A stretch of DNA of 64,000 bases, taken from Puccinia triticina. Taxonomy: Eukaryota > Basidiomycota > Pucciniomycetes > Pucciniales > Pucciniaceae. The position numbers were made by a program, and so were the translations under genes. The notes below the pieces were generated by a model. It was not told where the DNA came from. It was given only the letters and a program-made list of their open reading frames with translations, and did not search any database. Of this stretch, positions 1-64,000 are shown piece by piece (the first letter of the stretch is position 1; the number at the start of each line of letters is the position of its first letter). The stretch lies in contig NC_070560.1 of the NCBI RefSeq assembly GCF_026914185.1, positions 4,889,501-4,953,500 of the forward strand. The letters run 5' to 3'.

Positions 1-1146
1 TTTGGCCCAGGCCCATTCAATGCCTACTGCTCAGCTTATGATGAGCATCAGCTGTTCCTGGGAAAAATTTAGGATCAGCTGACTGTGCCACATTGAGTGC
101 TCTGGTGCAGTCCTGCAAGCTCTACAAGTGCTGGTGGAGCAGACTTGGAGCAGCACTGGAGTAGCTCTGGAGCAGAAACCAAAGCTGCATCATGTCACTT
201 GCCATCAAGTGACTATTTTTTTTTCCTGGTGCAATGGTCAGAGTTGAGTTCTGGTGGCTCAAAGGAAAACACCACCAAAACAAAAATATCTCTCATGTGA
301 GAATCCCTGATTAGTCATAAGTCCCTCCAGCAAAGCCACAGGCGAGAGAGGGACTTAGTTAAGTTCGAGTCGTTACATTTTTTAATGGGAATGGGAATTT
401 GAGGTCGCCAAATTTCCCACTAAAATAGTGCGGAGCATATTTTGAGTTCTGCAGATATTCAAACAAACTTGTGTTGTGATCTGCGTTGAGGATGAGAAGG
501 AGTCAGCGGCTTCCTGGATTTGAGTTTGTATTGGCCTGGTTTGGGGGCTCTTGGATTCTTCAGCCTATCAATTGATGCTTGGCTGTCCTTTAATATGGTT
601 ATGCAAGCACCAAACCTTGGTATTCGTGCCGCACTGCCAATTTCCAGTTCAAGCAAAGTTTGAAGCCGTGCTTGGCAGCAAACCCTCAGGCCTCTTCCCA
701 ATCTCCCAGTGGCCAGTTCTCCCCACCTTCCTTTGGCGCTGAGCTTCTTTCTGTTTCCTTCTTCCACTAAATAATCACCCCGGCTTCTATACTTGTATCC
801 CTTGTTCTACAAAATAAAACCGCCGACGCGCGCTCAACACCGTTGTAAAATCTTCCCCTCATCTCATTGCATCTCAATCCTCAGAGCTGTTGTGACATAC
901 ATGTCACAGTCATCTCTCTGACTTGCCGCAGCACAAACCACACTCCTTGTCCCGGGACAATCCCGGGCCAAGAGGAGTTCTGCATGGAATCTACCAATTG
1001 TTTGCTCCTGCGTCACAATAAGAGCTCAATCCGACCAATCACGTGGAGGGAACCTTTCATCAAATACCACATTCCTCTCCAACTAACTGCCACCGGAGTG
1101 CACTGGGCGGAGTTCCACACCGGGAGTAGCTAATTTAATTGATACC
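1..1146. other. AT-rich spacer, no gene recognised
   Basis: No credible coding sequence is visible; the open frames here are short and have no recognisable motif. The one structured feature is a small hairpin at 319-356 (arms AAGTCCCTC / GAGGGACTT) followed by AGTTAAG. The same design recurs three more times in the window and is listed separately. Confidence 0.5.
319..363 (+). repeat. Small hairpin motif followed by AGTTAAG (copy 1)
   Basis: Nine-base arms at 319-327 and 348-356 are followed directly by AGTTAAG. Related copies are at 21122-21195, 55310-55377 and 56085-56142. Each has arms built on AAGCCTC/GAGGCTT and ends in (A/T)GTTAAG, while the loops differ completely. The family is unidentified. 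Confidence 0.5.
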
Positions 1147-2252
1147 CACCAGGGGAGATTTCAACGCACTCTCCAGAGAGTGCCATACTGTACCCTTTTT
1201 CTATAACTGTGCTGGATGCCTTTGATGAAAGTAGTGTAAGAATTAATGAAAAATTCTGGAACTAATCCACAAATGATCTGAAACTGATCCTGGATTCATC
1301 CATAAACCATCCAGAAGTCAACTGGAACAAAACTGGAATCCTGTTGAAAACACTAAGACACAATGGCCACAATCAAATCATAATTCAATTTGAACTGTTT
1401 GGTAATTGAGATGAATTGTTGGGGTTCAATCCATATTATTTATGTGCGCATGAAGGTGGTCATTGTTTTCACTTTGCTAATGTAACTGTCATGTGCGCGT
1501 GTGCCGTGTGTAAGTCTGTTACAAATTGCAGGTTGGGCCTCCCGCAGATCAGCAACATGTACACCCCTGTTAGAATGATGTGAAAGGCCCATCTGAATTG
1601 GCATATTTCCCTAAAGAAGGCCAGTATCATCTAGAATTGAGCCAAAAAAGGATGAAAGTAGGGTGAAAATATGAGTCAAGTCAAGCTTGGAGGTGTGTGG
1701 TCCCAGATTTCAGATAGACATCCTGGCTTCTTAACATATATAAGCTTGTGAGTTGTTTTTGTGTTTGTTTGTTTTCCAATGTCTCCATGCACATGCATGT
1801 CAGTTTTTTTCCACTTTGCCAATGTCACCTTTGTGTACGCGCGTAAATTAGGGTGACAGATCACTGGAGGCGCCTTTCACAGCTTCATTACAAGTAAAAA
1901 CTGGTCAGAAAGCCATGAAAGCCCCCACAAGTCACATTTACTTTGTTTGTAACCCCTTTGACATAGAAAATTGATCAACAGAAATTCACCATAAATGAGT
2001 AATAATTGGGCATTGATTAACTATGATTGCATTGTAGATTGTAATCAAGTTATCCTTAGAAAATTAAATGGTTCTATACAACATTGCACAAGGTCCTGTG
2101 ATAATTCCGCATCACTTCTGACACACTTCCCATTGACTTCTGAAGAATTTCTCAATCATTTACTAATCCACATCTGACTCACATCAGACCCAGAACAACA
2201 TAAAATTAGACTCTGGCACTCTCTGGAGAGTGCGCCAAATTCTCCCCTGGTG
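1147..2252. mobile_element. Non-autonomous CACTA-like element, 1.1 kb
   Basis: Both ends begin CACCAGGGGAGA when read inward. About 8-10 bases further in, both carry the palindrome GCACTCTCCAGAGAGTGC, giving terminal inverted repeats of roughly 40 bp with a few mismatches. The element is flanked by the 3-bp duplication ACC (1144-1146 and 2253-2255), as expected for the CACTA/EnSpm superfamily. The interior is AT-rich with no transposase. The ends share their design with the 21.6-kb element at 26759-48334, which encodes a tnp2 transposase and could mobilise this one in trans (inference). Confidence 0.85.
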
Positions 2253-4001
2253 ACCCAAGCTTGGTTATGTAGGAATCCAGACCAAAGCCCGCAGCAACCT
2301 TTCAGGAAGCTCGCGCGGCGCGCGGCCAGACCAAGGCTCAAGCGCAGCTGGCAGTAGCTGCAAAGAAAGGTTAACCCTCTTTTGCATTCCAGAACCAAGC
2401 CCTAACCATGGCAAAGCTAAAACAAAGTATTGCCTTGCCAATTACAGAAGCGCAACCAGCCAGAACCTTAATGGTCAAAGCCCATAGACAAGAACACAAA
2501 AACCCAAGAACCTTGTATGTCCCAAGACCAAAAAAGAAGCAGGATTACACCAGGGGAGATATGTTTCCACTCCCCAGGGAGTGCCAGAGCTGAATTTTAT
2601 GTGAGTTTTGGTCAGATGTGGATTAGTAACTAATCCCTAAATGAATTGTAAAGTGGATGGAGAAGTGATTCAAAAGTCAGCCAGAATTAATTTGGGACTC
2701 AACAAGATGTTGCGTAGAATTCTCTTGTTTTCTAGGTACAACTGTAGGAGAAAATATGATGAAATGATATTTCACACAAATTCAACTCATCAATTGCTCC
2801 TTTTTACTGATGTTGAAGGATAGCAAAGCAAAATTGACATTCTCAAATTGAATTCCTCTGAAAAAATGGGTTTCTTGTAATTCACATCATATGCCCTCAT
2901 GTACAAAATTAAAGTAAAATTCAACTCAATACTATTGGGTTTGGAATTTTGAAATGTGGTTTTATGTTGCAGTAAAATTAGCAAAACCCATTTTCTTGGA
3001 AATGCAGGAATTAATTTGAATTTGGCTAAAAAAAATGGTTAAATCCAAGTTTATTAAAGACAGAGAAATACAGAAACAATGATCAAGGGTTCCCCCTACA
3101 AATTAACCAAATTACAAAAAAAAAAAAAAATGCAAGGGTTCCCCCTTTTGGGGGGAAAACAAATCACAGAAACAAGATCCAAACACCACAAACTGGACCC
3201 ACTATCCATCCCTGTCTAGCAGGGTTTAAAATAGTGGGTGGATGGCCCCCAGCGCGCGCATTAAAGGCATTATGCAAAGGGGGGCCACCAAAGAGAGCCC
3301 CTCAAACTGCGCAAGTGCAACAGCGGAGGGGGTTGAGGGCGAACCACACGCTGGAAGTACAGCGGCAGAGACGACCTCTTTATATGTTCCACCCCACTGG
3401 CATGCTCCTTGACTCCGTGTACCCTACTATGCAACTGTTGACAACAACATGCCACCGCCACGCCGCTGCCCCAAGACAACCACTGCGACCCTGACTATCT
3501 ATTGTGTTTTTTGTACTTCACCACCACAAGCAACCTGGAGCCACGCAAGTGAGTCCTGACCCACCGTTGCTCCAGCCCAAACATGGATCATTGTTGTTTT
3601 TCTGACCTGATTAGTTTCTGGCCTCCACTTCAGCTACATGGAACCACAATGCAACACCACAAATTCAGAAGCACCTATCAGCAGATAATAGCACTGCTGT
3701 ATTCAAGCTCTAGCCCATGCCAGTTGAAAGCGTCCTCTTCACCACCCGCACAATGTTCATGAAGAACTTGTTGTACATTTACAGGCCCCCACCTTCCCCA
3801 ACAAGCTGTGGAAGATAACTCCAGTCAAAAGGCCGGCGGGATCATCACCATCATCTCCAAGCTTGGCGAGCCCATCTACAAGATCGCGACTCGCGGGATC
3901 AAGCTGTGGAAATAGTTAGACAAGTAAGTGCAAGCACTCGTACCTTGCATACTTCTTTGGTCTCCAATTCCTCAGGCCGATGAAGAATGCCTTGGACAAT
4001 G

Positions 4002-4801
4002 TGTGAGAAATCTAGCCAAGGCGAACGGTGCAGCTCTCATAAATTGAGAAAGTGGCCGGGAGCTCCAACAGCTGCGGAACTTGGTAAGCAAAGCGAACCA
4101 AGTCTTCAGTCCAAACTAGCAGCACAGCGCCGTAAAACTGACTCATCAATTTTGATGCATGCAGGTCCGGAGCAAGCGAGCAACAAAGTTAGGCTTGTGG
4201 ACAATCCCGGCCCTCAGTCACTAAGAGCGAGAATCTCAAAGATCACCACAGGTGAGACACTGACGATTCGAACTCTGAACGACAACGATGAATTTGCTAA
4301 CACAACATCTCATAAATCCTGCAGACAAAGTCGAAGAGGAAAAGACCAACCAAACCGACCCCTCTCAAAGAGAAGCGGAAACGGACGGTGAGTGTTCGCA
4401 ACCAAATTGGCAATTAAGAAACTAAAGGCTAAATAGAAGTGCGCTCATTCTGTAGAGAACGTCGCGTCACTTCTTCGCCGTTTTGCCGAATACAAATAGA
4501 GTGGACCCTAGGGGCCAGAGGCGCATTGAGTGTAAGGTCCCTAATGCAGCTAGAGACACAAGAAAGGAACTGAGACTGACGGCTATCAAAGATAGGCAGA
4601 CCGTCTGAAGATAATCTTTGAAACAACAATCAATCCCAAGTTTTCTTTCTATAACTCTTCTCTTTAGAGAGCGGCCCACCGCCTGCTCTTAGGTAAATAG
4701 ACCAAACATCTCTCACTTCTATTCAGTTATCATAAGTTGTGATAGTTATTATGTCAGAGTCTGACTCTAAGAAATAAATCTTAGTCATCTGAAATCTTTC
4801 A
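4002..4801 (+). mobile_element. 5' LTR of a truncated copia retrotransposon
   Basis: The segment begins TGTGAGAAATC directly after the FAS-repeat sequence CTTGGACAATG and ends GAAATCTTTCA, so it has TG...CA termini. It is followed about 70 bp later by a gag start codon. Its 3' end (AATAAATCTTAGT...GAAATCTTT) resembles that of the solo LTR at 62556-63721, so both probably belong to one family. No 3' LTR partner remains. Confidence 0.65.
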
Positions 4802-4868
4802 GATTTACAGTCTTGACTATCGAACATCACCTCAAAAAATTTCTATCAACTAGGAGCAGGAGGAAACA

Positions 4869-5562
4869 ATGGCCGACTCCAATAACAAATCAAGCGATTC
4901 AAGCATCGGAGGAAAACCAACAATGAAAGTTCCTAAATTCACCGGCGAAAACTTCGAAATCTGGGAGAAGAAGATTTGCATGGTTCTAGCTGAATTCAAT
5001 CTGGAACATTTCATTGACAAACCACCACTGCCGGACATGACCAGGAGAACAAAGAAGAAAGCGCAAAAAAGCGGCTAATCTCCTATGCGCTAATCTCACG
5101 GACGGGGTCTTCAATACTATTGTGAAGAAGACTAACTCAAGTAACCCCTACGAACTATGGCAGATGTTCAAATCGGTATACGCGTCAGATTCTATCCTGG
5201 CAAGCTACGAGGTCTGGGCACAGTGGGAGGACACCCAATTCAAAGACGACATGGCTGCATACATTGCAGGCATCAAGGAGTGCTTAGCTAAGTTTGAATC
5301 TCTAGCCATGGTAGTACCCGACTTTGTGATTTGCTGCAGCATTATAAGCCGCATCACAAAGAAGAGACCGTTTCTCATGCAGAGTTTGTTTGGCGACTTG
5401 AACTCACTTGGCAAACCCAAATTCATCATTAATCGCTTACAGGAAGTTGGCCGTTTTGAGAGATCAAATAAGAGGAACCCCGCCTCAAATCACTCGGAGG
5501 AAGACTGCTGGACCTTGCACCCCTTAAAATTTCAGGAGGCTATGGAGAAAAAGAAGGCCTAG
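4869..5562 (+). pseudogene. copia gag remnant, frameshifted
   Basis: Translation from 4869 gives a retrotransposon gag start (KVPKFTGENFEIWEKKI, matching the copia gag FxGxNFxxWxxK pattern). It breaks at about 5078 and resumes in another frame from 5122 (PYELWQMFKSVYASDS). Near the C-terminus, NHSEEDCWTLHP is the tail of a zinc knuckle whose first cysteines are missing. The usual product is the nucleocapsid-like protein of the particle. The frameshift and damaged knuckle indicate an inactive copy. Confidence 0.75.
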
Positions 5563-5634
5563 AAAGGGAAAGGATCCTCGTACCACACAACCATCCAGCA
5601 AACAACTGACTCGTCAAGCGACAACATAAGGCCC

Positions 5635-6692
5635 TTGTTTAGCTATCTGTCCAACTCTAACTCGGCCCAACACCAAACTACCATCCTTGACTCCGGCGCC
5701 AGCAATCACATGCTGACGACGCTCGGATACTTCAAGCAAACCAGTCCAGTGAACATTGACATCGTCACCGGCAGCGGACCGGGACAGCTAGTTGCTACGG
5801 CTCAAGGTGATGCAACCTTACCTCTGGCGAATGGGGGAACTCTCACACTTAAGGACGCACTCTATGTGCCAAACCTTACTCGTAACTTGATTTCATTTGT
5901 TCAGCTAATGAAATCGAAGGCGCTCATCCAGGAAGGAGCCGACGGATATGCAGTCAAGATTGACGACGGACAACCTTTCGCCGTAGACATAAGCAACGAC
6001 CTGCTAGAAATAAAGGGTGTCCTAGACCCTGTCAACCTGATTGTCGGGCTGCTAACGGAAACTGCCAAGCCACCCTCTGATTTCGTGAAATGGCACAACA
6101 GGCTAGGTCACGCAAGCGCGTCTAGAATAGCCACTGCTGTGAACCAACCACTAGATCTGACGAAAACCCACGCGTGTGATGCCTGTATGCAAGGCAAGGC
6201 CACTCGCCTTCCTTGCAAAAGCCACTTCAAGCCAACAAACAAACCACTGGAAGTCGTCCACGCGGACCTAGTAGGACCTATCAGCCCGCCCACCAATGGC
6301 AACACCAGATACTTTCTGACGCTGGTTGACCAGTTTACCGGTTACATCCACTCGGTCATTCTGAAGGAGAAAAGTCAAGCTGCGACGGCCATTGACGACT
6401 TTTGCGGACTTTTTGAGAAACAGACCGGCCACTCCATGAAGAAACTGCTAACCGATGGCGGCGGCGAGTTCTGCAACAAAACTCTTGGAGCGATATTGAA
6501 GGATGCGGGAGTGCAACACAACATAGCGCCGCCTTACACGCCTCAAAATAACGGGTTAGCGGAACGTGCAAACCGTACGCTCATCAAGATGACACACTGC
6601 ATGATCATGCAATCCGGCATGGCACCGCAATGGTGGGGCAAAGCTGTCCGAATGGCAACTGCCACGACCAACTGCCTGGCCTCGCTATCCAG
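5635..6692 (+). pseudogene. copia pol fragment: protease and integrase, cut before reverse transcriptase
   Basis: The aspartic protease motif LDSGASNHM is near the start, followed by the integrase zinc domain (WHNRLGHAS and CDACMQGKAT, the H-H-C-C pattern). The integrase catalytic core has D in VHADLVGPI, D in LTDGGGEF and E in GLAERANRTL. The reading frame then runs straight into FAS-repeat sequence at about 6693 (CTTCTTGGCGGG), so reverse transcriptase, RNase H and the 3' LTR are absent. The order protease-integrase-(RT) is diagnostic of Ty1/copia. The frame stays open past the junction to 6789, producing a chance fusion. Confidence 0.88.
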
Positions 6693-7110
6693 CTTCTTGG
6701 CGGGAAACAGACGGCCTGGCTTGAGGCGCACAAGGAGTAAGTTTTCAAGTGGCCCAACGCGGACTTACAGAAGCCCTGGATTGCCATGAAGAACGGCCTG
6801 CTGGGCAAGCTGGCCAACATGACCTACGCCGAGATTGTTGACTGGCTCAACCAGCCAGTGCAAGCACTCGTACCTTGCATACTTCTTTGGTCTCCAATTC
6901 CTCAGGCTGATGAAGAATGCCTTGGACAATGTTTGCGCTTCTTGGCGGGAAACAGACGGCCTGGCTCGAGGCGCACAAGGAGTAAGTCGTCAAGCGGCCC
7001 AACGCGGACTTCCAGAAGCCCTGGATTGCCATGAAGGATGGCCTGCTGGGCAAGCTGGCCAACATGACCTACGCCAAGATCGTCGATTGGTTCAACCAGC
7101 CCTTGTATTT

Positions 7111-8317
7111 CCAGCACCAGTTTCCCTCAACAAGTTAAGCCCACCCTGCAAATCTTGGTAGGAGATTGTAAGTTCTTACCGTGGATTAAAAAACATCTTG
7201 CCAAAGCCTGATCTCTTTTTCTTTTTTGGTCAGGGCTTTAGTGGATTGAGGAACAACCCTTGATTGTCAACGGCGCTCCATTTGTACGCAAACATCAACC
7301 CCGGCCTCACCCTTGCCAACTTCTTTGCCAGATACCCGCAGGCCTGTGCCCAGATCCCGGTCTCGGAAGACATTTTCTAATTTGGCGCACAGAACGTTGG
7401 GGAAGACGGTGAACGTTTAAGACACTGCAGGTACGTTCCTGCCGCCGGACGGCTGGCGCAACATGCTCCCAACCACCAACCCAGCTGGCTCTCCGCCCGT
7501 CCAGGGTTCCATCTTCCTTGAAAAACTGCTCCAGACCCTCCTTGCCCCAAAAATCTTCCAGTGCATTCAGGTCCTTACTGACCACGCCGGAAGACCCTTG
7601 AATGTCAAGGTCTTCGGCAGCTTGGTCTGACCCTCGCATTAGGCTCCCTCCCTGCTCTCTGCTCCCCGATTTCCGGGACCCTCCACATCCCCCAGAAAAC
7701 CAAAAATGTCTCCCAACTACCTTTGAGAAGCTACAGATTCTCCCCCTTATTCTTGTTCTGCTTTTGCTACCGTCCGTCTCTGATGATGGACACTAAATAA
7801 GTAGAGATAATAAAGTATGTATAGATGGCAAACACCATGGGCTGTCCGCCCAAAAAAGGCATTTCAGATTTACAAGAGATGATTATTCAAATTATAATGG
7901 ACACACTCACAACATTCTGACACTGAACATTGTGAGCATTCAATATGAATTTTTCATTTTAGCATGTCAAGTGTGTAGGTTGAGGAAAGTCAGAAAGTGG
8001 TGGAGCTGACAGCAAGCCCACAATCTTCCTTGATTTGGGATGGGCTTCCCAGAATTGTGAGAATCATGAAAGAGGTTTTATTTCCTTCTCTTCAACTTAA
8101 CAAAAAGATGAATTAGAACCTTTGCAATTATTATTTTATGTCATTCATGTTGCTCATTGATTGAATACATGCTCTGATAGAACCAATGAAAGTGTTTTAA
8201 GTGAAGATAAGAGTTTTCTGTGGTACCTGGAAAGTGGATACACTCAGGTACCTGGGTGCAAATCCATTGTCTTGAATCACTGAAGAGGACAATATATCAT
8301 TAGGGAGTGAAGAATTA
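7111..8317. other. Right part of FAS-bearing repeat copy 1, no intact gene
   Basis: This stretch is shared with 61690-62555 and 63727-64000 of copy 2. It contains further degraded coding-like pieces (for example FFARYPQACAQIPVSEDIF read across 7310-7380) that could be more FAS-derived material, but frames are broken. From about 7800 the sequence becomes AT-rich and non-coding. Confidence 0.45.
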
Positions 8318-8496
8318 TGGTCCTCAAAGTTATATTTCATGCATGTATAAATGCATAAATCATAAATTCATAAAACTTTGTTTGCAGGGGATCTCACCAA
8401 TCTGCTCAAGTAATCTTTGGCTTTCCCAGCCAAAGAATTTTTATGAATTTATGATTTATGCATTTATGCATGCATGAATTCCAACTTTGAGGACCT
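8318..8496. mobile_element. Foldback MITE with TA duplication
   Basis: The ends read TGGTCCTCAAAGTT and its inverse (AACTTTGAGGACC), flanked by TA on both sides (8316-8317, 8497-8498). The arms continue inward through ATGCATAAATCATAAATTCATAAA, so most of the 179 bp can fold into one hairpin. The loop region contains TTTGCAGGGGAT, resembling a 3' splice site; the MITEs at 49474 and 55032 share this motif. Confidence 0.8.
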
Positions 8497-8773
8497 TAAA
8501 TGAGGACTGGGCCAAAAAATTGGTACTAATAATGAGTTCAATTATGGTGGAGGTGGCACAGTTTTAGGTTGAGGCAAAATGTCGTGATCTGCCATGTTGA
8601 ATTTATTTAAAAGTGATTTTACATTTGCCTCAGCTCTCAGGACAAATTCCAAATTTGACCTTGCAATCCCTCTGTCAGGAAGAATTTTGTATTTTGTGTG
8701 AGACTAGCCAAATAACAAAGCATCAAAAAAGTTGATATGAAAACTGATTTACAAAAGATGTTTCAGGCTTGGT

Positions 8774-10890
8774 GATGCCAAGACACGAAGTCCTCTAGCT
8801 ACACGAGTGACTGCGGTGAGTGAGCGCGTCTGTAGATGCGGTAGGATGATGGTGTTAAAGTTTTATATCCCTAATGGGATGTAACGGAGGGGCCGCAAGA
8901 GCAGCGGAATGGTTATGGTGCCCTCCGGGGCGGTTCTTACAGGGCCTGATGAGCAGGGGTAGTGGATCCTGTGTTGTCTGGGGTCCAACAAGCGGGGGTA
9001 GTTTGACAGATTCCCAATAAGATAGATAGGGAATAATTCCCAAGGTGATAAAGAGAAAAGGGGCTAGACTTACTGAGAGTCCAGCAAAAAAAAAACAGTG
9101 AATCAAGAACGGTTCTAACACTAGCAAGACAGCGAACAGGTTGGCAAACAATTGGTTGGCAAGGGTGTGCGCTGATGTGCGGTTTAAGACAGTTTACAAT
9201 TCTGGGGAGCCAGAGTCCTCCCAACACCGGCTTTTTATGCTGTTTCTGGGAGGCTCGTCGGCTCGCTATTCTCCTGGATGGCCTTCCAATACATTTTGTT
9301 GGAAGGCACAGCCTCTTTACTGGTCTTGCTACTCGTAAGACCCGTATCTCTTGGATACTGGTCACAAGGAAGATTCCTTCTTCTCAGAACTTGTTTAATA
9401 AGTTCTACTCGAAATGACACGCTAGAGATTTTCTGCTCTCGAGTGGAGGATCACTAGGAGTCGGTTCCTATGCGGAGCTCTTCGGCGATTCGTGTCCAAG
9501 TCTTTCCGCTACCGTTGCTGCGACGGAGCTCGGAAGAAGATTGTTACCACGCGACCAGGTACTGTAGTTCTCTGAGTCGCGTGGCTTGGTTATTTAGCCG
9601 CCTACAGGCGGCTGTTGTTTCCATGCGACCAGGTACTACAGTACTCTGTATCGCGTGGCTGAGTGATTTAGTCGCTACCAAGCCCAAATAGTTTTCGCGC
9701 AACCAGTGGCTGTTTGCTGAGTATTACATGGGTCATCTGAGGGGGTCTTTTTATACAGGCTCCCTTGTTTTAGGGCCCAATTATAAACAGTTATCAAAGT
9801 TTTATTGTAATATATTCCAACCTTGATTCAAAACAAAATCTCTTAAATTTTTGTGGCAAATACAGGCCCAAATATGTTTCAAAAAAGCCTGGATAATATG
9901 TACAATTATAAACCTGCGGGCCACACAACAGGAATTCCAAATTCCTGGCCAACACCACCTCTTCCACCCCCCCCCCCCCCCCCCCCGCCCGTGGAGCGTA
10001 CATTTTGGCAGTTGAAGAACCGCTTCCGTATCCTCCTGACGGCTGAGGCTGCATGGCCAATAGGCGCGCGGTCAAACACTTTTGTGTGTATGATTCTACA
10101 CAACCTTCTCAATTGCCAAGGGGCCCTTTACCTCCAGGACTGGTACAATTGATTGACACTTGAACAGTTGTATGGTCAGAGGATCCCTTGCAATCTGGGG
10201 AACGTTGCAGATGATACTCGGGCGCCCGGTGAACACATCCCCTTGATGTGGACTTGACGGGACCAGATCATAGATCTCCTGTGTACCCGAGGCAGAGACC
10301 TTTAATACACGGCATTTGGCACACGGAATTTGGAAATGCTTCTGGCGGCTGGGTTGTTGCCAAATCAACTGCCTGCGGCTGTGTATTGCTGACCAACGGT
10401 ACAACTAAGTTCTACCGCTGGATTAGTGTGGTACAGTGTTGCATACTTGTACTGTATGCCTGTAAATTGCTTTGATAACAAAAATTTGAAAATTTTTGAT
10501 CCCAAATGACCTCCTCGAGGTCATTTGGGCTATTTTTGAATATGTACATAAAAAAAATCCAGACAAAATTTTTTTTGAATGAATTTGGATTTTTTTTGAA
10601 TAAAATTCCAATAACTGTTTATAATTGGGCCCTTAGTTACTTGTATCTAGTTTAAATATATTGAACAGAAGAGGTTCTGGACCGCGCGGCGGTCCTTTTG
10701 GTGTCTAGCTTCTCTAGGAAGCTATTTGCAATATTTAAAACAATTAAAACTAATCTATACTGCGCAGAGGTCCGCGCTGCGGTCTGCTCTGCACCCAGTT
10801 TACGGTGCTCTTGGCTACGCTACTGGAGCTGCAGGCGGGGCTCTATTCTAGAATGGTAGCCCGGCTGACAAGATGTGTTTGATTAAGGTG
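8774..10890. other. Unclassified repeat-like region interrupted by a Harbinger derivative
   Basis: Excluding 9773-10632, this stretch has no long coding frame. It contains TTTTATATCCC, short direct and inverted repeats (for example two GCGACCAGGTACT...CGCGTGGCT blocks near 9556-9660) and GC-rich palindromes near 10680-10790. It may be an LTR or another non-coding element, but matching termini were not found. Confidence 0.25.
9773..10632 (+). mobile_element. PIF/Harbinger deletion derivative, 860 bp
   Basis: Perfect 22-bp terminal inverted repeats start GGGCCCAATTATAAAC, flanked by TTA (9770-9772 and 10633-10635), the classic PIF/Harbinger target duplication. Inside, about 9990-10149 encodes the last part of a DDE transposase: VERTFWQLKNRFRILL, then CMILHNLL. 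It is related to the full element at 11147-16938. The family's catalytic glutamate is still present here (VER), unlike in the larger copy. A run of about 22 cytosines precedes the coding piece. A 12-bp-arm hairpin lies at 10501-10529. Confidence 0.88.
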
Positions 10891-11551
10891 GAACTTTTAG
10901 ATTGATTGTCCACACACACAACATACCATATGCAATCATATGCATTACTCAGTCATGAGGAGGGCCCATAAATGTGCAGCGGCAAAGCCGCCTTGACCTC
11001 TAGTTTTTTTCTAAAAGGGTGAAAGTCTGAGTTAAGTCAAGGTTGGACTGCGGTGCCACCCCAGTTTGGCCAGATATCCTCGGCTCCTCACAAAAATGAT
11101 CTGGTGAAATTTGCTTTTCAAAATTCACATGTGCACATGCAAGTGAGGCAGCAATTATAAACACCTTTTTGAAATATTTTTGAGAAGTATTTGAACTTTT
11201 CCCAAAGTTCTATTCAACTTTTTTTGAAATGTATTTTATTTCAAAAATACTACAAAAAATCTTCAGAACCGCAGGAGGCGGGATTGAAACTTTCAAATTT
11301 CCGAAAGTCATTTATGAGTATAGATGAATTGTACATCTGTACCGTTTGCAGGTCATTGGTGCCGTGCCCAATACTATTTCCTGTATTTTGGGGCGGCGGA
11401 GGTCGGCAGAGCTATGAAACCGCCCAACCAAGCCATCTTCACATAGTTCCCCCATCCGCCATCCATCATACCCTCTGCACCACCAACAGTCATCCGACTC
11501 CCATATCTGCTCACCCCACAATCCATCATCCATCCACTGCCATCTGACACA

Positions 11552-13459
11552 ATGTCCACTCAGCAGCATCAAGATATTGAAGGCTCTGCCTCTTTTGGCC
11601 TTGATCCTGCCCTATTATCAGGGTCAGCCCACGTCGACAATCCCAACTCACCTCAGGACCACGAACCGGTCTTGCCTAACCGTGGACAGCGCACACCTGT
11701 CAATTCCAACACCCCGGCCGGATTGCTCCAGACCCCAGGTTCTTTGGGGTCTTCGAATGACAATACCGTTGGCCAATCTGCGCAGGCAATCACAGGTTTG
11801 CAAGCAGGTATCAGCCCTACTAATGCTTTTGCAAGGGGCCCCTGCACCACTCGTGGCGGTGGATCTCGTGGTGGCGGATCTCGTGGCGGTGGATCTCGTG
11901 GCGGGGGATCTAGAGGCAGAGCCCGAGTGGCATCATCGTCGACTCGAGCCCGAGTGGCATCATCGTCGACTCGCCGGCAGAACAGAACCCGGGCGGAAAT
12001 CGACGCTGCTGAGGCCCTCAAGGCTCAAAAGCAGGCGGATCGCGCCAGGATCACGGCCAAGCGGCTTGAAGCGGTGCGCCTCAAGAACCTACACAAGGGT
12101 GTTCGCGCGGCCATCATAGCCGCAGAAACGCCTCCGCCGACGCCTCGCTCGCTGTGGACGGAGGAAGCCACTCTGGAACTATTGCAGTGGTACAACAAGG
12201 TCAAAACGGAGTTTGACGAGCTCGATCATGTCCGCCCAGGCTACATGAACTGGGTGACTTACTATAACCAATGCAATCCAGCGCGCGAGGCTTACCCCTT
12301 GATAGCGGACCGGGTTAAGGACAGCCTGGCCCGGCGTTACCGAGTGGTTATGGGAGTTTGGAAAGTAAGTAGGCAGCTCTTACTGGATCCGTGCACATGG
12401 AAACTGATGCACTCTCTGCCATGATGCGCACCTAGGAGGTGTACGAATGCTATCCCATTTGGGCAGTGGTGGGCTATATGTAGTACTCACTCAGAAGAGC
12501 TTTCCTGCATCGGTAAGTTTCCCTTCGTGCTCATTATCTCTATGGGATGCGTGGCCAATCCATCTGCTCTCTTCCAGTATTGGCATTACATCTCCTCGAT
12601 GCATGGTGACAACGCGGCCACGGTAGCTTACGGGCATGAAGAGATCTCAAACAACTTGGCGGCCTTGGTCGCTGACATTGGCCCAGAGGGGGGTGGGGAG
12701 GACCCAATCAGCAACTCGGATGCCACAACCGCCGCCCGGGACCACCAAGGCAAGGCCGGCTTGACCGCGGCAGAATTAGCCCTCGATCCTCCATCCGACC
12801 CAGAACCTGAGGCGGCAGAGGCGGCTGGGGTTGACACAAACCCTGTCGTTCTACCTTTGCTGCAGCCATTGACTCAGCCCGCGGGAATTCTCCCGCCAAT
12901 CCCTTCATCTCAGCCATTGAACCGCCCTCCAACTAGCTTGCCGATGCCGCCGGCCCCGCAGCCCCCAAGGGTTGTCGAGTTGTCTGCACAACGCCGCGGT
13001 CGTACTGAGGTTGTCAAGCCGGAAGATACCACTGCGGCCGGGATGCTCGTGATGATGCAAAAGGCCCAGGAGACGTCAAGCCTATGGATGATGGAGGATC
13101 GCCGGCGACAGGACGAGGATCGCCGGCGACAGGACCAGTTGCGGGCGGATGAACGTGCACACGCCGAGAAGCGCGAGGATCAGAAAGAAGCCACGCGGGC
13201 GGCGGCCTTCAAGGATGCAGAGGCCGCACGGGCGATTGCCGAGGGCCATCTCAAGTTGGAACGCGAGAATGCCGAACAACGAGCTCAGGTTCAAGAGGAT
13301 GATCGTCGGGCGCGTGAAGAGGCCCGCAAAGAAGAGGCACAAAGATATGAGGCCAACCAGGAGCGCATGGCATCCGATCGGGCCGCACAGGAGAAATCCC
13401 GGCAACTATTTGAGACTGCCATGTTGACCATGCTTGGCAATCTGGCCAACAGGAATTAG
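11552..13459 (+). CDS. SANT/Myb-like accessory protein of the Harbinger element
   Basis: Exon 1 (11552-12364) encodes a Ser/Thr-rich start, four tandem GGGSR repeats, a duplicated RARVASSST block, a basic helix and then a trihelix/Myb-SANT-like segment beginning RSLWTEEATLELLQWYNKVK. A donor follows at 12365 (GTAAGT), with an acceptor near 12435. The later frame 12578-13459 encodes a Pro-rich linker and a long charged coiled coil (DRRRQDEDRRRQDQ to the C-terminus). The middle exon reads to an in-frame TAG at 12481-12483, and its simple join to the last frame is out of phase. Either an exon boundary is missed or the gene is broken. PIF/Harbinger elements normally pair their transposase with such a DNA-binding partner. 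Confidence 0.65.
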
Positions 13460-13937
13460 TACCTCATGTTACGCGCTGCCTCGCATGCTGTCAATCACTA
13501 GATTTATCACCCTCCTGTGGCTTCTGCAGATTATTACAGATCATTCTCTATTTTATCCCCATCAGAATTACTTATGGACCATATTCTTTTCCATATGCTT
13601 TTCCTTGCAACTCTCCAGTAGCTTTGGCTGATTATTCTCGAGGTTTCTCCTTGTTTTCTCTATCAGAAAAGCATTATACTGTTGGCAAAATAGCTGTTAT
13701 CTATTTGCTTTTAAGTGTCTCGGAACATGTCTCTAATCAGAAGAAGTTGGTAAAAGCTCTAATATGGGATCTAAGTTCTGATTCAATCTTCCATTGAGAT
13801 GGCCTCGTACGGGGCCAAAATTGGGTTAAGTCGATCCCAGTGCCTGCAAATGCGCCGGGTATGAGCTGTGTGGAGGATCAGAGGCATTGTCAGGATTTTA
13901 TTGCCATGAAAATGATGACAGCCGAGATCACTGGCAT
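13460..13937. other. Spacer between convergent Harbinger genes
   Basis: This is the 3' region of the SANT-like gene and of the small minus-strand gene. No coding sequence or repeat is recognised. Confidence 0.4.
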
Positions 13938-14335
13938 TCACTGACATTCCACGGATACTCGGCGACCTGTTGGATCAATGCCCCATTGGGAGCCCACTGA
14001 GGCGCGGCGGAACGCCGCGGCTTCCTTGTAGGATTGCTCAAGGAAGAAAATCCAAAGGCATATCTCTACAATGGTGGTTGGTGCGTCAGTGGAGGAACAT
14101 GCAAATGATCAGATAAGCCGGAGGGCTGACCTGTTGCCTTGCAATTGTTAATCCCGTAGACGGCCAACTCCCTGAGTATCTCCTGGGACATTGCGCGCTT
14201 TGCAGCCTGCGACCCTAATCCATGCCACCGCTGATAATTGTCTCCAGTGGACATCCAATCAATGAGTATGGTCATTGAAGGAGGCCCACCGTTGACCCCG
14301 TCAGAGCTCCACGAGATTCCTTGGACTGGTGTCAT
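13938..14335 (-). CDS. Small DNA-binding-like protein, two exons
   Basis: Exon 1 (14335 down to 14131) begins MTPVQGISW and contains DGVNGGPPSMTILIDWM and DNYQRWHG. This pattern is common in short basidiomycete proteins associated with transposons, where a WLTTEGNYxRWRG motif precedes a helix. A donor GTCAGC and an acceptor ending TTGTAG define an intron. Exon 2 (14065 down to 13938) continues in frame with LEQSYKEAAAFRRA and stops at TGA. The acceptor choice is supported only by frame. Its probable role is DNA binding for the element, but this is not established. Confidence 0.5.
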
Positions 14336-14405
14336 TTGAATGTTGATGATGATGTGTTGTGTGGGTGAACAATGGCAGAGGATTGACCGGACGGATCGGA
14401 ATAGG

Positions 14406-15149
14406 CTGATCAGGGAGATGCCGGATGAGGTCTTCTGGCTGGGGGGGTCCGGATCCACCCGGACTGTGGGCCACGCTTCATCCCTAGTTTCATGGGCTTC
14501 TACTAGGTTTGACGCGCAGCCCCCAACTCCCAAGGACACCGCCAAGGGATCATCCATAGACATGGGCGACACAAAAGACGCCGCCAGTGTTCCCGAGGCC
14601 TCTAGCTCCCAGCAATTTGACCCAGCCCACAACCCTAGCATCCCGGATTCAAACGAGCAGGAGACAATAGCCCTTCACACGCGATTCCTTGGCACGACCG
14701 GGCTAGCCCCATCAGCAGACCAATGCAATGGTACCCGTCCCCAGCAGGGGTATGAATATGTATCCATATCCGAACAGGTTAGCAACCATCTTCAGGCGCT
14801 GGGCACCAATGATCCTATCACTGACCATGGTAAACACTGCTAGAATCACCAACCCGTCAGCAGCCCCGTCCTTGTGTCATCGGAGCGGACTGATGAGAGC
14901 ACGGCGGTATACTCCTCCGAAACGGCATGGGGCATCCGTGAGCCCATGTCATCCTGTCATTCAACGATATCATCGGAGGAATACGACTCCCCAGATGACG
15001 TGCAGAGGGCATCACGTGATGCGATGGCCCGGATCCGCCAAGCCATGGACGCCGCGGGATGTCAAACGGGGGTGGCATTAGACGAAGTGGCGGCTTGGGA
15101 AGCCGCAGAGGCATTGGACGCAGCGGCTCAGCGGCCACAGGATGAATAG
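14406..15149 (+). CDS. Low-complexity frame inside the Harbinger element
   Basis: Open frames run from about 14406 (MPDEVFWLGGSG) to a stop near 14843 and from about 14874 to 15149. The second piece has an acidic stretch SSEEYDSPDDVQ and an Ala-rich end. An intron (14830-14860) may join them, but the phases tested do not fit. The tail is partly duplicated: bases from about 15105 to 15150 recur at 15185-15230. The product is unrecognised; it may be the C-terminal part of an accessory protein or non-coding. Confidence 0.3.
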
Positions 15150-15270
15150 CAATAAGATCTTAATCAGATCCATGGACGCCGCGGAGGCATTGGAAGCAGC
15201 GGCTCAGCCGCCACTGGAAGAATAGCATCGCCATATGATTTGATGGATTACTTTAATCACAAGAAGCTAA

Positions 15271-16572
15271 CTACACTAAATAAGACCGGAGCCTATCCCT
15301 AATTGAGTTCATGTGTTCAACTGGAGGATTAGGCTGATAGCCAGCTCTGTCCCCAGCGCGCGCATCGGCCGCGGGTACCTTGTTAAAAAGATCCTCATTA
15401 GAGCTCCTTTCGTCCCATACTTGAAGGTAGAGAGAGCCTCGTCTTTGTAAGAGATTATGAAGAATCATACAGGCAAACGTGTTATTTCTGGCTCAAAGGG
15501 GCTTGGCCTTTTGTGCCGTCAGGAGGATCCGGAATCGATTCTTCAGCTGACCAAAGGCCCGTTTGACAACCATCCTGGTTGAAGAGTGGATGAAGTTGAA
15601 ATCCACATTGTCTTCGCGCGCCAGTGAAGGATACGGTACCAGTATCCTGACGTTAGATGGATAGCCGGCGTCGCCTATGAGGTAAGAGCCCTCAGGTATC
15701 ATCGGCGCAACTGGCGAGGCTGGTGAAAGACTATGACCCAGTTGTGAACGCCGAAACAGTCGGCTATCGTGCATGGAGCCCGGGGCACCCCCGCTGACCT
15801 GAACCAAAAGTATCAGTGACCCAAGCTGAACAGCCAAAGGGCAGGGAAAATAGAGCTAATGAATGTACATTACGGAAGTTACCGTCACCGTCCACGACGC
15901 ATTGGAACACAATGGACGACCAACTTTTCCTATTGACATACCCTTTCCAGCGATCCTCTGCCGGCATGGCCAACGGGATGTGCGTCCCGTCAATCGCACC
16001 AACAATGTCCGGGATTCCATGCTTCTCTTCAAAAGATGCTTTGATCTCATCCCATTGTTCATGATTGTCCAGACGAGGAAAGCTGGCATCAATGGGAGGG
16101 ATCAGTCATAGACGTTGGGAGAGGATTACAGAAGCACACACCTGACGGTATTCAACCTGAACGTCTGCAGGACGGCAGTAACAAACCGCACAGACGCTTT
16201 ATCAGCCGTTTCCTTGCCAATGCTAAAAACGTGGCCAATCTTAACATAACAGGACCCGTGGCCAAGCCGATAAAGGCCAACGGCAACCTGAGCCTCCACG
16301 GATAGCGGATCTCCACGCCGCAAGGGATCGAGCTGCAAATTATCTCGTAAGCTGTTGGCTAGCCAGTGGAAATTGGCCAAGGACATCCGGAAATATTCAA
16401 CAAATCTCGTGTGTGGCATGAGGGGATCGTTCCATGGCTCCCATCGGGGGGGTCTCTTAAACGCCTGCCGGGTTGCTCGTATATAAACCTCTTCGTGCGG
16501 GTGCTGATTGGAGAACCAAAAGGCCATCAACTGATTCGAGGTGTTGATGTTGAGGAGCGGGGGAGGTAGCAT
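15271..16572 (-). pseudogene. PIF/Harbinger DDE transposase with E-to-K change and in-frame stop
   Basis: Exon 1 (16572-16142) includes a helix-turn-helix-like region ending FRLNTVR. Exon 2 (16082-15869) has FPRLDNHEQWDEIKASFEEKHG and the first catalytic Asp in IVGAIDGTHIPL. Exon 3 (15798 onward) has SMHDSRLF, the second Asp in LIGDAGYP, and then VVKRAFGQLKNRFRIL. The family has a catalytic Glu in this last motif (xERxFGxLKxRF); here the codon is AAA (complement 15562-15564). The frame then hits TGA at complement 15493-15495 but continues open to 15271 with CMILHNLLQRRG. The introns restore phase exactly. The enzyme would normally cut and paste the element; this copy is predicted to be dead. 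Confidence 0.85.
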
Positions 16573-16938
16573 TGTGAGCGGTGTGGCTTTGGCAGACGAC
16601 TCAGAAATTGTCTTGTTCCACCCAGGAGGATACTGGCGCTGCAGAAACCCCAGGAGGCTGGCTATGTATTGCAGTGTGGTGGAGAGGCTCCACGATTAAG
16701 CCATGTCCGTTCCAATAACGGAGGTGGCTTGCGTGGTACACTGGCTACAGGCTCTTGAGTCTTATGTACACGCTTTGTGGACGCGTGGCATTGGGTGTTT
16801 ATAACTGCACCCAATGATCTGAAATTCAATCAAAAGATATTTGAAAGAAAAGAAAATAAAATAAAATTGTAATTTCTTTTGAAAATCTTTTCAGTTACTT
16901 TTCAAAAAAATCTCGAATTTGCGTTTATAATTGCTGCC
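16573..16938 (-). promoter_or_regulatory. Probable promoter region of the Harbinger transposase
   Basis: Upstream of the minus-strand start, an inverted repeat (CATTGGGTG / CACCCAATG, 16789-16816) surrounds TTATAAAC, a TATA-like sequence on the coding strand about 225 bp before the ATG. This is inference from sequence pattern only. Confidence 0.3.
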
Positions 16939-17388
16939 TGAATTATTTTGCACTTTGCTAATAGTCACCCTGATGTATGCGTGTACTTTGATGTGGAAAC
17001 ATCACAGGATGGGCCTTTCATGGCCACATGAAAAGTAAAATCTTTGTGTTGAGACACCAATTGTCCCCCTGATGTACGCAAGTACATGAGGGGGACAATA
17101 TCACAGGCTGGGCCTTTCACATCTCCATGAAAAGGACACACTGGTCATGGAGCCAAGAAAGGCCTATATTCTGGATGAGTTCTGGATGAATTCTAGATGA
17201 GTTCTGGATGATTTTTTTGGCAAGTTATGGTTCATTTCAGGATGATTTCCAACTGATTTCCACAGCCAACTTCCAGTCTTTTTCATACCTATCCAATTTT
17301 TATTTAACAAAGGCCTATAGCACAGTTATGCAAAAACATTACAGTAGGGCACTCCCTGGGGAGTGGGAAAATATCTCCCCTGGTTTTA

Positions 17389-19101
17389 GTTATAAGACTG
17401 ACCTTATTGTGTTCTTTCCAAAGAACTCTTGCAGAAAACCTTTGATTCAAGAAACAAGCAGACCTACTAGCCAGACTATTGGAAGCTCCTGCTACCCGTC
17501 AGTAAACCCAGCCCACATAGAGCGCAGACAAAAACAGCTAACACAGATGAACTTTGTTCAATCAGTGCAAGACCTGTCAGAGCCCTTCAGACAGGATAAG
17601 AAAAAGTCAATATTTTAACTTGGCTTATAACCGCGAGTAGAAAGAAATAACAAAAGAGAAAAAAAAAGAGAGCACAATAGCTGAAGCCAAGAGCATGGCT
17701 GTTGTTTGGCGCACAGGAAGCTTTTGCCGCAGATCACACAACTAGCAAAGCTGGCGCACAAGCCAAAACTTTCTCTGCTTCTCATCTCCAGACAGAATAG
17801 ACCCAGGGAGCTTCCTGCACTGCTTTCAGGTGCATACTGGACCACACTCTCCACTCACGCTTTGCATTACTAACATTGTGATTAGGATATGAATCTGATA
17901 CAGCAATAAATTTCAGTTGATTCATTTCTTTTAGGTTATACCCACATGGGACCAGCGGGGGATTCCCTCTAGGCCTCAAGTAGCACCCAGGGCCCAGCCC
18001 ATCATCTATCTACTTAGGTGTCTTGGTTACCTGCCCTATGTAGAAAAGAAGATGTTTTTGTCTTCAAGGTCAGATCCTACAAAGGGAGCCAGTTTTTCCA
18101 ATTCATTCTCCTTGCCTGAACTCTGCATCCCCCTTACCAAGCACATTCTTGGTCCAGATATGCAATGGCAAATCTTAGTATAGAGCCTTTGCAGTGTGGC
18201 ACTTGCAAGACCAAAAGGAATGGGGAGAAGTTAGGAGCAAAATTCCTGAAGGATTGAAGGAGCCAAGCTTGGGTAGAAATAAAAGCCAATTTTTTGTGTT
18301 TGTACATTGGCACATCCCCAGCTGTTGATGACCTCCACCTTGCTATCCTCAGGCCTGACAAAAACAAAGCCAATGCTTTTGCTGTATCTGAAACAGTTGC
18401 TGCCTCCAAGCAGTTCACATGCAAATAGAGAAATAAACAGAGGTTTAACACTGCAAGAAAAAGTCAAGCAACAGACCGCAGTTGAAATGCAGGTTAATGC
18501 TGTTCTAGCTCCACCAAACACACATAAGCTTTTTCTGCACAGTCACTGTGCATTGGGGCTTGGTCAACAGTAAGCCTTGAAGAAGGCTTGCGTAATACCA
18601 CAAGCCTGATTGGAGCTCTCACATGTCAACTGATTGCAGTTGCTTGAATTTTTCTTGCAGTGTAAGGTTATTAAGGCTGAAATAAAATTGATGAGCCAAT
18701 GAAGTTAGTTACTGGGCAAACTAGGTAGTGCCTTCTATAGAAAATGGCTTAAAGACTTGAGTTTTGCCAATGCAAGAACCTCTTAGAGTACTTAATAGCC
18801 ATTTCTTATAAAAAATTATGTTTTTATCTCTCTAAAAAGACATAAAAAAAAGTAGCATAGAGCCACTAGATTTTTTTCTCCCATTGGTTAACAATAACAA
18901 TAACACTCAAAAATCATTATAATATTGTTACATTACACGTTACTGTAACAAAAACTGCCCACTGTTTCTTCATGCCTGTGGTACCAGATTAAAGAGCTAA
19001 AATTTCTCTTCCTTTTGGTGCCAATCAGAACATTATACCTCCTCACACTGCCCTCCCTTTCCCCTTTCAAAGTTTCTCATTTTTGGGTTTTTGACCAGAA
19101 C
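17389..19101. other. Intergenic stretch, nothing recognised
   Basis: Frames on either strand are short and lack domain motifs. Runs such as AACAATAACAATAACA near 18890 are simple sequence. No terminal repeats were found. Confidence 0.35.
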
Positions 19102-19261
19102 TAGAGATGGCTGTTTTGCATCCGTATACCCGCGCATATTTGGGTATCCAAGGCCCTTTTCCCCTAATTCTTGAAATCTGCATCCGCTGGCAGATGCCTT
19201 GTGTCTGAGCAGATACCCGCCCCTTAATACTTGGCAATTGAGAGGGGGGTCTGCTGGCAGA

Positions 19262-19690
19262 GGTTTTTCACACTCTCTGCAACCAACCTCCAAAACCTGA
19301 AGGAATCCCTTCAGGGGTTGCTTCTGGTTGCAGAGGTTATTCAAAATTGGTAGCCAGAAGGACTCCCTTCAGTTCCCAATTAGTTGGTATGACCCCTGCA
19401 ACCAGAAGTAATTCCTTGCGGTTTTCAAGGTAGTATTTATTACCTTTGCTCCCAGAGGGGATTCCTTCCGGTTGCATGTATGGCTGCATAAGTTGTAGAT
19501 ATAAACTTTATAACCGGAAGGAATTCCATTCAGGTTGCATAGGTCATAGTAACTGGAGGGAATTCATTCCGGTGACCAAGGTTGCATAACCTCTGCAACC
19601 AACAGGAACCCCCTCTGGTTTCAGAGGTAAGAAAACCTCAAAAACCTGAAGGAAACAATTATTCTTGTCTTTGAGGCCAAACAACCCCCA
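19262..19690. repeat. Degenerate array of small hairpins, GAAGGAATTCCTTC type
   Basis: Units of about 30-60 bp repeat the idea AACC-x-GAAGGAATTCCTTC-x-GGTTGCAGAGGTT with many changes, each able to form a short hairpin. A second block of the same family is at 21445-21800, outside the hAT-like element. Confidence 0.6.
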
Positions 19691-19801
19691 GGACTGGTGG
19701 GGGTTCCCTTCTGGCCAAAAGCTAGAGGTGGGCGGATGTGGCCAGCAAATATCCGGATACCCACTGGATTTTCCCAAAATTTCAGACATCCACATCCGCT
19801 G

Positions 19802-20673
19802 TAGAGATGGCCACGCGCACCCGGGTACCCGTACGGGTGCGGGTACCCAGGACATATTTTCAGTAAACTCCCACACCCACACCCGCACCCGCACCCGCCA
19901 GGCGGGTACCCGGGTGCAGAAGGCGGGTACTCGCGGGTGTGGCCCATTTTTGCTCAGAAGAATATGTATGTATGTGGTGTAAGGATGATCATTGGTACCT
20001 GGCACCAGCCAGCCCGGTACCACGGGAGGGGCAACCTGTCTGTTTGTGTGCAAACGGACAGGACGGAGCCAATGTTTTGTTTTGTCCTGTCCTTTTGCGT
20101 GCAAACGGACAGGACGGAGCCAATGTTTTGTGTTTTGTCCTGTCCGTTTGCACGAGGACAAAACAGTGTCTCTGTCCTGTCCGTTCACACGCAAACGGAC
20201 AGGACAAAACAAAACATCGGCTCCGTCCTGTCTGTTTTCACGCAAACGGACAGGACAAAACAAAACATTGGCTCCGTCCTGTCCGTTTGCACGCAAACGG
20301 ACAGGACAAAACAAAAGAGCGGCTCTGTCCTGTCTGGTCGCACGCAAACGGACAGGACAAAACAAAACATTGGCTCCGTCCTGTCCGTTTGCACGCAAAC
20401 GGACAGGACAAAACATTGGTGTCCTGTGCGTTTGCACGCAAACAGAAAGGACAAAACATCAGTCACAAGCTCACAAACTCTGAGACAGGCAGGTACCCGG
20501 ACGGGTACCCACTAATTTTTTCCTGGCAAAACACAACACCCGCACCCGCCGAGCGGGTACCCACCCACGGGTATCGGGTATCCGCCCACGGGTGTTGGGT
20601 ACCCGCCCACGGGTGTCGGGTACCCGCCCACGGGTGTCAGGTACCCGCCAATGGGTACCCGTGGCCATCTCTA
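19802..20673. mobile_element. Inner hAT-like element, palindrome-rich, 872 bp
   Basis: The ends begin TAGAGATGGCCACG in both orientations (19802 and 20673). Flanks are ATCCGCTG (19794-19801) and ATCTGCTG (20674-20681), 7/8 identical, fitting an 8-bp hAT duplication. The interior is made almost entirely of GGGTACCC-type palindromes near both ends and a tandem palindromic minisatellite in the middle. There is no transposase, so it is non-autonomous. Confidence 0.78.
20036..20456. repeat. Palindromic tandem minisatellite, about 50-65 bp period
   Basis: Repeats centre on GTCCTGTCCG / CGGACAGGAC arms around TTTGCACGCAAA, alternating with GGACAAAACAAAACATTGGC spacers and their inverse. Several units are near-perfect inverted repeats. 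All six frames stay open because of the repeat composition, so long frames here are not evidence for genes. Confidence 0.9.
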
Positions 20674-21121
20674 ATCTGCTGGCAGATGCCCGCTGGCCTG
20701 AGCAGATACCCGGCAGTGGGTAGCGGATAACCGCTATGTGTGCAAAACAGCCATCTATACCCAGAACTGTGTATGTAAATTCCACAAAGTTCCATGTGGA
20801 TTCAATTGAGATACAGGATTCTACCCTCAACCCACCTCAACTGCTGGGAAAGGGCAAGAATTCCCTTCTGGTGTACCTTCTATTGATCATATGCGGAGTA
20901 AATTGAAGCTGAGATGTTCAGCTATCCTCTGCATTTCAGATTGCTGTCTCACAATGAGTGTGCACTGTGCAATTTCACTTTGATTCAAAAAGTTGGTGTG
21001 CACTGTGCAATTTCACTTTGATTCAAAAAGTTGGCCAAATGCCAAAAATTTGCCAAATCTCTCACGCAGAAAAATAGGAATAACTCATAAGCCTCTCATT
21101 AGGAAAAGGAGAATAACTCAT

Positions 21122-21195
21122 AAGCCTCTCATTAGGAACAGGAGATGCTTTGCATTGGGGTGCTCCGCACCCCAGTCCCAGGAGGCTTAGTTAAG
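21122..21195 (+). repeat. Small hairpin motif followed by AGTTAAG (copy 2)
   Basis: The arms AAGCCTC (21122-21128) and GAGGCTT (21182-21188) are followed by AGTTAAG. An inner hairpin GGGGTGC/GCACCCC lies in the loop. A partial tandem duplication of the left side (ATAACTCATAAGCCTCTCATTAGG) precedes it. Confidence 0.5.
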
Positions 21196-21196
21196 T

Positions 21197-21423
21197 CAGC
21201 CCCTCCCCTTCCATTCCCTTCCCTTCCCTTCCCTTCCCTTCCCTTCCCTTCCCTTCTTCCCTTCCCTTCCCTTCTTCCCTTCCCTTCCCTTCCCTTCCCT
21301 TCCCTTTCCTTCCCTTCCCATCCCATCCCTTCCCTTCCCTTCCCTTCCCTTCCCTTCCCTTCCCTTCCCTTCCCTTCCCTTCCCTTCCCTTCCCTTCCCT
21401 TCCCTTCCCTTCCCTTCCCTTCC
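21197..21423. repeat. CCCTT pentanucleotide microsatellite
   Basis: About 225 bp of CCCTT repeats with a few interruptions (CTTCTTCC, CCCATCCCATCC). The purine strand is pure GA-type sequence capable of triplex formation. The long open frames on both strands are repeat artefacts. Confidence 0.97.
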
Positions 21424-21444
21424 AATTGAAGAGGTTGTGTAGTC

Positions 21445-21800
21445 TAACATCAGCAACCAGAAGGACCCCTTATGGTTGCAAGATGCCTTCTGCAACCAGG
21501 AGGGCTTCCTTCTGGTCTTTGAGGTTGTATAACCTCTGTGACCAGGAGGTTGCCCTCTGGTTGCACGCCAAGGTTGTTTAACCTCTGTGATGTTGCCAAT
21601 GTTTAAATCCACTCCCACCAGGAGGATTTCCTTCTGGTTGCCAAGGTTTTTTGACCTCTGTGACCGGGAGAGTTTCCTTGTGGTCTTCAAAATACAGCCC
21701 CAGAAACTGGAAGGAGTTCCTCCTGGTCAAAGAGGTTGTATGACCTCAATGACAAGGAGGGTTTTTTGGGCCACCAAGTCTGCACAACCTTGGAAAACGG
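21445..21800. repeat. Degenerate hairpin array, second block
   Basis: Related to 19262-19690: repeated phrases such as CCTTCTGGTTGC, AACCTCTGTGACC and GAGGTTGTATAACCTC in imperfect inverted arrangement. No gene is present. Confidence 0.55.
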
Positions 21801-22408
21801 AAGTCATCTGGCCTTCCGGTTGACAAGGTGGGTGTGTGTGGGCATGCAAATACCCAGGTACCCGCTGGATTTTTCCCAGAATCCTAAACATCCACACCCG
21901 TACCCACACCCGCTGATGGGTACCAGACAGTGTTTGTGGGTATTGGGTACCTGCAACAGGTTTGCCGGGGACATCTTCAGCTACAACAGTGACCTCAACT
22001 AACAGTCTGGTCACCAACCACGAATACCTTGTCATTTTGGTTGCTTTTGATGTGGGATGAAATCCTTGATATCTTTTCCACAAAACTGTGATTCTAATAA
22101 ACTTGGATGAGCATGTCTAGTTTATTTTATGTTGACTGACAGGCTGACAAAAATATGCTTCATATGCAGAAACTAATTGAGCAAAAGAAACAAAATTGCA
22201 ATTCAAAGTCAATTCTTATGACGTGGGAGTGATTGATGGTCCAACGTTAAGATGGGAGTGATTGACTGTCTAATTGGAGATGGGAGTGATTGACTGTCCA
22301 ACAAGGTAAAATGAAATCTATGTGTCAAGCTGTGAATATAGTCTATTGAATGAATCAACAAGCAAAGATACAATTAGCATGCTGATATTAATATAACCAC
22401 ACCACAAA
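21801..22408. other. Spacer downstream of the secreted-protein gene
   Basis: The left part (21840-21980) is rich in GGTACC and CCGCACCC-like motifs resembling the hAT-like elements at 19.8 and 48.9 kb, probably a degraded relative. Three near repeats of GATGGGAGTGATTGA lie at 22206-22300. No coding sequence was found. Confidence 0.35.
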
Positions 22409-24538
22409 TCAATTCAACATACCAATTTTTCCAGGATTCTGAGTGATTATTCTAGCAATGTATCTTTCATGCTGAGCTGAATAGGCATAAGTGAAGACAT
22501 TGTTGAAGAATTCTTTGACCACCTTCGAAATAGCGCGCGACTTCTTTTCGAAAATGCCATTCCTATGGGTCTTCATCCAAAGCTCCAAATAACTCCACAG
22601 GAGTGGAAGAATTTTTTTTGGTCCTGGACGCTTTCTCTGTCTGATGAACAATTCGATGGTCTTTTTGAACCGAGGATCAGTTTGATATTTTGGGTCATTG
22701 CAAATCTTTGTCCATTCGTTGAAGAAATTTTGGGCCCAGTAGAGTTCATCTTCTAGGGTGACTTCTTTATTTCTCGGGACAATCGAAGATATCATCTCAA
22801 CGTAAAAGAGATAGAGGGGGAAGAGGACACCGGCGTCCTGGAAACTGATAAAGTGAGGTTGGAGGAGATTTTTTTCGAAGTCTATCCCAGTTTCGTCAAA
22901 CCAATGTTGATACCAATGCAGATAATGAGGCGCGAAGTCGTGCAGTTTTTCCGATAATCTACGCACTCTTGTATATGGATGTTCTTGAACTTTGTTATCG
23001 CTGCGCGACAAGAAAGACCCGGGTGGCTTCGAAGACCCCTTGACATACCCCGGTGGCTTGATAGCGAGCGCCGTGACGGACCGAGGTGGTTTGACAAACC
23101 CGAGATACAAGCGATGCTTCCTTAAGAAGTCGTCCTCAGGGATGACGAGTTGATTGTTCGGGATCGCGTCAAGTTTGAGCTGTTTCACGATCCGACCTAC
23201 TTCTATCTTTTGTATCTCATCCGATGGATCATTAGGGGCAAAGTCAGTCAAATAAAACGCTAGTCCTCCCTGACGAATCAACCTTTCAGAGAGGTCCGGC
23301 CGTTGGCTGTCAGGAAGAGGGATGACCAATGTGGTTGGGGGGCGTCTTCGCTTGGTCTGGTTGTTAACATGAGGAGGCTGAGGTTTGAGACTTTCCGCCA
23401 AAGGCTTAACATTTTGCTTCCGCTTACGAGAAGGTCTTTGATTGAGTGCGGGTGTTCTGTCGGATGAGGCCGGGAAAGGATAACCCGGGAGGGCGGGTAC
23501 GTGCGACGGACCAGGGTCTGCAATTGTATTACTTTGATTATCCAATACATGCGGCACATCAGGGAGAGGGAATGAGGTGTGCAAGTGGGTTCTGCCGCGC
23601 TGTGGATTCTTCTGGCTGGAGACACGACGAGGCTCAGGTTTGTGGTTGTTCGCCAAAAGATCGGCTCTTTGCTTCCGCGTTCGATCGGGTCCGAAGGTGG
23701 ATGAGGACGGGGAGGTATTCTCCGAGACGGCGGGCACGTATGACGTACTGGGGCCTGCGATTGGATGATTACGACTATCCAATAAATGCGGCACACCAGA
23801 ATGTGCCTGTGAAGCCCCTGCCGCCACGAGGCCATCCGGTCCTGTTGTTCCGCCTGCGAGAAGCTTTAAAAGGTCGGCGAAGTTTTGTGCTCCCCCGAAC
23901 GCTGATTGAAATGTTTCGGCGAACTCATCCGGCACGTCCTGAACTAGGGGTTTAGCAGAATGTTCTTCAGCAGCAGTCGTGGTAGGATAATATTCTGGTG
24001 GGAGGTAATTGTGGTCACATGATGGCCCGGCTGGAAAATGTATAGGACGGAAATCATCGGCCGAGAATGGATGACCGTGATCAGCTTGTCCCGTCGCCGC
24101 GGCCGCCGATGTACCAGGGGGGCGGAAGATGGCGTCAAGGTCGAGCTCGGACGTGCGTGGTTCTCCACCAACGAACCCTGATCCATGTATCTCGTGGAAG
24201 TCAAACGGTATTTCCTGCCGATAAGCCAGGGAATCAGCGGGATGCTCTCCAGCAGCAACCTGGGCGGGAAAACGGTGAAAATGATCGGCCGGGAATGGTT
24301 GACCGTAATCGTCGTGTTCAGTCGCCGCGGCCGCCGATGAAGCAGGGGGACGGAAGGTGGCGTCGAGCTCGGGGGTGTGTGGTACCCAACTGAAGTCCCT
24401 CGGCGATCCCTCCAAGCATGAAAGCTCGCCGATGAGGACGATTAACGTGAGGATACTGAGCAACAGAATGTCTCTGCCGAAGTGCATCGTCGAGCGAGTT
24501 ACTTGCCTCACCGTCCGGCCCGTCCGAAAAACTAACAA
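22409..24538 (-). CDS. Large secreted protein, candidate rust effector
   Basis: A single uninterrupted frame of 709 codons. The second in-frame ATG (24487) gives 692 residues and starts MHFGRDILLLSILTLIVLIG, a typical signal peptide, so this start may be the real one. The N-terminal half is low in order and internally duplicated: FRPP-x-SSAAAAT/TSAAAAT blocks occur twice, and VPHLLDSRN/VPHVLDNQS blocks occur twice. It has Ser/Pro-rich stretches and basic clusters (SRKRKQ and TKRRRPP). The C-terminal 300 residues (from about SERLIRQGGLAFYLTDFAP) look globular and helical, with many aromatic residues and no known fold recognised. A TATA-like TTTATAA lies on the coding strand near 24577-24583. 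It is the only strong non-transposon gene in the window. Secretion is inferred from sequence and an effector role is speculation. Confidence 0.8.
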   Translation of the reverse strand: MLVFRTGRTVRQVTRSTMHFGRDILLLSILTLIVLIGELSCLEGSPRDFSWVPHTPELDATFRPPASSAAAATEHDDYGQPFPADHFHRFPAQVAAGEHPADSLAYRQEIPFDFHEIHGSGFVGGEPRTSELDLDAIFRPPGTSAAAATGQADHGHPFSADDFRPIHFPAGPSCDHNYLPPEYYPTTTAAEEHSAKPLVQDVPDEFAETFQSAFGGAQNFADLLKLLAGGTTGPDGLVAAGASQAHSGVPHLLDSRNHPIAGPSTSYVPAVSENTSPSSSTFGPDRTRKQRADLLANNHKPEPRRVSSQKNPQRGRTHLHTSFPLPDVPHVLDNQSNTIADPGPSHVPALPGYPFPASSDRTPALNQRPSRKRKQNVKPLAESLKPQPPHVNNQTKRRRPPTTLVIPLPDSQRPDLSERLIRQGGLAFYLTDFAPNDPSDEIQKIEVGRIVKQLKLDAIPNNQLVIPEDDFLRKHRLYLGFVKPPRSVTALAIKPPGYVKGSSKPPGSFLSRSDNKVQEHPYTRVRRLSEKLHDFAPHYLHWYQHWFDETGIDFEKNLLQPHFISFQDAGVLFPLYLFYVEMISSIVPRNKEVTLEDELYWAQNFFNEWTKICNDPKYQTDPRFKKTIELFIRQRKRPGPKKILPLLWSYLELWMKTHRNGIFEKKSRAISKVVKEFFNNVFTYAYSAQHERYIARIITQNPGKIGMLN

Positions 24539-24719
24539 TCAGGGACTAGATAGAGCAACGTCACATCAGCCCAGGTTATAAACTTGACCAGATTATGCAG
24601 ATACTACATAAATGTCCCCCTGGCACGCCCACACACAAAGTTGTGTTACAGGGCCTCAGCTGCTGTAAAGACTAGACGGAGGACTCTTGCCTTGTACGGG
24701 ATGGGCTCTGACATCTAAT
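24539..24719 (-). promoter_or_regulatory. Upstream region of the secreted-protein gene
   Basis: Between the long frame and a copia fragment lies about 180 bp. On the minus strand it includes a TATA-like TTTATAA at 24577-24583, about 40 bp before the first ATG and 90 bp before the second. No other motif is recognised. Confidence 0.35.
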
Positions 24720-25294
24720 ATGCAGAAGCCTCTAAAACGGATGTGGGGGGGACCAGGGGGGGGACCCCGCGTATCGAAGGGATTCTCCGCACACCAGCCG
24801 ACGTAACGAGCAACAATGGGCCTACCAAACGGCAGTTTCCGCTGGCCCTGTGTAGCCGTGCCCGTGACATCCGGACACCGGCTCCGTGGTTCACCCGACC
24901 CTCGCCCTCCCAACGGGCTTGGGTCTTTCCACGTTTCAGGATTCTCCGGCCCGTCCTGGGAAGGGGTTTGATTAGCATGTCGGCCAACATATCTTTAGGG
25001 CCTGTACCATGGGCCTCAATTTTGAAAAATTTCAACTTTTTTTGCCCTGTACACAAAAATTGAAAACTAGCGGAGGGTTCAAATGTTGAAACTATTCACA
25101 TTTGGGCTCCAGCCTACATTTTGGCCAGGCTCAGTTTTTGTCCCAAGAAATTTTGAGGCAAACAAATTTGGAAAATTACAATTTTCATGCCCTATGGTAC
25201 AGGCCCTTAGTTGATACGTGCAGAACTACTACTCTGTTGGCTTTGACACAGTCACAAACAAAATGGAAACAGGCATCAATGTGTTTAGAGCATC
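24720..25294 (-). pseudogene. copia RNase H C-terminal fragment, split by a MITE
   Basis: Removing 24998-25206 plus one copy of TTA restores a continuous minus-strand reading: KHIDACFHFVCDC, then VVVLHVST joined to KDMLADMLIKPLPRTGRR. This is the family signature of copia RNase H (KHIDVRYHF...TEDMLADILTKPL). The rest of the element is missing. The left side continues through about 24720 without a recognisable LTR. Confidence 0.85.
24998..25206. mobile_element. Harbinger-type MITE, 209 bp, TTA duplication
   Basis: The ends GGGCCTGTACCAT and ATGGTACAGGCCC are inverted. TTA flanks both sides (24995-24997 and 25207-25209). The pre-insertion site is confirmed because excision restores the copia RNase H reading frame. 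Confidence 0.88.
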
Positions 25295-25740
25295 TCCACC
25301 GCGCGGGACTATCTGAGGGACTAAATCCCCAGCTTGCACGACTGCGCCGCAGCTTTAGCCCCCCACCAAAAAAACGTTTCACACCGCGAGGTCCTAAAAG
25401 TAGCACCCCAGCTTTGTGAAAGGCTCTACCCCACCGTACCCCAGCTTTGTGAAAGGCTCTACCCCACCATCCAATAAGTAGCAACCAACCAAGATGCCAA
25501 ACAACCCAGACACAATCGAGAACAACTTGCACGACCCAGGCAAAATCATTGACCCCGCCATACTGCAGATATTGATCCGACAAAGGCAAATAGTGGCAAG
25601 GTTCAGAACAACAGCAAATGTGGCTCTTCAGGTCATGCCAATGCTGCTCAATGACAATGAATCTTACAAGAACACACATTTTCAGCTCCGCAGCGATCTA
25701 GTAAAACAGCAATGGGAGATCAAAGGTTGACTTGAAGAAG
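25287..25740 (+). pseudogene. Harbinger-like transposase C-terminal remnant
   Basis: The boundary GAGCATCTCCACCGCG looks like a transposon end; a related inverted end is at 52366-52387. A 33-35-bp direct duplication (CCCCAGCTTTGTGAAAGG...) lies at 25405-25470. The frame 25494-25730 (78 codons) ends HFQLRSDLVKQQWEIKG, resembling the tail of PIF/Harbinger transposases of the 'plant transposon protein' group (QLQxDLVxHxW). The catalytic core is missing. Assignment is from remembered motif similarity. Confidence 0.45.
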
Positions 25741-26205
25741 AACCTTGACTCTATCAATAAGTTCCTTATCAATATTATCTTGAATTTTTATCCATCTCAG
25801 TTATATATTCATTTCTCATTAGCTATTTAATCTCAGCTAGCTAGGTTTTTCTCTTTAGCTAGTTTTCTTGCTTTAATCCTAAAAAAATTGCAATAAAACA
25901 AACTCAGGTTGCACCATTTGATTGATTGAGTGATTGAGAGCAATTAACATTGATTGAGTAAGTGATTGAGAGCAATCAATATAGGAAAGACAAGTTATCA
26001 AGGCTGATAGAGAGTTACCAAGGTCAATAGAGTTTTATCGAGGCCAAAAACTAGTGATCAAGAGCAACAGTTTGATAGACAACAAAGACAAGTGATCAAG
26101 AGCAAAAGAAAAACAATCAATCATGCGTGATAGAGAGAAAACACAACAGTGATTGAGAGCAACAGGTAGAGAGATTCATGTAGATTTTTCTTTCTCGTGG
26201 AGAGA
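25741..26205. other. AT-rich spacer with TGATTGAGAGCAA repeats
   Basis: Between 25920 and 26160 the phrase (G)TGAT(T/C)(G/A)AGAGCAA recurs about seven times with GGTCAATAGAG-like variants. No coding frame was found. Confidence 0.4.
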
Positions 26206-26442
26206 TCAGAGAATCTCCCTCATCTTGAGCTTGAAGTATTCCTGTTGCTCGTTGTCAAGACCGGCAAGATCCTTATTCATGATGGCAAGCTTGGCAGCAG
26301 TTTCTCCATTTTGCGCAATGCGTTCAAGGGAAAGCAAATCATTGTTTATGATGTTGTTGAATCGCTCGGATTCAGAGGCGATTTTGGTTTGAGGGCTGCA
26401 AGGCTTGGCTCTTGTTGAGGGTGAGATTTGGATCAATGTCAT
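26206..26442 (-). pseudogene. NAM-associated/Myb-like fragment of a Harbinger partner protein
   Basis: The minus-strand frame ends MNKDLAGLDNEQQEYFKLKM. This resembles the C-terminus of 'no apical meristem-associated' proteins that accompany PIF/Harbinger transposases (LxxLDxxQRxYFxxKxxEI). Only about 78 residues are open and no DNA-binding domain remains. It probably belongs with the remnant at 25287-25740. Confidence 0.4.
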
Positions 26443-26675
26443 CTATGTAGGTAAAAAAGAAGGTCCAGCCGGCAGTAATTGTTAATTAGGCCCCGTTTGG
26501 CGCCGATATAATTGGTGAAATAATCTGTGACATTTTGATTATTTCACCCAAAATAAAATGTAATTGAATATATCGCTGGCGTTTGTCAGTACATTGGTAT
26601 AAACCCAGCCAGCCAACCACCCACCTCTCGATCAACCAAGAAAGCAAATGGACAAACTCGCCCTCCACTTGATGT

Positions 26676-26758
26676 CCACCCACCCAGTCATCGAGTGGCT
26701 ATAGCTGACCCACTTCACCCACTCGATGAACCAGTCGGTCATTGAGTGGATGTATTGT
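26676..26758. repeat. Palindromic array fragment left of the CACTA insertion
   Basis: Sequence of the type CCACTCGATGAACCAGTCGGTCATTGAGTGG. It continues on the other side of the insertion at 48338-48690, showing that the CACTA element landed inside this array. Confidence 0.75.
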
Positions 26759-26807
26759 CACCAGGGGGGGATGTGTGGCACTCTTCAGAGAGTGCCGGAC
26801 CGTAATT
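26759..26807 (+). repeat. Left terminal inverted repeat of the CACTA element
   Basis: 49 bp beginning CACCAGGGGGGGATGTGTGG. It differs from the right terminal repeat at positions 12 and 39 only. It contains an 18-bp near-palindrome that could be the transposase recognition site (inference). Confidence 0.92.
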
Positions 26808-28020
26808 CTGTCTGTCACGATGTCTGAAGTCAGTCTGATGTCTGCCCGGGATCAGCAAGAAGTAACTTCTATATTCATGTTCAAACATTGCCAAAGGCAG
26901 GAGCAATGTGAGTATATGTTGATCTGAAATCAGTCTGAACTCATGAAGATTTTGTGCTGACATGAGATGTAGGTTTAACCCAATGTCATTTTAATTCCAG
27001 TGCATTGTTTGCTTCATCCACATCACCCCATTCTGCCATACATTGCTCTTTTGTGGTGTGGCGGTTACGTGGTTCAGTGTACTCCTTGAGATGGTTGGGT
27101 GGATACCATGATTGACCACTCACACTTGAAGTGTCTGAATGTATTACTGGCAGGTAATTAGGGACAATTCTTGGCAGGTTTAGGACAGCTTTCACCACAC
27201 AATCCACTGTAATTAGGCTATTTGGCTTGCATTCACCTCCAGATCACAGTGCAACAGTTGATAATGTAATGTACCCTGGTAGCTCTATGGTTTGATGAGT
27301 GTGTCTCAGCAATGTGAAAACCGACAAAGCCTCTGTGAACTGTGGCCAAAGGTGGATCAGTTAATTGCCCCTGAGGCGGCCTGGTTGACCAGATGTCTGG
27401 CAGCTCCAACATATTTGTCATCTTCTGAAGAAGTGTTTGCTTGTGCCACCTGAGAGGTGATGGGGAAGATGTGCACCACAATGAACAGGTCATTGGGATT
27501 CCCTGTCAACAGTGAGTTGTGTGCCCCCACTGACACTTGGGGTGACTTCCACCACCACAGCAGTCATCCAAAATGATACACGAGCTACAACCTTGTCCAG
27601 CACATGTTTCAACAGCAGGAGAATCTTGCAGGTGGGAGTGGAGCCACTGTGAAAAATGAATCTGAAGAAAATGACAAAAATATGGGTGTGAGCATGTATT
27701 ATCAAAGTTTGCTCCTGGCACGGTCACAGCACTGCCTGGTGTTTGGTGATGTATGTGCTGTTGGCCAAACAGGAACCGATATGATCCTCAGGTTTGTTTT
27801 TCTCCTTGGCCCAGATTTGCACTGACTGAGGTGAAGTTTTCGGGCTACGGAGTTGAGCAAACTTCACACAATTTTCAAGTGCCCCCAACTCACATATGCC
27901 CGACCTGGCCGAGTGTGGGAACTAACATCTGCCACCCACAACGACTCGGACTTTCAGATAACTTCCCCAGAGGCCTAGTCCAACCAAATCACCTGCCCGA
28001 TCCTCAATCCATCCGTAGCC
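26808..28020. other. Left subterminal region of the CACTA element
   Basis: No gene is firmly recognised. Short frames on both strands lack motifs. The region probably holds transposase-binding sites and the promoter of the SNF2 gene, but no clear repeated subterminal motif was seen by eye. Confidence 0.4.
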
Positions 28021-30235
28021 ATGAGAAGTGCATATTGTCTTGGACAATTCATCGCACCGGTGTCGCCGTCTCCGCCCTCTTCTAACACAGACCATCACCC
28101 CCAGGTGGGCTTCCTCCAACGAGGTCATCAAGAATTGCATGTGTATCGTGCACCGCGGCAGAAAATTGGTCGCCTCAGCTCTCTGGCGAGTGAGCACCTT
28201 GGTCCCTTGCTCGGACCGATATCTTTGTGTTCGACCCCAGTCACAAGTAACAAATTCTCATCAAGCGATCCCGGGATCATGAAGGTGCGCGCCTTCGTAG
28301 TGAGCTGTCGTGGTGTTCCACCTGAGCTGCGAGGTTGTGTCTTCAGCCGTGCCAAAGATATTCACCGTGTCCAGATGGCCTTTAGGGCTGCCAACATAGA
28401 TCTGACCCCAATATGGAACTACAACCCAAGTGTCTTCTTTGACATCCCGCAGGTTGAGTTTGTCAGAACAGAAGCGCACGAGGTCACAGCTCGACAACCC
28501 TGGGTCACAAGAGCTCTCTGCCAATGCCGCACAACCTTGAAACCCCATCAGCTGACCGCCCTCTCGTTCCTCCGCAATAACGAGACGGCCGACGCAGATC
28601 CAATGGTGCTCTGGAACCACCCTACAAACGCATGGATTCGCAGTTGCGTGGATCAAACCGGTTTCAATCCGCTCGGCGACTCAACATCACCAAGAGCCCG
28701 AGGATCCATCCTGGCAGAAAACATGGGCTTAGGGAAGACTTTGACGGCGTTAGCATTCATCCTTTCGACCTTTGATTCCGCTGTGCAATTTATGTGGGAA
28801 AGTTGGTCCCACCGGTCATCTGCAACATTGGTTATCTGCCCACTAGCAACACTGACCAACTGGGAAAGTGAAATCAACATTCACTTTGAAGATCAGGCAA
28901 TCACCTACCATGTGTTCCACGGACCCCATCGGAACCAACTTACTCGGAAGGACTTTCAATCGGCTCACATAGTTCTTACAACGTATGAAATGATTGGCAC
29001 TAGTGGGAACAGACACCCAAACCAGTACACCATTGAATCCCTTGATCTCTGCTGGTACAGGATTGTCCTGGACGAAGCACAGTGAGTCAAAAATGTCCGT
29101 TGTACCTCAGACGCCACACAATCTGATTGATTTTCATTTTGACAGCCTGATGAGGAATCCAGCAGCGAACCACACGCTCAACATCCAGCAACTCAACTAC
29201 CAGTTTTTGTTGTGTCTAACTGGAACACCGGTCCAGAATCGCCTGACGGACCTCCAAAGCTTGATCACCACATTGAAGATGCCGCCGTGGGATAACGATC
29301 TCATCTGGAAGAGTTACCTTATTCCCAGAATGAATGTGGGGGCACCTGAAGCTATTAGGACTCTGTCGTTGCTGATGCGATCACTCTGCTTGAGAAGGAC
29401 AAAAGATGTTCTGTTGCAGCTACCACAGAAGGTCGAGCAGGCAGTGGTGGTGCAATATAGCGCGCAGTGGGAAAGACACTCACGAGATTTGCATGAAAGC
29501 TTCATCCAAAACTTTGGAAGACTTCGAACCTCCGAAGAGCAATGGGACGGGACCGAATTTTTCCGCCAGTTGACAATGCTGCGTCAATTCTGCAATCATC
29601 CAGTCTTTGCACGTGCGGTACTACCCATCCAACCAACATGGCGATGGCAGGATTCTGGAAAGATCGTCCACCTGATTGACAGTCTTTTGGTCTTTTTCAG
29701 CGGAGGCCGAGAGATCGAGCGTCCAAAGGCAGTTGTCTTCTCAAGTTTTGTTGGTTTTTTGGAGATGTGAGCATACAAGCCAAGTCCTACTGTGCATAAA
29801 TAACTCATGGTGATTCCTCTATTCATAGTGTTGAGCGCGCTCTGCAAGAAAGCCACATTGGATTCACTTGGCTAACCGGGAACTTAAAGGTGCAAAAGCG
29901 TGATGAGAACCTCAACACATTTCGAGGCAACAGTAATTGCAAGGTCCTGCTTGCGTCCCTGCAGGCAGCGGGGGTGGGGATTGACTTGCGATGTGCTCAG
30001 AATGTGTACTTGATGGCAAGTCCACATATTTTTTTTTTGAGCAAGACCCAGGCTGATCAGCCTCATTAAAACTTAGGAGCCTAGTTGGAACCCTGCAATG
30101 GAGTTCCAAGCAATTGATCGACTCTACCGCTTGGGCCAGAGAAACTCAGTTTGGGTGTATCGGTACTACATAAAAGGCAGCTTGGAGATGAACATTTTTC
30201 AAGTACAAAGACGCAAGTGCGAATTGGCATTGTGA
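28021..30235 (+). CDS. SNF2-family helicase-like ATPase carried by the CACTA element
   Basis: Four exons (28021-29081, 29146-29766, 29829-30015, 30077-30235) join in frame to 675 residues. Motif I ENMGLGKTLTALAFI is at about residue 233. Motif II spans an intron: LDEA plus a split CA|C codon makes DEAH. Motif III reads LTGTPVQNRLTDLQSL, then CLRRTKD. C-terminal helicase motifs are LLASLQAAGVGIDLRCAQNVYLM and EPSWNPAMEFQAIDRLYRLGQ. The third intron is GC-AG (donor GCAAGT at 30016). Order and motifs fit the RAD5/RAD16/HLTF-like SNF2 branch, but no RING finger is visible. SNF2 ATPases translocate on DNA and remodel chromatin. A role in opening target chromatin or silencing escape for the transposon is inference. 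An upstream start cannot be excluded. Confidence 0.9.
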
Positions 30236-30403
30236 GCGGGTTTCTTGTCTATCTTATGTACATGAGAGCAAGTTGAGGAGTCGCTGATGGGATTCACCAT
30301 CTAGGCTGAGTGTACCTACCGGTGGAAACAAACAATATGAATGTGCTAAGCTCTTGATGACAAACCTCACAGGATCATAGGCAAATCCTTACCTTGAATA
30401 TAT

Positions 30404-33400
30404 GTACCTTCAGCACAATGTCACAAGATTAGGCCAGACAACCGCGTCAGATGGGTTCAACAGTGCCCGCTGTGAATTCGATAGAGTTGATAAGTAACTT
30501 GCAGCGTAGCAGTTGATCGGCAAGTTGCGCGGTACGTTTTTGAAGCTGTTGGATTGTGTTATGTGTGAGGGTATTCTGCGCGCTTCAAGAATGTACTCGT
30601 GGAAAAAGGTCCGTCCGTTGGTATTGATCTTTTTCTGTGTGTAGATGGTATCCAACTGTTGAGCAAACCGGGTGAACTCGTCTGATCGCCAGGACAATGG
30701 CAGCTTGGATAGAGCTCTGGGAGGTGTGGTCTCAGTCTCAGATGTGGCCTTGATATTGTCAAACGCTGTGCGGAGGGCTGGCGAAACCGGTGTGGTAAGC
30801 CAATCCTGAATATGGCACCAAAATCAAAGTCTTTTCCCCTCAATATAACCCTCTCTGGAATACTCAAGCACCCACCTCCCTTAAGGATCAAGGCCAGGAC
30901 AACTCATACCCATCAACAGGCCCCCCTTTCTCTCTTCACCCTTTTTCCCCACCTTCTGGATACCCACCTACACCAACTCAGTATTTCTCAGGCTCCCAGC
31001 TAGGCACAAGTGGGAGAAAGTCACCCATCAGACAGAGCCAGACTATTAGGAAAGACCCTGGACATTGACCATCTTTTCTTCCCTTCCCAAACCAGCATAA
31101 CAACCCCAATTAGGATTAGCCACACATGTAATAACCATAGAGATCCCATCTTGGTTACCCCTTGTCCCCTTTGGTTTCAGCCCTTCCCTTTTCAGACTCT
31201 CATGTGATATGTAAACCCTTGTTGTGATGTTTCATTGTCTCTCCACATTTCAGCCTCTTCTCAGAACTTCCCATCTCCATAGTAGTTTCAGCCTCAGCCC
31301 CTTGATTGAGAATTTTCACTGTTTCATCTTTTCTTCCAACCACAACTCAGCCCCATAATATTTTGTATATAGTCTGCCCTCTTTGGCCCTACCTTTTGTT
31401 CCCCATCAGATCCTGTCCCAGCAATCCAGATCACTGGTCACCATTCACTAGCCTAGCTTATGCCATTAAATCAGAGTGGACAAGCTTGATAAGTCTATGC
31501 CAAATATATCAGGTTGGACAGACTTTACATTACCTTTACCTTGCTATTAGATTAGTAGAAAGTAAACCCTTAGACATACCTCAAGAATCTCCATAGCCAC
31601 ACCTTTCCTTAAGAGTCCATACTCTTATATTCTTTTTCTTGTTCCCCTGAGAGGCAGCCCTTCAAGCACCAAATCCCTCTCAAGCTCTATTCTTCCCTCA
31701 GAGTAGTTCCACACCGGAAGTGTGGAAAGTGTCTCTTGACGGTGTTGCTGAACCTTGTGTTGAGCAGGAGTAACATAAGTGTGCAATCATGATTAGATGT
31801 GTACCAAAAGAGCATACCTGCATCCGGATCTTGGTTTTGCTTTTGGATTTCTTCTTCTGAGATTGCCACTCGCCTGAGAAATGACCCAATCGAAGGCCTT
31901 CCTGCCTTCCGATGAACCATTGATGGAGCAACCCAAGGAGGATTGACGAGTTGTGAGCTTCCACAGGATCAATGAAGAATAATTTGAACGCTCCAGCACC
32001 GTAGGCATTCAACCAGTGCTTAATGATGAACTTCGCAAAGAGTTGGTTCCAGTGGGCGTCCCACGGGTGATCCCACGCAAACGTCGTACCTGGGAAATGG
32101 GAGTTCTAGAGGTCTTGAAGGAAGATGGTTCTGAATATTGAGTGAATTGTTTGAGCTTTGGCGAGCAGCGCCTCTGGGGGAATAGCATCTATTGGATGGA
32201 TCAAGATGGAGTCGGGGAGATTTGAGCCAACATGGAAGTTGTGGGCCGGCGGACGGATCTTCCAATCATCCAAAGGAGGTTTCTTGGGGGAAAAAACCAA
32301 CTGGAGCAGAGTTCGTACAAAAGCTGCCATGCTCCGGGCAGAAGATGACTGGGAGTTTGGCAGAATTGTGAAGTAGATAGCGTTGATCTTTGCTGCCTGG
32401 GATGGCGGTTTGCCATCCCACAAGGTAGCTGTGGATGATGACATAGGGCGAGAAAGATGGGAGCAGATCTGTGCCCGAAGCAGGAAGAGCAGGGGCACAC
32501 CTTAAGTAGTGCAGTCGACGCTTGAGGGTCCGGAATGACAAAGGAGTTTGTGGGGCAACCATGTCAAAGGGACGCAAGGTGCACGTAAGACAAGGGGCAC
32601 TGGAGAGGGATTGTTTGGGCTGCTAGAGCGGGCTGGGCACGTTGCAGACAGGGAGTAGCAAGCATGTCCACCGTGACGTTCGGCCGAACATCAGGGTGGA
32701 CATCTTGCACATGGGGACCTACGTCACAGGCGAAATCAACCGCTGCATCCACACAGTGTCACAAGCAAGACAGATGGCGCAGCTGTGATGCGGCCAATGT
32801 CCACCGTGACGTTCGGCCGAACGTCACGGTGGACATTGTCCACATTGACCGAGCATGAGGACATTCTCACAGATCCCTCCCTGTGGAAGGGCGGCATTAC
32901 ACATGCATAGCTTGCGCACAAGCAGCTCTGCTAGTAGATGGGCACCCAATCAAGCTCTGCCTGGCCTGATGCTGTATGCACAAACGCAGCTGCCTCCCAG
33001 AAATCAACTGAAGAGCCACGCAGGCCCATCATAAAGCCTCTTTCGAGCTGCAGCGCAGGTGTGTTATCAGCCATAAGTATGAAGGCACAGTGTCCGAGTC
33101 CTTGTGACACACCGGATGTGGTCTCCCCAAACTCATGGTTCTCACCCAGCTCAGCCAACATCCTGAAGGAGGACCTGACATCATCTTGAAGAGAGATGAG
33201 CAGGGAGAAGACAGATCTGTGTCTTGTAAGACACCTTTTCCATATTACATACACTCCACGCCACCTGATATGTGTTGCAGGGAAACCAAAGCCCACTGGT
33301 CACAGTGTTCTACATATGGGCATAGGATATTATGGAGATAGCTTCAGACACAGAGCGGGTGAGCGCGAAAGGCCAATGTAGTGTTCCCTGTGACTGTGGC

Positions 33401-33861
33401 AGGGGGAGTAAACTGTCAGGGGCAGTGACTTGCCAGAGACCAAAATGCCACAAGGAACTCACAATTTGGCCGCAGCCGACGGCTACAAGAGGCCACCGTT
33501 TGCGCTGTTGGTACTCTCAGATACGCTTGTCTGACGCTTCACAGGACCTGTGAATCGGAACATCAGACCTTCTTGATGACGGGAGAGACCGATGAATTTA
33601 TGGATTAGACATACCCTTGCCCTCTCGATTTCTTATGGCGTTCCAGGTTGCAAAGACATCTGGCACGGCCCATCGAGGGAGCTTCATGTCACCGGCGTTG
33701 GCATACAACTTCTGCTGAAACAGGAAGGCCTGGTCAAGATGGATCCCACAGTTCGAAACAGCATGTGACCCGTCCACAGTACGCTGCATTTCGACATCAA
33801 CAAGTGTTTGCTTTTCTTGCAGCCACAGTAGTTGTAGAGGAGTAAAGCTATGATCTTGCAT
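30404..33861 (-). CDS. Unknown multi-exon protein of the CACTA element (minus strand)
   Basis: Several minus-strand blocks look coding and are bounded by splice-like sites. They are 33861-33613 (MQDHSFTPLQLLWLQEKQTL...), about 33190-32940 (DDVRSSFRMLAELGENHEFG), 32498-32106 (MAAFVRTLLQLVFSPKK), about 32070-31740 (GAGAFKLFFIDPVEAHNSS) and 30697-30410 (MSWRSDEFTRFAQQLDTIY). Exon joins were not resolved. A pyrimidine-rich stretch (30810-31690) interrupts the series and may be an insertion or a long intron. Two CGGCCG palindromes (32664, 32795) lie inside the span. No domain is recognised. The model is tentative, and two adjacent genes are possible. Confidence 0.35.
30810..31690. other. Pyrimidine-rich non-coding stretch
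   Basis: C/T-rich sequence with many CCCTTTT and TCACCC runs, of different composition from its surroundings, lying between probable exons of the minus-strand gene. No terminal repeats or coding frames were recognised. Confidence 0.35.
32664..32703. repeat. CGGCCG-centred palindrome P1
   Basis: 40-bp imperfect palindrome; arms start ATGTCCACCGTGACGTT and meet at CGGCCG (32681-32686). First of seven related sites within the CACTA element. Confidence 0.9.
32795..32838. repeat. CGGCCG-centred palindrome P2, perfect over 44 bp
   Basis: Arms CAATGTCCACCGTGACGTT and the exact inverse around CGGCCG (32814-32819). Every base pairs across 44 positions. It is 112 bp from P1, same family. Confidence 0.93.
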
Positions 33862-34430
33862 GACTTAGCAGCTGGAAAATGAGGTGGAAATGACAGGAGG
33901 ATAGATGATGCTCAGTGGGGCAGATTTTATAGAGGTATCAGGGAGGCTTGCGGACACCAGATTGTCCTCAGCTGATGTTTGTCAGAATTGTGGCTCACAT
34001 TTTAACCCTGAACGTCACCACCATGCTTGCCGCTCAGTTGAGTGCGGAGGAGCTGTTGGGGATACAGCGGGGAAAGCAAAGCTGGCTCTAGATCTGACTT
34101 CACGCAACTAATTCAGCGGCCTACTTTGTAAGTCCAATGTAGTTCGGCGTCTGAAAAAGAATTGTGGTGTTAGAAGACAAGAGAAGAATGGCAATTGAGA
34201 GGGAGAGTTGTCACAGCTGCGCCAAGCCTCACCGTCCACGCGTGTGGCGGGGTTGATCCATGGATATACAGTGATGGGAGAACAGTTGAGTTGAGGTGGT
34301 CGTGCAAGAAGTGCAGACTTCCCTGCCTTGCCTGCAGCACTTCGGTTAGGTTGTGCAGCCACAGACTCCTGTCCCTCCATCAACCTGCTCAATTGCTAAC
34401 AAAGATAGCCAGACATCTGACACGTGATCA

Positions 34431-37400
34431 GTGGAATCGACAAGGCCGATGGGCAACCGAGGTGTGTACGTCTGTCTCTGCACGCAGTATGGCTGTGACA
34501 AGACTCAGCACAAAGAGGACGGACAAGGCATTGTGCCTGGACGAGTTTTGACGCATTGGGTGTTTCAAGTCCATCAGTCAAAGATGTCCTTCGAGGAATC
34601 CAAGCGCTCTGCTTCTGCATGCGGAGACGCGGGACCTTCAAATGAAAGTGTTGTAAGTCTGAACAGTCAGGTGTTCCTGTTGGCAGGAGATACTGATCTA
34701 CCCTCTTCATAGCGCGTTCCTGTTGAATCTGCGCCTGCCTCAACCGAACCGACTGGCAGTGCAGTCACCACCATTGTTCTGAATGAAGCTTTTTGCAAAC
34801 AGGTGATGCTTCAATTGGTGTCCTCTGTGTTTGCAAACAAGCTCAGTAAAGGTGCCGCGGTGGATTTCTTGAAGGCTGTCCGGGCAAACGTGATCCTTCT
34901 CGCGCAAATCTGGAGTGGGAAAACTTCAACTATCATCAATCCACACAAAATTCTCCAGCAGATCCCCAAGACTCAGGAAGCCGTTTTCCACCGCCTGGGG
35001 TTGAATCCAATCCTCACGAGCTGTATATGCTGCCCAAAATGCTTTGCACTGTACTCCACAGATGCAAAGCCTGGGAGCAACCCGCCACGATGCACTCAGC
35101 CTTTTCTATCGCCTAAGCAGGGTTTTTGCAAGTGGGCCAAGTCCGAGAATATCACGCCAAAATGTGATGAAGCACTCTTCAAGGTCAACATCAACAAGAG
35201 CGGAGCTGTCGTCCCAGTCCGGAAATTCTCCTACGTCTCACTGCAATCGTGGCTGAAGAGCCGGCTGCTGCACCCTCCGTTTGAAGCCTTGCTGGATTCG
35301 TCTTTGGCCGCAAACCACCGGCGCAACGACGAACCAATGGAGGATGTGTGGCATGGCCGGGTTTGGCAAGAATTTGAGGATAGTAATGATGGTACAGGAA
35401 GATATACGGAACATTCTGGTAACCTTGTGTTCAGTCTCTATCTCGACTGGTTCATCCCAGAAGGAAGCTCCAATCTTGGAAAGCACACGACAATTGGCGC
35501 CATTACGTTAGTTTGCCTGAACCTACCTCTGACTCATTGATACAGGTTGGAGAATATCTTTCTCTTCGGGATCATCCCAGGCCCGGTGGAGCCTAAACTG
35601 GAACAGATCAACCACATACTTCGCCCTCTAGTCACGGAGCTGCAGCAATTTTGGAAGGGGGTCTGGTTTGAATCAACTCCCCTTCATCCAACCGGTAGAA
35701 ATGTTCGTGCTGTAATTTTCCCACTGATTGCGGACCTACCTGCCCTGCGCAAGACGGCTGGATTTGGAAGTCATGCCGCCACTCTCTTCTGTTCTTTTTG
35801 TCTTCTCAATAAAAACGACCTAGACAAGACAGATCCCGCCAAATTTCCTTCACGGACTGACGAGTTCCACCGGCAACTCGCAGACGCGTGGTTGCAGATC
35901 CAAAACTTCACAGAGAGGAAGGCATTTGCCAAGGCGAATGGTGCAAGATGGAGTGTACTCAACGAGCTCCCCTATTGGCGACCGGTTCAGCACTGTTCAA
36001 TCAAATTGATGCACGCGTTGGTGCTGGGTGACCTGAAAGATCACAGCATGCGATTCCTGAATCTGCCTGCAGCTGGAGCGCAACTGAACAAGATTCAGGA
36101 GCTAGACCAAGCATGGCAGAATGACGACGTGTATAAGGAGCCGCCTTTTGCTGAGAAGCTGCGATCTGGAAAGCGTTCCAAGGGGAAAAGAAAAATGGCA
36201 GACAATGCAAGCGAAATCAATTATACACCTGAACACAAACGACCTACTAAGAGGACCCGTAGAACTCTTGTTGAGGTGCATGGTGGAAGCGCAAAGGATC
36301 AATGTCCCTCAGCTCACGCGGAGACTCGTGGCAGTGGCGCAAACTCAGACACCTCATCTAGTCATTCCTATTCGCTACGGCTGAGGAAGAAGACTCTATA
36401 CACCGAGTGTGAGGAGGATGAAGACCCTGAATCAGAAGAAGGAGGAGGAAGCGATAGTACGGTGAAGGGGGGAAACTGCACACAGAGGCCTCCTTGTGAA
36501 GAAAACAATGATTGTCCCCGATTGTTGCCAGAAGAACTGGATATTGTTTGTCGAACTATCCTTCACACCGTGTTGCCCACCTGGATTGACAGAGTGCCCC
36601 AAAACTTGGGATCGGCTAATCATGGCTCCTTGAAGGCGGCAGAATGGCTGCTCCTTTACAAGGTCTACTACACCATCGCCCTAATACCTCTTTGGGTACA
36701 AGCACTGGAAGGTGCTGCGACCACAGAAAGCAGCCGCAGAGTCTCTCTGCTGTTAGAATCGACCACCACCCTTTCTCAGGTGGCTCATTTCATAACCCTG
36801 CCCAGAATACGAGCGCAGGACTTGAATGAGCTTGAAAGCCTCATCTGTCAGTACCGCAAATGTTTACGGAGCGGGTGGCCCTCAAAACCAAGCAAACCTA
36901 ATTTGCATATGACCCAGCATTTCTCCGACGTTATCCAAAGGTTTGGTCCGCCTCGGTCGACTGCAGCATGGGCTCAAGAGCGTATGAATGGCATGCTACA
37001 GAGGTTGCCAACCAACCACCATCTTGGTCAGTTGTTTTTTATGTTGGTCTCTGACTTGACGATTCCCCCGTTTTGCTAACCACACAATCCTATATTCTTG
37101 CAGAAGACATCCCTAAGACACTGCTTACAAAGTGGCATCTCAACTCAACCCTCCATTCTCTCCAGCAAGACCCAAGCTATGTAAACACGTTGGTGGCAGA
37201 GGAGGTAGAACTAGGGCTCCCGAAGATGTTTGACCTTGAGCAGGTGGTGTTTGTCAAATGGAAAAGGATGGTTGCTGCACAACTTATGGCACGCACTCCG
37301 CCAGGAATGAAACCGGCACACGTCAGATTGGTCCCCACAGTGGAGAAAGTTAAAACTGTTCGAGTCAACAGGAAGACAGTCACCACAAAGGAGGTTCACG

Positions 37401-37829
37401 AGGGAAACTCCTTAGTGGAGTTCTACCTTGGCAAAGATCAACGTTTTGGTGAGGTCGTGAATATCTTCCGCTCCAACCAATCACCAGACGTAACATGGCT
37501 TGTAGTGAAGCCAATCAGGGAACTACATAGGAGTCAGGACCCATATCGCGACTATCCCGATCTCAACTGCCGCTTAATTGAGGCTGACAAGGAGGCAAGC
37601 GCGGTGATTCACAGTGACCTTCTCATTGGTCATGTTGCGATTATGAGGCACGCTGCCGGAACATTTGGACTGGCCCAAGAAACCATCAGTGCTGTTGGTC
37701 TAGGGACCTTGGTAAGTCACTCGGCATGTGCATTCTTCCAAAGAGATATGCACTCATCCTGATTGTGGCTGTTTGGTCCATATTTGCCTGGTCTAGGGGT
37801 GGGAAGGCCTCGGTGATGAGTCAGCTTAG
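34431..37829 (+). CDS. tnp2-type CACTA transposase
   Basis: Five exons (34431-34652, 34713-35506, 35546-37026, 37104-37711, 37797-37829) join in frame to 1045 residues. The N-terminus has a Cys/His-rich segment VYVCLCTQYGCDKTQH. The tnp2 (Transposase_21) core includes CICCPKCFALY, SLYLDWFIPEGSS (first catalytic Asp position of the family), LENIFLFGIIPGPVEP, PLIADLPALRKTAGF (second Asp) and FCSFCLL. A basic, acidic low-complexity insert (KRSKGKRKM to EDEDPESEEGGG) follows. Then come SKPNLHMTQHFSDVIQRFGP and AWAQERMNGMLQRLPTNHH, matching the C-terminal ERxNGxLQ motif. A final domain has ELHRSQDPYRDYPDLNCRL. The protein is expected to bind the 49-bp ends and catalyse cut-and-paste. Frame integrity across four introns suggests function. 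Confidence 0.9.
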
Positions 37830-38213
37830 TGGATAGTTGAACTACGCAGTGTCCACACATGGCTCATCAGTTGGGCAATGCAGGCAAGCCATTCGGTACA
37901 ACCCTTTGTGATGTTTTTGACGGGATCCCGTTCCCCGCACCCAGCTTATCTCCAACAAAGACCAAACGGCCTCCAAGTTGTATTGCATGCCTGCTTGACG
38001 TGTGTCTGAAATCTCGATAGATGTAGAAATTCAGACCCACTTCAGACACACCGTCCCCCATCCTGATGCTCCATCCTTTCCTCGCACTCGAATTGTACAT
38101 GTAGACTTATACACCCCCTGCCTATTTGTCTACACCAACGTGATCAGTCCTTCTACTTTGCTTTGAGTGTGTCTTTGCACTTGCCCACCAGCAACCATTT
38201 TGACCCTTCAAAT

Positions 38214-39898
38214 ATGAGTACCAACGATGCTACTTCGGCCGAACAACCTGGAAGCAATGCCAATGGAGACTCTCTTCCTGGGCATGACAAGGGTTGGATC
38301 GGCTTGTCCCTGAATTTCAACAGCGGAGCACCGCCGCCCCGGGTGAAACAGTGATGCAGACCGATCAGCAAGGCTTGTGGAGTTCTACTGTTCAGAAAAC
38401 TTGGATAAAGTGACTGACTTCCTCATTATTTGTGTGCAGACCCCAATGCCACCGCTGCGGCTCAGCTTCCCGCTGACCTTGACGACCCCTTGCGCTTGGA
38501 TCCCGAGTTTGTTGTTGCCAACGCCAGGAAAGCTCGCAATCAGGCTGAAGAGCATGAGAGCAAGCGGCGATCATCCCGGCGTGTGAGGGGAATTGCAGCA
38601 AAGGCACCTCTCCCGGAGCACTACGACAAGTTCTCGAGAAGTATCCAAAATTTTGTCAAGTTCTTTCTTGGTCAGCCGGAGAAACCTCAAGACTACCCTC
38701 AAGCGCCAACTCCCGAGGAACTGGCCGGCCAACATTGGGTGGAGAAGAGGAGTGCGGTCATCAACAAGCAACTCAACAGGGTGCGCAAAGCTCTCGTTGG
38801 CAGACCAGCAGCCGAGATCAATTATTATGTCGGGGTCGCTGAGAAGGAAATCCGGCGCAACATTCCGTTACCGCCATTCACTCCTGCGGTCTCAAAAGCT
38901 ACGGGCAAAAGCGTTCGTCCCATCAGTCCTCACACTAAATCCGAAGTCGAGAGGGCAATGGCCTTGTCGGGTATCTCCAGAGTCACATTTCAATGGGATG
39001 TCGGCCACACCGGCAATACTTTGTCATGGAACTCAGCTGTCATTGAGGTCTTAGCATCAAAGGCCGTTGAGTGGATGCGGCGCACGGCACCCATCACAGA
39101 CACCCAAGCAGGTCAGGCGCCTGGAATCCTTGGCCGGTGGCTTGCAACCAAATCACGCAAAATGCGAGATTTTCAGAACATGAATGTCGAGGAATACAAC
39201 AAGTTGAAGAGCGCTAAATCCACCAAGGAGCAATACATGCGATGGCGGAAGAAGGTAAATAATGACTTGCAATCATTTTCCTTGCTCCCCTCAAATGGTG
39301 GTTAAGCTAAATGTCGGTGTTTTGACAGATTAAGGATAACCGATGTGCTATCGCGGCAAGAGTCTTTGAAAAGAACATCCAACTGGCGCATATCGTGGAG
39401 CAGAGAGAGTGCGGATCTGATATTGAAGATGGGCCGGACAAAGGCGCACCGATTACACTCATCCCGGACTGGCGTAGCGACGACCTTACCACAATCTTAC
39501 ACCATCTTGACAAGATGGTTATGGCTCGCGCAGAACACCCCAAAACGATTGCTGCAAACAACAAAATCTACCGACGCTCCGCACGGAACTTCAAAACTAC
39601 TAAAGGGATCGTTGGCGTCCCACGCGGTCTGCCTCTCGACTGTTACAGCCCAATCTACTGGAATAAGCTAGGTTCATTCAAACAAGAGACCATCTCTAAG
39701 GTCCCAGCCATCGGTCTAAATGTGATTGCTAGGAGCATGCAACAAAAGTGCTCCCGTCAAGTTGGCCCCAGTAATCCACCGGGTAGCGCGCCTCACAACC
39801 CCGATCTATCCAACGCTGGACCCCGCCATTCTGGGGGAGGGGGGGCAGGCGGAGATTCGACCGACGCACCTGGCGGCTCCATGCAAATGGATGCATGA
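38214..39898 (+). CDS. Unknown CACTA-encoded protein A
   Basis: Two clear exons are 38440-39254 and 39329-39898 (intron GTAAAT...TTGACAG; frame kept), encoding about 460 residues. The first has a basic helix (KRRSSRRVRG), then HYDKFSRSIQNFVKFFLGQP and GRWLATKSRKMRDFQN. The second has IKDNRCAIAARVFEKNIQ and a Gly-rich tail SGGGGAGGDS. A likely first exon begins at 38214 (MSTNDATSAEQPGS) with a donor at 38343, but its phase is off by one relative to exon 2, so that join is uncertain. No known domain is recognised. Its place right after the transposase suggests an accessory DNA-binding role like plant TnpA (speculative). Confidence 0.6.
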
Positions 39899-40223
39899 CT
39901 GACTGCCATAGTTGATTCCGTGTTCTGAATGCCATAACCTTACATGTCTTGATGATTATCACAGTGTTACAACTTATGCCCCCTTGTCCCTTGTTAGCTC
40001 GCTCATGGTTGATGACAGAAACAGTGAAATTCTGGTCCCCAGCTCCCCCGTGGCCGATTGCCTGTGGAGCCCTGACATGTGCCTCTGAGCTTGAATGCAT
40101 GTGATGTTAGGAGCATGTACCCTGTCCCCTAAGTCAAGAGTGAGATCTGGTTGGCTGGCTCCATGTCGGGCTCCAACCTTCTGGTGGAAGACGATCATAC
40201 AAGCAGGCCTGCACGCAGTCGGA

Positions 40224-40261
40224 TGTCCACCGCGACGTTCGGCCGAACATCACGGTGGACA
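40224..40261. repeat. CGGCCG-centred palindrome P3
   Basis: Imperfect palindrome of the GACGTTCGGCCGAAC subtype (like P1 and P2), in the gap between unknown protein A and unknown protein B genes. Confidence 0.88.
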
Positions 40262-40447
40262 AGTGAGGACCAGTGGGAAGGTTCAGAATGCCTGCCACCT
40301 TTTGTGTCTACCTCCCTTTCGCCATGGCTGTAGCTTGCTACAGTGGCACAATCATGCTGGCCTGGGTTATGGCTTCCATGAGTTGCAGCTAACCCGTGAG
40401 TCGCGAGTGTCACTGTTGTGGATGGAAGACCATCTGGGAGGTACCTG

Positions 40448-40497
40448 TGCACTTGTCCACCGTCATGTACGGCCGTACGTTGCGGTGGACATGTGCA
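40448..40497. repeat. CGGCCG-centred palindrome P4 (left half of a compound palindrome)
   Basis: 50-bp imperfect palindrome with TGTACGGCCGTAC at the centre (40467-40478). It pairs as a whole with P5, so P4 and P5 form a roughly 108-bp inverted repeat. Confidence 0.88.
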
Positions 40498-40504
40498 GAC
40501 ATGT

Positions 40505-40554
40505 CACACATGTCTACCGCAACGTACGGCCGTGCATGACGGTGGACAAGTGCA
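40505..40554. repeat. CGGCCG-centred palindrome P5 (right half of a compound palindrome)
   Basis: The inverse of P4 with a few changes, centred on 40527-40532. The arms end GGTGGACAAGTGCAC, mirroring the start of P4. Confidence 0.88.
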
Positions 40555-40559
40555 CAGGG

Positions 40560-41357
40560 CGTGTCGTGCGCGACGGACCCATACGCGCAGCAGTTGCCGC
40601 GCACGTGCGGTACTTTGCCAGGCTCTCCACGGACCGCAGGTGGCCAGGCTCCCTTGCATAGGTGGTGCCAGCTGCGCCGCATACAGAGGCATCGATTCAC
40701 TGTAGCACCTCCCGGTCCAGACCCGACGGGTTCCCCTCTGCGTGGCACAGGGGACCTCGTTGACGTGAGTGGGAGCGGGTATCTGGTGAAACTCACGTGT
40801 TGTCCACCGTCATGTACGGCCGTACGTTGCGGTAGACATGTGTGGTAGAGAGGTTGGAATCAAGCGCCTTGCTTCCCATCAATCCCCATCAGCATGCCCA
40901 ATCCTGGAGGAGATGTTGAGCATATCTGCTGTGGCCTTTGGCCCACCACATCCAGTGAATCCCTCAGCCGTGCGACGCATGTGGGACCAGCGCTGACCCA
41001 CTCATGATGATCCATTCTGTGAGCTACACACAGTAGATCGTAGCTGCTCACGTCAGCCCTGTGTCATCAACTCCCAAACAGGCCTTTCTCTAATGTCCAC
41101 CAAACATATTCATGTGAGATTGCGTCAGCGGCGGGTAGAGTGGCAATGGCTGCACCCTCAATGAAAGGTAGGCTGCATGTGCGCACAAAACTCTTGGCCA
41201 CATCACAAAGGACCGGTGCTGTCTATAAAAGCCCCACTCCCAATCACGCTGGCCTCTCCTGTCCCCCATCGCTTCGTCTCATTCTGCTCCGACTCGCCTT
41301 CCCAACGCCTGACACCGCACACACCAACTTCACACGACCAACCTCTCACACCCAACC
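40560..41357 (+). promoter_or_regulatory. Upstream region of unknown gene B
   Basis: Non-coding stretch with palindrome P6. A TATA-like CTATAAAAG lies at 41221-41229, about 130 bp before the ATG at 41358, and is followed by a C/T-rich leader, a common layout for fungal promoters. Confidence 0.5.
40797..40842. repeat. CGGCCG-centred palindrome P6
   Basis: Same subtype as P4 (CATGTACGGCCGTACGTTG), centre 40817-40822, upstream of the unknown protein B gene. Confidence 0.88.
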
Positions 41358-43864
41358 ATGGATGATTCCGAGCAGCCAGGCCTACCAACCTCAAGATCTC
41401 CTGCTGAAGACCCTCCTCGCGCAATGTCATCCACTCCACCTCCGAGTAAGGAGACTTTTTCCTGTCTAGCTAGCCACTCGATCCTGATTGTCTTGTGTCT
41501 ATGTTTGTCATAGCCGAATATGAAGTTGAGCAGAACCTCCCGCCCAAACCACTCCCCGCACCGTCTTTCACGCAATTTGCACTCCAGTCGGCCTTTGGTG
41601 CACCCCAGCGTTTGTTAAATCCTGAGGAATCCATCCTTCGCACTGAAATCCAAGAAATTACCCCGGAAGAATTCAGTCGTTCTATTGAAGCTGCCGCCCG
41701 CTCAACCAAAGAGATCCTTTCCCTTAAGCTTCTCCGCAGCTGTAAACGTATGGCAGAAGAACTTGCAGCTTCTCTCTCCAAAAGAAAACACCGTCAGCCC
41801 CTTCAACATCCCCCCTTGCATCATTGCTGTTCGCTGTTCACTGACACCTCTCTACAATAGGATGGGAAGCCACAGGTGTTGTTTCTGACGATGAGGACAT
41901 CAAAATCACCGACCTCTCCCGAGCCGGCCCCTCAACCGCCAACAAGACTTCCAAATCGCGCCAAAAACCTCGTTCAAGCCGTAAGCCACGCTCCACATCC
42001 ACCAAGGCCGTGAATCTGCTCGCCAGCAACCCAAATAACCCATCGATTGCGTCGGACACGGGCACACGTGACAGTTCCAACCTTCCTCCTGATCGCATGG
42101 CCCCAGCTTCCGCGACTGGCTACCAATCTTTGGCTGGAGTGAGACAACCTCTGACCTCTACACCCCAGACCAGCACGCCGCTCCCGGACATGAACATCGG
42201 TGAAACGCCAAGCACTACGGTACTTTCAGGTGCCAGAACTTTTGAGCCATGGTCTCCTCTCACGTCGCCTGCTTCAAGCAATTCCACCCGGAATGCGGTA
42301 CCGCAAATCGGAACTGTGACATCACCCAATCAAACTTCTCCCAATTCACCTTTGCAACCAAATGACAATCAAAGCGGGCAACGTGCATCTCCTGCTTTGT
42401 TCAACCCCGCGAGTCGCGAAGCTAGTCCTCTTGCCTCGGAGCAGCGTCCAGTACAAACCTCCACCGCAACCACCAGCGCTATCGCCGGTCAGCCACACGA
42501 TGCCACCCCAGACACGGCTGCGGGAAAGCTTACAATCATCAAGTTCGACACAATCCGCGCGCACATCATCAGCATCCACAATACCTTTGAAGGCACCAAA
42601 CCTTCTTGGGCGAAATATCGCACTACTTGGGAATCACTAGCGCCCTTGCTTATCAATTGCGCACACGCCATCCAACCTCAAAGTCCCATCGCGCCATCAA
42701 TCCACCACTTGCAACGCACAGCCAGCTCGTACACTTCATGGATTGAGAGTATCACATCACTGGGTGAGTTTATAGTTGATTCAAGGTCCCTTCTGCCCAG
42801 TCATTTAAACAACCCTCCGTTTTTTCTCAGCCGCACAGTTTTTAGCGCCGTCACAACATGAGCAATGGTATTGCCCAGATCAGATTGACTTTCCCAAGCT
42901 GACCAGTTTTGGCGACAAGGAGAAAAATCTCCCACCAGGCTCCTTCATCTCAACGGTTACCAAGACTAATCATCCAGAATCAGTCCTTGTTTGCTGCCTG
43001 TTCCGCCTCCTGCACCCGCCACAATACGTGCAAATTGAATGGGCCAGGATTATTGCCGCTTCTGTGGAGTTGATGGCGGACAACCTCTTCAAACCACCTC
43101 TAGTCACCTCCAATCCCAGCACCGATCACGTCACTCAGGCTGTAGATGCCCTCTGCTATCTCAACACTGTCAAGAACTCCTCATCCACCTTTACCTCATC
43201 GATTGAGAGTGATAACCCTTTGCCTCCAAGCAAGCAGCGTCTCCACTTGGTTGATGTGCTGCACAAATTCCACAATGTCATCATAGATGTTATCATGGCT
43301 TACATCATATACCAAACTCACTACCTTCGCGAGGCGCCCTTGACCTCAGCTCAGAAGAAGGCAAACAACCGCGCCAATCAACAGCCCCCTCAGGACACAC
43401 CCCAAACAACTGTTGCTAGCACTTCCGACAATCCTTCAGACGTAGCTTGCCTCCCCGAAGACGCCGCCCACCACCTCCAACTATATCAAAAAAAACAAAA
43501 TTATCAGCCACTTATCTATTTCGTCCTTGCGGGAGTACGGGGTCTGTTTGTGACATCGAGGGACCACCGGATTGCAGGAACTTCGGCATGTATGTCATTC
43601 ATCCAAGCGATGTCAATCATCAAACAGCACTCAACAACCATCCACGTGCCCAGAGAACCTATTTGGAAGAATACCTCTGCATATCTGGTCAAGATCTTCT
43701 CTCCAATATTCCAGTCACCGGACAAGATCTGCCCCCTTGCTCACATCAAATTGCCTACACGAATTGAGCTCGCAGAGGTGATATTGAATGATTTCCTCAA
43801 TCAGTGGGAGACCTGGAAACCGAGTTCCCCTTTTCTTCTCCCGCATGCTACTCAGTCTAAGTAA
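41358..43864 (+). CDS. Unknown CACTA-encoded protein B
   Basis: Four exons (41358-41445, 41514-41747, 41861-42763, 42831-43864) join in frame to 752 residues. All introns are short GT-AG. The N-terminus (MDDSEQPGLPTSRSPAEDPP) is disordered, followed by an acidic/helical block LRTEIQEITPEEFSRSIEAA. Next is a basic Ser/Arg stretch (SKSRQKPRSSRKPRSTSTK, likely a nuclear signal), a long Ser/Thr/Pro-rich linker, and a C-terminal helical domain with FRLLHPPQYVQIEWARII, RLHLVDVLHKFHNVIIDVIM and YQPLIYFVLAGVRGLFVTSR. No family is recognised. Clean exon structure and a good upstream TATA suggest it is expressed. Function unknown; retention inside the transposon suggests a role in its life cycle or a captured host gene. 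Confidence 0.7.
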
Positions 43865-44268
43865 AGGTTCCACGATGGGCCATGTGTTGTGTATTTGCCA
43901 GTTATCTCACTCATTTGCTTCCCGTTGTACATACTCTCAAGACCTGTACCTTCTGGTTTTCCACTGCCACCCTTATCACATATGTGTGCCTGTGCCGTCA
44001 CAAAATGCAGCAGCGCACTAAATCCTCTGACCCTTAGTGGTCCTTGCGCTTCCTATCAAGGCACATGCCCTATGCTCAGGATTACGGTAAGCCTCTGCCA
44101 GACGAAAGGAACTGTGAGGATTCCATTTCATAAAATCATGGTCTGGTAGTTTCAGCCCTTGGATGTGTGTCTGAGCACCGCATGCAACCAGAACTGCAGT
44201 GCATGGCCTGAATTACCCGCCGTCGAGCTTGAACAGACAATAACAGGGGGTGATAGTAGGAATAGATA

Positions 44269-45173
44269 TTATAATGACCCGGGCAGGGTAAGACTCCTCC
44301 ACTGAAAAACCCTATCCCAACCAAGTCTTACGCCCTCTTCTCCCTCTTTTGCCTGATCCTCGACGGTTTCTGCCAATCTTTGAATTTGAGCTTGAATCGT
44401 GTGCTGGGATGGTTCCTCAAGTTGTAGGGGCTCTTCTGGGAGCGGGTTATCTTTGAAGCGTGCTCCACCTGCCAACAACGCACTGTCAGCCAACAGACTC
44501 TGAGACAAAAGCTGACTGCACTCACACCCAACGCAAGTAAGCTGCTTCCCGACAGTGATGCTTGACCTGCCACACCGCCAAACCTGATGTAATCACCTCG
44601 TCTAGTAGTCTGAAAGATCCCGTGGGCTTGTGCGCTGGTTGCCGCAAGCATGATTCGACCAAGTTTAGACTAGCCCAATCACCGTCAGCACATGTTCACT
44701 TCAGTAGCTCCGGAATAACCAGAAATATGCTGCTTGAAAATGCTGACCTGACTCTTGGCCTGATCCACAACTTCCACAGACCCCACACAGCCAACAATTG
44801 GATTGATGTGGACCTTGACAACATAGACCGTGCCAACAGCGTGTGCATGTTGAAATTCGTGAGCAAGAGGAAAGTGTCCCCGGTGAACCTGCCAGTTGAG
44901 CCGCTCCACACGAATGACTGGGTGACTGGCTCCAGATCGAACAAATAGTTGGCCAGAAAAAAATAATTGAGTGCAGAAGTCGTATAGTATGGGTGGAACC
45001 GTTGCCCCTGAAGACTTGAGGACAACCTCATACTCTTGGTAGGCTGCGAATGAGGATTCAGGAGGGAGCTGATGAGACACAAGGCAAGTTCGGATGTGTA
45101 ACTCGTCTCCAACACATTCTATCCGGGTGCAATCGGTGTTGGCGAGATGAATATTCCCGGCGACTTCAATCAT
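44269..45173 (-). CDS. Unknown CACTA-encoded protein C (minus strand)
   Basis: The first block starts at 45173 (MIEVAGNIHLANTDCTRIEC) and runs to about 44700, with beta-rich looking sequence (HVINPIV-type stretches). A second block (44669-44530) reads GRIMLAATSAQAHGIFQ to LLALG. A GT-AG intron (GTGAGTGCAG to TTGGCAG) then joins in frame to GGARFKDNPLPEEPLQLEE and a coiled coil IQAQIQRLAETVEDQAKEG. The apparent first intron would be only about 30 bp, unusually short, so that junction is doubtful. The gene is convergent with unknown gene B. No known domain. Confidence 0.5.
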
Positions 45174-46270
45174 CTTGATGAGAATCAGGGATTAGTGGGA
45201 CCTTCAGTCCTCGAAATATTTATGTTGGGCATAAGTCACCCACCTCTCTCTTGTGGTTAGACTGACCAAATTGTGCCCATGCCCGAGCCTCGCCAAGTGT
45301 GCCTTTGACCTGGTAAGAAAGGGTCAGATCCACATATTAGCTGTCCTTGATGTACGTCACTGAACAGGTGGATGAATGATTGCATGGGGAAATCCTGGCC
45401 CTTCTGCATTTCCCTTTCACTGGTCATGGTCCTGCGTCACATCACATCACCCCCTGACTAATGCTTTGGCTCTTGTAGGCCCGAATTTGGTTGATGGTGG
45501 GGTTGTGATGGCTTCTTGCCGGGGCCCCACACCCTTTCACCTTTGGAGCGGTGACGTACCGTTGGCCTTTGTACTCCAGATCTACATGTCCACCCAATTG
45601 TACGGCCGTTCATCGTGGTGGACATCCCACCTTGCCTGGGATGGCCAACCGCATCTCGAAATCAGGCTCCAGTGCAGATGTGAAACGCAGGTGCGGCTGC
45701 CAGCAGTTTTCCACATGGCGGCAAACTTCTGATAGCTTCTTGCTGCACCATCACACTGGGCTACCCAGCCACGAACTCAAGTCCAATAACAACAGAAACT
45801 GGGGAACAGCCTGTTGTAGTACACAGGCTGTTCCCCAGCTTGCCTTATCTGCACCTGGTGTCCCAAAAAGGAGGTGTTCTTTCTTGTGGGCTCATCGGAC
45901 CCTAAACCCCTCTCTACTCCAACGTCTCAAAAGACAACCGCAGTTGGCCAATTACCTTCCCTCACCATTTGACATCACTGGCAATGCTTGCTGCACATAT
46001 TCTGCGCGGGCACAGTGGGATCAAGGTTGTGTGATACATTTCCCGGCGCAGAGATATCGACGCCTCACCCAGTGGGTCTTTCAAAATACCCCGGCGGGTA
46101 TTGTTAAATTGGACATCACAGTTGTCCTCTGTGGGTTGCTTCTTTCATTCGTGCTCGCGAGAGCCACCCGGCACCTCCTGTGGCGGGCACGTGGACTATC
46201 ACATGACATCGAGATTGTAATGCAAAATTCATCTATCACACTGGGGTTCCCGCAACCCCAACTTTGATGA
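45174..46270. other. Gene-poor CACTA interior with palindrome P7 and a hairpin
   Basis: An open plus-strand frame (45551-46267) exists, but its composition looks random and it has no splice or domain support. Structured features are palindrome P7 (45586-45625) and a perfect hairpin at 45799-45838 (16-bp arms CTGGGGAACAGCCTGT, 8-base loop). Confidence 0.4.
45586..45625. repeat. CGGCCG-centred palindrome P7
   Basis: Most diverged copy; arms ATGTCCACC/GGTGGACAT, centre TACGGCCGTT (45601-45610). Seventh site within the CACTA element. Confidence 0.8.
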
Positions 46271-48285
46271 GGGACCACTACAAGATCCCCCCTTTGGAGC
46301 AGAACCTGACCCCAAAAGTCTCACACGTTATGCGGAACCTGGTGTGCACGTCACAGGGGGGGGGGGGGGGGGGGCGGGCAAAAGGACACTGTGTTTGGCG
46401 GTGGCCATCCTGCCAATTAATTGATCATGAGTGTCTCAAGGTTGCTTGTCACTCAAGGGCTTTTATAAGGGCCGCAGATGACTCACACAAAGCGCAATAT
46501 TTACCACACTGCATTCAGCCTATGAGGCGCTGAGGAGACTGTCAGCTCTCACAGGATCTTGTGGTATGGGAAGGAGACAGCATGAATATAACAGACACAT
46601 CCATGGGTGTCAGGATATATGGGATTGTCGGCAGGCTTGAATCTGCCAGAAGTCTCTTTGACACTCCGTGGGACAGCGGGAAACATTGGAGGAGCAAATA
46701 ATGACAATCCAGTGAGCTCATGTGGCAGCAATACACAAAACTAACAGCCAGTCCAAGGAGCAAAATCAAATTCCATCTATTGATTCTCTCAATAAACCAG
46801 CACAGCTCATTCATGGTCTGCATGGTGCATGGGGCTCCTGGTGTCCATGGAAATGAGATTGGAGGGAGGATGGCTCATGGAATACAGCATTTAAACCCAA
46901 TCTACTTCACAAGAAAGACAGATCTAATGTTAGCTTTGTGATGTACAGTGGAGTGGCTCATTGGGGCTGGACGGTGCATGGGATGTGGAGCTAGCTGAAG
47001 ATCACAACATAGCGCCCATGGCGAGGGTTAAAATCTTGGGGAGGTAGTGTGACACTCATTGTGTCAGTTTGGTTGGCTTGGGAACTTGGAGGGGAGATCT
47101 GCTGGGCCTTCAGGTGATGTGTTGTAGCCAGGCTCTCCTACACTGTTTCACCACAATAGTGGTGGCTGTAATGCAGGTATCTGAGGAGTGACAGCAGTGC
47201 TCTTCATCCTGCAGAATAGGTATGTGGGTGTATCCTATCATAGTTGGGTCAAGGAAGCCCTAACCCATAGCATGAATGACATGGAGATTTGCGGGTGGGA
47301 ATTTTGAAAGAACAATATTAACAATTTCAGTGAGGTGAAGTGCATTCTCACGAGTTTCATGCTCAAACACAGAGCAGTGAAATGGACCCATGCAGACCAA
47401 AATTTTCCCAACTGACCCATGTGGTTGGTTACAGACCCACTGTTTTCTGGGAATAAGTTGTGTATCTGGCACTGGCCTGAAGTTGGGCCAGCATTTGGTA
47501 GATGGTGATTGAGCAGTCCTTTGTGGAGGGAGATGACATGCTTTTTTTGCAAGGAGAAACAGACCCATCCATATCTCAGCCACTCAGCATGGCTGATCTC
47601 ATTTTTTTCCGGAGGCCAAGGGACCAGGTACTACTCCGGGGAACCTTTGAGGTGGGTTCATGTATAACACAACAGGAGCTAGCATAATTTACTGTTCAAA
47701 AATAACACACCATGGATCCACATACATGCAAGAATGATATGGATGTGTCAGTGGGGAGGGATTCAGGATGTTGGGCTGTAAGATGTGCCAGATGTGCAAC
47801 ATCTGATGATTACACAGTTCTCAGAGACGGTGCAGCTCAGGTGGTGAATGTGCCATTGAAACATGTCATGGGTCATCATGAACGCTGGCTCAAGACTTCT
47901 GAGCCTTCTCTGGTGGCCATTGCATCCCTGCTGCCCTGAAGGTGTGGGACCAAACATGGTGGTTGATCCTCCCACAGTTGCTGAACAAGCCACTGGGAAA
48001 CGGTACAAGAAATCATGTCACTTGTCAAACATAAGAGTCAAGCCCTGCAAGGCCCAAATTCCATATATGAAATTCATGGTGACAGCAGCTGATGAGTTCA
48101 ATGTGGATTCCAAACTAGTTGTGAAATCTGTTCAACCTGAGTTGAAATGGAGTTCCCCAACGCTTGATGTGAACTTCAAATTCACATGGTTTTAGCCAAC
48201 ACATGAGATTGGCCTTGCTTCTTCACAACATTAACATGGGACCAACATCAAGTTACAGTTGACATCAGCCAAGGTTACTGAAAGA
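46271..48285. other. Right subterminal region of the CACTA element
   Basis: About 2 kb without convincing genes. A run of about 19 G residues is at 46356-46374. Several weak frames on both strands lack motifs. It presumably contains the right-end recognition region. Confidence 0.4.
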
Positions 48286-48334
48286 AATTACGGTCTGGCA
48301 CTCTCTGAAGAGTGCCACACATTCCCCCCTGGTG
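48286..48334 (-). repeat. Right terminal inverted repeat of the CACTA element
   Basis: Read inward it begins CACCAGGGGGGAATGTGTGG. It matches the left end at 47 of 49 positions and is followed by the TGT duplication at 48335-48337. Confidence 0.92.
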
Positions 48335-48337
48335 TGT

Positions 48338-48690
48338 AGTCCACCTGATGAACAGGACGGTTTGAGGGGACTTATATCCACTCAATGACCCAATTTGTCA
48401 TTGAGTGGAGTATGTTCCACTTGACGACCAACCAGGTCACTGAGTGGATACCTACTCCACTTGATGACCAACCGGGCCATCAAGTGGAATATTTATCCAC
48501 TCAATGACCAACCAGGCTATCAAGTGGATAAGTCCATTCGATGACCCGGTTGGTCATCAAGGGTCATCAAGCAAGTGGAGTGTTATATAATCCACTCAAT
48601 GACCAACCGGGCCATTGAGTGGATATATGAGTCCACTCATTGAGTGGATACATCAAGCTAGTGGAGTGTTGTATGATGTATCCACTCGAT
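48338..48690. repeat. Palindromic array, TCCACTCAATGACC...GGTCATTGAGTGGA type
   Basis: About eight imperfect inverted units of 30-40 bp, e.g. ATCCACTCAATGACCAACC paired with its inverse, with spacers of 5-15 bp. It is continuous with the fragment at 26676-26758 once the CACTA element is removed. The inner core ATGACC/GGTCAT is shared with the arrays at 49.9 and 52.8 kb. Confidence 0.88.
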
Positions 48691-48866
48691 GAGGTCAATA
48701 ATCAAGGTTGGGAGTTGCAAGGGTGGGTCTGATTTTGCTGCCAATATATTGGCATGTAGGAACTGTAATTATAAATTATTTCATGTTTTGAATATGCTGG
48801 TTTGCCAAACACCATTGGCATTTTACCAATATAATTGTGAAATATTTGTGAAATATATCACTGATT

Positions 48867-49423
48867 AGGGCTGGACCCCAAAGACGGGGTGGACGGGTAT
48901 ACCCGGATATCCAACCCAACAGGTCGGGGGCCGGCAGTGCTCTCTTCAAAAAATACCCATCGGGTATTCTTGGGTATAAAAGCCGGGACACTCTGCTGAT
49001 TTCACGGGGACCAACGGGTATTTGGTCTCAGGCGTTGAGCACACTGGCCTTGTGCCTTGCAGCGGCGCAAGGCCGGTGTGCTCAACTTTTTGCACCATCT
49101 GGCCGCCCAAGGCGCGGCATGAATGGGCATCTGGGTGCTTACACCTGATGCCAAAGCCCTGGGGAAGTTGTCTCAGGCATAAACAACCCGAAGTCCAATA
49201 AATAGGCGTGAGAGACCGGGTACCCGCGGGTATACCCTATAGTTCTGAGGTATATCCGCGGGTACCCGCCGCAAAAAATACCCGCATTTACCCGTCTACC
49301 CAACCCGTTATCTGCGGGTATTTCCATGGGATCAAAACCTCTGGTCTACTCCTCGGGTATTCCCAACGGGTATTACCACGGCAGGGCTGGAGGCTCTCAG
49401 GTATCACCCGGGGTCCAGCCCTA
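48867..49423. mobile_element. Non-autonomous hAT-like element, 557 bp
   Basis: The ends are perfect inverted repeats TAGGGCTGGACCCC. The 8-bp duplication TCACTGAT is exact (48859-48866 and 49424-49431), diagnostic of hAT-type insertion. The interior is rich in GGGTA/TACCCG palindromes, similar in style to the elements at 19.1-20.8 kb. No transposase. Confidence 0.92.
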
Positions 49424-49473
49424 TCACTGATTATATTGGTGCCAAACGGGGCCTTAGTCATGACAAACAATTA

Positions 49474-49650
49474 TGGTGTTCAAAGTTGGTTTGCATAATT
49501 TTATGCATGCATAAATCATAAAATCATAAAATCTTTTTTGCAGGGGATATGACTATCTGATTATGTAATACAAAATTTCCACACCAAAATATTTTTATGA
49601 TTTTATGATTCATGCATGCATAAAATTATGCAAACCAACTTTGAACACCA
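49474..49650. mobile_element. Foldback MITE with TA duplication
   Basis: Inverted ends TGGTGTTCAAAGTTGG, flanked by TA. The arms extend more than 60 bp through ATGCATGCATAAATCATAAAATC. The loop contains TTTTTTGCAGGGGAT. Same family as the MITEs at 8318, 55032 and 61292. Confidence 0.88.
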
Positions 49651-49718
49651 TAAATGATGAACATTTGAAAATAAAAAAACCCACCGTTGCCATATTGAAC
49701 TGGTGAAAAGTATGGTCC

Positions 49719-49808
49719 GAGTGAAGTGGGTATTGAACCCACAACCTTGTGTACTGTGAGAGTCAAACCCACATACTCAGCGTTCATGAGTGATGCTCTA
49801 ACCATTGA
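49719..49808 (-). other. tRNA-like sequence inside TRIM LTR (copy c, split)
   Basis: Contains the B box and arms, but is cut in its A box: the foldback element at 49809-51178 is inserted within TAGCTCA-ATGG, whose remainder is at 51179-51187. Copies a and b give the intact sequence. Confidence 0.7.
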
Positions 49809-51178
49809 CACCACCTGCAAATGGGTGTGGTTTTCTCCGCAGCCACACCCAGTGGTTTTCCAACTGAACTCGCGCGGCCCCCGGGAACCATCATTCGGGG
49901 TAAACATAACTCGCCCGGGCCGGTCATCTGGCTGGTCACATGACGACCAGCCAAGTTGTACAGCTTGATGAACGGCGAGCCGCGGGTCATCAGGACGCAC
50001 CGATGACCGGACAGCTGGGCGGTCATCAAGGTATACATGCCTCGATGACTGGTCAGACGGCTGGTCGTCAAGGCAGACAGCTCAATGACTGGAGCTGGCC
50101 GGTCATCAAGACGGTAGACACTTGATGACCGGCCATCTAATCGGTCATTAAGGCACAGATACAACTCGATCACCGGCCAGCTGGCTGGTCATCGAGGTGT
50201 CCTTGATGTCAAGGTACATGTACCTTGATGACCAGCCATCTGAGCAGTCATCAAGATATACACCTCAATGACCGGCCAACTGGCTGGCCATCAACATATG
50301 TACCTCGATGACCAGCCAGCCGGCTGGTCTTCGAGGTATGAATGTAGCTTGATGAACCGACCCGAGCTGGCCGGTCATCAAGGTGTATGCCTTAATGGCC
50401 AGTTGGCTCCGGTCATCAATGATCAAGGCCTTGATGACCGGCCGGCTCCGGTCATCAATGATCAAGGCCTTGATGACCGGCCGGCTCTGGTCATCAATGA
50501 TCCAGCCTTGATGACAGGGATGATCAAGGTGTATGCCTTGACGACCAGCCTGCTCCGGTCATCAAGGTGCCTGTATACCTTGACGACCAGCCAGCTGACC
50601 GGTCATCGAGGTACAATTTTGATGGCCAGCCAGTTGGCCGGTCATTGAGGTGTATACATTGATGACTGGTCAGACGGCTGGCCATCGAGGTATACATGTA
50701 CCTCAATGACCGGAGCCAGCCGGTCATCAAGGACACTTCAATGACCAGCCAGCTGGCCGGTCTGAGGTGATTGAGGTGTATCCTTGATGACCGGTCATTG
50801 ATCAGTGTCTGCCTTCTTGATGACCGGCCGGCTCCGGTCATCGAGCTGTCTGCCTTGATGACCAGCCGTCTGACCAGTCATTGAGGCATGTATAGCTCGA
50901 TGACCGGCCAGCTGTCCGGTCATCGGTGTGTCCTGATGACCCGCGGCTGTCCGGTCATTGGTGTGTCCTGATGACCCGCGGCTCGCCGGTCATCAAGTTG
51001 CACAACTTGGCTGGTCGTCATTTGACCAGCCAGATGAACGGCCCGGGTGAGTTATGTGTATCATCATCCCGAATGATGGTTTCCGGGGGCCGCACGAGTT
51101 TTCCGGGGGCCGCGCGAGTTCCAAGGGAAAACCACTGGCTGTGGCTGCGGAGAAAACCACACCCATTTGCAGGTGGTG
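49809..51178. mobile_element. Foldback element with palindromic array, 1.37 kb, TGA duplication
   Basis: The long inverted ends begin CACCACCTGCAAATGGGTGTGG and continue for hundreds of bases, so nearly the whole element folds on itself. TGA flanks both sides (49806-49808, 51179-51181). CAC...GTG ends with a 3-bp duplication fit the CACTA superfamily. The empty site CATTGAGCTAAG is visible in TRIM LTR copy a near 51865. The centre (about 49910-51000) is an array of small hairpins of the type GATGACCGGCCAGCTGGCCGGTCATC. No gene. Confidence 0.85.
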
Positions 51179-51433
51179 TGAGCTAAGTTAAAGTACACAC
51201 ATTGCATAGAAATGAGTTTGAGGTGATGACACACATAATATGCGAGAGGTTGCAAACTAAGTGCATTTAACATTGGCATTGTGGTATGCTGCAACTGGGC
51301 AGACAATCTACTCTCAATACTCCCCCTTGCTAGTTGCAGGGGTAGAAACAATGCACCTATCTTTTCCAAGTTCATTTGAATAGCAGCATAACGCTATGTG
51401 GGCTCATAACTAATTGAACAAGTGAAATGAAAG

Positions 51434-51532
51434 GTCCGAGTGAAGTGGGTGTTGAACCCACAACCTTGTGTACTGTGAGAGTCAAACTCACATACTCAAC
51501 ATTCATGAGTGATGCTCTAACCATTGATCTAA
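51434..51532 (-). other. tRNA-like sequence inside TRIM LTR (copy b)
   Basis: Same structure as copy a: A box TAGATCAATGG (one change), anticodon-like stem ACTCA/TGAGT, variable arm TGTGAG/CTCACA, and B box GGTTCAACACC. The stems are conserved although the loops vary. Confidence 0.7.
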
Positions 51533-51775
51533 GTACACATTGCTATGTTGCAGTTGAATACAGTAGATGTATGCTTATGATGATGTGTGGTGTTGCCTTC
51601 AATGGTGATTGGATGTGTAAGCAACAATGTGTTAAGCAGTGCTAGATTGACACTTCAACATTCCCCTGTGCTTGATACAGGGTTGCGCGCAATGCACCAA
51701 TCTTTCCAAGTTCAATTTTGAAGCAGCAAGCGCTACCTGGGCTCATAACCTATTGAACAAGTGAAAAGTATTTTC

Positions 51776-51873
51776 CGAGTGAAGTGGGTATTGAACCCAC
51801 AACCTCATGTACTGTGAGAGTCAAACTCACATACTCAGCATTCATGAGGGATGCTCTAACCATTGAGCTAAGT
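51776..51873 (-). other. tRNA-like sequence inside TRIM LTR (copy a)
   Basis: On the minus strand: A box TAGCTCAATGG within a D-arm (GCTC...GAGC), an anticodon-like arm (TCA TGAATGC TGA core), a long variable-arm hairpin TGTGAG/CTCACA, and B box GGTTCAATACC in a T-arm (GTGGG...CCCAC). The acceptor stem does not pair, so it is not a functional tRNA gene; it may serve as an internal RNA polymerase III promoter. Confidence 0.75.
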
Positions 51874-52000
51874 AAACATTGCTATGTTGCAGTTGAATAC
51901 AGTAGATGCATGCTTATGATGATGTGTGGTGTTGCCTCCAATGGTGATTGGATGTGTAAGCAACAATGTGTTAAGCAGTGCTAGATTGACACTTCAACAC

Positions 52001-52482
52001 GCCATTGTTGTTAATTTGCCCTTCATCATCATCTTCATCGCCTGTATTGATGTTGCTGGGGTGGTTTTTTCTTCTTGGCATTTCAGTCAAATGGAGAGAT
52101 GACCTGGATTTGCTGATTTGGGTCAAGGTGTGGGGTGGAGATATCGGGGGTTGTGTACGCAATGTAGTGCAGTATCACGACACCAGGAGGTTTTCTGTGT
52201 GATACGTGGATGAGGGGGACTATCTGGGGAGCTATACGGTCTCAAAGCTGGGACTGGTATAGGGCCCGGAAGGGTTTTTCCAAGTTTAGGACCTTCTTTA
52301 CTCCCTCCGGTGGAGGGACTAAACTGGGCCCGGGTGACTAAATTTGGTATAGTCCCCCAATATAGGGCCCGCGGTGGAGATGCTTATAGTCCAAGAGTGA
52401 TGTTCGGGGTTTTTTGTAGAGCTTCAGCGCCAGAATTGTTGATGTGACACATGTAGTGTTTCATTTTGCTGCAGATAGGAAA
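52001..52482. other. Spacer with remnant transposon end
   Basis: The segment 52225-52387 contains GC-rich palindromic phrases (GGTGGAGGGACTAAACTGGGCCC, TATAGGGCCCGCGGTGGAG) ending in CGGTGGAGATGCTTATAG. That end is the inverse of the GAGCATCTCCACCG end near 25287. This suggests a degraded non-autonomous element. A short minus-strand frame starting MPRRKNHPSNIN near 52085 is not supported. Confidence 0.35.
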
Positions 52483-54865
52483 GGGTCAGCCTAAATGCAC
52501 TCCAAACTTTTACTTTGTGCACTCCACATTTTTGGCTTTGGGGGGCCAGCACTCCAAAAAAGTTGGAGTGCCTTGATTTTGTACTCCCAAAACATGGAGT
52601 CCCCAGATGGGCACTCCATGTTTATTGGAGTACACAACTGGGTACTCCAAAATTGACCACAATAGGGGAGTGCAGCTAGATGCACTCCAAAAAAAATGGA
52701 GTGCAAGCCCAAGCACTCCACCTTTTCAGTGAAGGATTTGGCTTTGCACTCCAGCTGGCAAATACCAAATGGAGTGCATTGGGGTGCACTCCAAGTCTCC
52801 TTTTTTTTGGAGTGCCCACAGTAATCGCACCCCTCGATGACCGGTCTGGACCGGTCATCGAGGGGGCTTACACGACCGGTCATCCAGAGGACTCATACCT
52901 CTCGATGACCCGCGCGGACCGGTCAACAGTCAGTCACACCTCTCGATGACCGGTGTGTACCGGCCATCGAGGGGAGGTGCTACTCTCGATGACCGGTCTT
53001 TACCGGTCATCGAGGGGACTCCCACCTCTCGATGACCGGCGCGGACCGGTCATCAGTCACACCTCCCGATGACCGGTCTTTACCGGTCATCCAGAGGACT
53101 CACACCTCTCGATGATTGGTCAGACCGGTCATCGAGGGGACTCACACCTCTCGATGATTGGTCAGTCCGGTCATCAAGGGTAATAACACCTCTCGATGAC
53201 CGGTCATCACCGGTCATCGAGGTGAGTCACATCTCTCGATGACCGGTCAGACCGGTCATCGAGGGTAATAACACCTCTCGATGACCGGTGATGACCGGTC
53301 ATCGAGGGGAATAACCCCTCCTCTGGATGACCGGTGTGTACCAGCCATCGAGGGGAGGTGCTACTCTCGATGACCGGTCGGTCTGGCCGGTCATCAAGAG
53401 GAGATGTTACTCCCCTCGATGACCGGCACAGACCGGTCATCGAGGGGACTCACACCTCTCGATGACCGGTGATGACCGGTCATCGAGAGGACTCACACCT
53501 CCCGATGACCGGCACAGACCGGTCATCGAGAGGACTCACACCTCTCGATGACCGGTCACCACCGGTCATCGAGAGGACTCACACCAGCTCACACCTCTCG
53601 ATGACCGGTGGTGACCGGTCATCGAGTTGAGTCACATCTCTCGATGACCGGTCTGTGCCGGTCATCGAGGGGAGTAACATCTCCTCTCGATGACCGGCCA
53701 GACCGACCGGTCATCGAAAGTAGCACCTCCCCTCGATGACTGGTACACACCGGTCATCCAGAGGAGGTGTTATTCCCCTCGATGACCGGTCATCACCGGT
53801 CATCGAGAGGTGTGAGTCCCCTCAATGACCGGTCTGTGCCGGTCATCGGGAGGTGTGAGTCCTCTTGATGACCAGTCTGTGCCGGTCATCGGGAGGTGTG
53901 AGTCCTCTCGATGACCGGTCATCACCGGTCATCGAGAGGTGTGAGTCCCCTCGATGACCGGTCTGTGCCGGTCACCGAGGGGAGTAGCACCTCCTCTCGA
54001 TGACCGGTCAGACCGACCGGTCATCGAGAGTAGCACCTCCCCTCGATGGCCGGTACACACCGGTCATCCAGAGGAGGTGTTATTCCCCTATCGAGAGGTG
54101 TTATTACCCTCGATGACCGGTCTGACCGGTCATCGAGAGATGTGACTCACCTCGATGACCGGTGATGACCGGTCATCGAGAGGTGTTATTACCCTCGATG
54201 ACCGGACTGACCGATCATCGAGAGGTGGGAGCCCTCTCGATGACCGGTCATCACCGGTCATCGAGAGGAGGTGTTATTAGGCTCGATGACCGGTGTGACC
54301 AATCATCGAGGTGTGAGTCCCCTCGATGACCGGTCTGTGCTGGTCATCGGGAGGTGTGACCGGTCCGCGCTGGTCATCGAGAGGTCGGTGACCGGCACAG
54401 ACCGGTCATCGAGAGGAGATGTTACTCCCCTCGATGACCGGTCTGCGGTGATTTCCCTCAATGACCGGCGGTCCGGTACAGACTGGTCATTGAGAGGAGA
54501 TGTTAATCCGCTCAATGCCGGTCTGTACCGGTCATGGATATCAGGAGGATCAAGTGGGGTGTGTTTGTACATAGCCCGGTTGAAGTTGTAGGCACTCCCC
54601 TTTTGAGGAGGAGAAAAATATCAGGAATGGAGTGCTGGGGGAATGCACTCCAATCTGATGGAGTGAGACTCATGGGCACTCATTACATTTCCTGGCCACT
54701 GGAGTTCTTTGTGGTGCACTCCAAAGAGTCGTGAGTCCCCGGTTCCGCACTCCAATTGACTTGGAGTACTCTAGTCTGTACTCCAACAATCATTGGAGTG
54801 CACACTCCATACACTCACTTTTGGAGTGCTTTTGGGATTTTTTTGGAGTGCATTTAGGCTGACCC
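52483..54865. mobile_element. Foldback element with palindromic minisatellite, 2.38 kb, 8-bp duplication
   Basis: Perfect 24-bp inverted ends begin GGGTCAGCCTAAATGCACTC. ATAGGAAA is duplicated exactly on both sides (52475-52482, 54866-54873), an 8-bp duplication as in hAT elements. Outer arms (52500-52815 and 54590-54860) repeat TGGAGTGCA in both orientations. The middle (52826-54545) is an array of hairpin units CTCTCGATGACCGGT...ACCGGTCATCGAGAGG. The left and right halves of the array are inverse copies of each other about a centre near 53.67 kb, giving a hairpin of hairpins. No coding sequence. Confidence 0.92.
52826..54545. repeat. Palindromic tandem minisatellite CGATGACCGG...CCGGTCATCG
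   Basis: Units of roughly 40-55 bp, each a short hairpin with arms CTCGATGACCGG and its inverse, loops of 2-6 bases (for example GTGATG, CACAGA, TCTTTA), and spacers such as ACTCACAC. Unit order on the left mirrors that on the right. Confidence 0.95.
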
Positions 54866-55031
54866 ATAGGAAATTCAATTGTGCATATTATCAGAAAATC
54901 CAAAAATGGATATTCACAGCATTTTAATATCCTTCAGGGTTCCTTTGACCTTCAAAACAGATTCCTTCAATCAGTTTTGGAGCTTTTTGCTCAAAATTTT
55001 GGGTGAGGGTGCACATCAGCACTGCCAATTA

Positions 55032-55190
55032 GGGTTCTCAAAGTTGAGACATACCGGCATATGCCATGATGACATAAAAACATTTTTGCAGGGACTGTAA
55101 AAAGCTGTCAAACAAGCCTTGGCAAAAAAGGTGTTTATGGCAGTATGCCACAATATGATATGTTTTTTATTTTTTCAACTTTGAGAACCC
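55032..55190. mobile_element. Foldback MITE with TA duplication
   Basis: Ends GGGTTCTCAAAGTTGA and the inverse, flanked by TA (55030-55031, 55191-55192). The interior includes CATTTTTGCAGGGAC, the splice-site-like motif shared with related MITEs. Confidence 0.85.
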
Positions 55191-55309
55191 TAAATGAAAC
55201 TGTCTATTCAGTTTTTTTTGTACATATTTTGCTGATTTTTAAACAATTATTTAGTGATTTTGGGGTTGGATATCCTTTCTTTCCCTGCCAGACTTCAGAC
55301 ATTAGGCGT

Positions 55310-55377
55310 AAGCCTCTCCTGCGGAGAGCCCTCCGGGCGGGGTACCCCGGACCCTCCGTTCAAGAGGCTTAGTTAAG
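55310..55377 (+). repeat. Small hairpin motif followed by AGTTAAG (copy 3)
   Basis: Arms AAGCCTCT (55310-55317) and AGAGGCTT (55363-55370), followed by AGTTAAG. The loop holds GGGGTACCCC and other GC-rich palindromes. Confidence 0.5.
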
Positions 55378-55433
55378 CTAGAATGGGTGGTGTGTAGTTG
55401 TCCAAGCACAGAAGGGGTAGCAGCCAGGGGTTG

Positions 55434-55552
55434 GGTCCACCGGGATTCAAACAACGGACTTGTCACTCTCTTCGAAATGATTATACTATGTTGTCACAGG
55501 GGAGACACCGAGCTTCCGCAGGTGATGGTTACCGCTAGGCCATCTGGACCTC
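55434..55552 (-). other. tRNA-like sequence or SINE head
   Basis: On the minus strand, GGTCCAG at the start pairs with TGGACC at the end (6 bp). An A box TGGCCTAGCGG matches the pol III consensus exactly, and a B box-like GTTTGAATCCC lies near the 3' end. The spacing is longer than a normal tRNA (about 118 bases), with CACC/GGTG and a long extra region in the middle. It could be an intron-containing tRNA gene, a tRNA pseudogene or a SINE head; it is unrelated to the TRIM tRNA-like sequences. Confidence 0.5.
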
Positions 55553-56084
55553 TGGGCAATCTCTAACTTTTTGCCCCCAAAAACCCCACTTCCCAAAAGA
55601 ACTGAGCCCCGCCCCGGACACCAAAGAAAGGCCTTCTTCTCCTCTTTAATTTGGTGGCAGTCACAGGCTGATAGCACTTGGTTCATGGCCTGGAGATCAG
55701 TTTGAAAAAGGCCTCTTTTTGAGGCGCATTCCTGCTGATGTAAGCAAGAATGCAGTCTTCAACTGCCTTTCAATAGATTGAAACAGTTTCAATAGATTGA
55801 AACAGCTTTTGATACAAAGCCAAATGCATTTACAAAAGAAAAAATCTCTCAATATGGTCCGCTTTTCTTGGTGTTTGAAAACTTCAAATGCAAGGATCAG
55901 GCCTTATATTGACAGCTACAAGGCCTAAATTACACCAGAAGAAGCGCACTCCAAAGCACTTCTTAAGTCTTGAGGGGCAGCCTCAGTGGGCTGACAATTG
56001 ATTTACAAAAAAGGAAAAAGTGAAAAAGCCTGATACAGGCTGATATTCCTGGGGCTCTCAGGCCAGATACAGGTTTTTGCAGGT

Positions 56085-56142
56085 AAGCCTCTCTGTGAGA
56101 CAGAGACCCTGCGGGGCTGCCTCACTGGGAGGCTTTGTTAAG
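56085..56142 (+). repeat. Small hairpin motif followed by TGTTAAG (copy 4)
   Basis: Arms AAGCCTC (56085-56091) and GAGGCTT (56129-56135), followed by TGTTAAG. The preceding TTTTTGCAGGTAAG resembles joined splice sites. Confidence 0.45.
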
Positions 56143-57040
56143 CTTGCTATTGAATCAACCTGACAAATGGTTGCACCCCATCCACCCCACAAACCCACAT
56201 CACAAATCATTATTGTCCCTAGTTGTTAAGATTACCACATCCTCTACAGAACTTGGCCCCATATGTGAGCCTGAGTCTCTATAGTGACAGCAGGACACAA
56301 GAAAGTAGGGGAGGAATATTTGGATTTCTTTGGATAAAGAAAATACAAATATAAAAGAGAGAGAGAAAAAGAGAGAGAAACTGAGCGGGATCAAGATAAG
56401 CAGATATTCAAGGTTATTTTGGTGGGAATGCACGTCCACTGGCAATGATACCTCTTTAGAAGAGTGCTGCCAAGCTGTGCTAGAGAGTGCAACAGCCTCC
56501 TCTCACCAAAGAAACGTGGAGGGCTTCTGGATTAGATAAGTTTAATCCAGCCACAATTTTTTAGCTTCCTTCTGGATAGTCAAGGTTCTTTAAAGGGAAA
56601 CCTATGTGGTTTGTTTCTTACAAAAACCACAGAAAAAGAAGGATATGATGCAGCAGAATCCTTTGGTTGATGATGTCAAGATAGGTGCAGACCTGTGATC
56701 AAAGATTGGGCAAAAGCAAGCAGAAGGAGAGAGCAATCAAGAGACACAGAGTTCTACCTCTGAGATAGTCAAGGTTCAGTGAAAGAGTGATACTTACTGT
56801 CAATATCCTAGGCGCCTGTGACGGTAGGTATACTGGGAGCGTGGTATCCTCTTTGGTGGTGATCCTGGGCTATCTGGGGGTGTGGTTCTGGGTGTCTGAA
56901 GTCTGTCAATCCTCCCCAGGCAAGGGAGATCCTGACTTCAAAGATTTTCACAGTTTGCTTACATAATTACACATGTACAAGTGGTTGGCGCGCCTGGTAG
57001 CGCTGCCACGTCACAACTGCGCATGCGCGCCATAAATCTC

Positions 57041-57118
57041 ATTGAGTCGCGGGACTCAATCGTAATTCATTGAGTCGCGGGACTCAATCGTAATTCATTG
57101 AGTCGCGGGATCCAATCG
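57041..57118. repeat. 27-bp palindromic tandem repeat, three units
   Basis: CATTGAGTCGCGGGACTCAATCGTAATT repeated almost three times. Each unit contains the hairpin TTGAGTC-GCGG-GACTCAA. The third unit carries a change (GGGATCCAATC). Confidence 0.8.
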
Positions 57119-57412
57119 GAGGAACTTAGAGAAAGAGTAGAGTTACAAAGAAATGATAAGTTGTAACTAGGGTTGAAATTGCATGAAAAAACAAAATATG
57201 AAGTCTAAAAAACCTTATGTCTTAAGGTTAAAAAGATATGAACACATTTAGGTATAAAATGCAGATAAAAGGCAGTTTTAGGTCAACTGTGTTGACTCTA
57301 AGGCTGAGACCATAGAAACAAGTTCATACTGGAAAAAAATAAAAACATATATAACAAAAATGCTTGTAGGTAGATATCATGATATTCATAGTGTGCAATG
57401 CCAAAGGCAAAA

Positions 57413-58948
57413 TTACACTTTAAAAAAAAAAAAAAGATTGCCCCGTCTACAATGCAAAAAAGTGTACGCCAAGGTTGAGCACCTGTTGGGGCGATCTTCT
57501 GCCCAATGTGAATTGCTGTATCCAGAGCAGTTTAGTGCACCACCCAGGCAAAGCCGGAGACCCTTTGTTGCCATCAAGTACAATTTGAACCGCTGCCTTC
57601 CAGTGGGAGTCCTGAGGAATTGAGATAATTGATTGGCAGCAAAACCAATTTCTGGCCTGGTGCATTGCACCACCCACAGTAAAGATCTGATTAGTTGGTT
57701 GTATGGAACCGGCAAGGATAATTCCACTTGCGCACAAGGGACCAGGGCCTCAAACACGGAGTTGGTTGGAGTGGATACGGGAATGTGTTGATTTTGAAGA
57801 AAACATTGATGTAGATCGTCAATGTAGTGAGATTGTGAAATATAGATGTGGCACTTTGGTTGTGTGTGATTTTCATTGACAGGAAGTGGTGTAGATCCTT
57901 GTCTGCCCCAACCTTGAAGTTTTTTCAAAGAGCTGTGATAGGCCGTGATTGGTGGGTCCACAAAAGACGGTTCACCTACTATTGCCAAATCATCCACGTG
58001 GACCGTCACAGCTCCAACTAATGTGTTGTTGTCCAGTTTGAAGTATAAAGATGGATCATATTTTGATTGTGTGAGACTGCAATGCAATTTGATGTTCCAT
58101 TCCTTTGGAATTTTTTTCAAACCGTAGATGGATCTGTGCACTTCACAGACCCAGTCGGGATGCGCCGGATCCTAGGTTGTTCCATGTAGACGGGTTCTGA
58201 GAGCTTGCCGTTGAGGAAAGCCATTTTGAAATCCACTTGACGACCTTTCCAACCTTTTACTGCCATCAACAAGAGGACCAAAGGCAGAGTGGGGGCAAAG
58301 ATCTCTTCATAATCTACTCCTTGTATCTGCACGTATCCCATTGCCACAAGGTGCAACTTTAGCTTTTGGATGGTTTTGTCAGCGCACCACTTGACCTTGA
58401 AGACCCATTTAGACTTTATGATCTTCCTTTTCTGCGGAAAAGGAACTAGTTGCCACGTGGACATACCAAGCAAAGAGGAGAACTCCTCATTGGCTGCTTT
58501 CAGCCATTGCCGTTTATGGGGAGACTTCATCAACTGTTTCCAAGTCTTGGGGGTGTTGACATTGTCTGTGGCATCCGCAGATTTGGTCCAGTCCTCGTAG
58601 CAGGTGTATAGTTCTTGAAGACTTGCGCGGTGGGATCAAAGGTTTGGTGGGTTCTGGCTGGCAAAGTTGCAACAGCGCAGATGGTTCCTGAATGCGAGGA
58701 GGGAGAACTGGGGAAGCAGGAGGAGGATTGGGAGGAGGTGGGGGACTTTGCGGCAGGGCCAGTTGAGGTGCGTGAATGGATGCCGTAAGGCGTCTTTCAA
58801 AGCATGGTTCAAGTTGGATGTCCAGAAGTGGGAGATCTGGAGTAGGTGTTCTAGCTGGAAGTTTGGGAGGAGTGGGGGTGTCAGCCTGTAGGTAACTAAC
58901 TGTGTCTGAGAGGGTTGTTACTAGAAAGATGATGGTGTAAAGTGCCAA
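57413..58948 (-). pseudogene. copia reverse transcriptase fragment, frameshifted
   Basis: On the minus strand: a Pro-rich linker (PPPPPNPPPASP), then KTWKQLMKSPHKRQWLKAAN joining in another frame. It continues with STWQLVPFPQKRKIIKSKWV, VDYEEIFAPTLPL, QVDFKMAFLNGKLSEPVYM, then after a frame change MHRSIYGLKK and HVDDLAIVG (the YVDD-like active-site loop with His first). It ends with NQLIRSLLWVVQCTRPEIGF. These are standard Ty1/copia RT and connection motifs in order. Frame changes near 58530 and 58140 and a poly-A/poly-T boundary at the left indicate a dead fragment. LTRs were not identified. Confidence 0.88.
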
Positions 58949-60330
58949 GGATGGGCCAATGGGTTTGTGGTAAGACCTGTAAAAGGTTTCACTCTATCAG
59001 TAATCTTGACCAAGAGGCTTGCTCAATGAAGGCGCATTCAGATCAACGCAGGGTGTTAATAGGCATCCAAGGAATAACTCAACTTGGGTTCGTGGTTTTA
59101 CCTGCAGAAAGGTAAGGGTAATCAAGAGTTGAAGTTTTTCCTGAATTAAAAGATGGGTGAGAATGAAAGCACTGTTTAACTATAGTATGGGTTAAACTTT
59201 GCTGTGATAAGAATATTCTGAGGGATAAACAGTCCTGGGGGGTGTGTTTATATAGAGGGGAAAGTAATGATCAGTACTGATCCTAGATCAGTAGCTGTGT
59301 ACACTAGCTGATCATAACCAATCAGTGATTCCATCCAGTGCTCTTTGAATTGGATTACATCATGTATTGTTTATGTATTTACATAACCAATATGTTATGT
59401 AAATAGGGACTGAGGCGTAACAGGGCATAAATGAGTGATACCTGTCTTGGGGGTTTTTCATGTCTACAGTTGTCAGCCTCGAGCGCATGAAGAAGATACT
59501 TCAATACGCCAAAAGGCTACTTCACTAACCCCTGCGCAGAATGTAACACCTTACTGCGCCAGAAAGAGCGCCACAAAGAGAGCAGACCAGAACAAGAGTG
59601 CAAACCAGAACGCGAAACAGAGCGCGAACCAGAACGCGAAACAGAGCGCAAACAAAGAAGCGCTTAAAGAAAGTAAAACTAACCTTTAAACGGGCTAAGA
59701 GATCAGAAAGTCCGCAATGATTCACGGACCTCAACTCAAAACAGGAAATCATTCCCTAATAAGGGATTAGTACCCTTAAAACATATATCAACTAGTGTCT
59801 ACGGCAATAATTGTCCCTGCGCGTAGTACGCAAAACTAAGAAGTTAAAACCCAAGGGATTTTGCTACGAAGAGATCCCCAGATTATTGATAGACTTAAAT
59901 TACTAAGAATCAAAGATCCACTCGCCTACCAAGCCAAAGCAATTACGACTACAGGTTGTGATTGGGGCTTTTATATCTTTCCTCTCTCTCTCTTCGTCTC
60001 TCTATTCCTCTCTTCCATTCCCATTCTTTGAACAACTCTCCCTCCCGTCCCTTGCGCACTTCTCCTTTGTCCGTTGTTCCACCTTTTAGTAGTTAGATTT
60101 AGTTAGATATCTTCTACTAATTGTTTTCAGTTCTATTCATTGGTGCGTCACTTTAGAGACGCCCGCTGACAACAGTAATATTACAATGTATTTTAATCTT
60201 ACTGTTTGCACCTAACTTAACTCTTATAACAACAGTAAATTATTGTAACTGTATTTAAATATGGTTATCTATAAAGTAATGTATAACAAGGGTACATTCC
60301 TAAGCTTGTATCTAATGATATACATATGTA
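58949..60330. other. LTR-like or spacer region
   Basis: No gene. A short tandem repeat (AACGCGAAACAGAGCGC type, 59592-59660) is followed by a stretch ending in CTACCAAGCCAAAG, TTTTATATC and a C/T-rich tract near 60000. The same kind of layout is seen in the solo LTR at 62556. Boundaries were not found, so an LTR origin is only suspected. Confidence 0.3.
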
Positions 60331-61027
60331 ATCCAAGTTTATTAAAGACATAGAAATACAGAAACAATGATCAAGGGTTCCCCCTACAAATTAACCAAAT
60401 TACACAAAAATATGCAAGGGTTCCCCCTTTTGGAGGGAAAAAAAAATCACAGAAACAAGCTCCAAACACCACAAACTGGACCCACTATCCATCCCTGTCT
60501 AGCAGGGTTTTAAATAGTGGGTGGATGGCCCCCAGCGCGCGCATTAAAGGCATTATGCAAAGGGGGGCCACCGAAGAGAGCCCCTCAAACTGCGCAAGTG
60601 CAACAGCGGAGGGGGTTGAGGACAAACCACACGCTGGAAGTACAGCGGCAGAGGACGCCCTGGGGGTAAAGAAAACACAACACAACCTCTTTATATGTTC
60701 CACCCCGCTGGCATGCTCCTTGACTCCGTGTACCCTACTATGCAACTGTTGACAACAACATGCCACCGCCACGCCGCTGCCCCGAGACAACCACTGCGAC
60801 CCTGACTATGTATTGTGTTGTTTGTAATTCACCACCACAAGCAACCTGGAGCCACGCAAGTGATTCCTGACCCACCTTTGCTCCAGCACAAACACGGATC
60901 ATTGTTTTTTTGCTGACCTGATTAGTTTCTGGCCTCCACTTCAGCAACATGGAACCAAAATTCAACACCACAAATTCAGAAGCACCTATCAGCAGATAAT
61001 AGCACTGCTGTATTCAAGCTCTAGCCC

Positions 61028-61700
61028 ATGCCAGTTGAAAGCGTCCTCTTCACCACCCGCACAATGTTCATGAAGAACTTGTTGTACATTTACAGGCCCC
61101 CACCTTCCCCAACAAGCTGTGGAAGATACCTACAGTTGAAAGGCAGGCGGGATCATCACCGTCATCTACAAGCTTGGCGAGCCCATGTACAAGATCGCGA
61201 CTCGCGGGATCAAGCTGTGGAACTAGTTAGACAAGTAAGTGCAAGCACTCGTACCTTGCATACTTCTTTGGTCTCCAATTCCTCAGGCTGATTAGGGTGT
61301 TCAAAATTTATTTCTGAATATCATTTTACATAAAATCATAAGATTTATCAAAGTTTTCAGAGGTGTTTGAAATGAAGAGAACCCTCAACTTTCACCCCAT
61401 CAAAACATTGGACATGCAGTTCTTATGATTTTATGTAGAAATTAGTTTGAAAATCAATTTTGAACACCACAGATGAAGAATGCCTTGGACAATGTTTGCG
61501 CTTCTTGGCGGGAAACAGACGGCCTGGCTCGAGGCGCACAAGGAGTAAGTCGTCAAGCGGCCCAACGCGGACTTCCAGAAGCCCTGGATTGCCATGAAGG
61601 ATGGCCTGCTGGGCAAGCTGGCCAACATGACCTACGCCGAGATTGTCGATTGGCTCAACCAGCCCTTGTATGTCCAGCACCAGTTTCCCTCAACAAGTTA
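61028..61700 (+). pseudogene. Fatty acid synthase beta-subunit fragment, copy 2
   Basis: Carries MPVESVLFTTRTMFMK, then LGEPMYKIATRGIKLWN, then (after the putative GTAAGT...CCTCAG intron and a MITE) PNADFQKPWIAMKDG and LANMTYAEIVDWLNQPL. These match the end of the enoyl-reductase region of fungal FAS beta. Stops and frame changes make it non-functional. It resembles copy 1 without the copia insertion. Confidence 0.65.
61292..61473. mobile_element. Foldback MITE inserted in FAS repeat copy 2
   Basis: Relative to 6906-6912 and to 3978-3984 in copy 1, this copy has 182 extra bases. The ends are GGGTGTTCAAAATT and the inverse, and the arms continue to TACATAAAATCATAAGA. GA occurs at both junctions (61290-61291 and 61472-61473), a possible 2-bp duplication. 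Same family as the MITEs at 49474 and 55032. Confidence 0.9.
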
Positions 61701-62555
61701 ACCCCACCCTACGAAACTTGTTAGGAGATTGTAAGTTCTTACCGTGGATTAAAAAAACATCTTGCCAAACCCTGATATCTTTTTCTTTTTTGGTCAGGGC
61801 TTTGGTGGATTGAGGAATGACCCTTGATTTTCAATGGCGCTCCATTTGTACGCAAACATCAACCCCGGCCTCACCCTTGCCAACTTCTTTGCCAGATACC
61901 CGCAGGCCTGTGCCCAGATCCCGGTATCGGAAGACATCTTCTAATTTGGCGCACAGGACGTTGGGGCAGACGGTGAACGTTTAAGACACTGCAGGTATGT
62001 TCCTGCCGCTGGACGGCTGGCGCAACATGCTCCCGACCACCAACCCAGCTGGCTCTCCGCTCTCCTTTGCTCCACTGCCCGTCCAGGGTTCCATCTTCCT
62101 TGACAACCTGCTCTAGACCCTCCTCGCCCCCAAAATCTTCCAGTGCATCCAAGTCCTTACCGACCACGCCGGAAGACCCTTGAATGTCAAGGTCTTCGGC
62201 AGCTTGGTCAGACCCTCGCATAAGGCTCCCTCCCCGCTCTCTGCTCCTTGATTTCTGGGACCCTCCACATCCCCCAGAAAACAAAAAATGTCTCCCAACT
62301 ACCTTTGAGAAGCTACAGATTCTCCCCTTTATTTTTGTTCTGCTTTTGCTACCGTCTGTCTCTGATGATGGACACTAAATAAGTAGAGATAATAAAGTAT
62401 GTATAGATGGCAAACAACATGGGCTTTCCGCCCAAAAAAGGCATGTCAGATTGACAAGAGATGATTATATTTCAAATTATAATGGACACACTCACAACAT
62501 TCTGACACTGAACATTGTGAGCATTCAACATGAATTTTTCATTTTAGCATGTCAA

Positions 62556-63721
62556 TGTCAAGATTCAGGGCTTGCCCCAGATCAGAGGAAGCGCAAGGTA
62601 CAAAACCCTAACCCCGCAAGGGGGAGTGGTAAGTCCGCGCATTCCCTAGGTCCATGCATATGCATGCGACTCCCAGACAGAAGGAATAAGCGAGAGCTGA
62701 AACTCTGTTCCTCTCCCCTTAGCCACGTCGAAAATAGACGGAGTGCTGAAGCGATCCAAGCAAATCCAAACACCTTCAACATAAGTGGGAAAGCTAGGAT
62801 TGCCATAGCTAGGACAGCGATGCTGACAGGATTCCTATCCTTGATACAGCACGCCAACCAAGACCTATCAGGTCCCAGCCTCAGCAAAAGGATCTCCACC
62901 CCTTCGAGAGAAGGTAAGTCCTGAGCTGTAGTGCCAATCAATAGCATGAAAATGCTAACTGTCAGAATTTATAATCTGCAGATACCACGAGTGCCCAAAG
63001 CCTTGTAGCTTGGATAGGCAAGTGTTAAGCGCTCCACCTACCAAGTCCAAGTAAGAGATCTTCTCTTCTAATACTTCTTTCCCAGAAGTCATAGCACTGA
63101 CGCCGAGCGCAATTGCCTCTCTTAGACACTATTGTCTCTATCGCCACTGCGCGACATCAGCGGCTTTGCAGCCATTTTCTTTATCAGAACATTCTCTACC
63201 TGAGTCGGCCAACTTTCCGCCAACAAAGGGTAGTTACGCTACGCATAACGCGTAGATAACGGTAATGTAACAGAATTTTTGCCGTTATCTACGCGTTACG
63301 CGTAACAGCGGTGCGATTACGTTAGCGCAACATATTAAGCCCTTTTTTTTATGCTTGTTGAGTTATCCGGGCGCGCGGAGCCCCTGAGAAAGGGCAAAAA
63401 ATGAGGCTAAAAAAGCCTTAAATGGTCTGTTATCGCGTTATCCGGGGGGCAACGCAATAACGGGCCTCAAGAATGAGGCCCGTTACTTTACGCGCGGGGC
63501 CTGAAATGTCCCTGTTACTAGTAAAGTAACGGGGGGGCCCAGATAACGGGGGTAGTTACGTTACCAAAATCGCGCGGATAACACAACGTAACGTAACTAC
63601 CCTTTGTTTTTTCTGCTCTTAGGTAAAAACATTGTTTTCTTTATTTTCTCTTGTCTCTGTGCTTGAAAGATAGACCAGTATCTTATGAGCAATAAATCTC
63701 TTAGTATTGTGAAATCTTTTA
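62556..63721 (+). mobile_element. Solo LTR, 5-bp duplication GTCAA
   Basis: Copy 1 reads AGCATGTCAAGTGTG without interruption. Copy 2 has GTCAA on both sides (62551-62555 and 63722-63726) of an insertion beginning TGTCAAGATT and ending AATCTTTTA, so the 3' terminal CA has become TA. Its 3' end resembles the copia LTR at 4002-4801. A MITE-like element (63224-63605) is nested inside; without it the LTR would be about 785 bp, close to the 800-bp copia LTR. Confidence 0.85.
63224..63605. mobile_element. Palindrome-rich MITE inside the solo LTR
   Basis: Inverted ends CAAAGGGTAGTTACG and CGTAACTACCCTTTG. The interior is dense in GTTACG/CGTAAC and GTTATC palindromes with GC-rich CGCGCGG motifs. A clear target duplication was not found. 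Confidence 0.7.
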
Positions 63722-64000
63722 GTCAAGTGTGTAGGTTGAGGAAAGTCAGAAAGTGGTGGGGTTTTAGAATAGCTGACAGCAAGCCCACAATCTTCCTTGA
63801 TTTGGGATGGGCTTCCCAGAATTGTGAGAATCATGAAAGAGGTTTTATGCCCTTCTCTTCAAATTAACAAAAAGATGAATTAGAACCTTTGCAATTATTA
63901 TTTTATGTCATTCATGTTGCCCATTGATTAAATACATGCTCTGATAGAACCAATGAAAGTGTCTTAAGTGAAGATAAGAGTTTTCTGTGGTACCTGGAAA

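What the first reader, a model, noticed from the sequence alone, without database searches (positions are those of the whole stretch)
26759..48334. A 21.6-kb CACTA-like transposon carrying an SNF2 ATPase and at least four other non-transposase genes
Seen: 49-bp inverted ends with two mismatches, TGT on both sides, a five-exon tnp2 transposase with an open frame, a four-exon SNF2-type ATPase with an open frame, and three unknown multi-exon genes plus one tentative gene. Known: fungal CACTA/EnSpm elements usually encode a tnp2 transposase and few other proteins. Inference: this is a giant, possibly active, cargo-bearing CACTA element. The consistent open frames argue that the cargo is under selection or very recent. 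I know of no description of this gene set, but I cannot search for one.
Basis: partly seen in the sequence, partly recalled or inferred. Interest (0 to 1): 0.95.

Follow-up and report, generated by a model that had tools for sequence, protein, structure and literature searches.

The report
Transposon with its own chromatin remodeller
A 21.6-kb jumping gene of the wheat leaf rust fungus belongs to a large family that carries, besides its transposase, a chromatin-remodelling motor, several unknown genes and self-symmetric DNA signals, apparently as its own standard equipment rather than as picked-up cargo.

Summary
Confirmed: window 26759-48334 is one DNA transposon with 49-bp inverted ends (2 mismatches) and a TGT duplication; uninterrupted copies of its target repeat carry one TGT. 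The host is Puccinia triticina. It is not a one-off with cargo: the SNF2 ATPase, tnp2 transposase and four unknown genes recur in one order and orientation. 61 of 167 gene clusters in this genome hold all six; two of the unknowns also occur in P. graminis and P. coronata. All six are constrained like the transposase (dN/dS 0.15-0.30 against a 70-77% relative). TIR pairs have perfect 3-bp duplications in 15 of 15 tested. New: 38-bp palindromes upstream of three genes differ between families yet stay symmetric. Short gene-less elements share only ends and one palindrome with full copies of the same end type. Best reading: a multi-gene CACTA/EnSpm element that directs its own remodelling or regulatory complex to family-specific palindromes. 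Structure is shown; the mechanism is inferred. This copy's gene M has an in-frame stop.

The parts
26756..26758 (.). left target-site duplication TGT
   Evidence: single TGT in uninterrupted repeat copies
26759..26807 (+). left terminal inverted repeat (49 bp)
   Evidence: 120 genomic places of its core
28021..30380 (+). SNF2-family ATPase gene, five exons (28021-29081, 29146-29766, 29829-30015, 30077-30231, 30305-30380), 699 aa
   Evidence: model checked; PF00176 4.6e-55 and PF00271 1e-16; best PDB match RAD5 6e-44; 113 genomic hits of exon 1
30416..32444 (-). gene M, unknown function; conserved pieces 30416-30814, 31797-32102, 32109-32444; in-frame stop at 32106-32108 in this copy; C-terminal part resembles that of gene B
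   Evidence: (120 genomic hits)
32665..32702 (.). palindrome (17 of 19 pairs) upstream of M
32798..32835 (.). perfect 38-bp palindrome upstream of M
33610..33864 (-). conserved coding stretch N (separate small gene or a first exon of M)
   Evidence: dN/dS 0.22 against copy D_C14
34449..37829 (+). tnp2-type DDE transposase gene, five exons, 1039 aa
   Evidence: model checked; PF02992 1.1e-5 for the main exon, below the curated cut-off; DDE, CxxC and H motifs conserved in relatives with one exception; 84 scored hits of 289 candidates
38214..39898 (+). gene B, unknown function, 487 aa model (database relatives carry Pfam accession PF26792, name not available here)
   Evidence: (133 hits)
40224..40261 (.). 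palindrome (17/19) upstream of C
40454..40491 (.). palindrome (16/19) upstream of C
40511..40548 (.). palindrome (14/19) upstream of C
40801..40838 (.). palindrome (15/19) upstream of C
41358..43864 (+). gene C, unknown function, four exons, 767 aa; PtB15_3B525 of Puccinia triticina is 100% identical over residues 325-767, the part compared
   Evidence: (116 hits)
44331..45173 (-). gene D, unknown function, two conserved stretches (44331-44669, 44739-45173)
   Evidence: (127 hits)
45587..45624 (.). palindrome upstream of D, degenerate here (14/19)
   Evidence: 19/19 and 17/19 at this place in divergent copies F and G
48286..48334 (-). right terminal inverted repeat (49 bp)
48335..48337 (.). 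right target-site duplication TGT

Best explanation
It is a member of a large family of multi-gene CACTA/EnSpm-type cut-and-paste transposons of rust fungi. Its core set is a tnp2 transposase, an SNF2 (Rad5-like) ATPase and at least four proteins of unknown function (M, B, C, D), in a fixed order. SHOWN: the ends, the 3-bp target duplications, empty sites, recurrence and order of the genes, long-term constraint on all six genes, and palindromes at fixed places that change sequence between families but stay symmetric and persist in short elements without genes. INFERRED: one of the element's unknown proteins binds the family's own palindrome as a dimer and brings the element's SNF2 motor (or the transposase complex) to DNA of its own family. 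That would open silenced copies, switch on genes M, C and D, and help mobilise full and non-autonomous copies.
For: 61 of 167 clusters hold all six genes in order, 2 of 167 show any order violation, 96 of 111 entered SNF2 hits lie in clusters with at least three of the genes. dN/dS against copy D_C14: SNF2 0.21, M pieces 0.22, TNP 0.22, B 0.15, C 0.30, D 0.25, all six bootstrap upper bounds at or below 0.39. 3-bp duplications in 15 of 15 TIR pairs, 13 different triplets. Empty sites. SNF2 motifs V and VI are kept in 6 of 6 relatives, VI with one substitution in F. Palindromes: 7 of 7 full copies have sites upstream of M, C and D; 37 of 43 M-upstream regions have a site with at least 14 of 19 pairs, best of 215 shuffled regions 13; 108 both-sided changes against at most 50 in 500 shuffles. 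3 of 3 short elements with defined ends (L106-L108) share, inside the element, only ends and one palindrome with the five full copies of the same end type (own, A, B, D, E).
Against: No protein has been shown to bind the palindrome. B and C gave no sequence match in the PDB; the model of a B homologue had no structural match and the model of C was too poor to use (pLDDT 42). 6 of 43 regions lack a site with 14 of 19 pairs, and the site upstream of D has only 14-15 of 19 pairs in five of the seven full copies. Against the youngest copies (A, B) 11 of 14 dN/dS intervals include 1. In the two most divergent copies fetched (F, G) no TIR pair was found. SNF2 motif I departs in F and in the window's own copy, and copy G departs at the expected catalytic E motif of the transposase. 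Two of the three short elements (L106, L107) are 98% alike, so they are not independent. The palindrome sites were chosen for symmetry, and the shuffle test does not remove relatedness of the copies.
Confidence: 0.75

Rival explanations
1. The palindromes are only promoter operators: an element protein represses or activates M, C and D (autoregulation), and SNF2 acts elsewhere.
For: Sites lie upstream of M, C and D in 7 of 7 full copies. In the list of F-type sites, 7 of 9 copies with three sites show spacings of 7.1-7.3 and 5.9-6.2 kb.
Against: Short elements without these genes keep one palindrome near their middle (3 of 3 with defined ends), which a pure promoter role does not predict.
Confidence: 0.3
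2. The SNF2 ATPase works directly in transposition (clearing nucleosomes at ends or target, or handling strand-exchange intermediates, as Rad5-type motors handle branched DNA) and not in anti-silencing.
For: Best PDB relative is the repair motor RAD5; the gene begins about 1.2-1.4 kb inside the left end in the five full copies with both ends found.
Against: No direct evidence either way. The Rad5 assignment rests on sequence similarity of the motor; no RING domain was reported. What Rad5 does is recalled.
Confidence: 0.3
3. Host genes captured as cargo, in the manner of Starship elements.
For: Size and gene number.
Against: Same genes, same order, same orientation in 61 clusters; constraint equal to the transposase; no tyrosine recombinase in the proteins scanned, transposase is tnp2-type.
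Confidence: 0.05
4. A segmental duplication with chance inverted ends, not mobile.
For: Some copies score identically in several gene searches.
Against: Exact breakpoint at CACCAGG with unrelated flanks in an identical pair, 15 of 15 perfect duplications, empty sites.
Confidence: 0.01

Closest known systems
EnSpm families of Puccinia (Kojima 2025, PMC12730594; abstract, passages, sections 26 and 34 read)
   Same: Termini 5'-CAC..GTG-3', 3-bp TSDs, transposase between Plavaka and EnSpm, related families reported from P. triticina and other rusts
   Different: That paper treats families with a TET/JBP gene; the word SNF2 does not occur in its main text. No six-gene set and no palindromes in what I read; its supplement and the Repbase entries were not readable here
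Enlarged EnSpm of the red alga Chondrus crispus (one passage of the review PMC6431247)
   Same: CACTA/EnSpm of 16-20 kb with 4-5 ORFs instead of 1-2
   Different: A red alga; gene identities not given in the passage
VANDAL transposons and VANC anti-silencing proteins of Arabidopsis (abstracts of PMC5735166, PMC10398659)
   Same: Element-encoded proteins act on non-coding target motifs that vary between related elements
   Different: Targets are tandem repeats, not palindromes; no SNF2 motor in the abstracts; the elements are Mutator-like (recalled)
Spm/En TNPA-TNPD of maize (recalled, not looked up)
   Same: Transposase plus an accessory DNA-binding protein acting on repeated cis motifs
   Different: Two proteins from one transcription unit; motifs are subterminal
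Soybean 20.5-kb CACTA element (title and abstract start in the listing, PMC2613891)
   Same: Comparable length
   Different: Plant element; no SNF2 gene (0 occurrences of the word)
Starship elements (recalled, and abstract starts in the listing)
   Same: Giant fungal transposons
   Different: Tyrosine recombinase and variable cargo

Membership tests
CACTA/EnSpm (CMC clade) | 5'-CAC..GTG-3' inverted ends | tested here: met
   CACCAGG at both ends of 15 of 15 pairs; the plant core CACTA itself is not present; no pair found in copies F and G
CACTA/EnSpm (CMC clade) | 3-bp target-site duplication | tested here: met
   15 of 15 pairs, 13 different triplets; empty site with one TGT
CACTA/EnSpm (CMC clade) | tnp2-type DDE transposase with CxxC and H motifs | tested here: met
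   PF02992 E 1.1e-5 but 25.2 bits against a cut-off of 28.6. D, D and CxxC motifs kept in 6 of 6 relatives, the MHA.xLGDLKDH stretch in 6 of 6, E in 5 of 6. Which residues are catalytic is my reading of the motif order given in PMC12730594
Plavaka | PF18759 transposase and CATCA..TGATG or TGT..ACA ends | tested here: not met
   PF18759 E 0.012, 15.4 bits against 26.3; ends are CACCAGG; end criteria from PMC12730594
KDZ | 8-bp TSD and KDZ transposase | tested here: not met
   3-bp TSDs; no KDZ match in Pfam scans of the element proteins given; 8 bp is stated for Zisupton in PMC12730594
Starship | tyrosine-recombinase captain | tested here: not met
   no such domain among the element proteins scanned
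SNF2 ATPases (Rad5/16-like) | bipartite SNF2 motor with helicase motifs | tested here: met
   PF00176 and PF00271; RAD5 best PDB match; motifs
TET-positive Puccinia transposons | TET/JBP dioxygenase gene | tested here: inconclusive
   no Pfam hit of that kind in the proteins scanned, but the right 3 kb were not scanned and the PU type may be missed
VANC-like anti-silencing systems | element protein removing silencing at family-specific motifs | not testable with these tools
   needs methylation and binding data

The most novel reading that the evidence does not exclude
Rust fungi host a diversified family of transposons with a sequence-addressed chromatin remodelling system of their own. An element-encoded protein reads a family-specific palindrome and recruits the element-encoded SNF2 motor, so that each family opens and mobilises only its own full and non-autonomous copies. 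Palindrome and reader co-evolve. Much of the SNF2 domain expansion reported in wheat rusts (PMC5295586, Table 3, read) would then be transposon equipment rather than host gene regulation.
Probability: 0.35. Interest if true: 0.9.

Novelty: new variant of a known kind. Interest (0 to 1): 0.74.

Why it matters
DNA transposons usually carry one or two genes (recalled; the review passage says the same of EnSpm). Here a whole conserved set, with an ATP-driven chromatin motor, is kept together over large divergence in one genome, and two of the unknown genes are found in two further rust species. If the palindromes address that motor, this is a natural sequence-specific chromatin opener and a fungal counterpart of plant anti-silencing. 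It also bears on genome annotation: 96 of the 111 SNF2 exon hits entered lie in transposon gene clusters, so the reported SNF2 enrichment of wheat rusts, listed under transcription factor regulation, may be largely transposon-borne.

Tried and rejected
Cargo and segmental-duplication readings were tested and rejected (see rivals). Structure prediction: a B homologue (P0035) gave pLDDT 62 and no PDB match with E of 0.001 or better; gene C gave pLDDT 42 and was not searched further. PDB profile searches of B and C found nothing up to E 1. Pfam accession PF26792 of B relatives did not appear in the Pfam copy here, so it has no name. The first SNF2 codon comparison used two wrong frames and was redone; the first SNF2 splice model had a wrong site and was corrected. 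Fetching beside the SNF2 end of three near-identical copies on C7 and C14 missed their ends. Loci L110 and L111 share the palindrome with copy G, but their own ends were not found. Literature: ten searches showed, in the titles, abstract starts and passages seen, no description of an SNF2-bearing CACTA element or of these palindromes; several listings were cut to the best 8-20 papers, the library holds open-licence papers only, and Repbase was not searchable.

Rows dropped before counts: I entered 111 of 113 SNF2, 84 of 84 TNP (capped list), 117 of 133 B, 113 of 116 C and 112 of 120 M hits, and 126 of 127 D hits. Left out were second fragments, short or weak pieces, and 13 B matches of 25-30% identity. 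The 52 palindrome sites passed a filter on position and on bases near the centre and come from 34 of the 43 regions (43 distinct sites).
Full report
What is there. The finding is real. The element runs from 26759 to 48334 (21,576 bp), with inverted ends that differ at 2 of 49 positions and TGT on both outer sides. The genome has 122.8 Mb in 18 contigs. Gene C matches PtB15_3B525 of Puccinia triticina at 100% over the 443 residues compared, so I take the host to be the wheat leaf rust fungus.

It is mobile. A 29-base core of the ends occurs at 120 places with up to 3 mismatches and at none in the reversed control. I looked at 15 pairs of ends: five full copies including this one and ten further pairs of 2.4 to 30 kb. 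All 15 have perfect 3-bp duplications, with 13 different triplets. In the two other full copies fetched, F and G, I found no pair of ends. The flanks of this copy, joined with one TGT, gave 113 matches; 27 of these cover the whole query, the best at 92% identity. Two of the whole-length ones were fetched and read through the junction with a single TGT; a 3-bp length difference lies elsewhere. Two copies with all six genes, on contigs 15 and 18, are identical in the 218 bases fetched from CACCAGG inwards, with the break exactly there and unrelated flanks. So the family has moved recently.

The genes are a set. Of 167 clusters of the entered hits, 61 hold all six in the order SNF2 - M(minus) - TNP - B - C - D(minus), 82 hold at least five, 108 at least three, and 2 show an order violation. 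Identities to this copy go down to about 42% for SNF2, 39% for M, 39% for B, 44% for C and 29% for D among the entered hits.

Selection. Against copy D_C14 (70-77% amino-acid identity) dN/dS is 0.21 for SNF2, 0.22 for the M pieces, 0.22 for N, 0.22 for TNP, 0.15 for B, 0.30 for C and 0.25 for D; bootstrap upper bounds are 0.20-0.39 for the six genes and 0.43 for N. Against the young copies A and B divergence is about 1-3% at silent sites, and 11 of 14 intervals include 1. This is what one expects if the lineage is kept under selection while individual copies decay, though power is low. This copy shows such decay: gene M has an in-frame stop at 32106-32108 where copies A and B have longer open frames, and the copy is 928 bp longer than A and B left of the first palindrome. 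Copies A and B have stops in their transposase.

Proteins. The SNF2 protein has the full two-lobed motor (PF00176 4.6e-55, PF00271 1e-16), and its closest solved relative by sequence is RAD5 (6e-44). In the transposase the D, D and CxxC motifs are kept in 6 of 6 relatives and the E motif in 5 of 6, copy G departing; its Pfam match to tnp2 is significant but below the curated cut-off. The pieces and relatives of M, B, C and D that I scanned have no Pfam match of note here. The C-terminal parts of M and B resemble each other at 24-29% identity, so one may be a duplicate of the other. The search needs shared short words, so it says little about distant relatives. In P. coronata, B and C relatives bear consecutive locus tags (PCANC_23954 and PCANC_23955) and contigs of the same length, 48,085. 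That suggests the same neighbourhood, though I did not see the contig.

Palindromes. All seven full copies examined have palindromes of about 38 bp upstream of M, upstream of C and upstream of D. The site upstream of D has 14-15 of 19 pairs in five copies and 19 and 17 in F and G. The sequence differs between families: the outer arms read TGTCCACC, TGTCCTCC, TGTCACC, TGTCACAC or TGTCATGA, with the matching complement on the other side. I fetched the region upstream of M from 36 further loci, chosen to spread over identity, out of 120 M hits. With the seven full copies, 37 of 43 regions have a site with at least 14 of 19 pairs; the best of 215 shuffled regions had 13. A stricter scan found palindromes in 20 of 36 regions against 1 of 720 shuffles. 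Over 43 distinct sites from 34 regions 88.7% of cells pair, with 108 cells changed on both sides; 500 shuffles of the right arms gave at most 74.8% and 50, and sliding by 1-3 bases gave 22-27%. Sites were chosen for symmetry and the copies are related, so these numbers are not probabilities. Among listed F-type sites, nine copies show three sites each; in seven of them the spacings are 7.1-7.3 and 5.9-6.2 kb, and two have one longer interval (the list shows the first places only).

The palindrome is not tied to the genes. Three short elements of about 2.44 kb with intact ends (L106-L108; L106 and L107 are 98% alike, L108 about 72% to them) share, inside the element, only the ends and one palindrome near their middle with the five full copies of the same end type (own, A, B, D, E). 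With F they match at end-like sequence only, and with G not at all in that sense. Two other short matches (32 and 39 bp) fall in the flank of this copy and in the left part of the G stretch. A pattern of this palindrome occurs 204 plus 212 times (the two strands of symmetric sites count separately) and never in the reversed control. Five of the listed places lie about 1.1-1.3 kb from a listed end (both lists are cut). Two further loci, L110 and L111, match copy G at the palindrome only, and the flank of copy A at minisatellite sequence. So the palindrome probably acts in cis on the mobility or chromatin state of the element, besides any role in expression.

Mechanism. My best reading is that an element protein (M, B, C or D) binds the palindrome and brings the SNF2 motor, the transposase, or both. 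The nearest published logic is VANC of Arabidopsis, where element-encoded anti-silencing proteins act on motifs that vary between related elements (abstracts only). Rust transposons with TET/JBP genes have been proposed to resist methylation (Kojima 2025, section read), so a second anti-silencing device in rusts is plausible. Not shown: binding, remodelling, any effect on silencing.

What is known. Kojima 2025 reports EnSpm families of Puccinia with CAC..GTG ends and 3-bp duplications, and related families from P. triticina, so the superfamily assignment is not new. SNF2 does not occur in its main text, and the ten literature searches listed in Tried and rejected showed no SNF2-bearing CACTA element in what I saw of them; Repbase could not be searched. 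Large EnSpm elements with 4-5 ORFs were reported in Chondrus (one passage of PMC6431247). Cuomo and co-workers (name recalled; PMC5295586, section 15 read) list PF00176 as enriched in wheat rusts (log2 ratio 2.56) under transcription factor regulation. 96 of the 111 SNF2 hits entered here lie in transposon gene clusters, so that enrichment may largely count transposon genes; I did not redo their count.

Noticed in passing
window 52830-54500 and 49970-51060: Large arrays of about 43-bp and 40-bp units that are themselves inverted repeats (ACCGGTCATCGAG..); palindromic sequence of this kind occurs in fetched loci L106, L107, L110 and L111, and related units flank this element.
   Followed up: partly
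window 3042-8233 and 60330-64000: Two copies of a repeat, 94-96% identical in pieces, about 55-57 kb apart.
   Followed up: no
window 5563-6789 and 57413-58171: Copia-type retrotransposon remains: integrase region on + (PF00665, PF22936) and reverse transcriptase on - (PF07727, below cut-off).
   Followed up: no
window 15493-15855: Harbinger-type transposase fragment (PF13359, 9.2e-19).
   Followed up: no
window 22409-24538 (-): A 709-aa open frame without Pfam match whose N-terminal part looks like a signal peptide (by eye); a possible secreted protein next to the element.
   Followed up: no
G000:C15:1751451, C3:5685331, C11:1937912 and 10 more places: Thirteen distant matches to gene B (25-30% identity, open frames of 236-313 aa, two with a stop inside), each about 20 kb or more from any entered hit; perhaps another mobile or domesticated relative.
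   Followed up: partly
L074 (G000:C9:1249050-1249790), about position 683: A second, unrelated 54-bp near-perfect palindrome upstream of gene M in this copy.
   Followed up: no
window 20017-20460 and 20534-20680: Short tandem arrays (51-bp unit and 21-bp unit GGGTACCCGCCCACGGGTGTC).
   Followed up: no
G000:C3:580201-611700 (copy B): The 29-kb copy owes its length mainly to about 8.3 kb between palindromes in the B-C region, probably a nested insertion.
   Followed up: no
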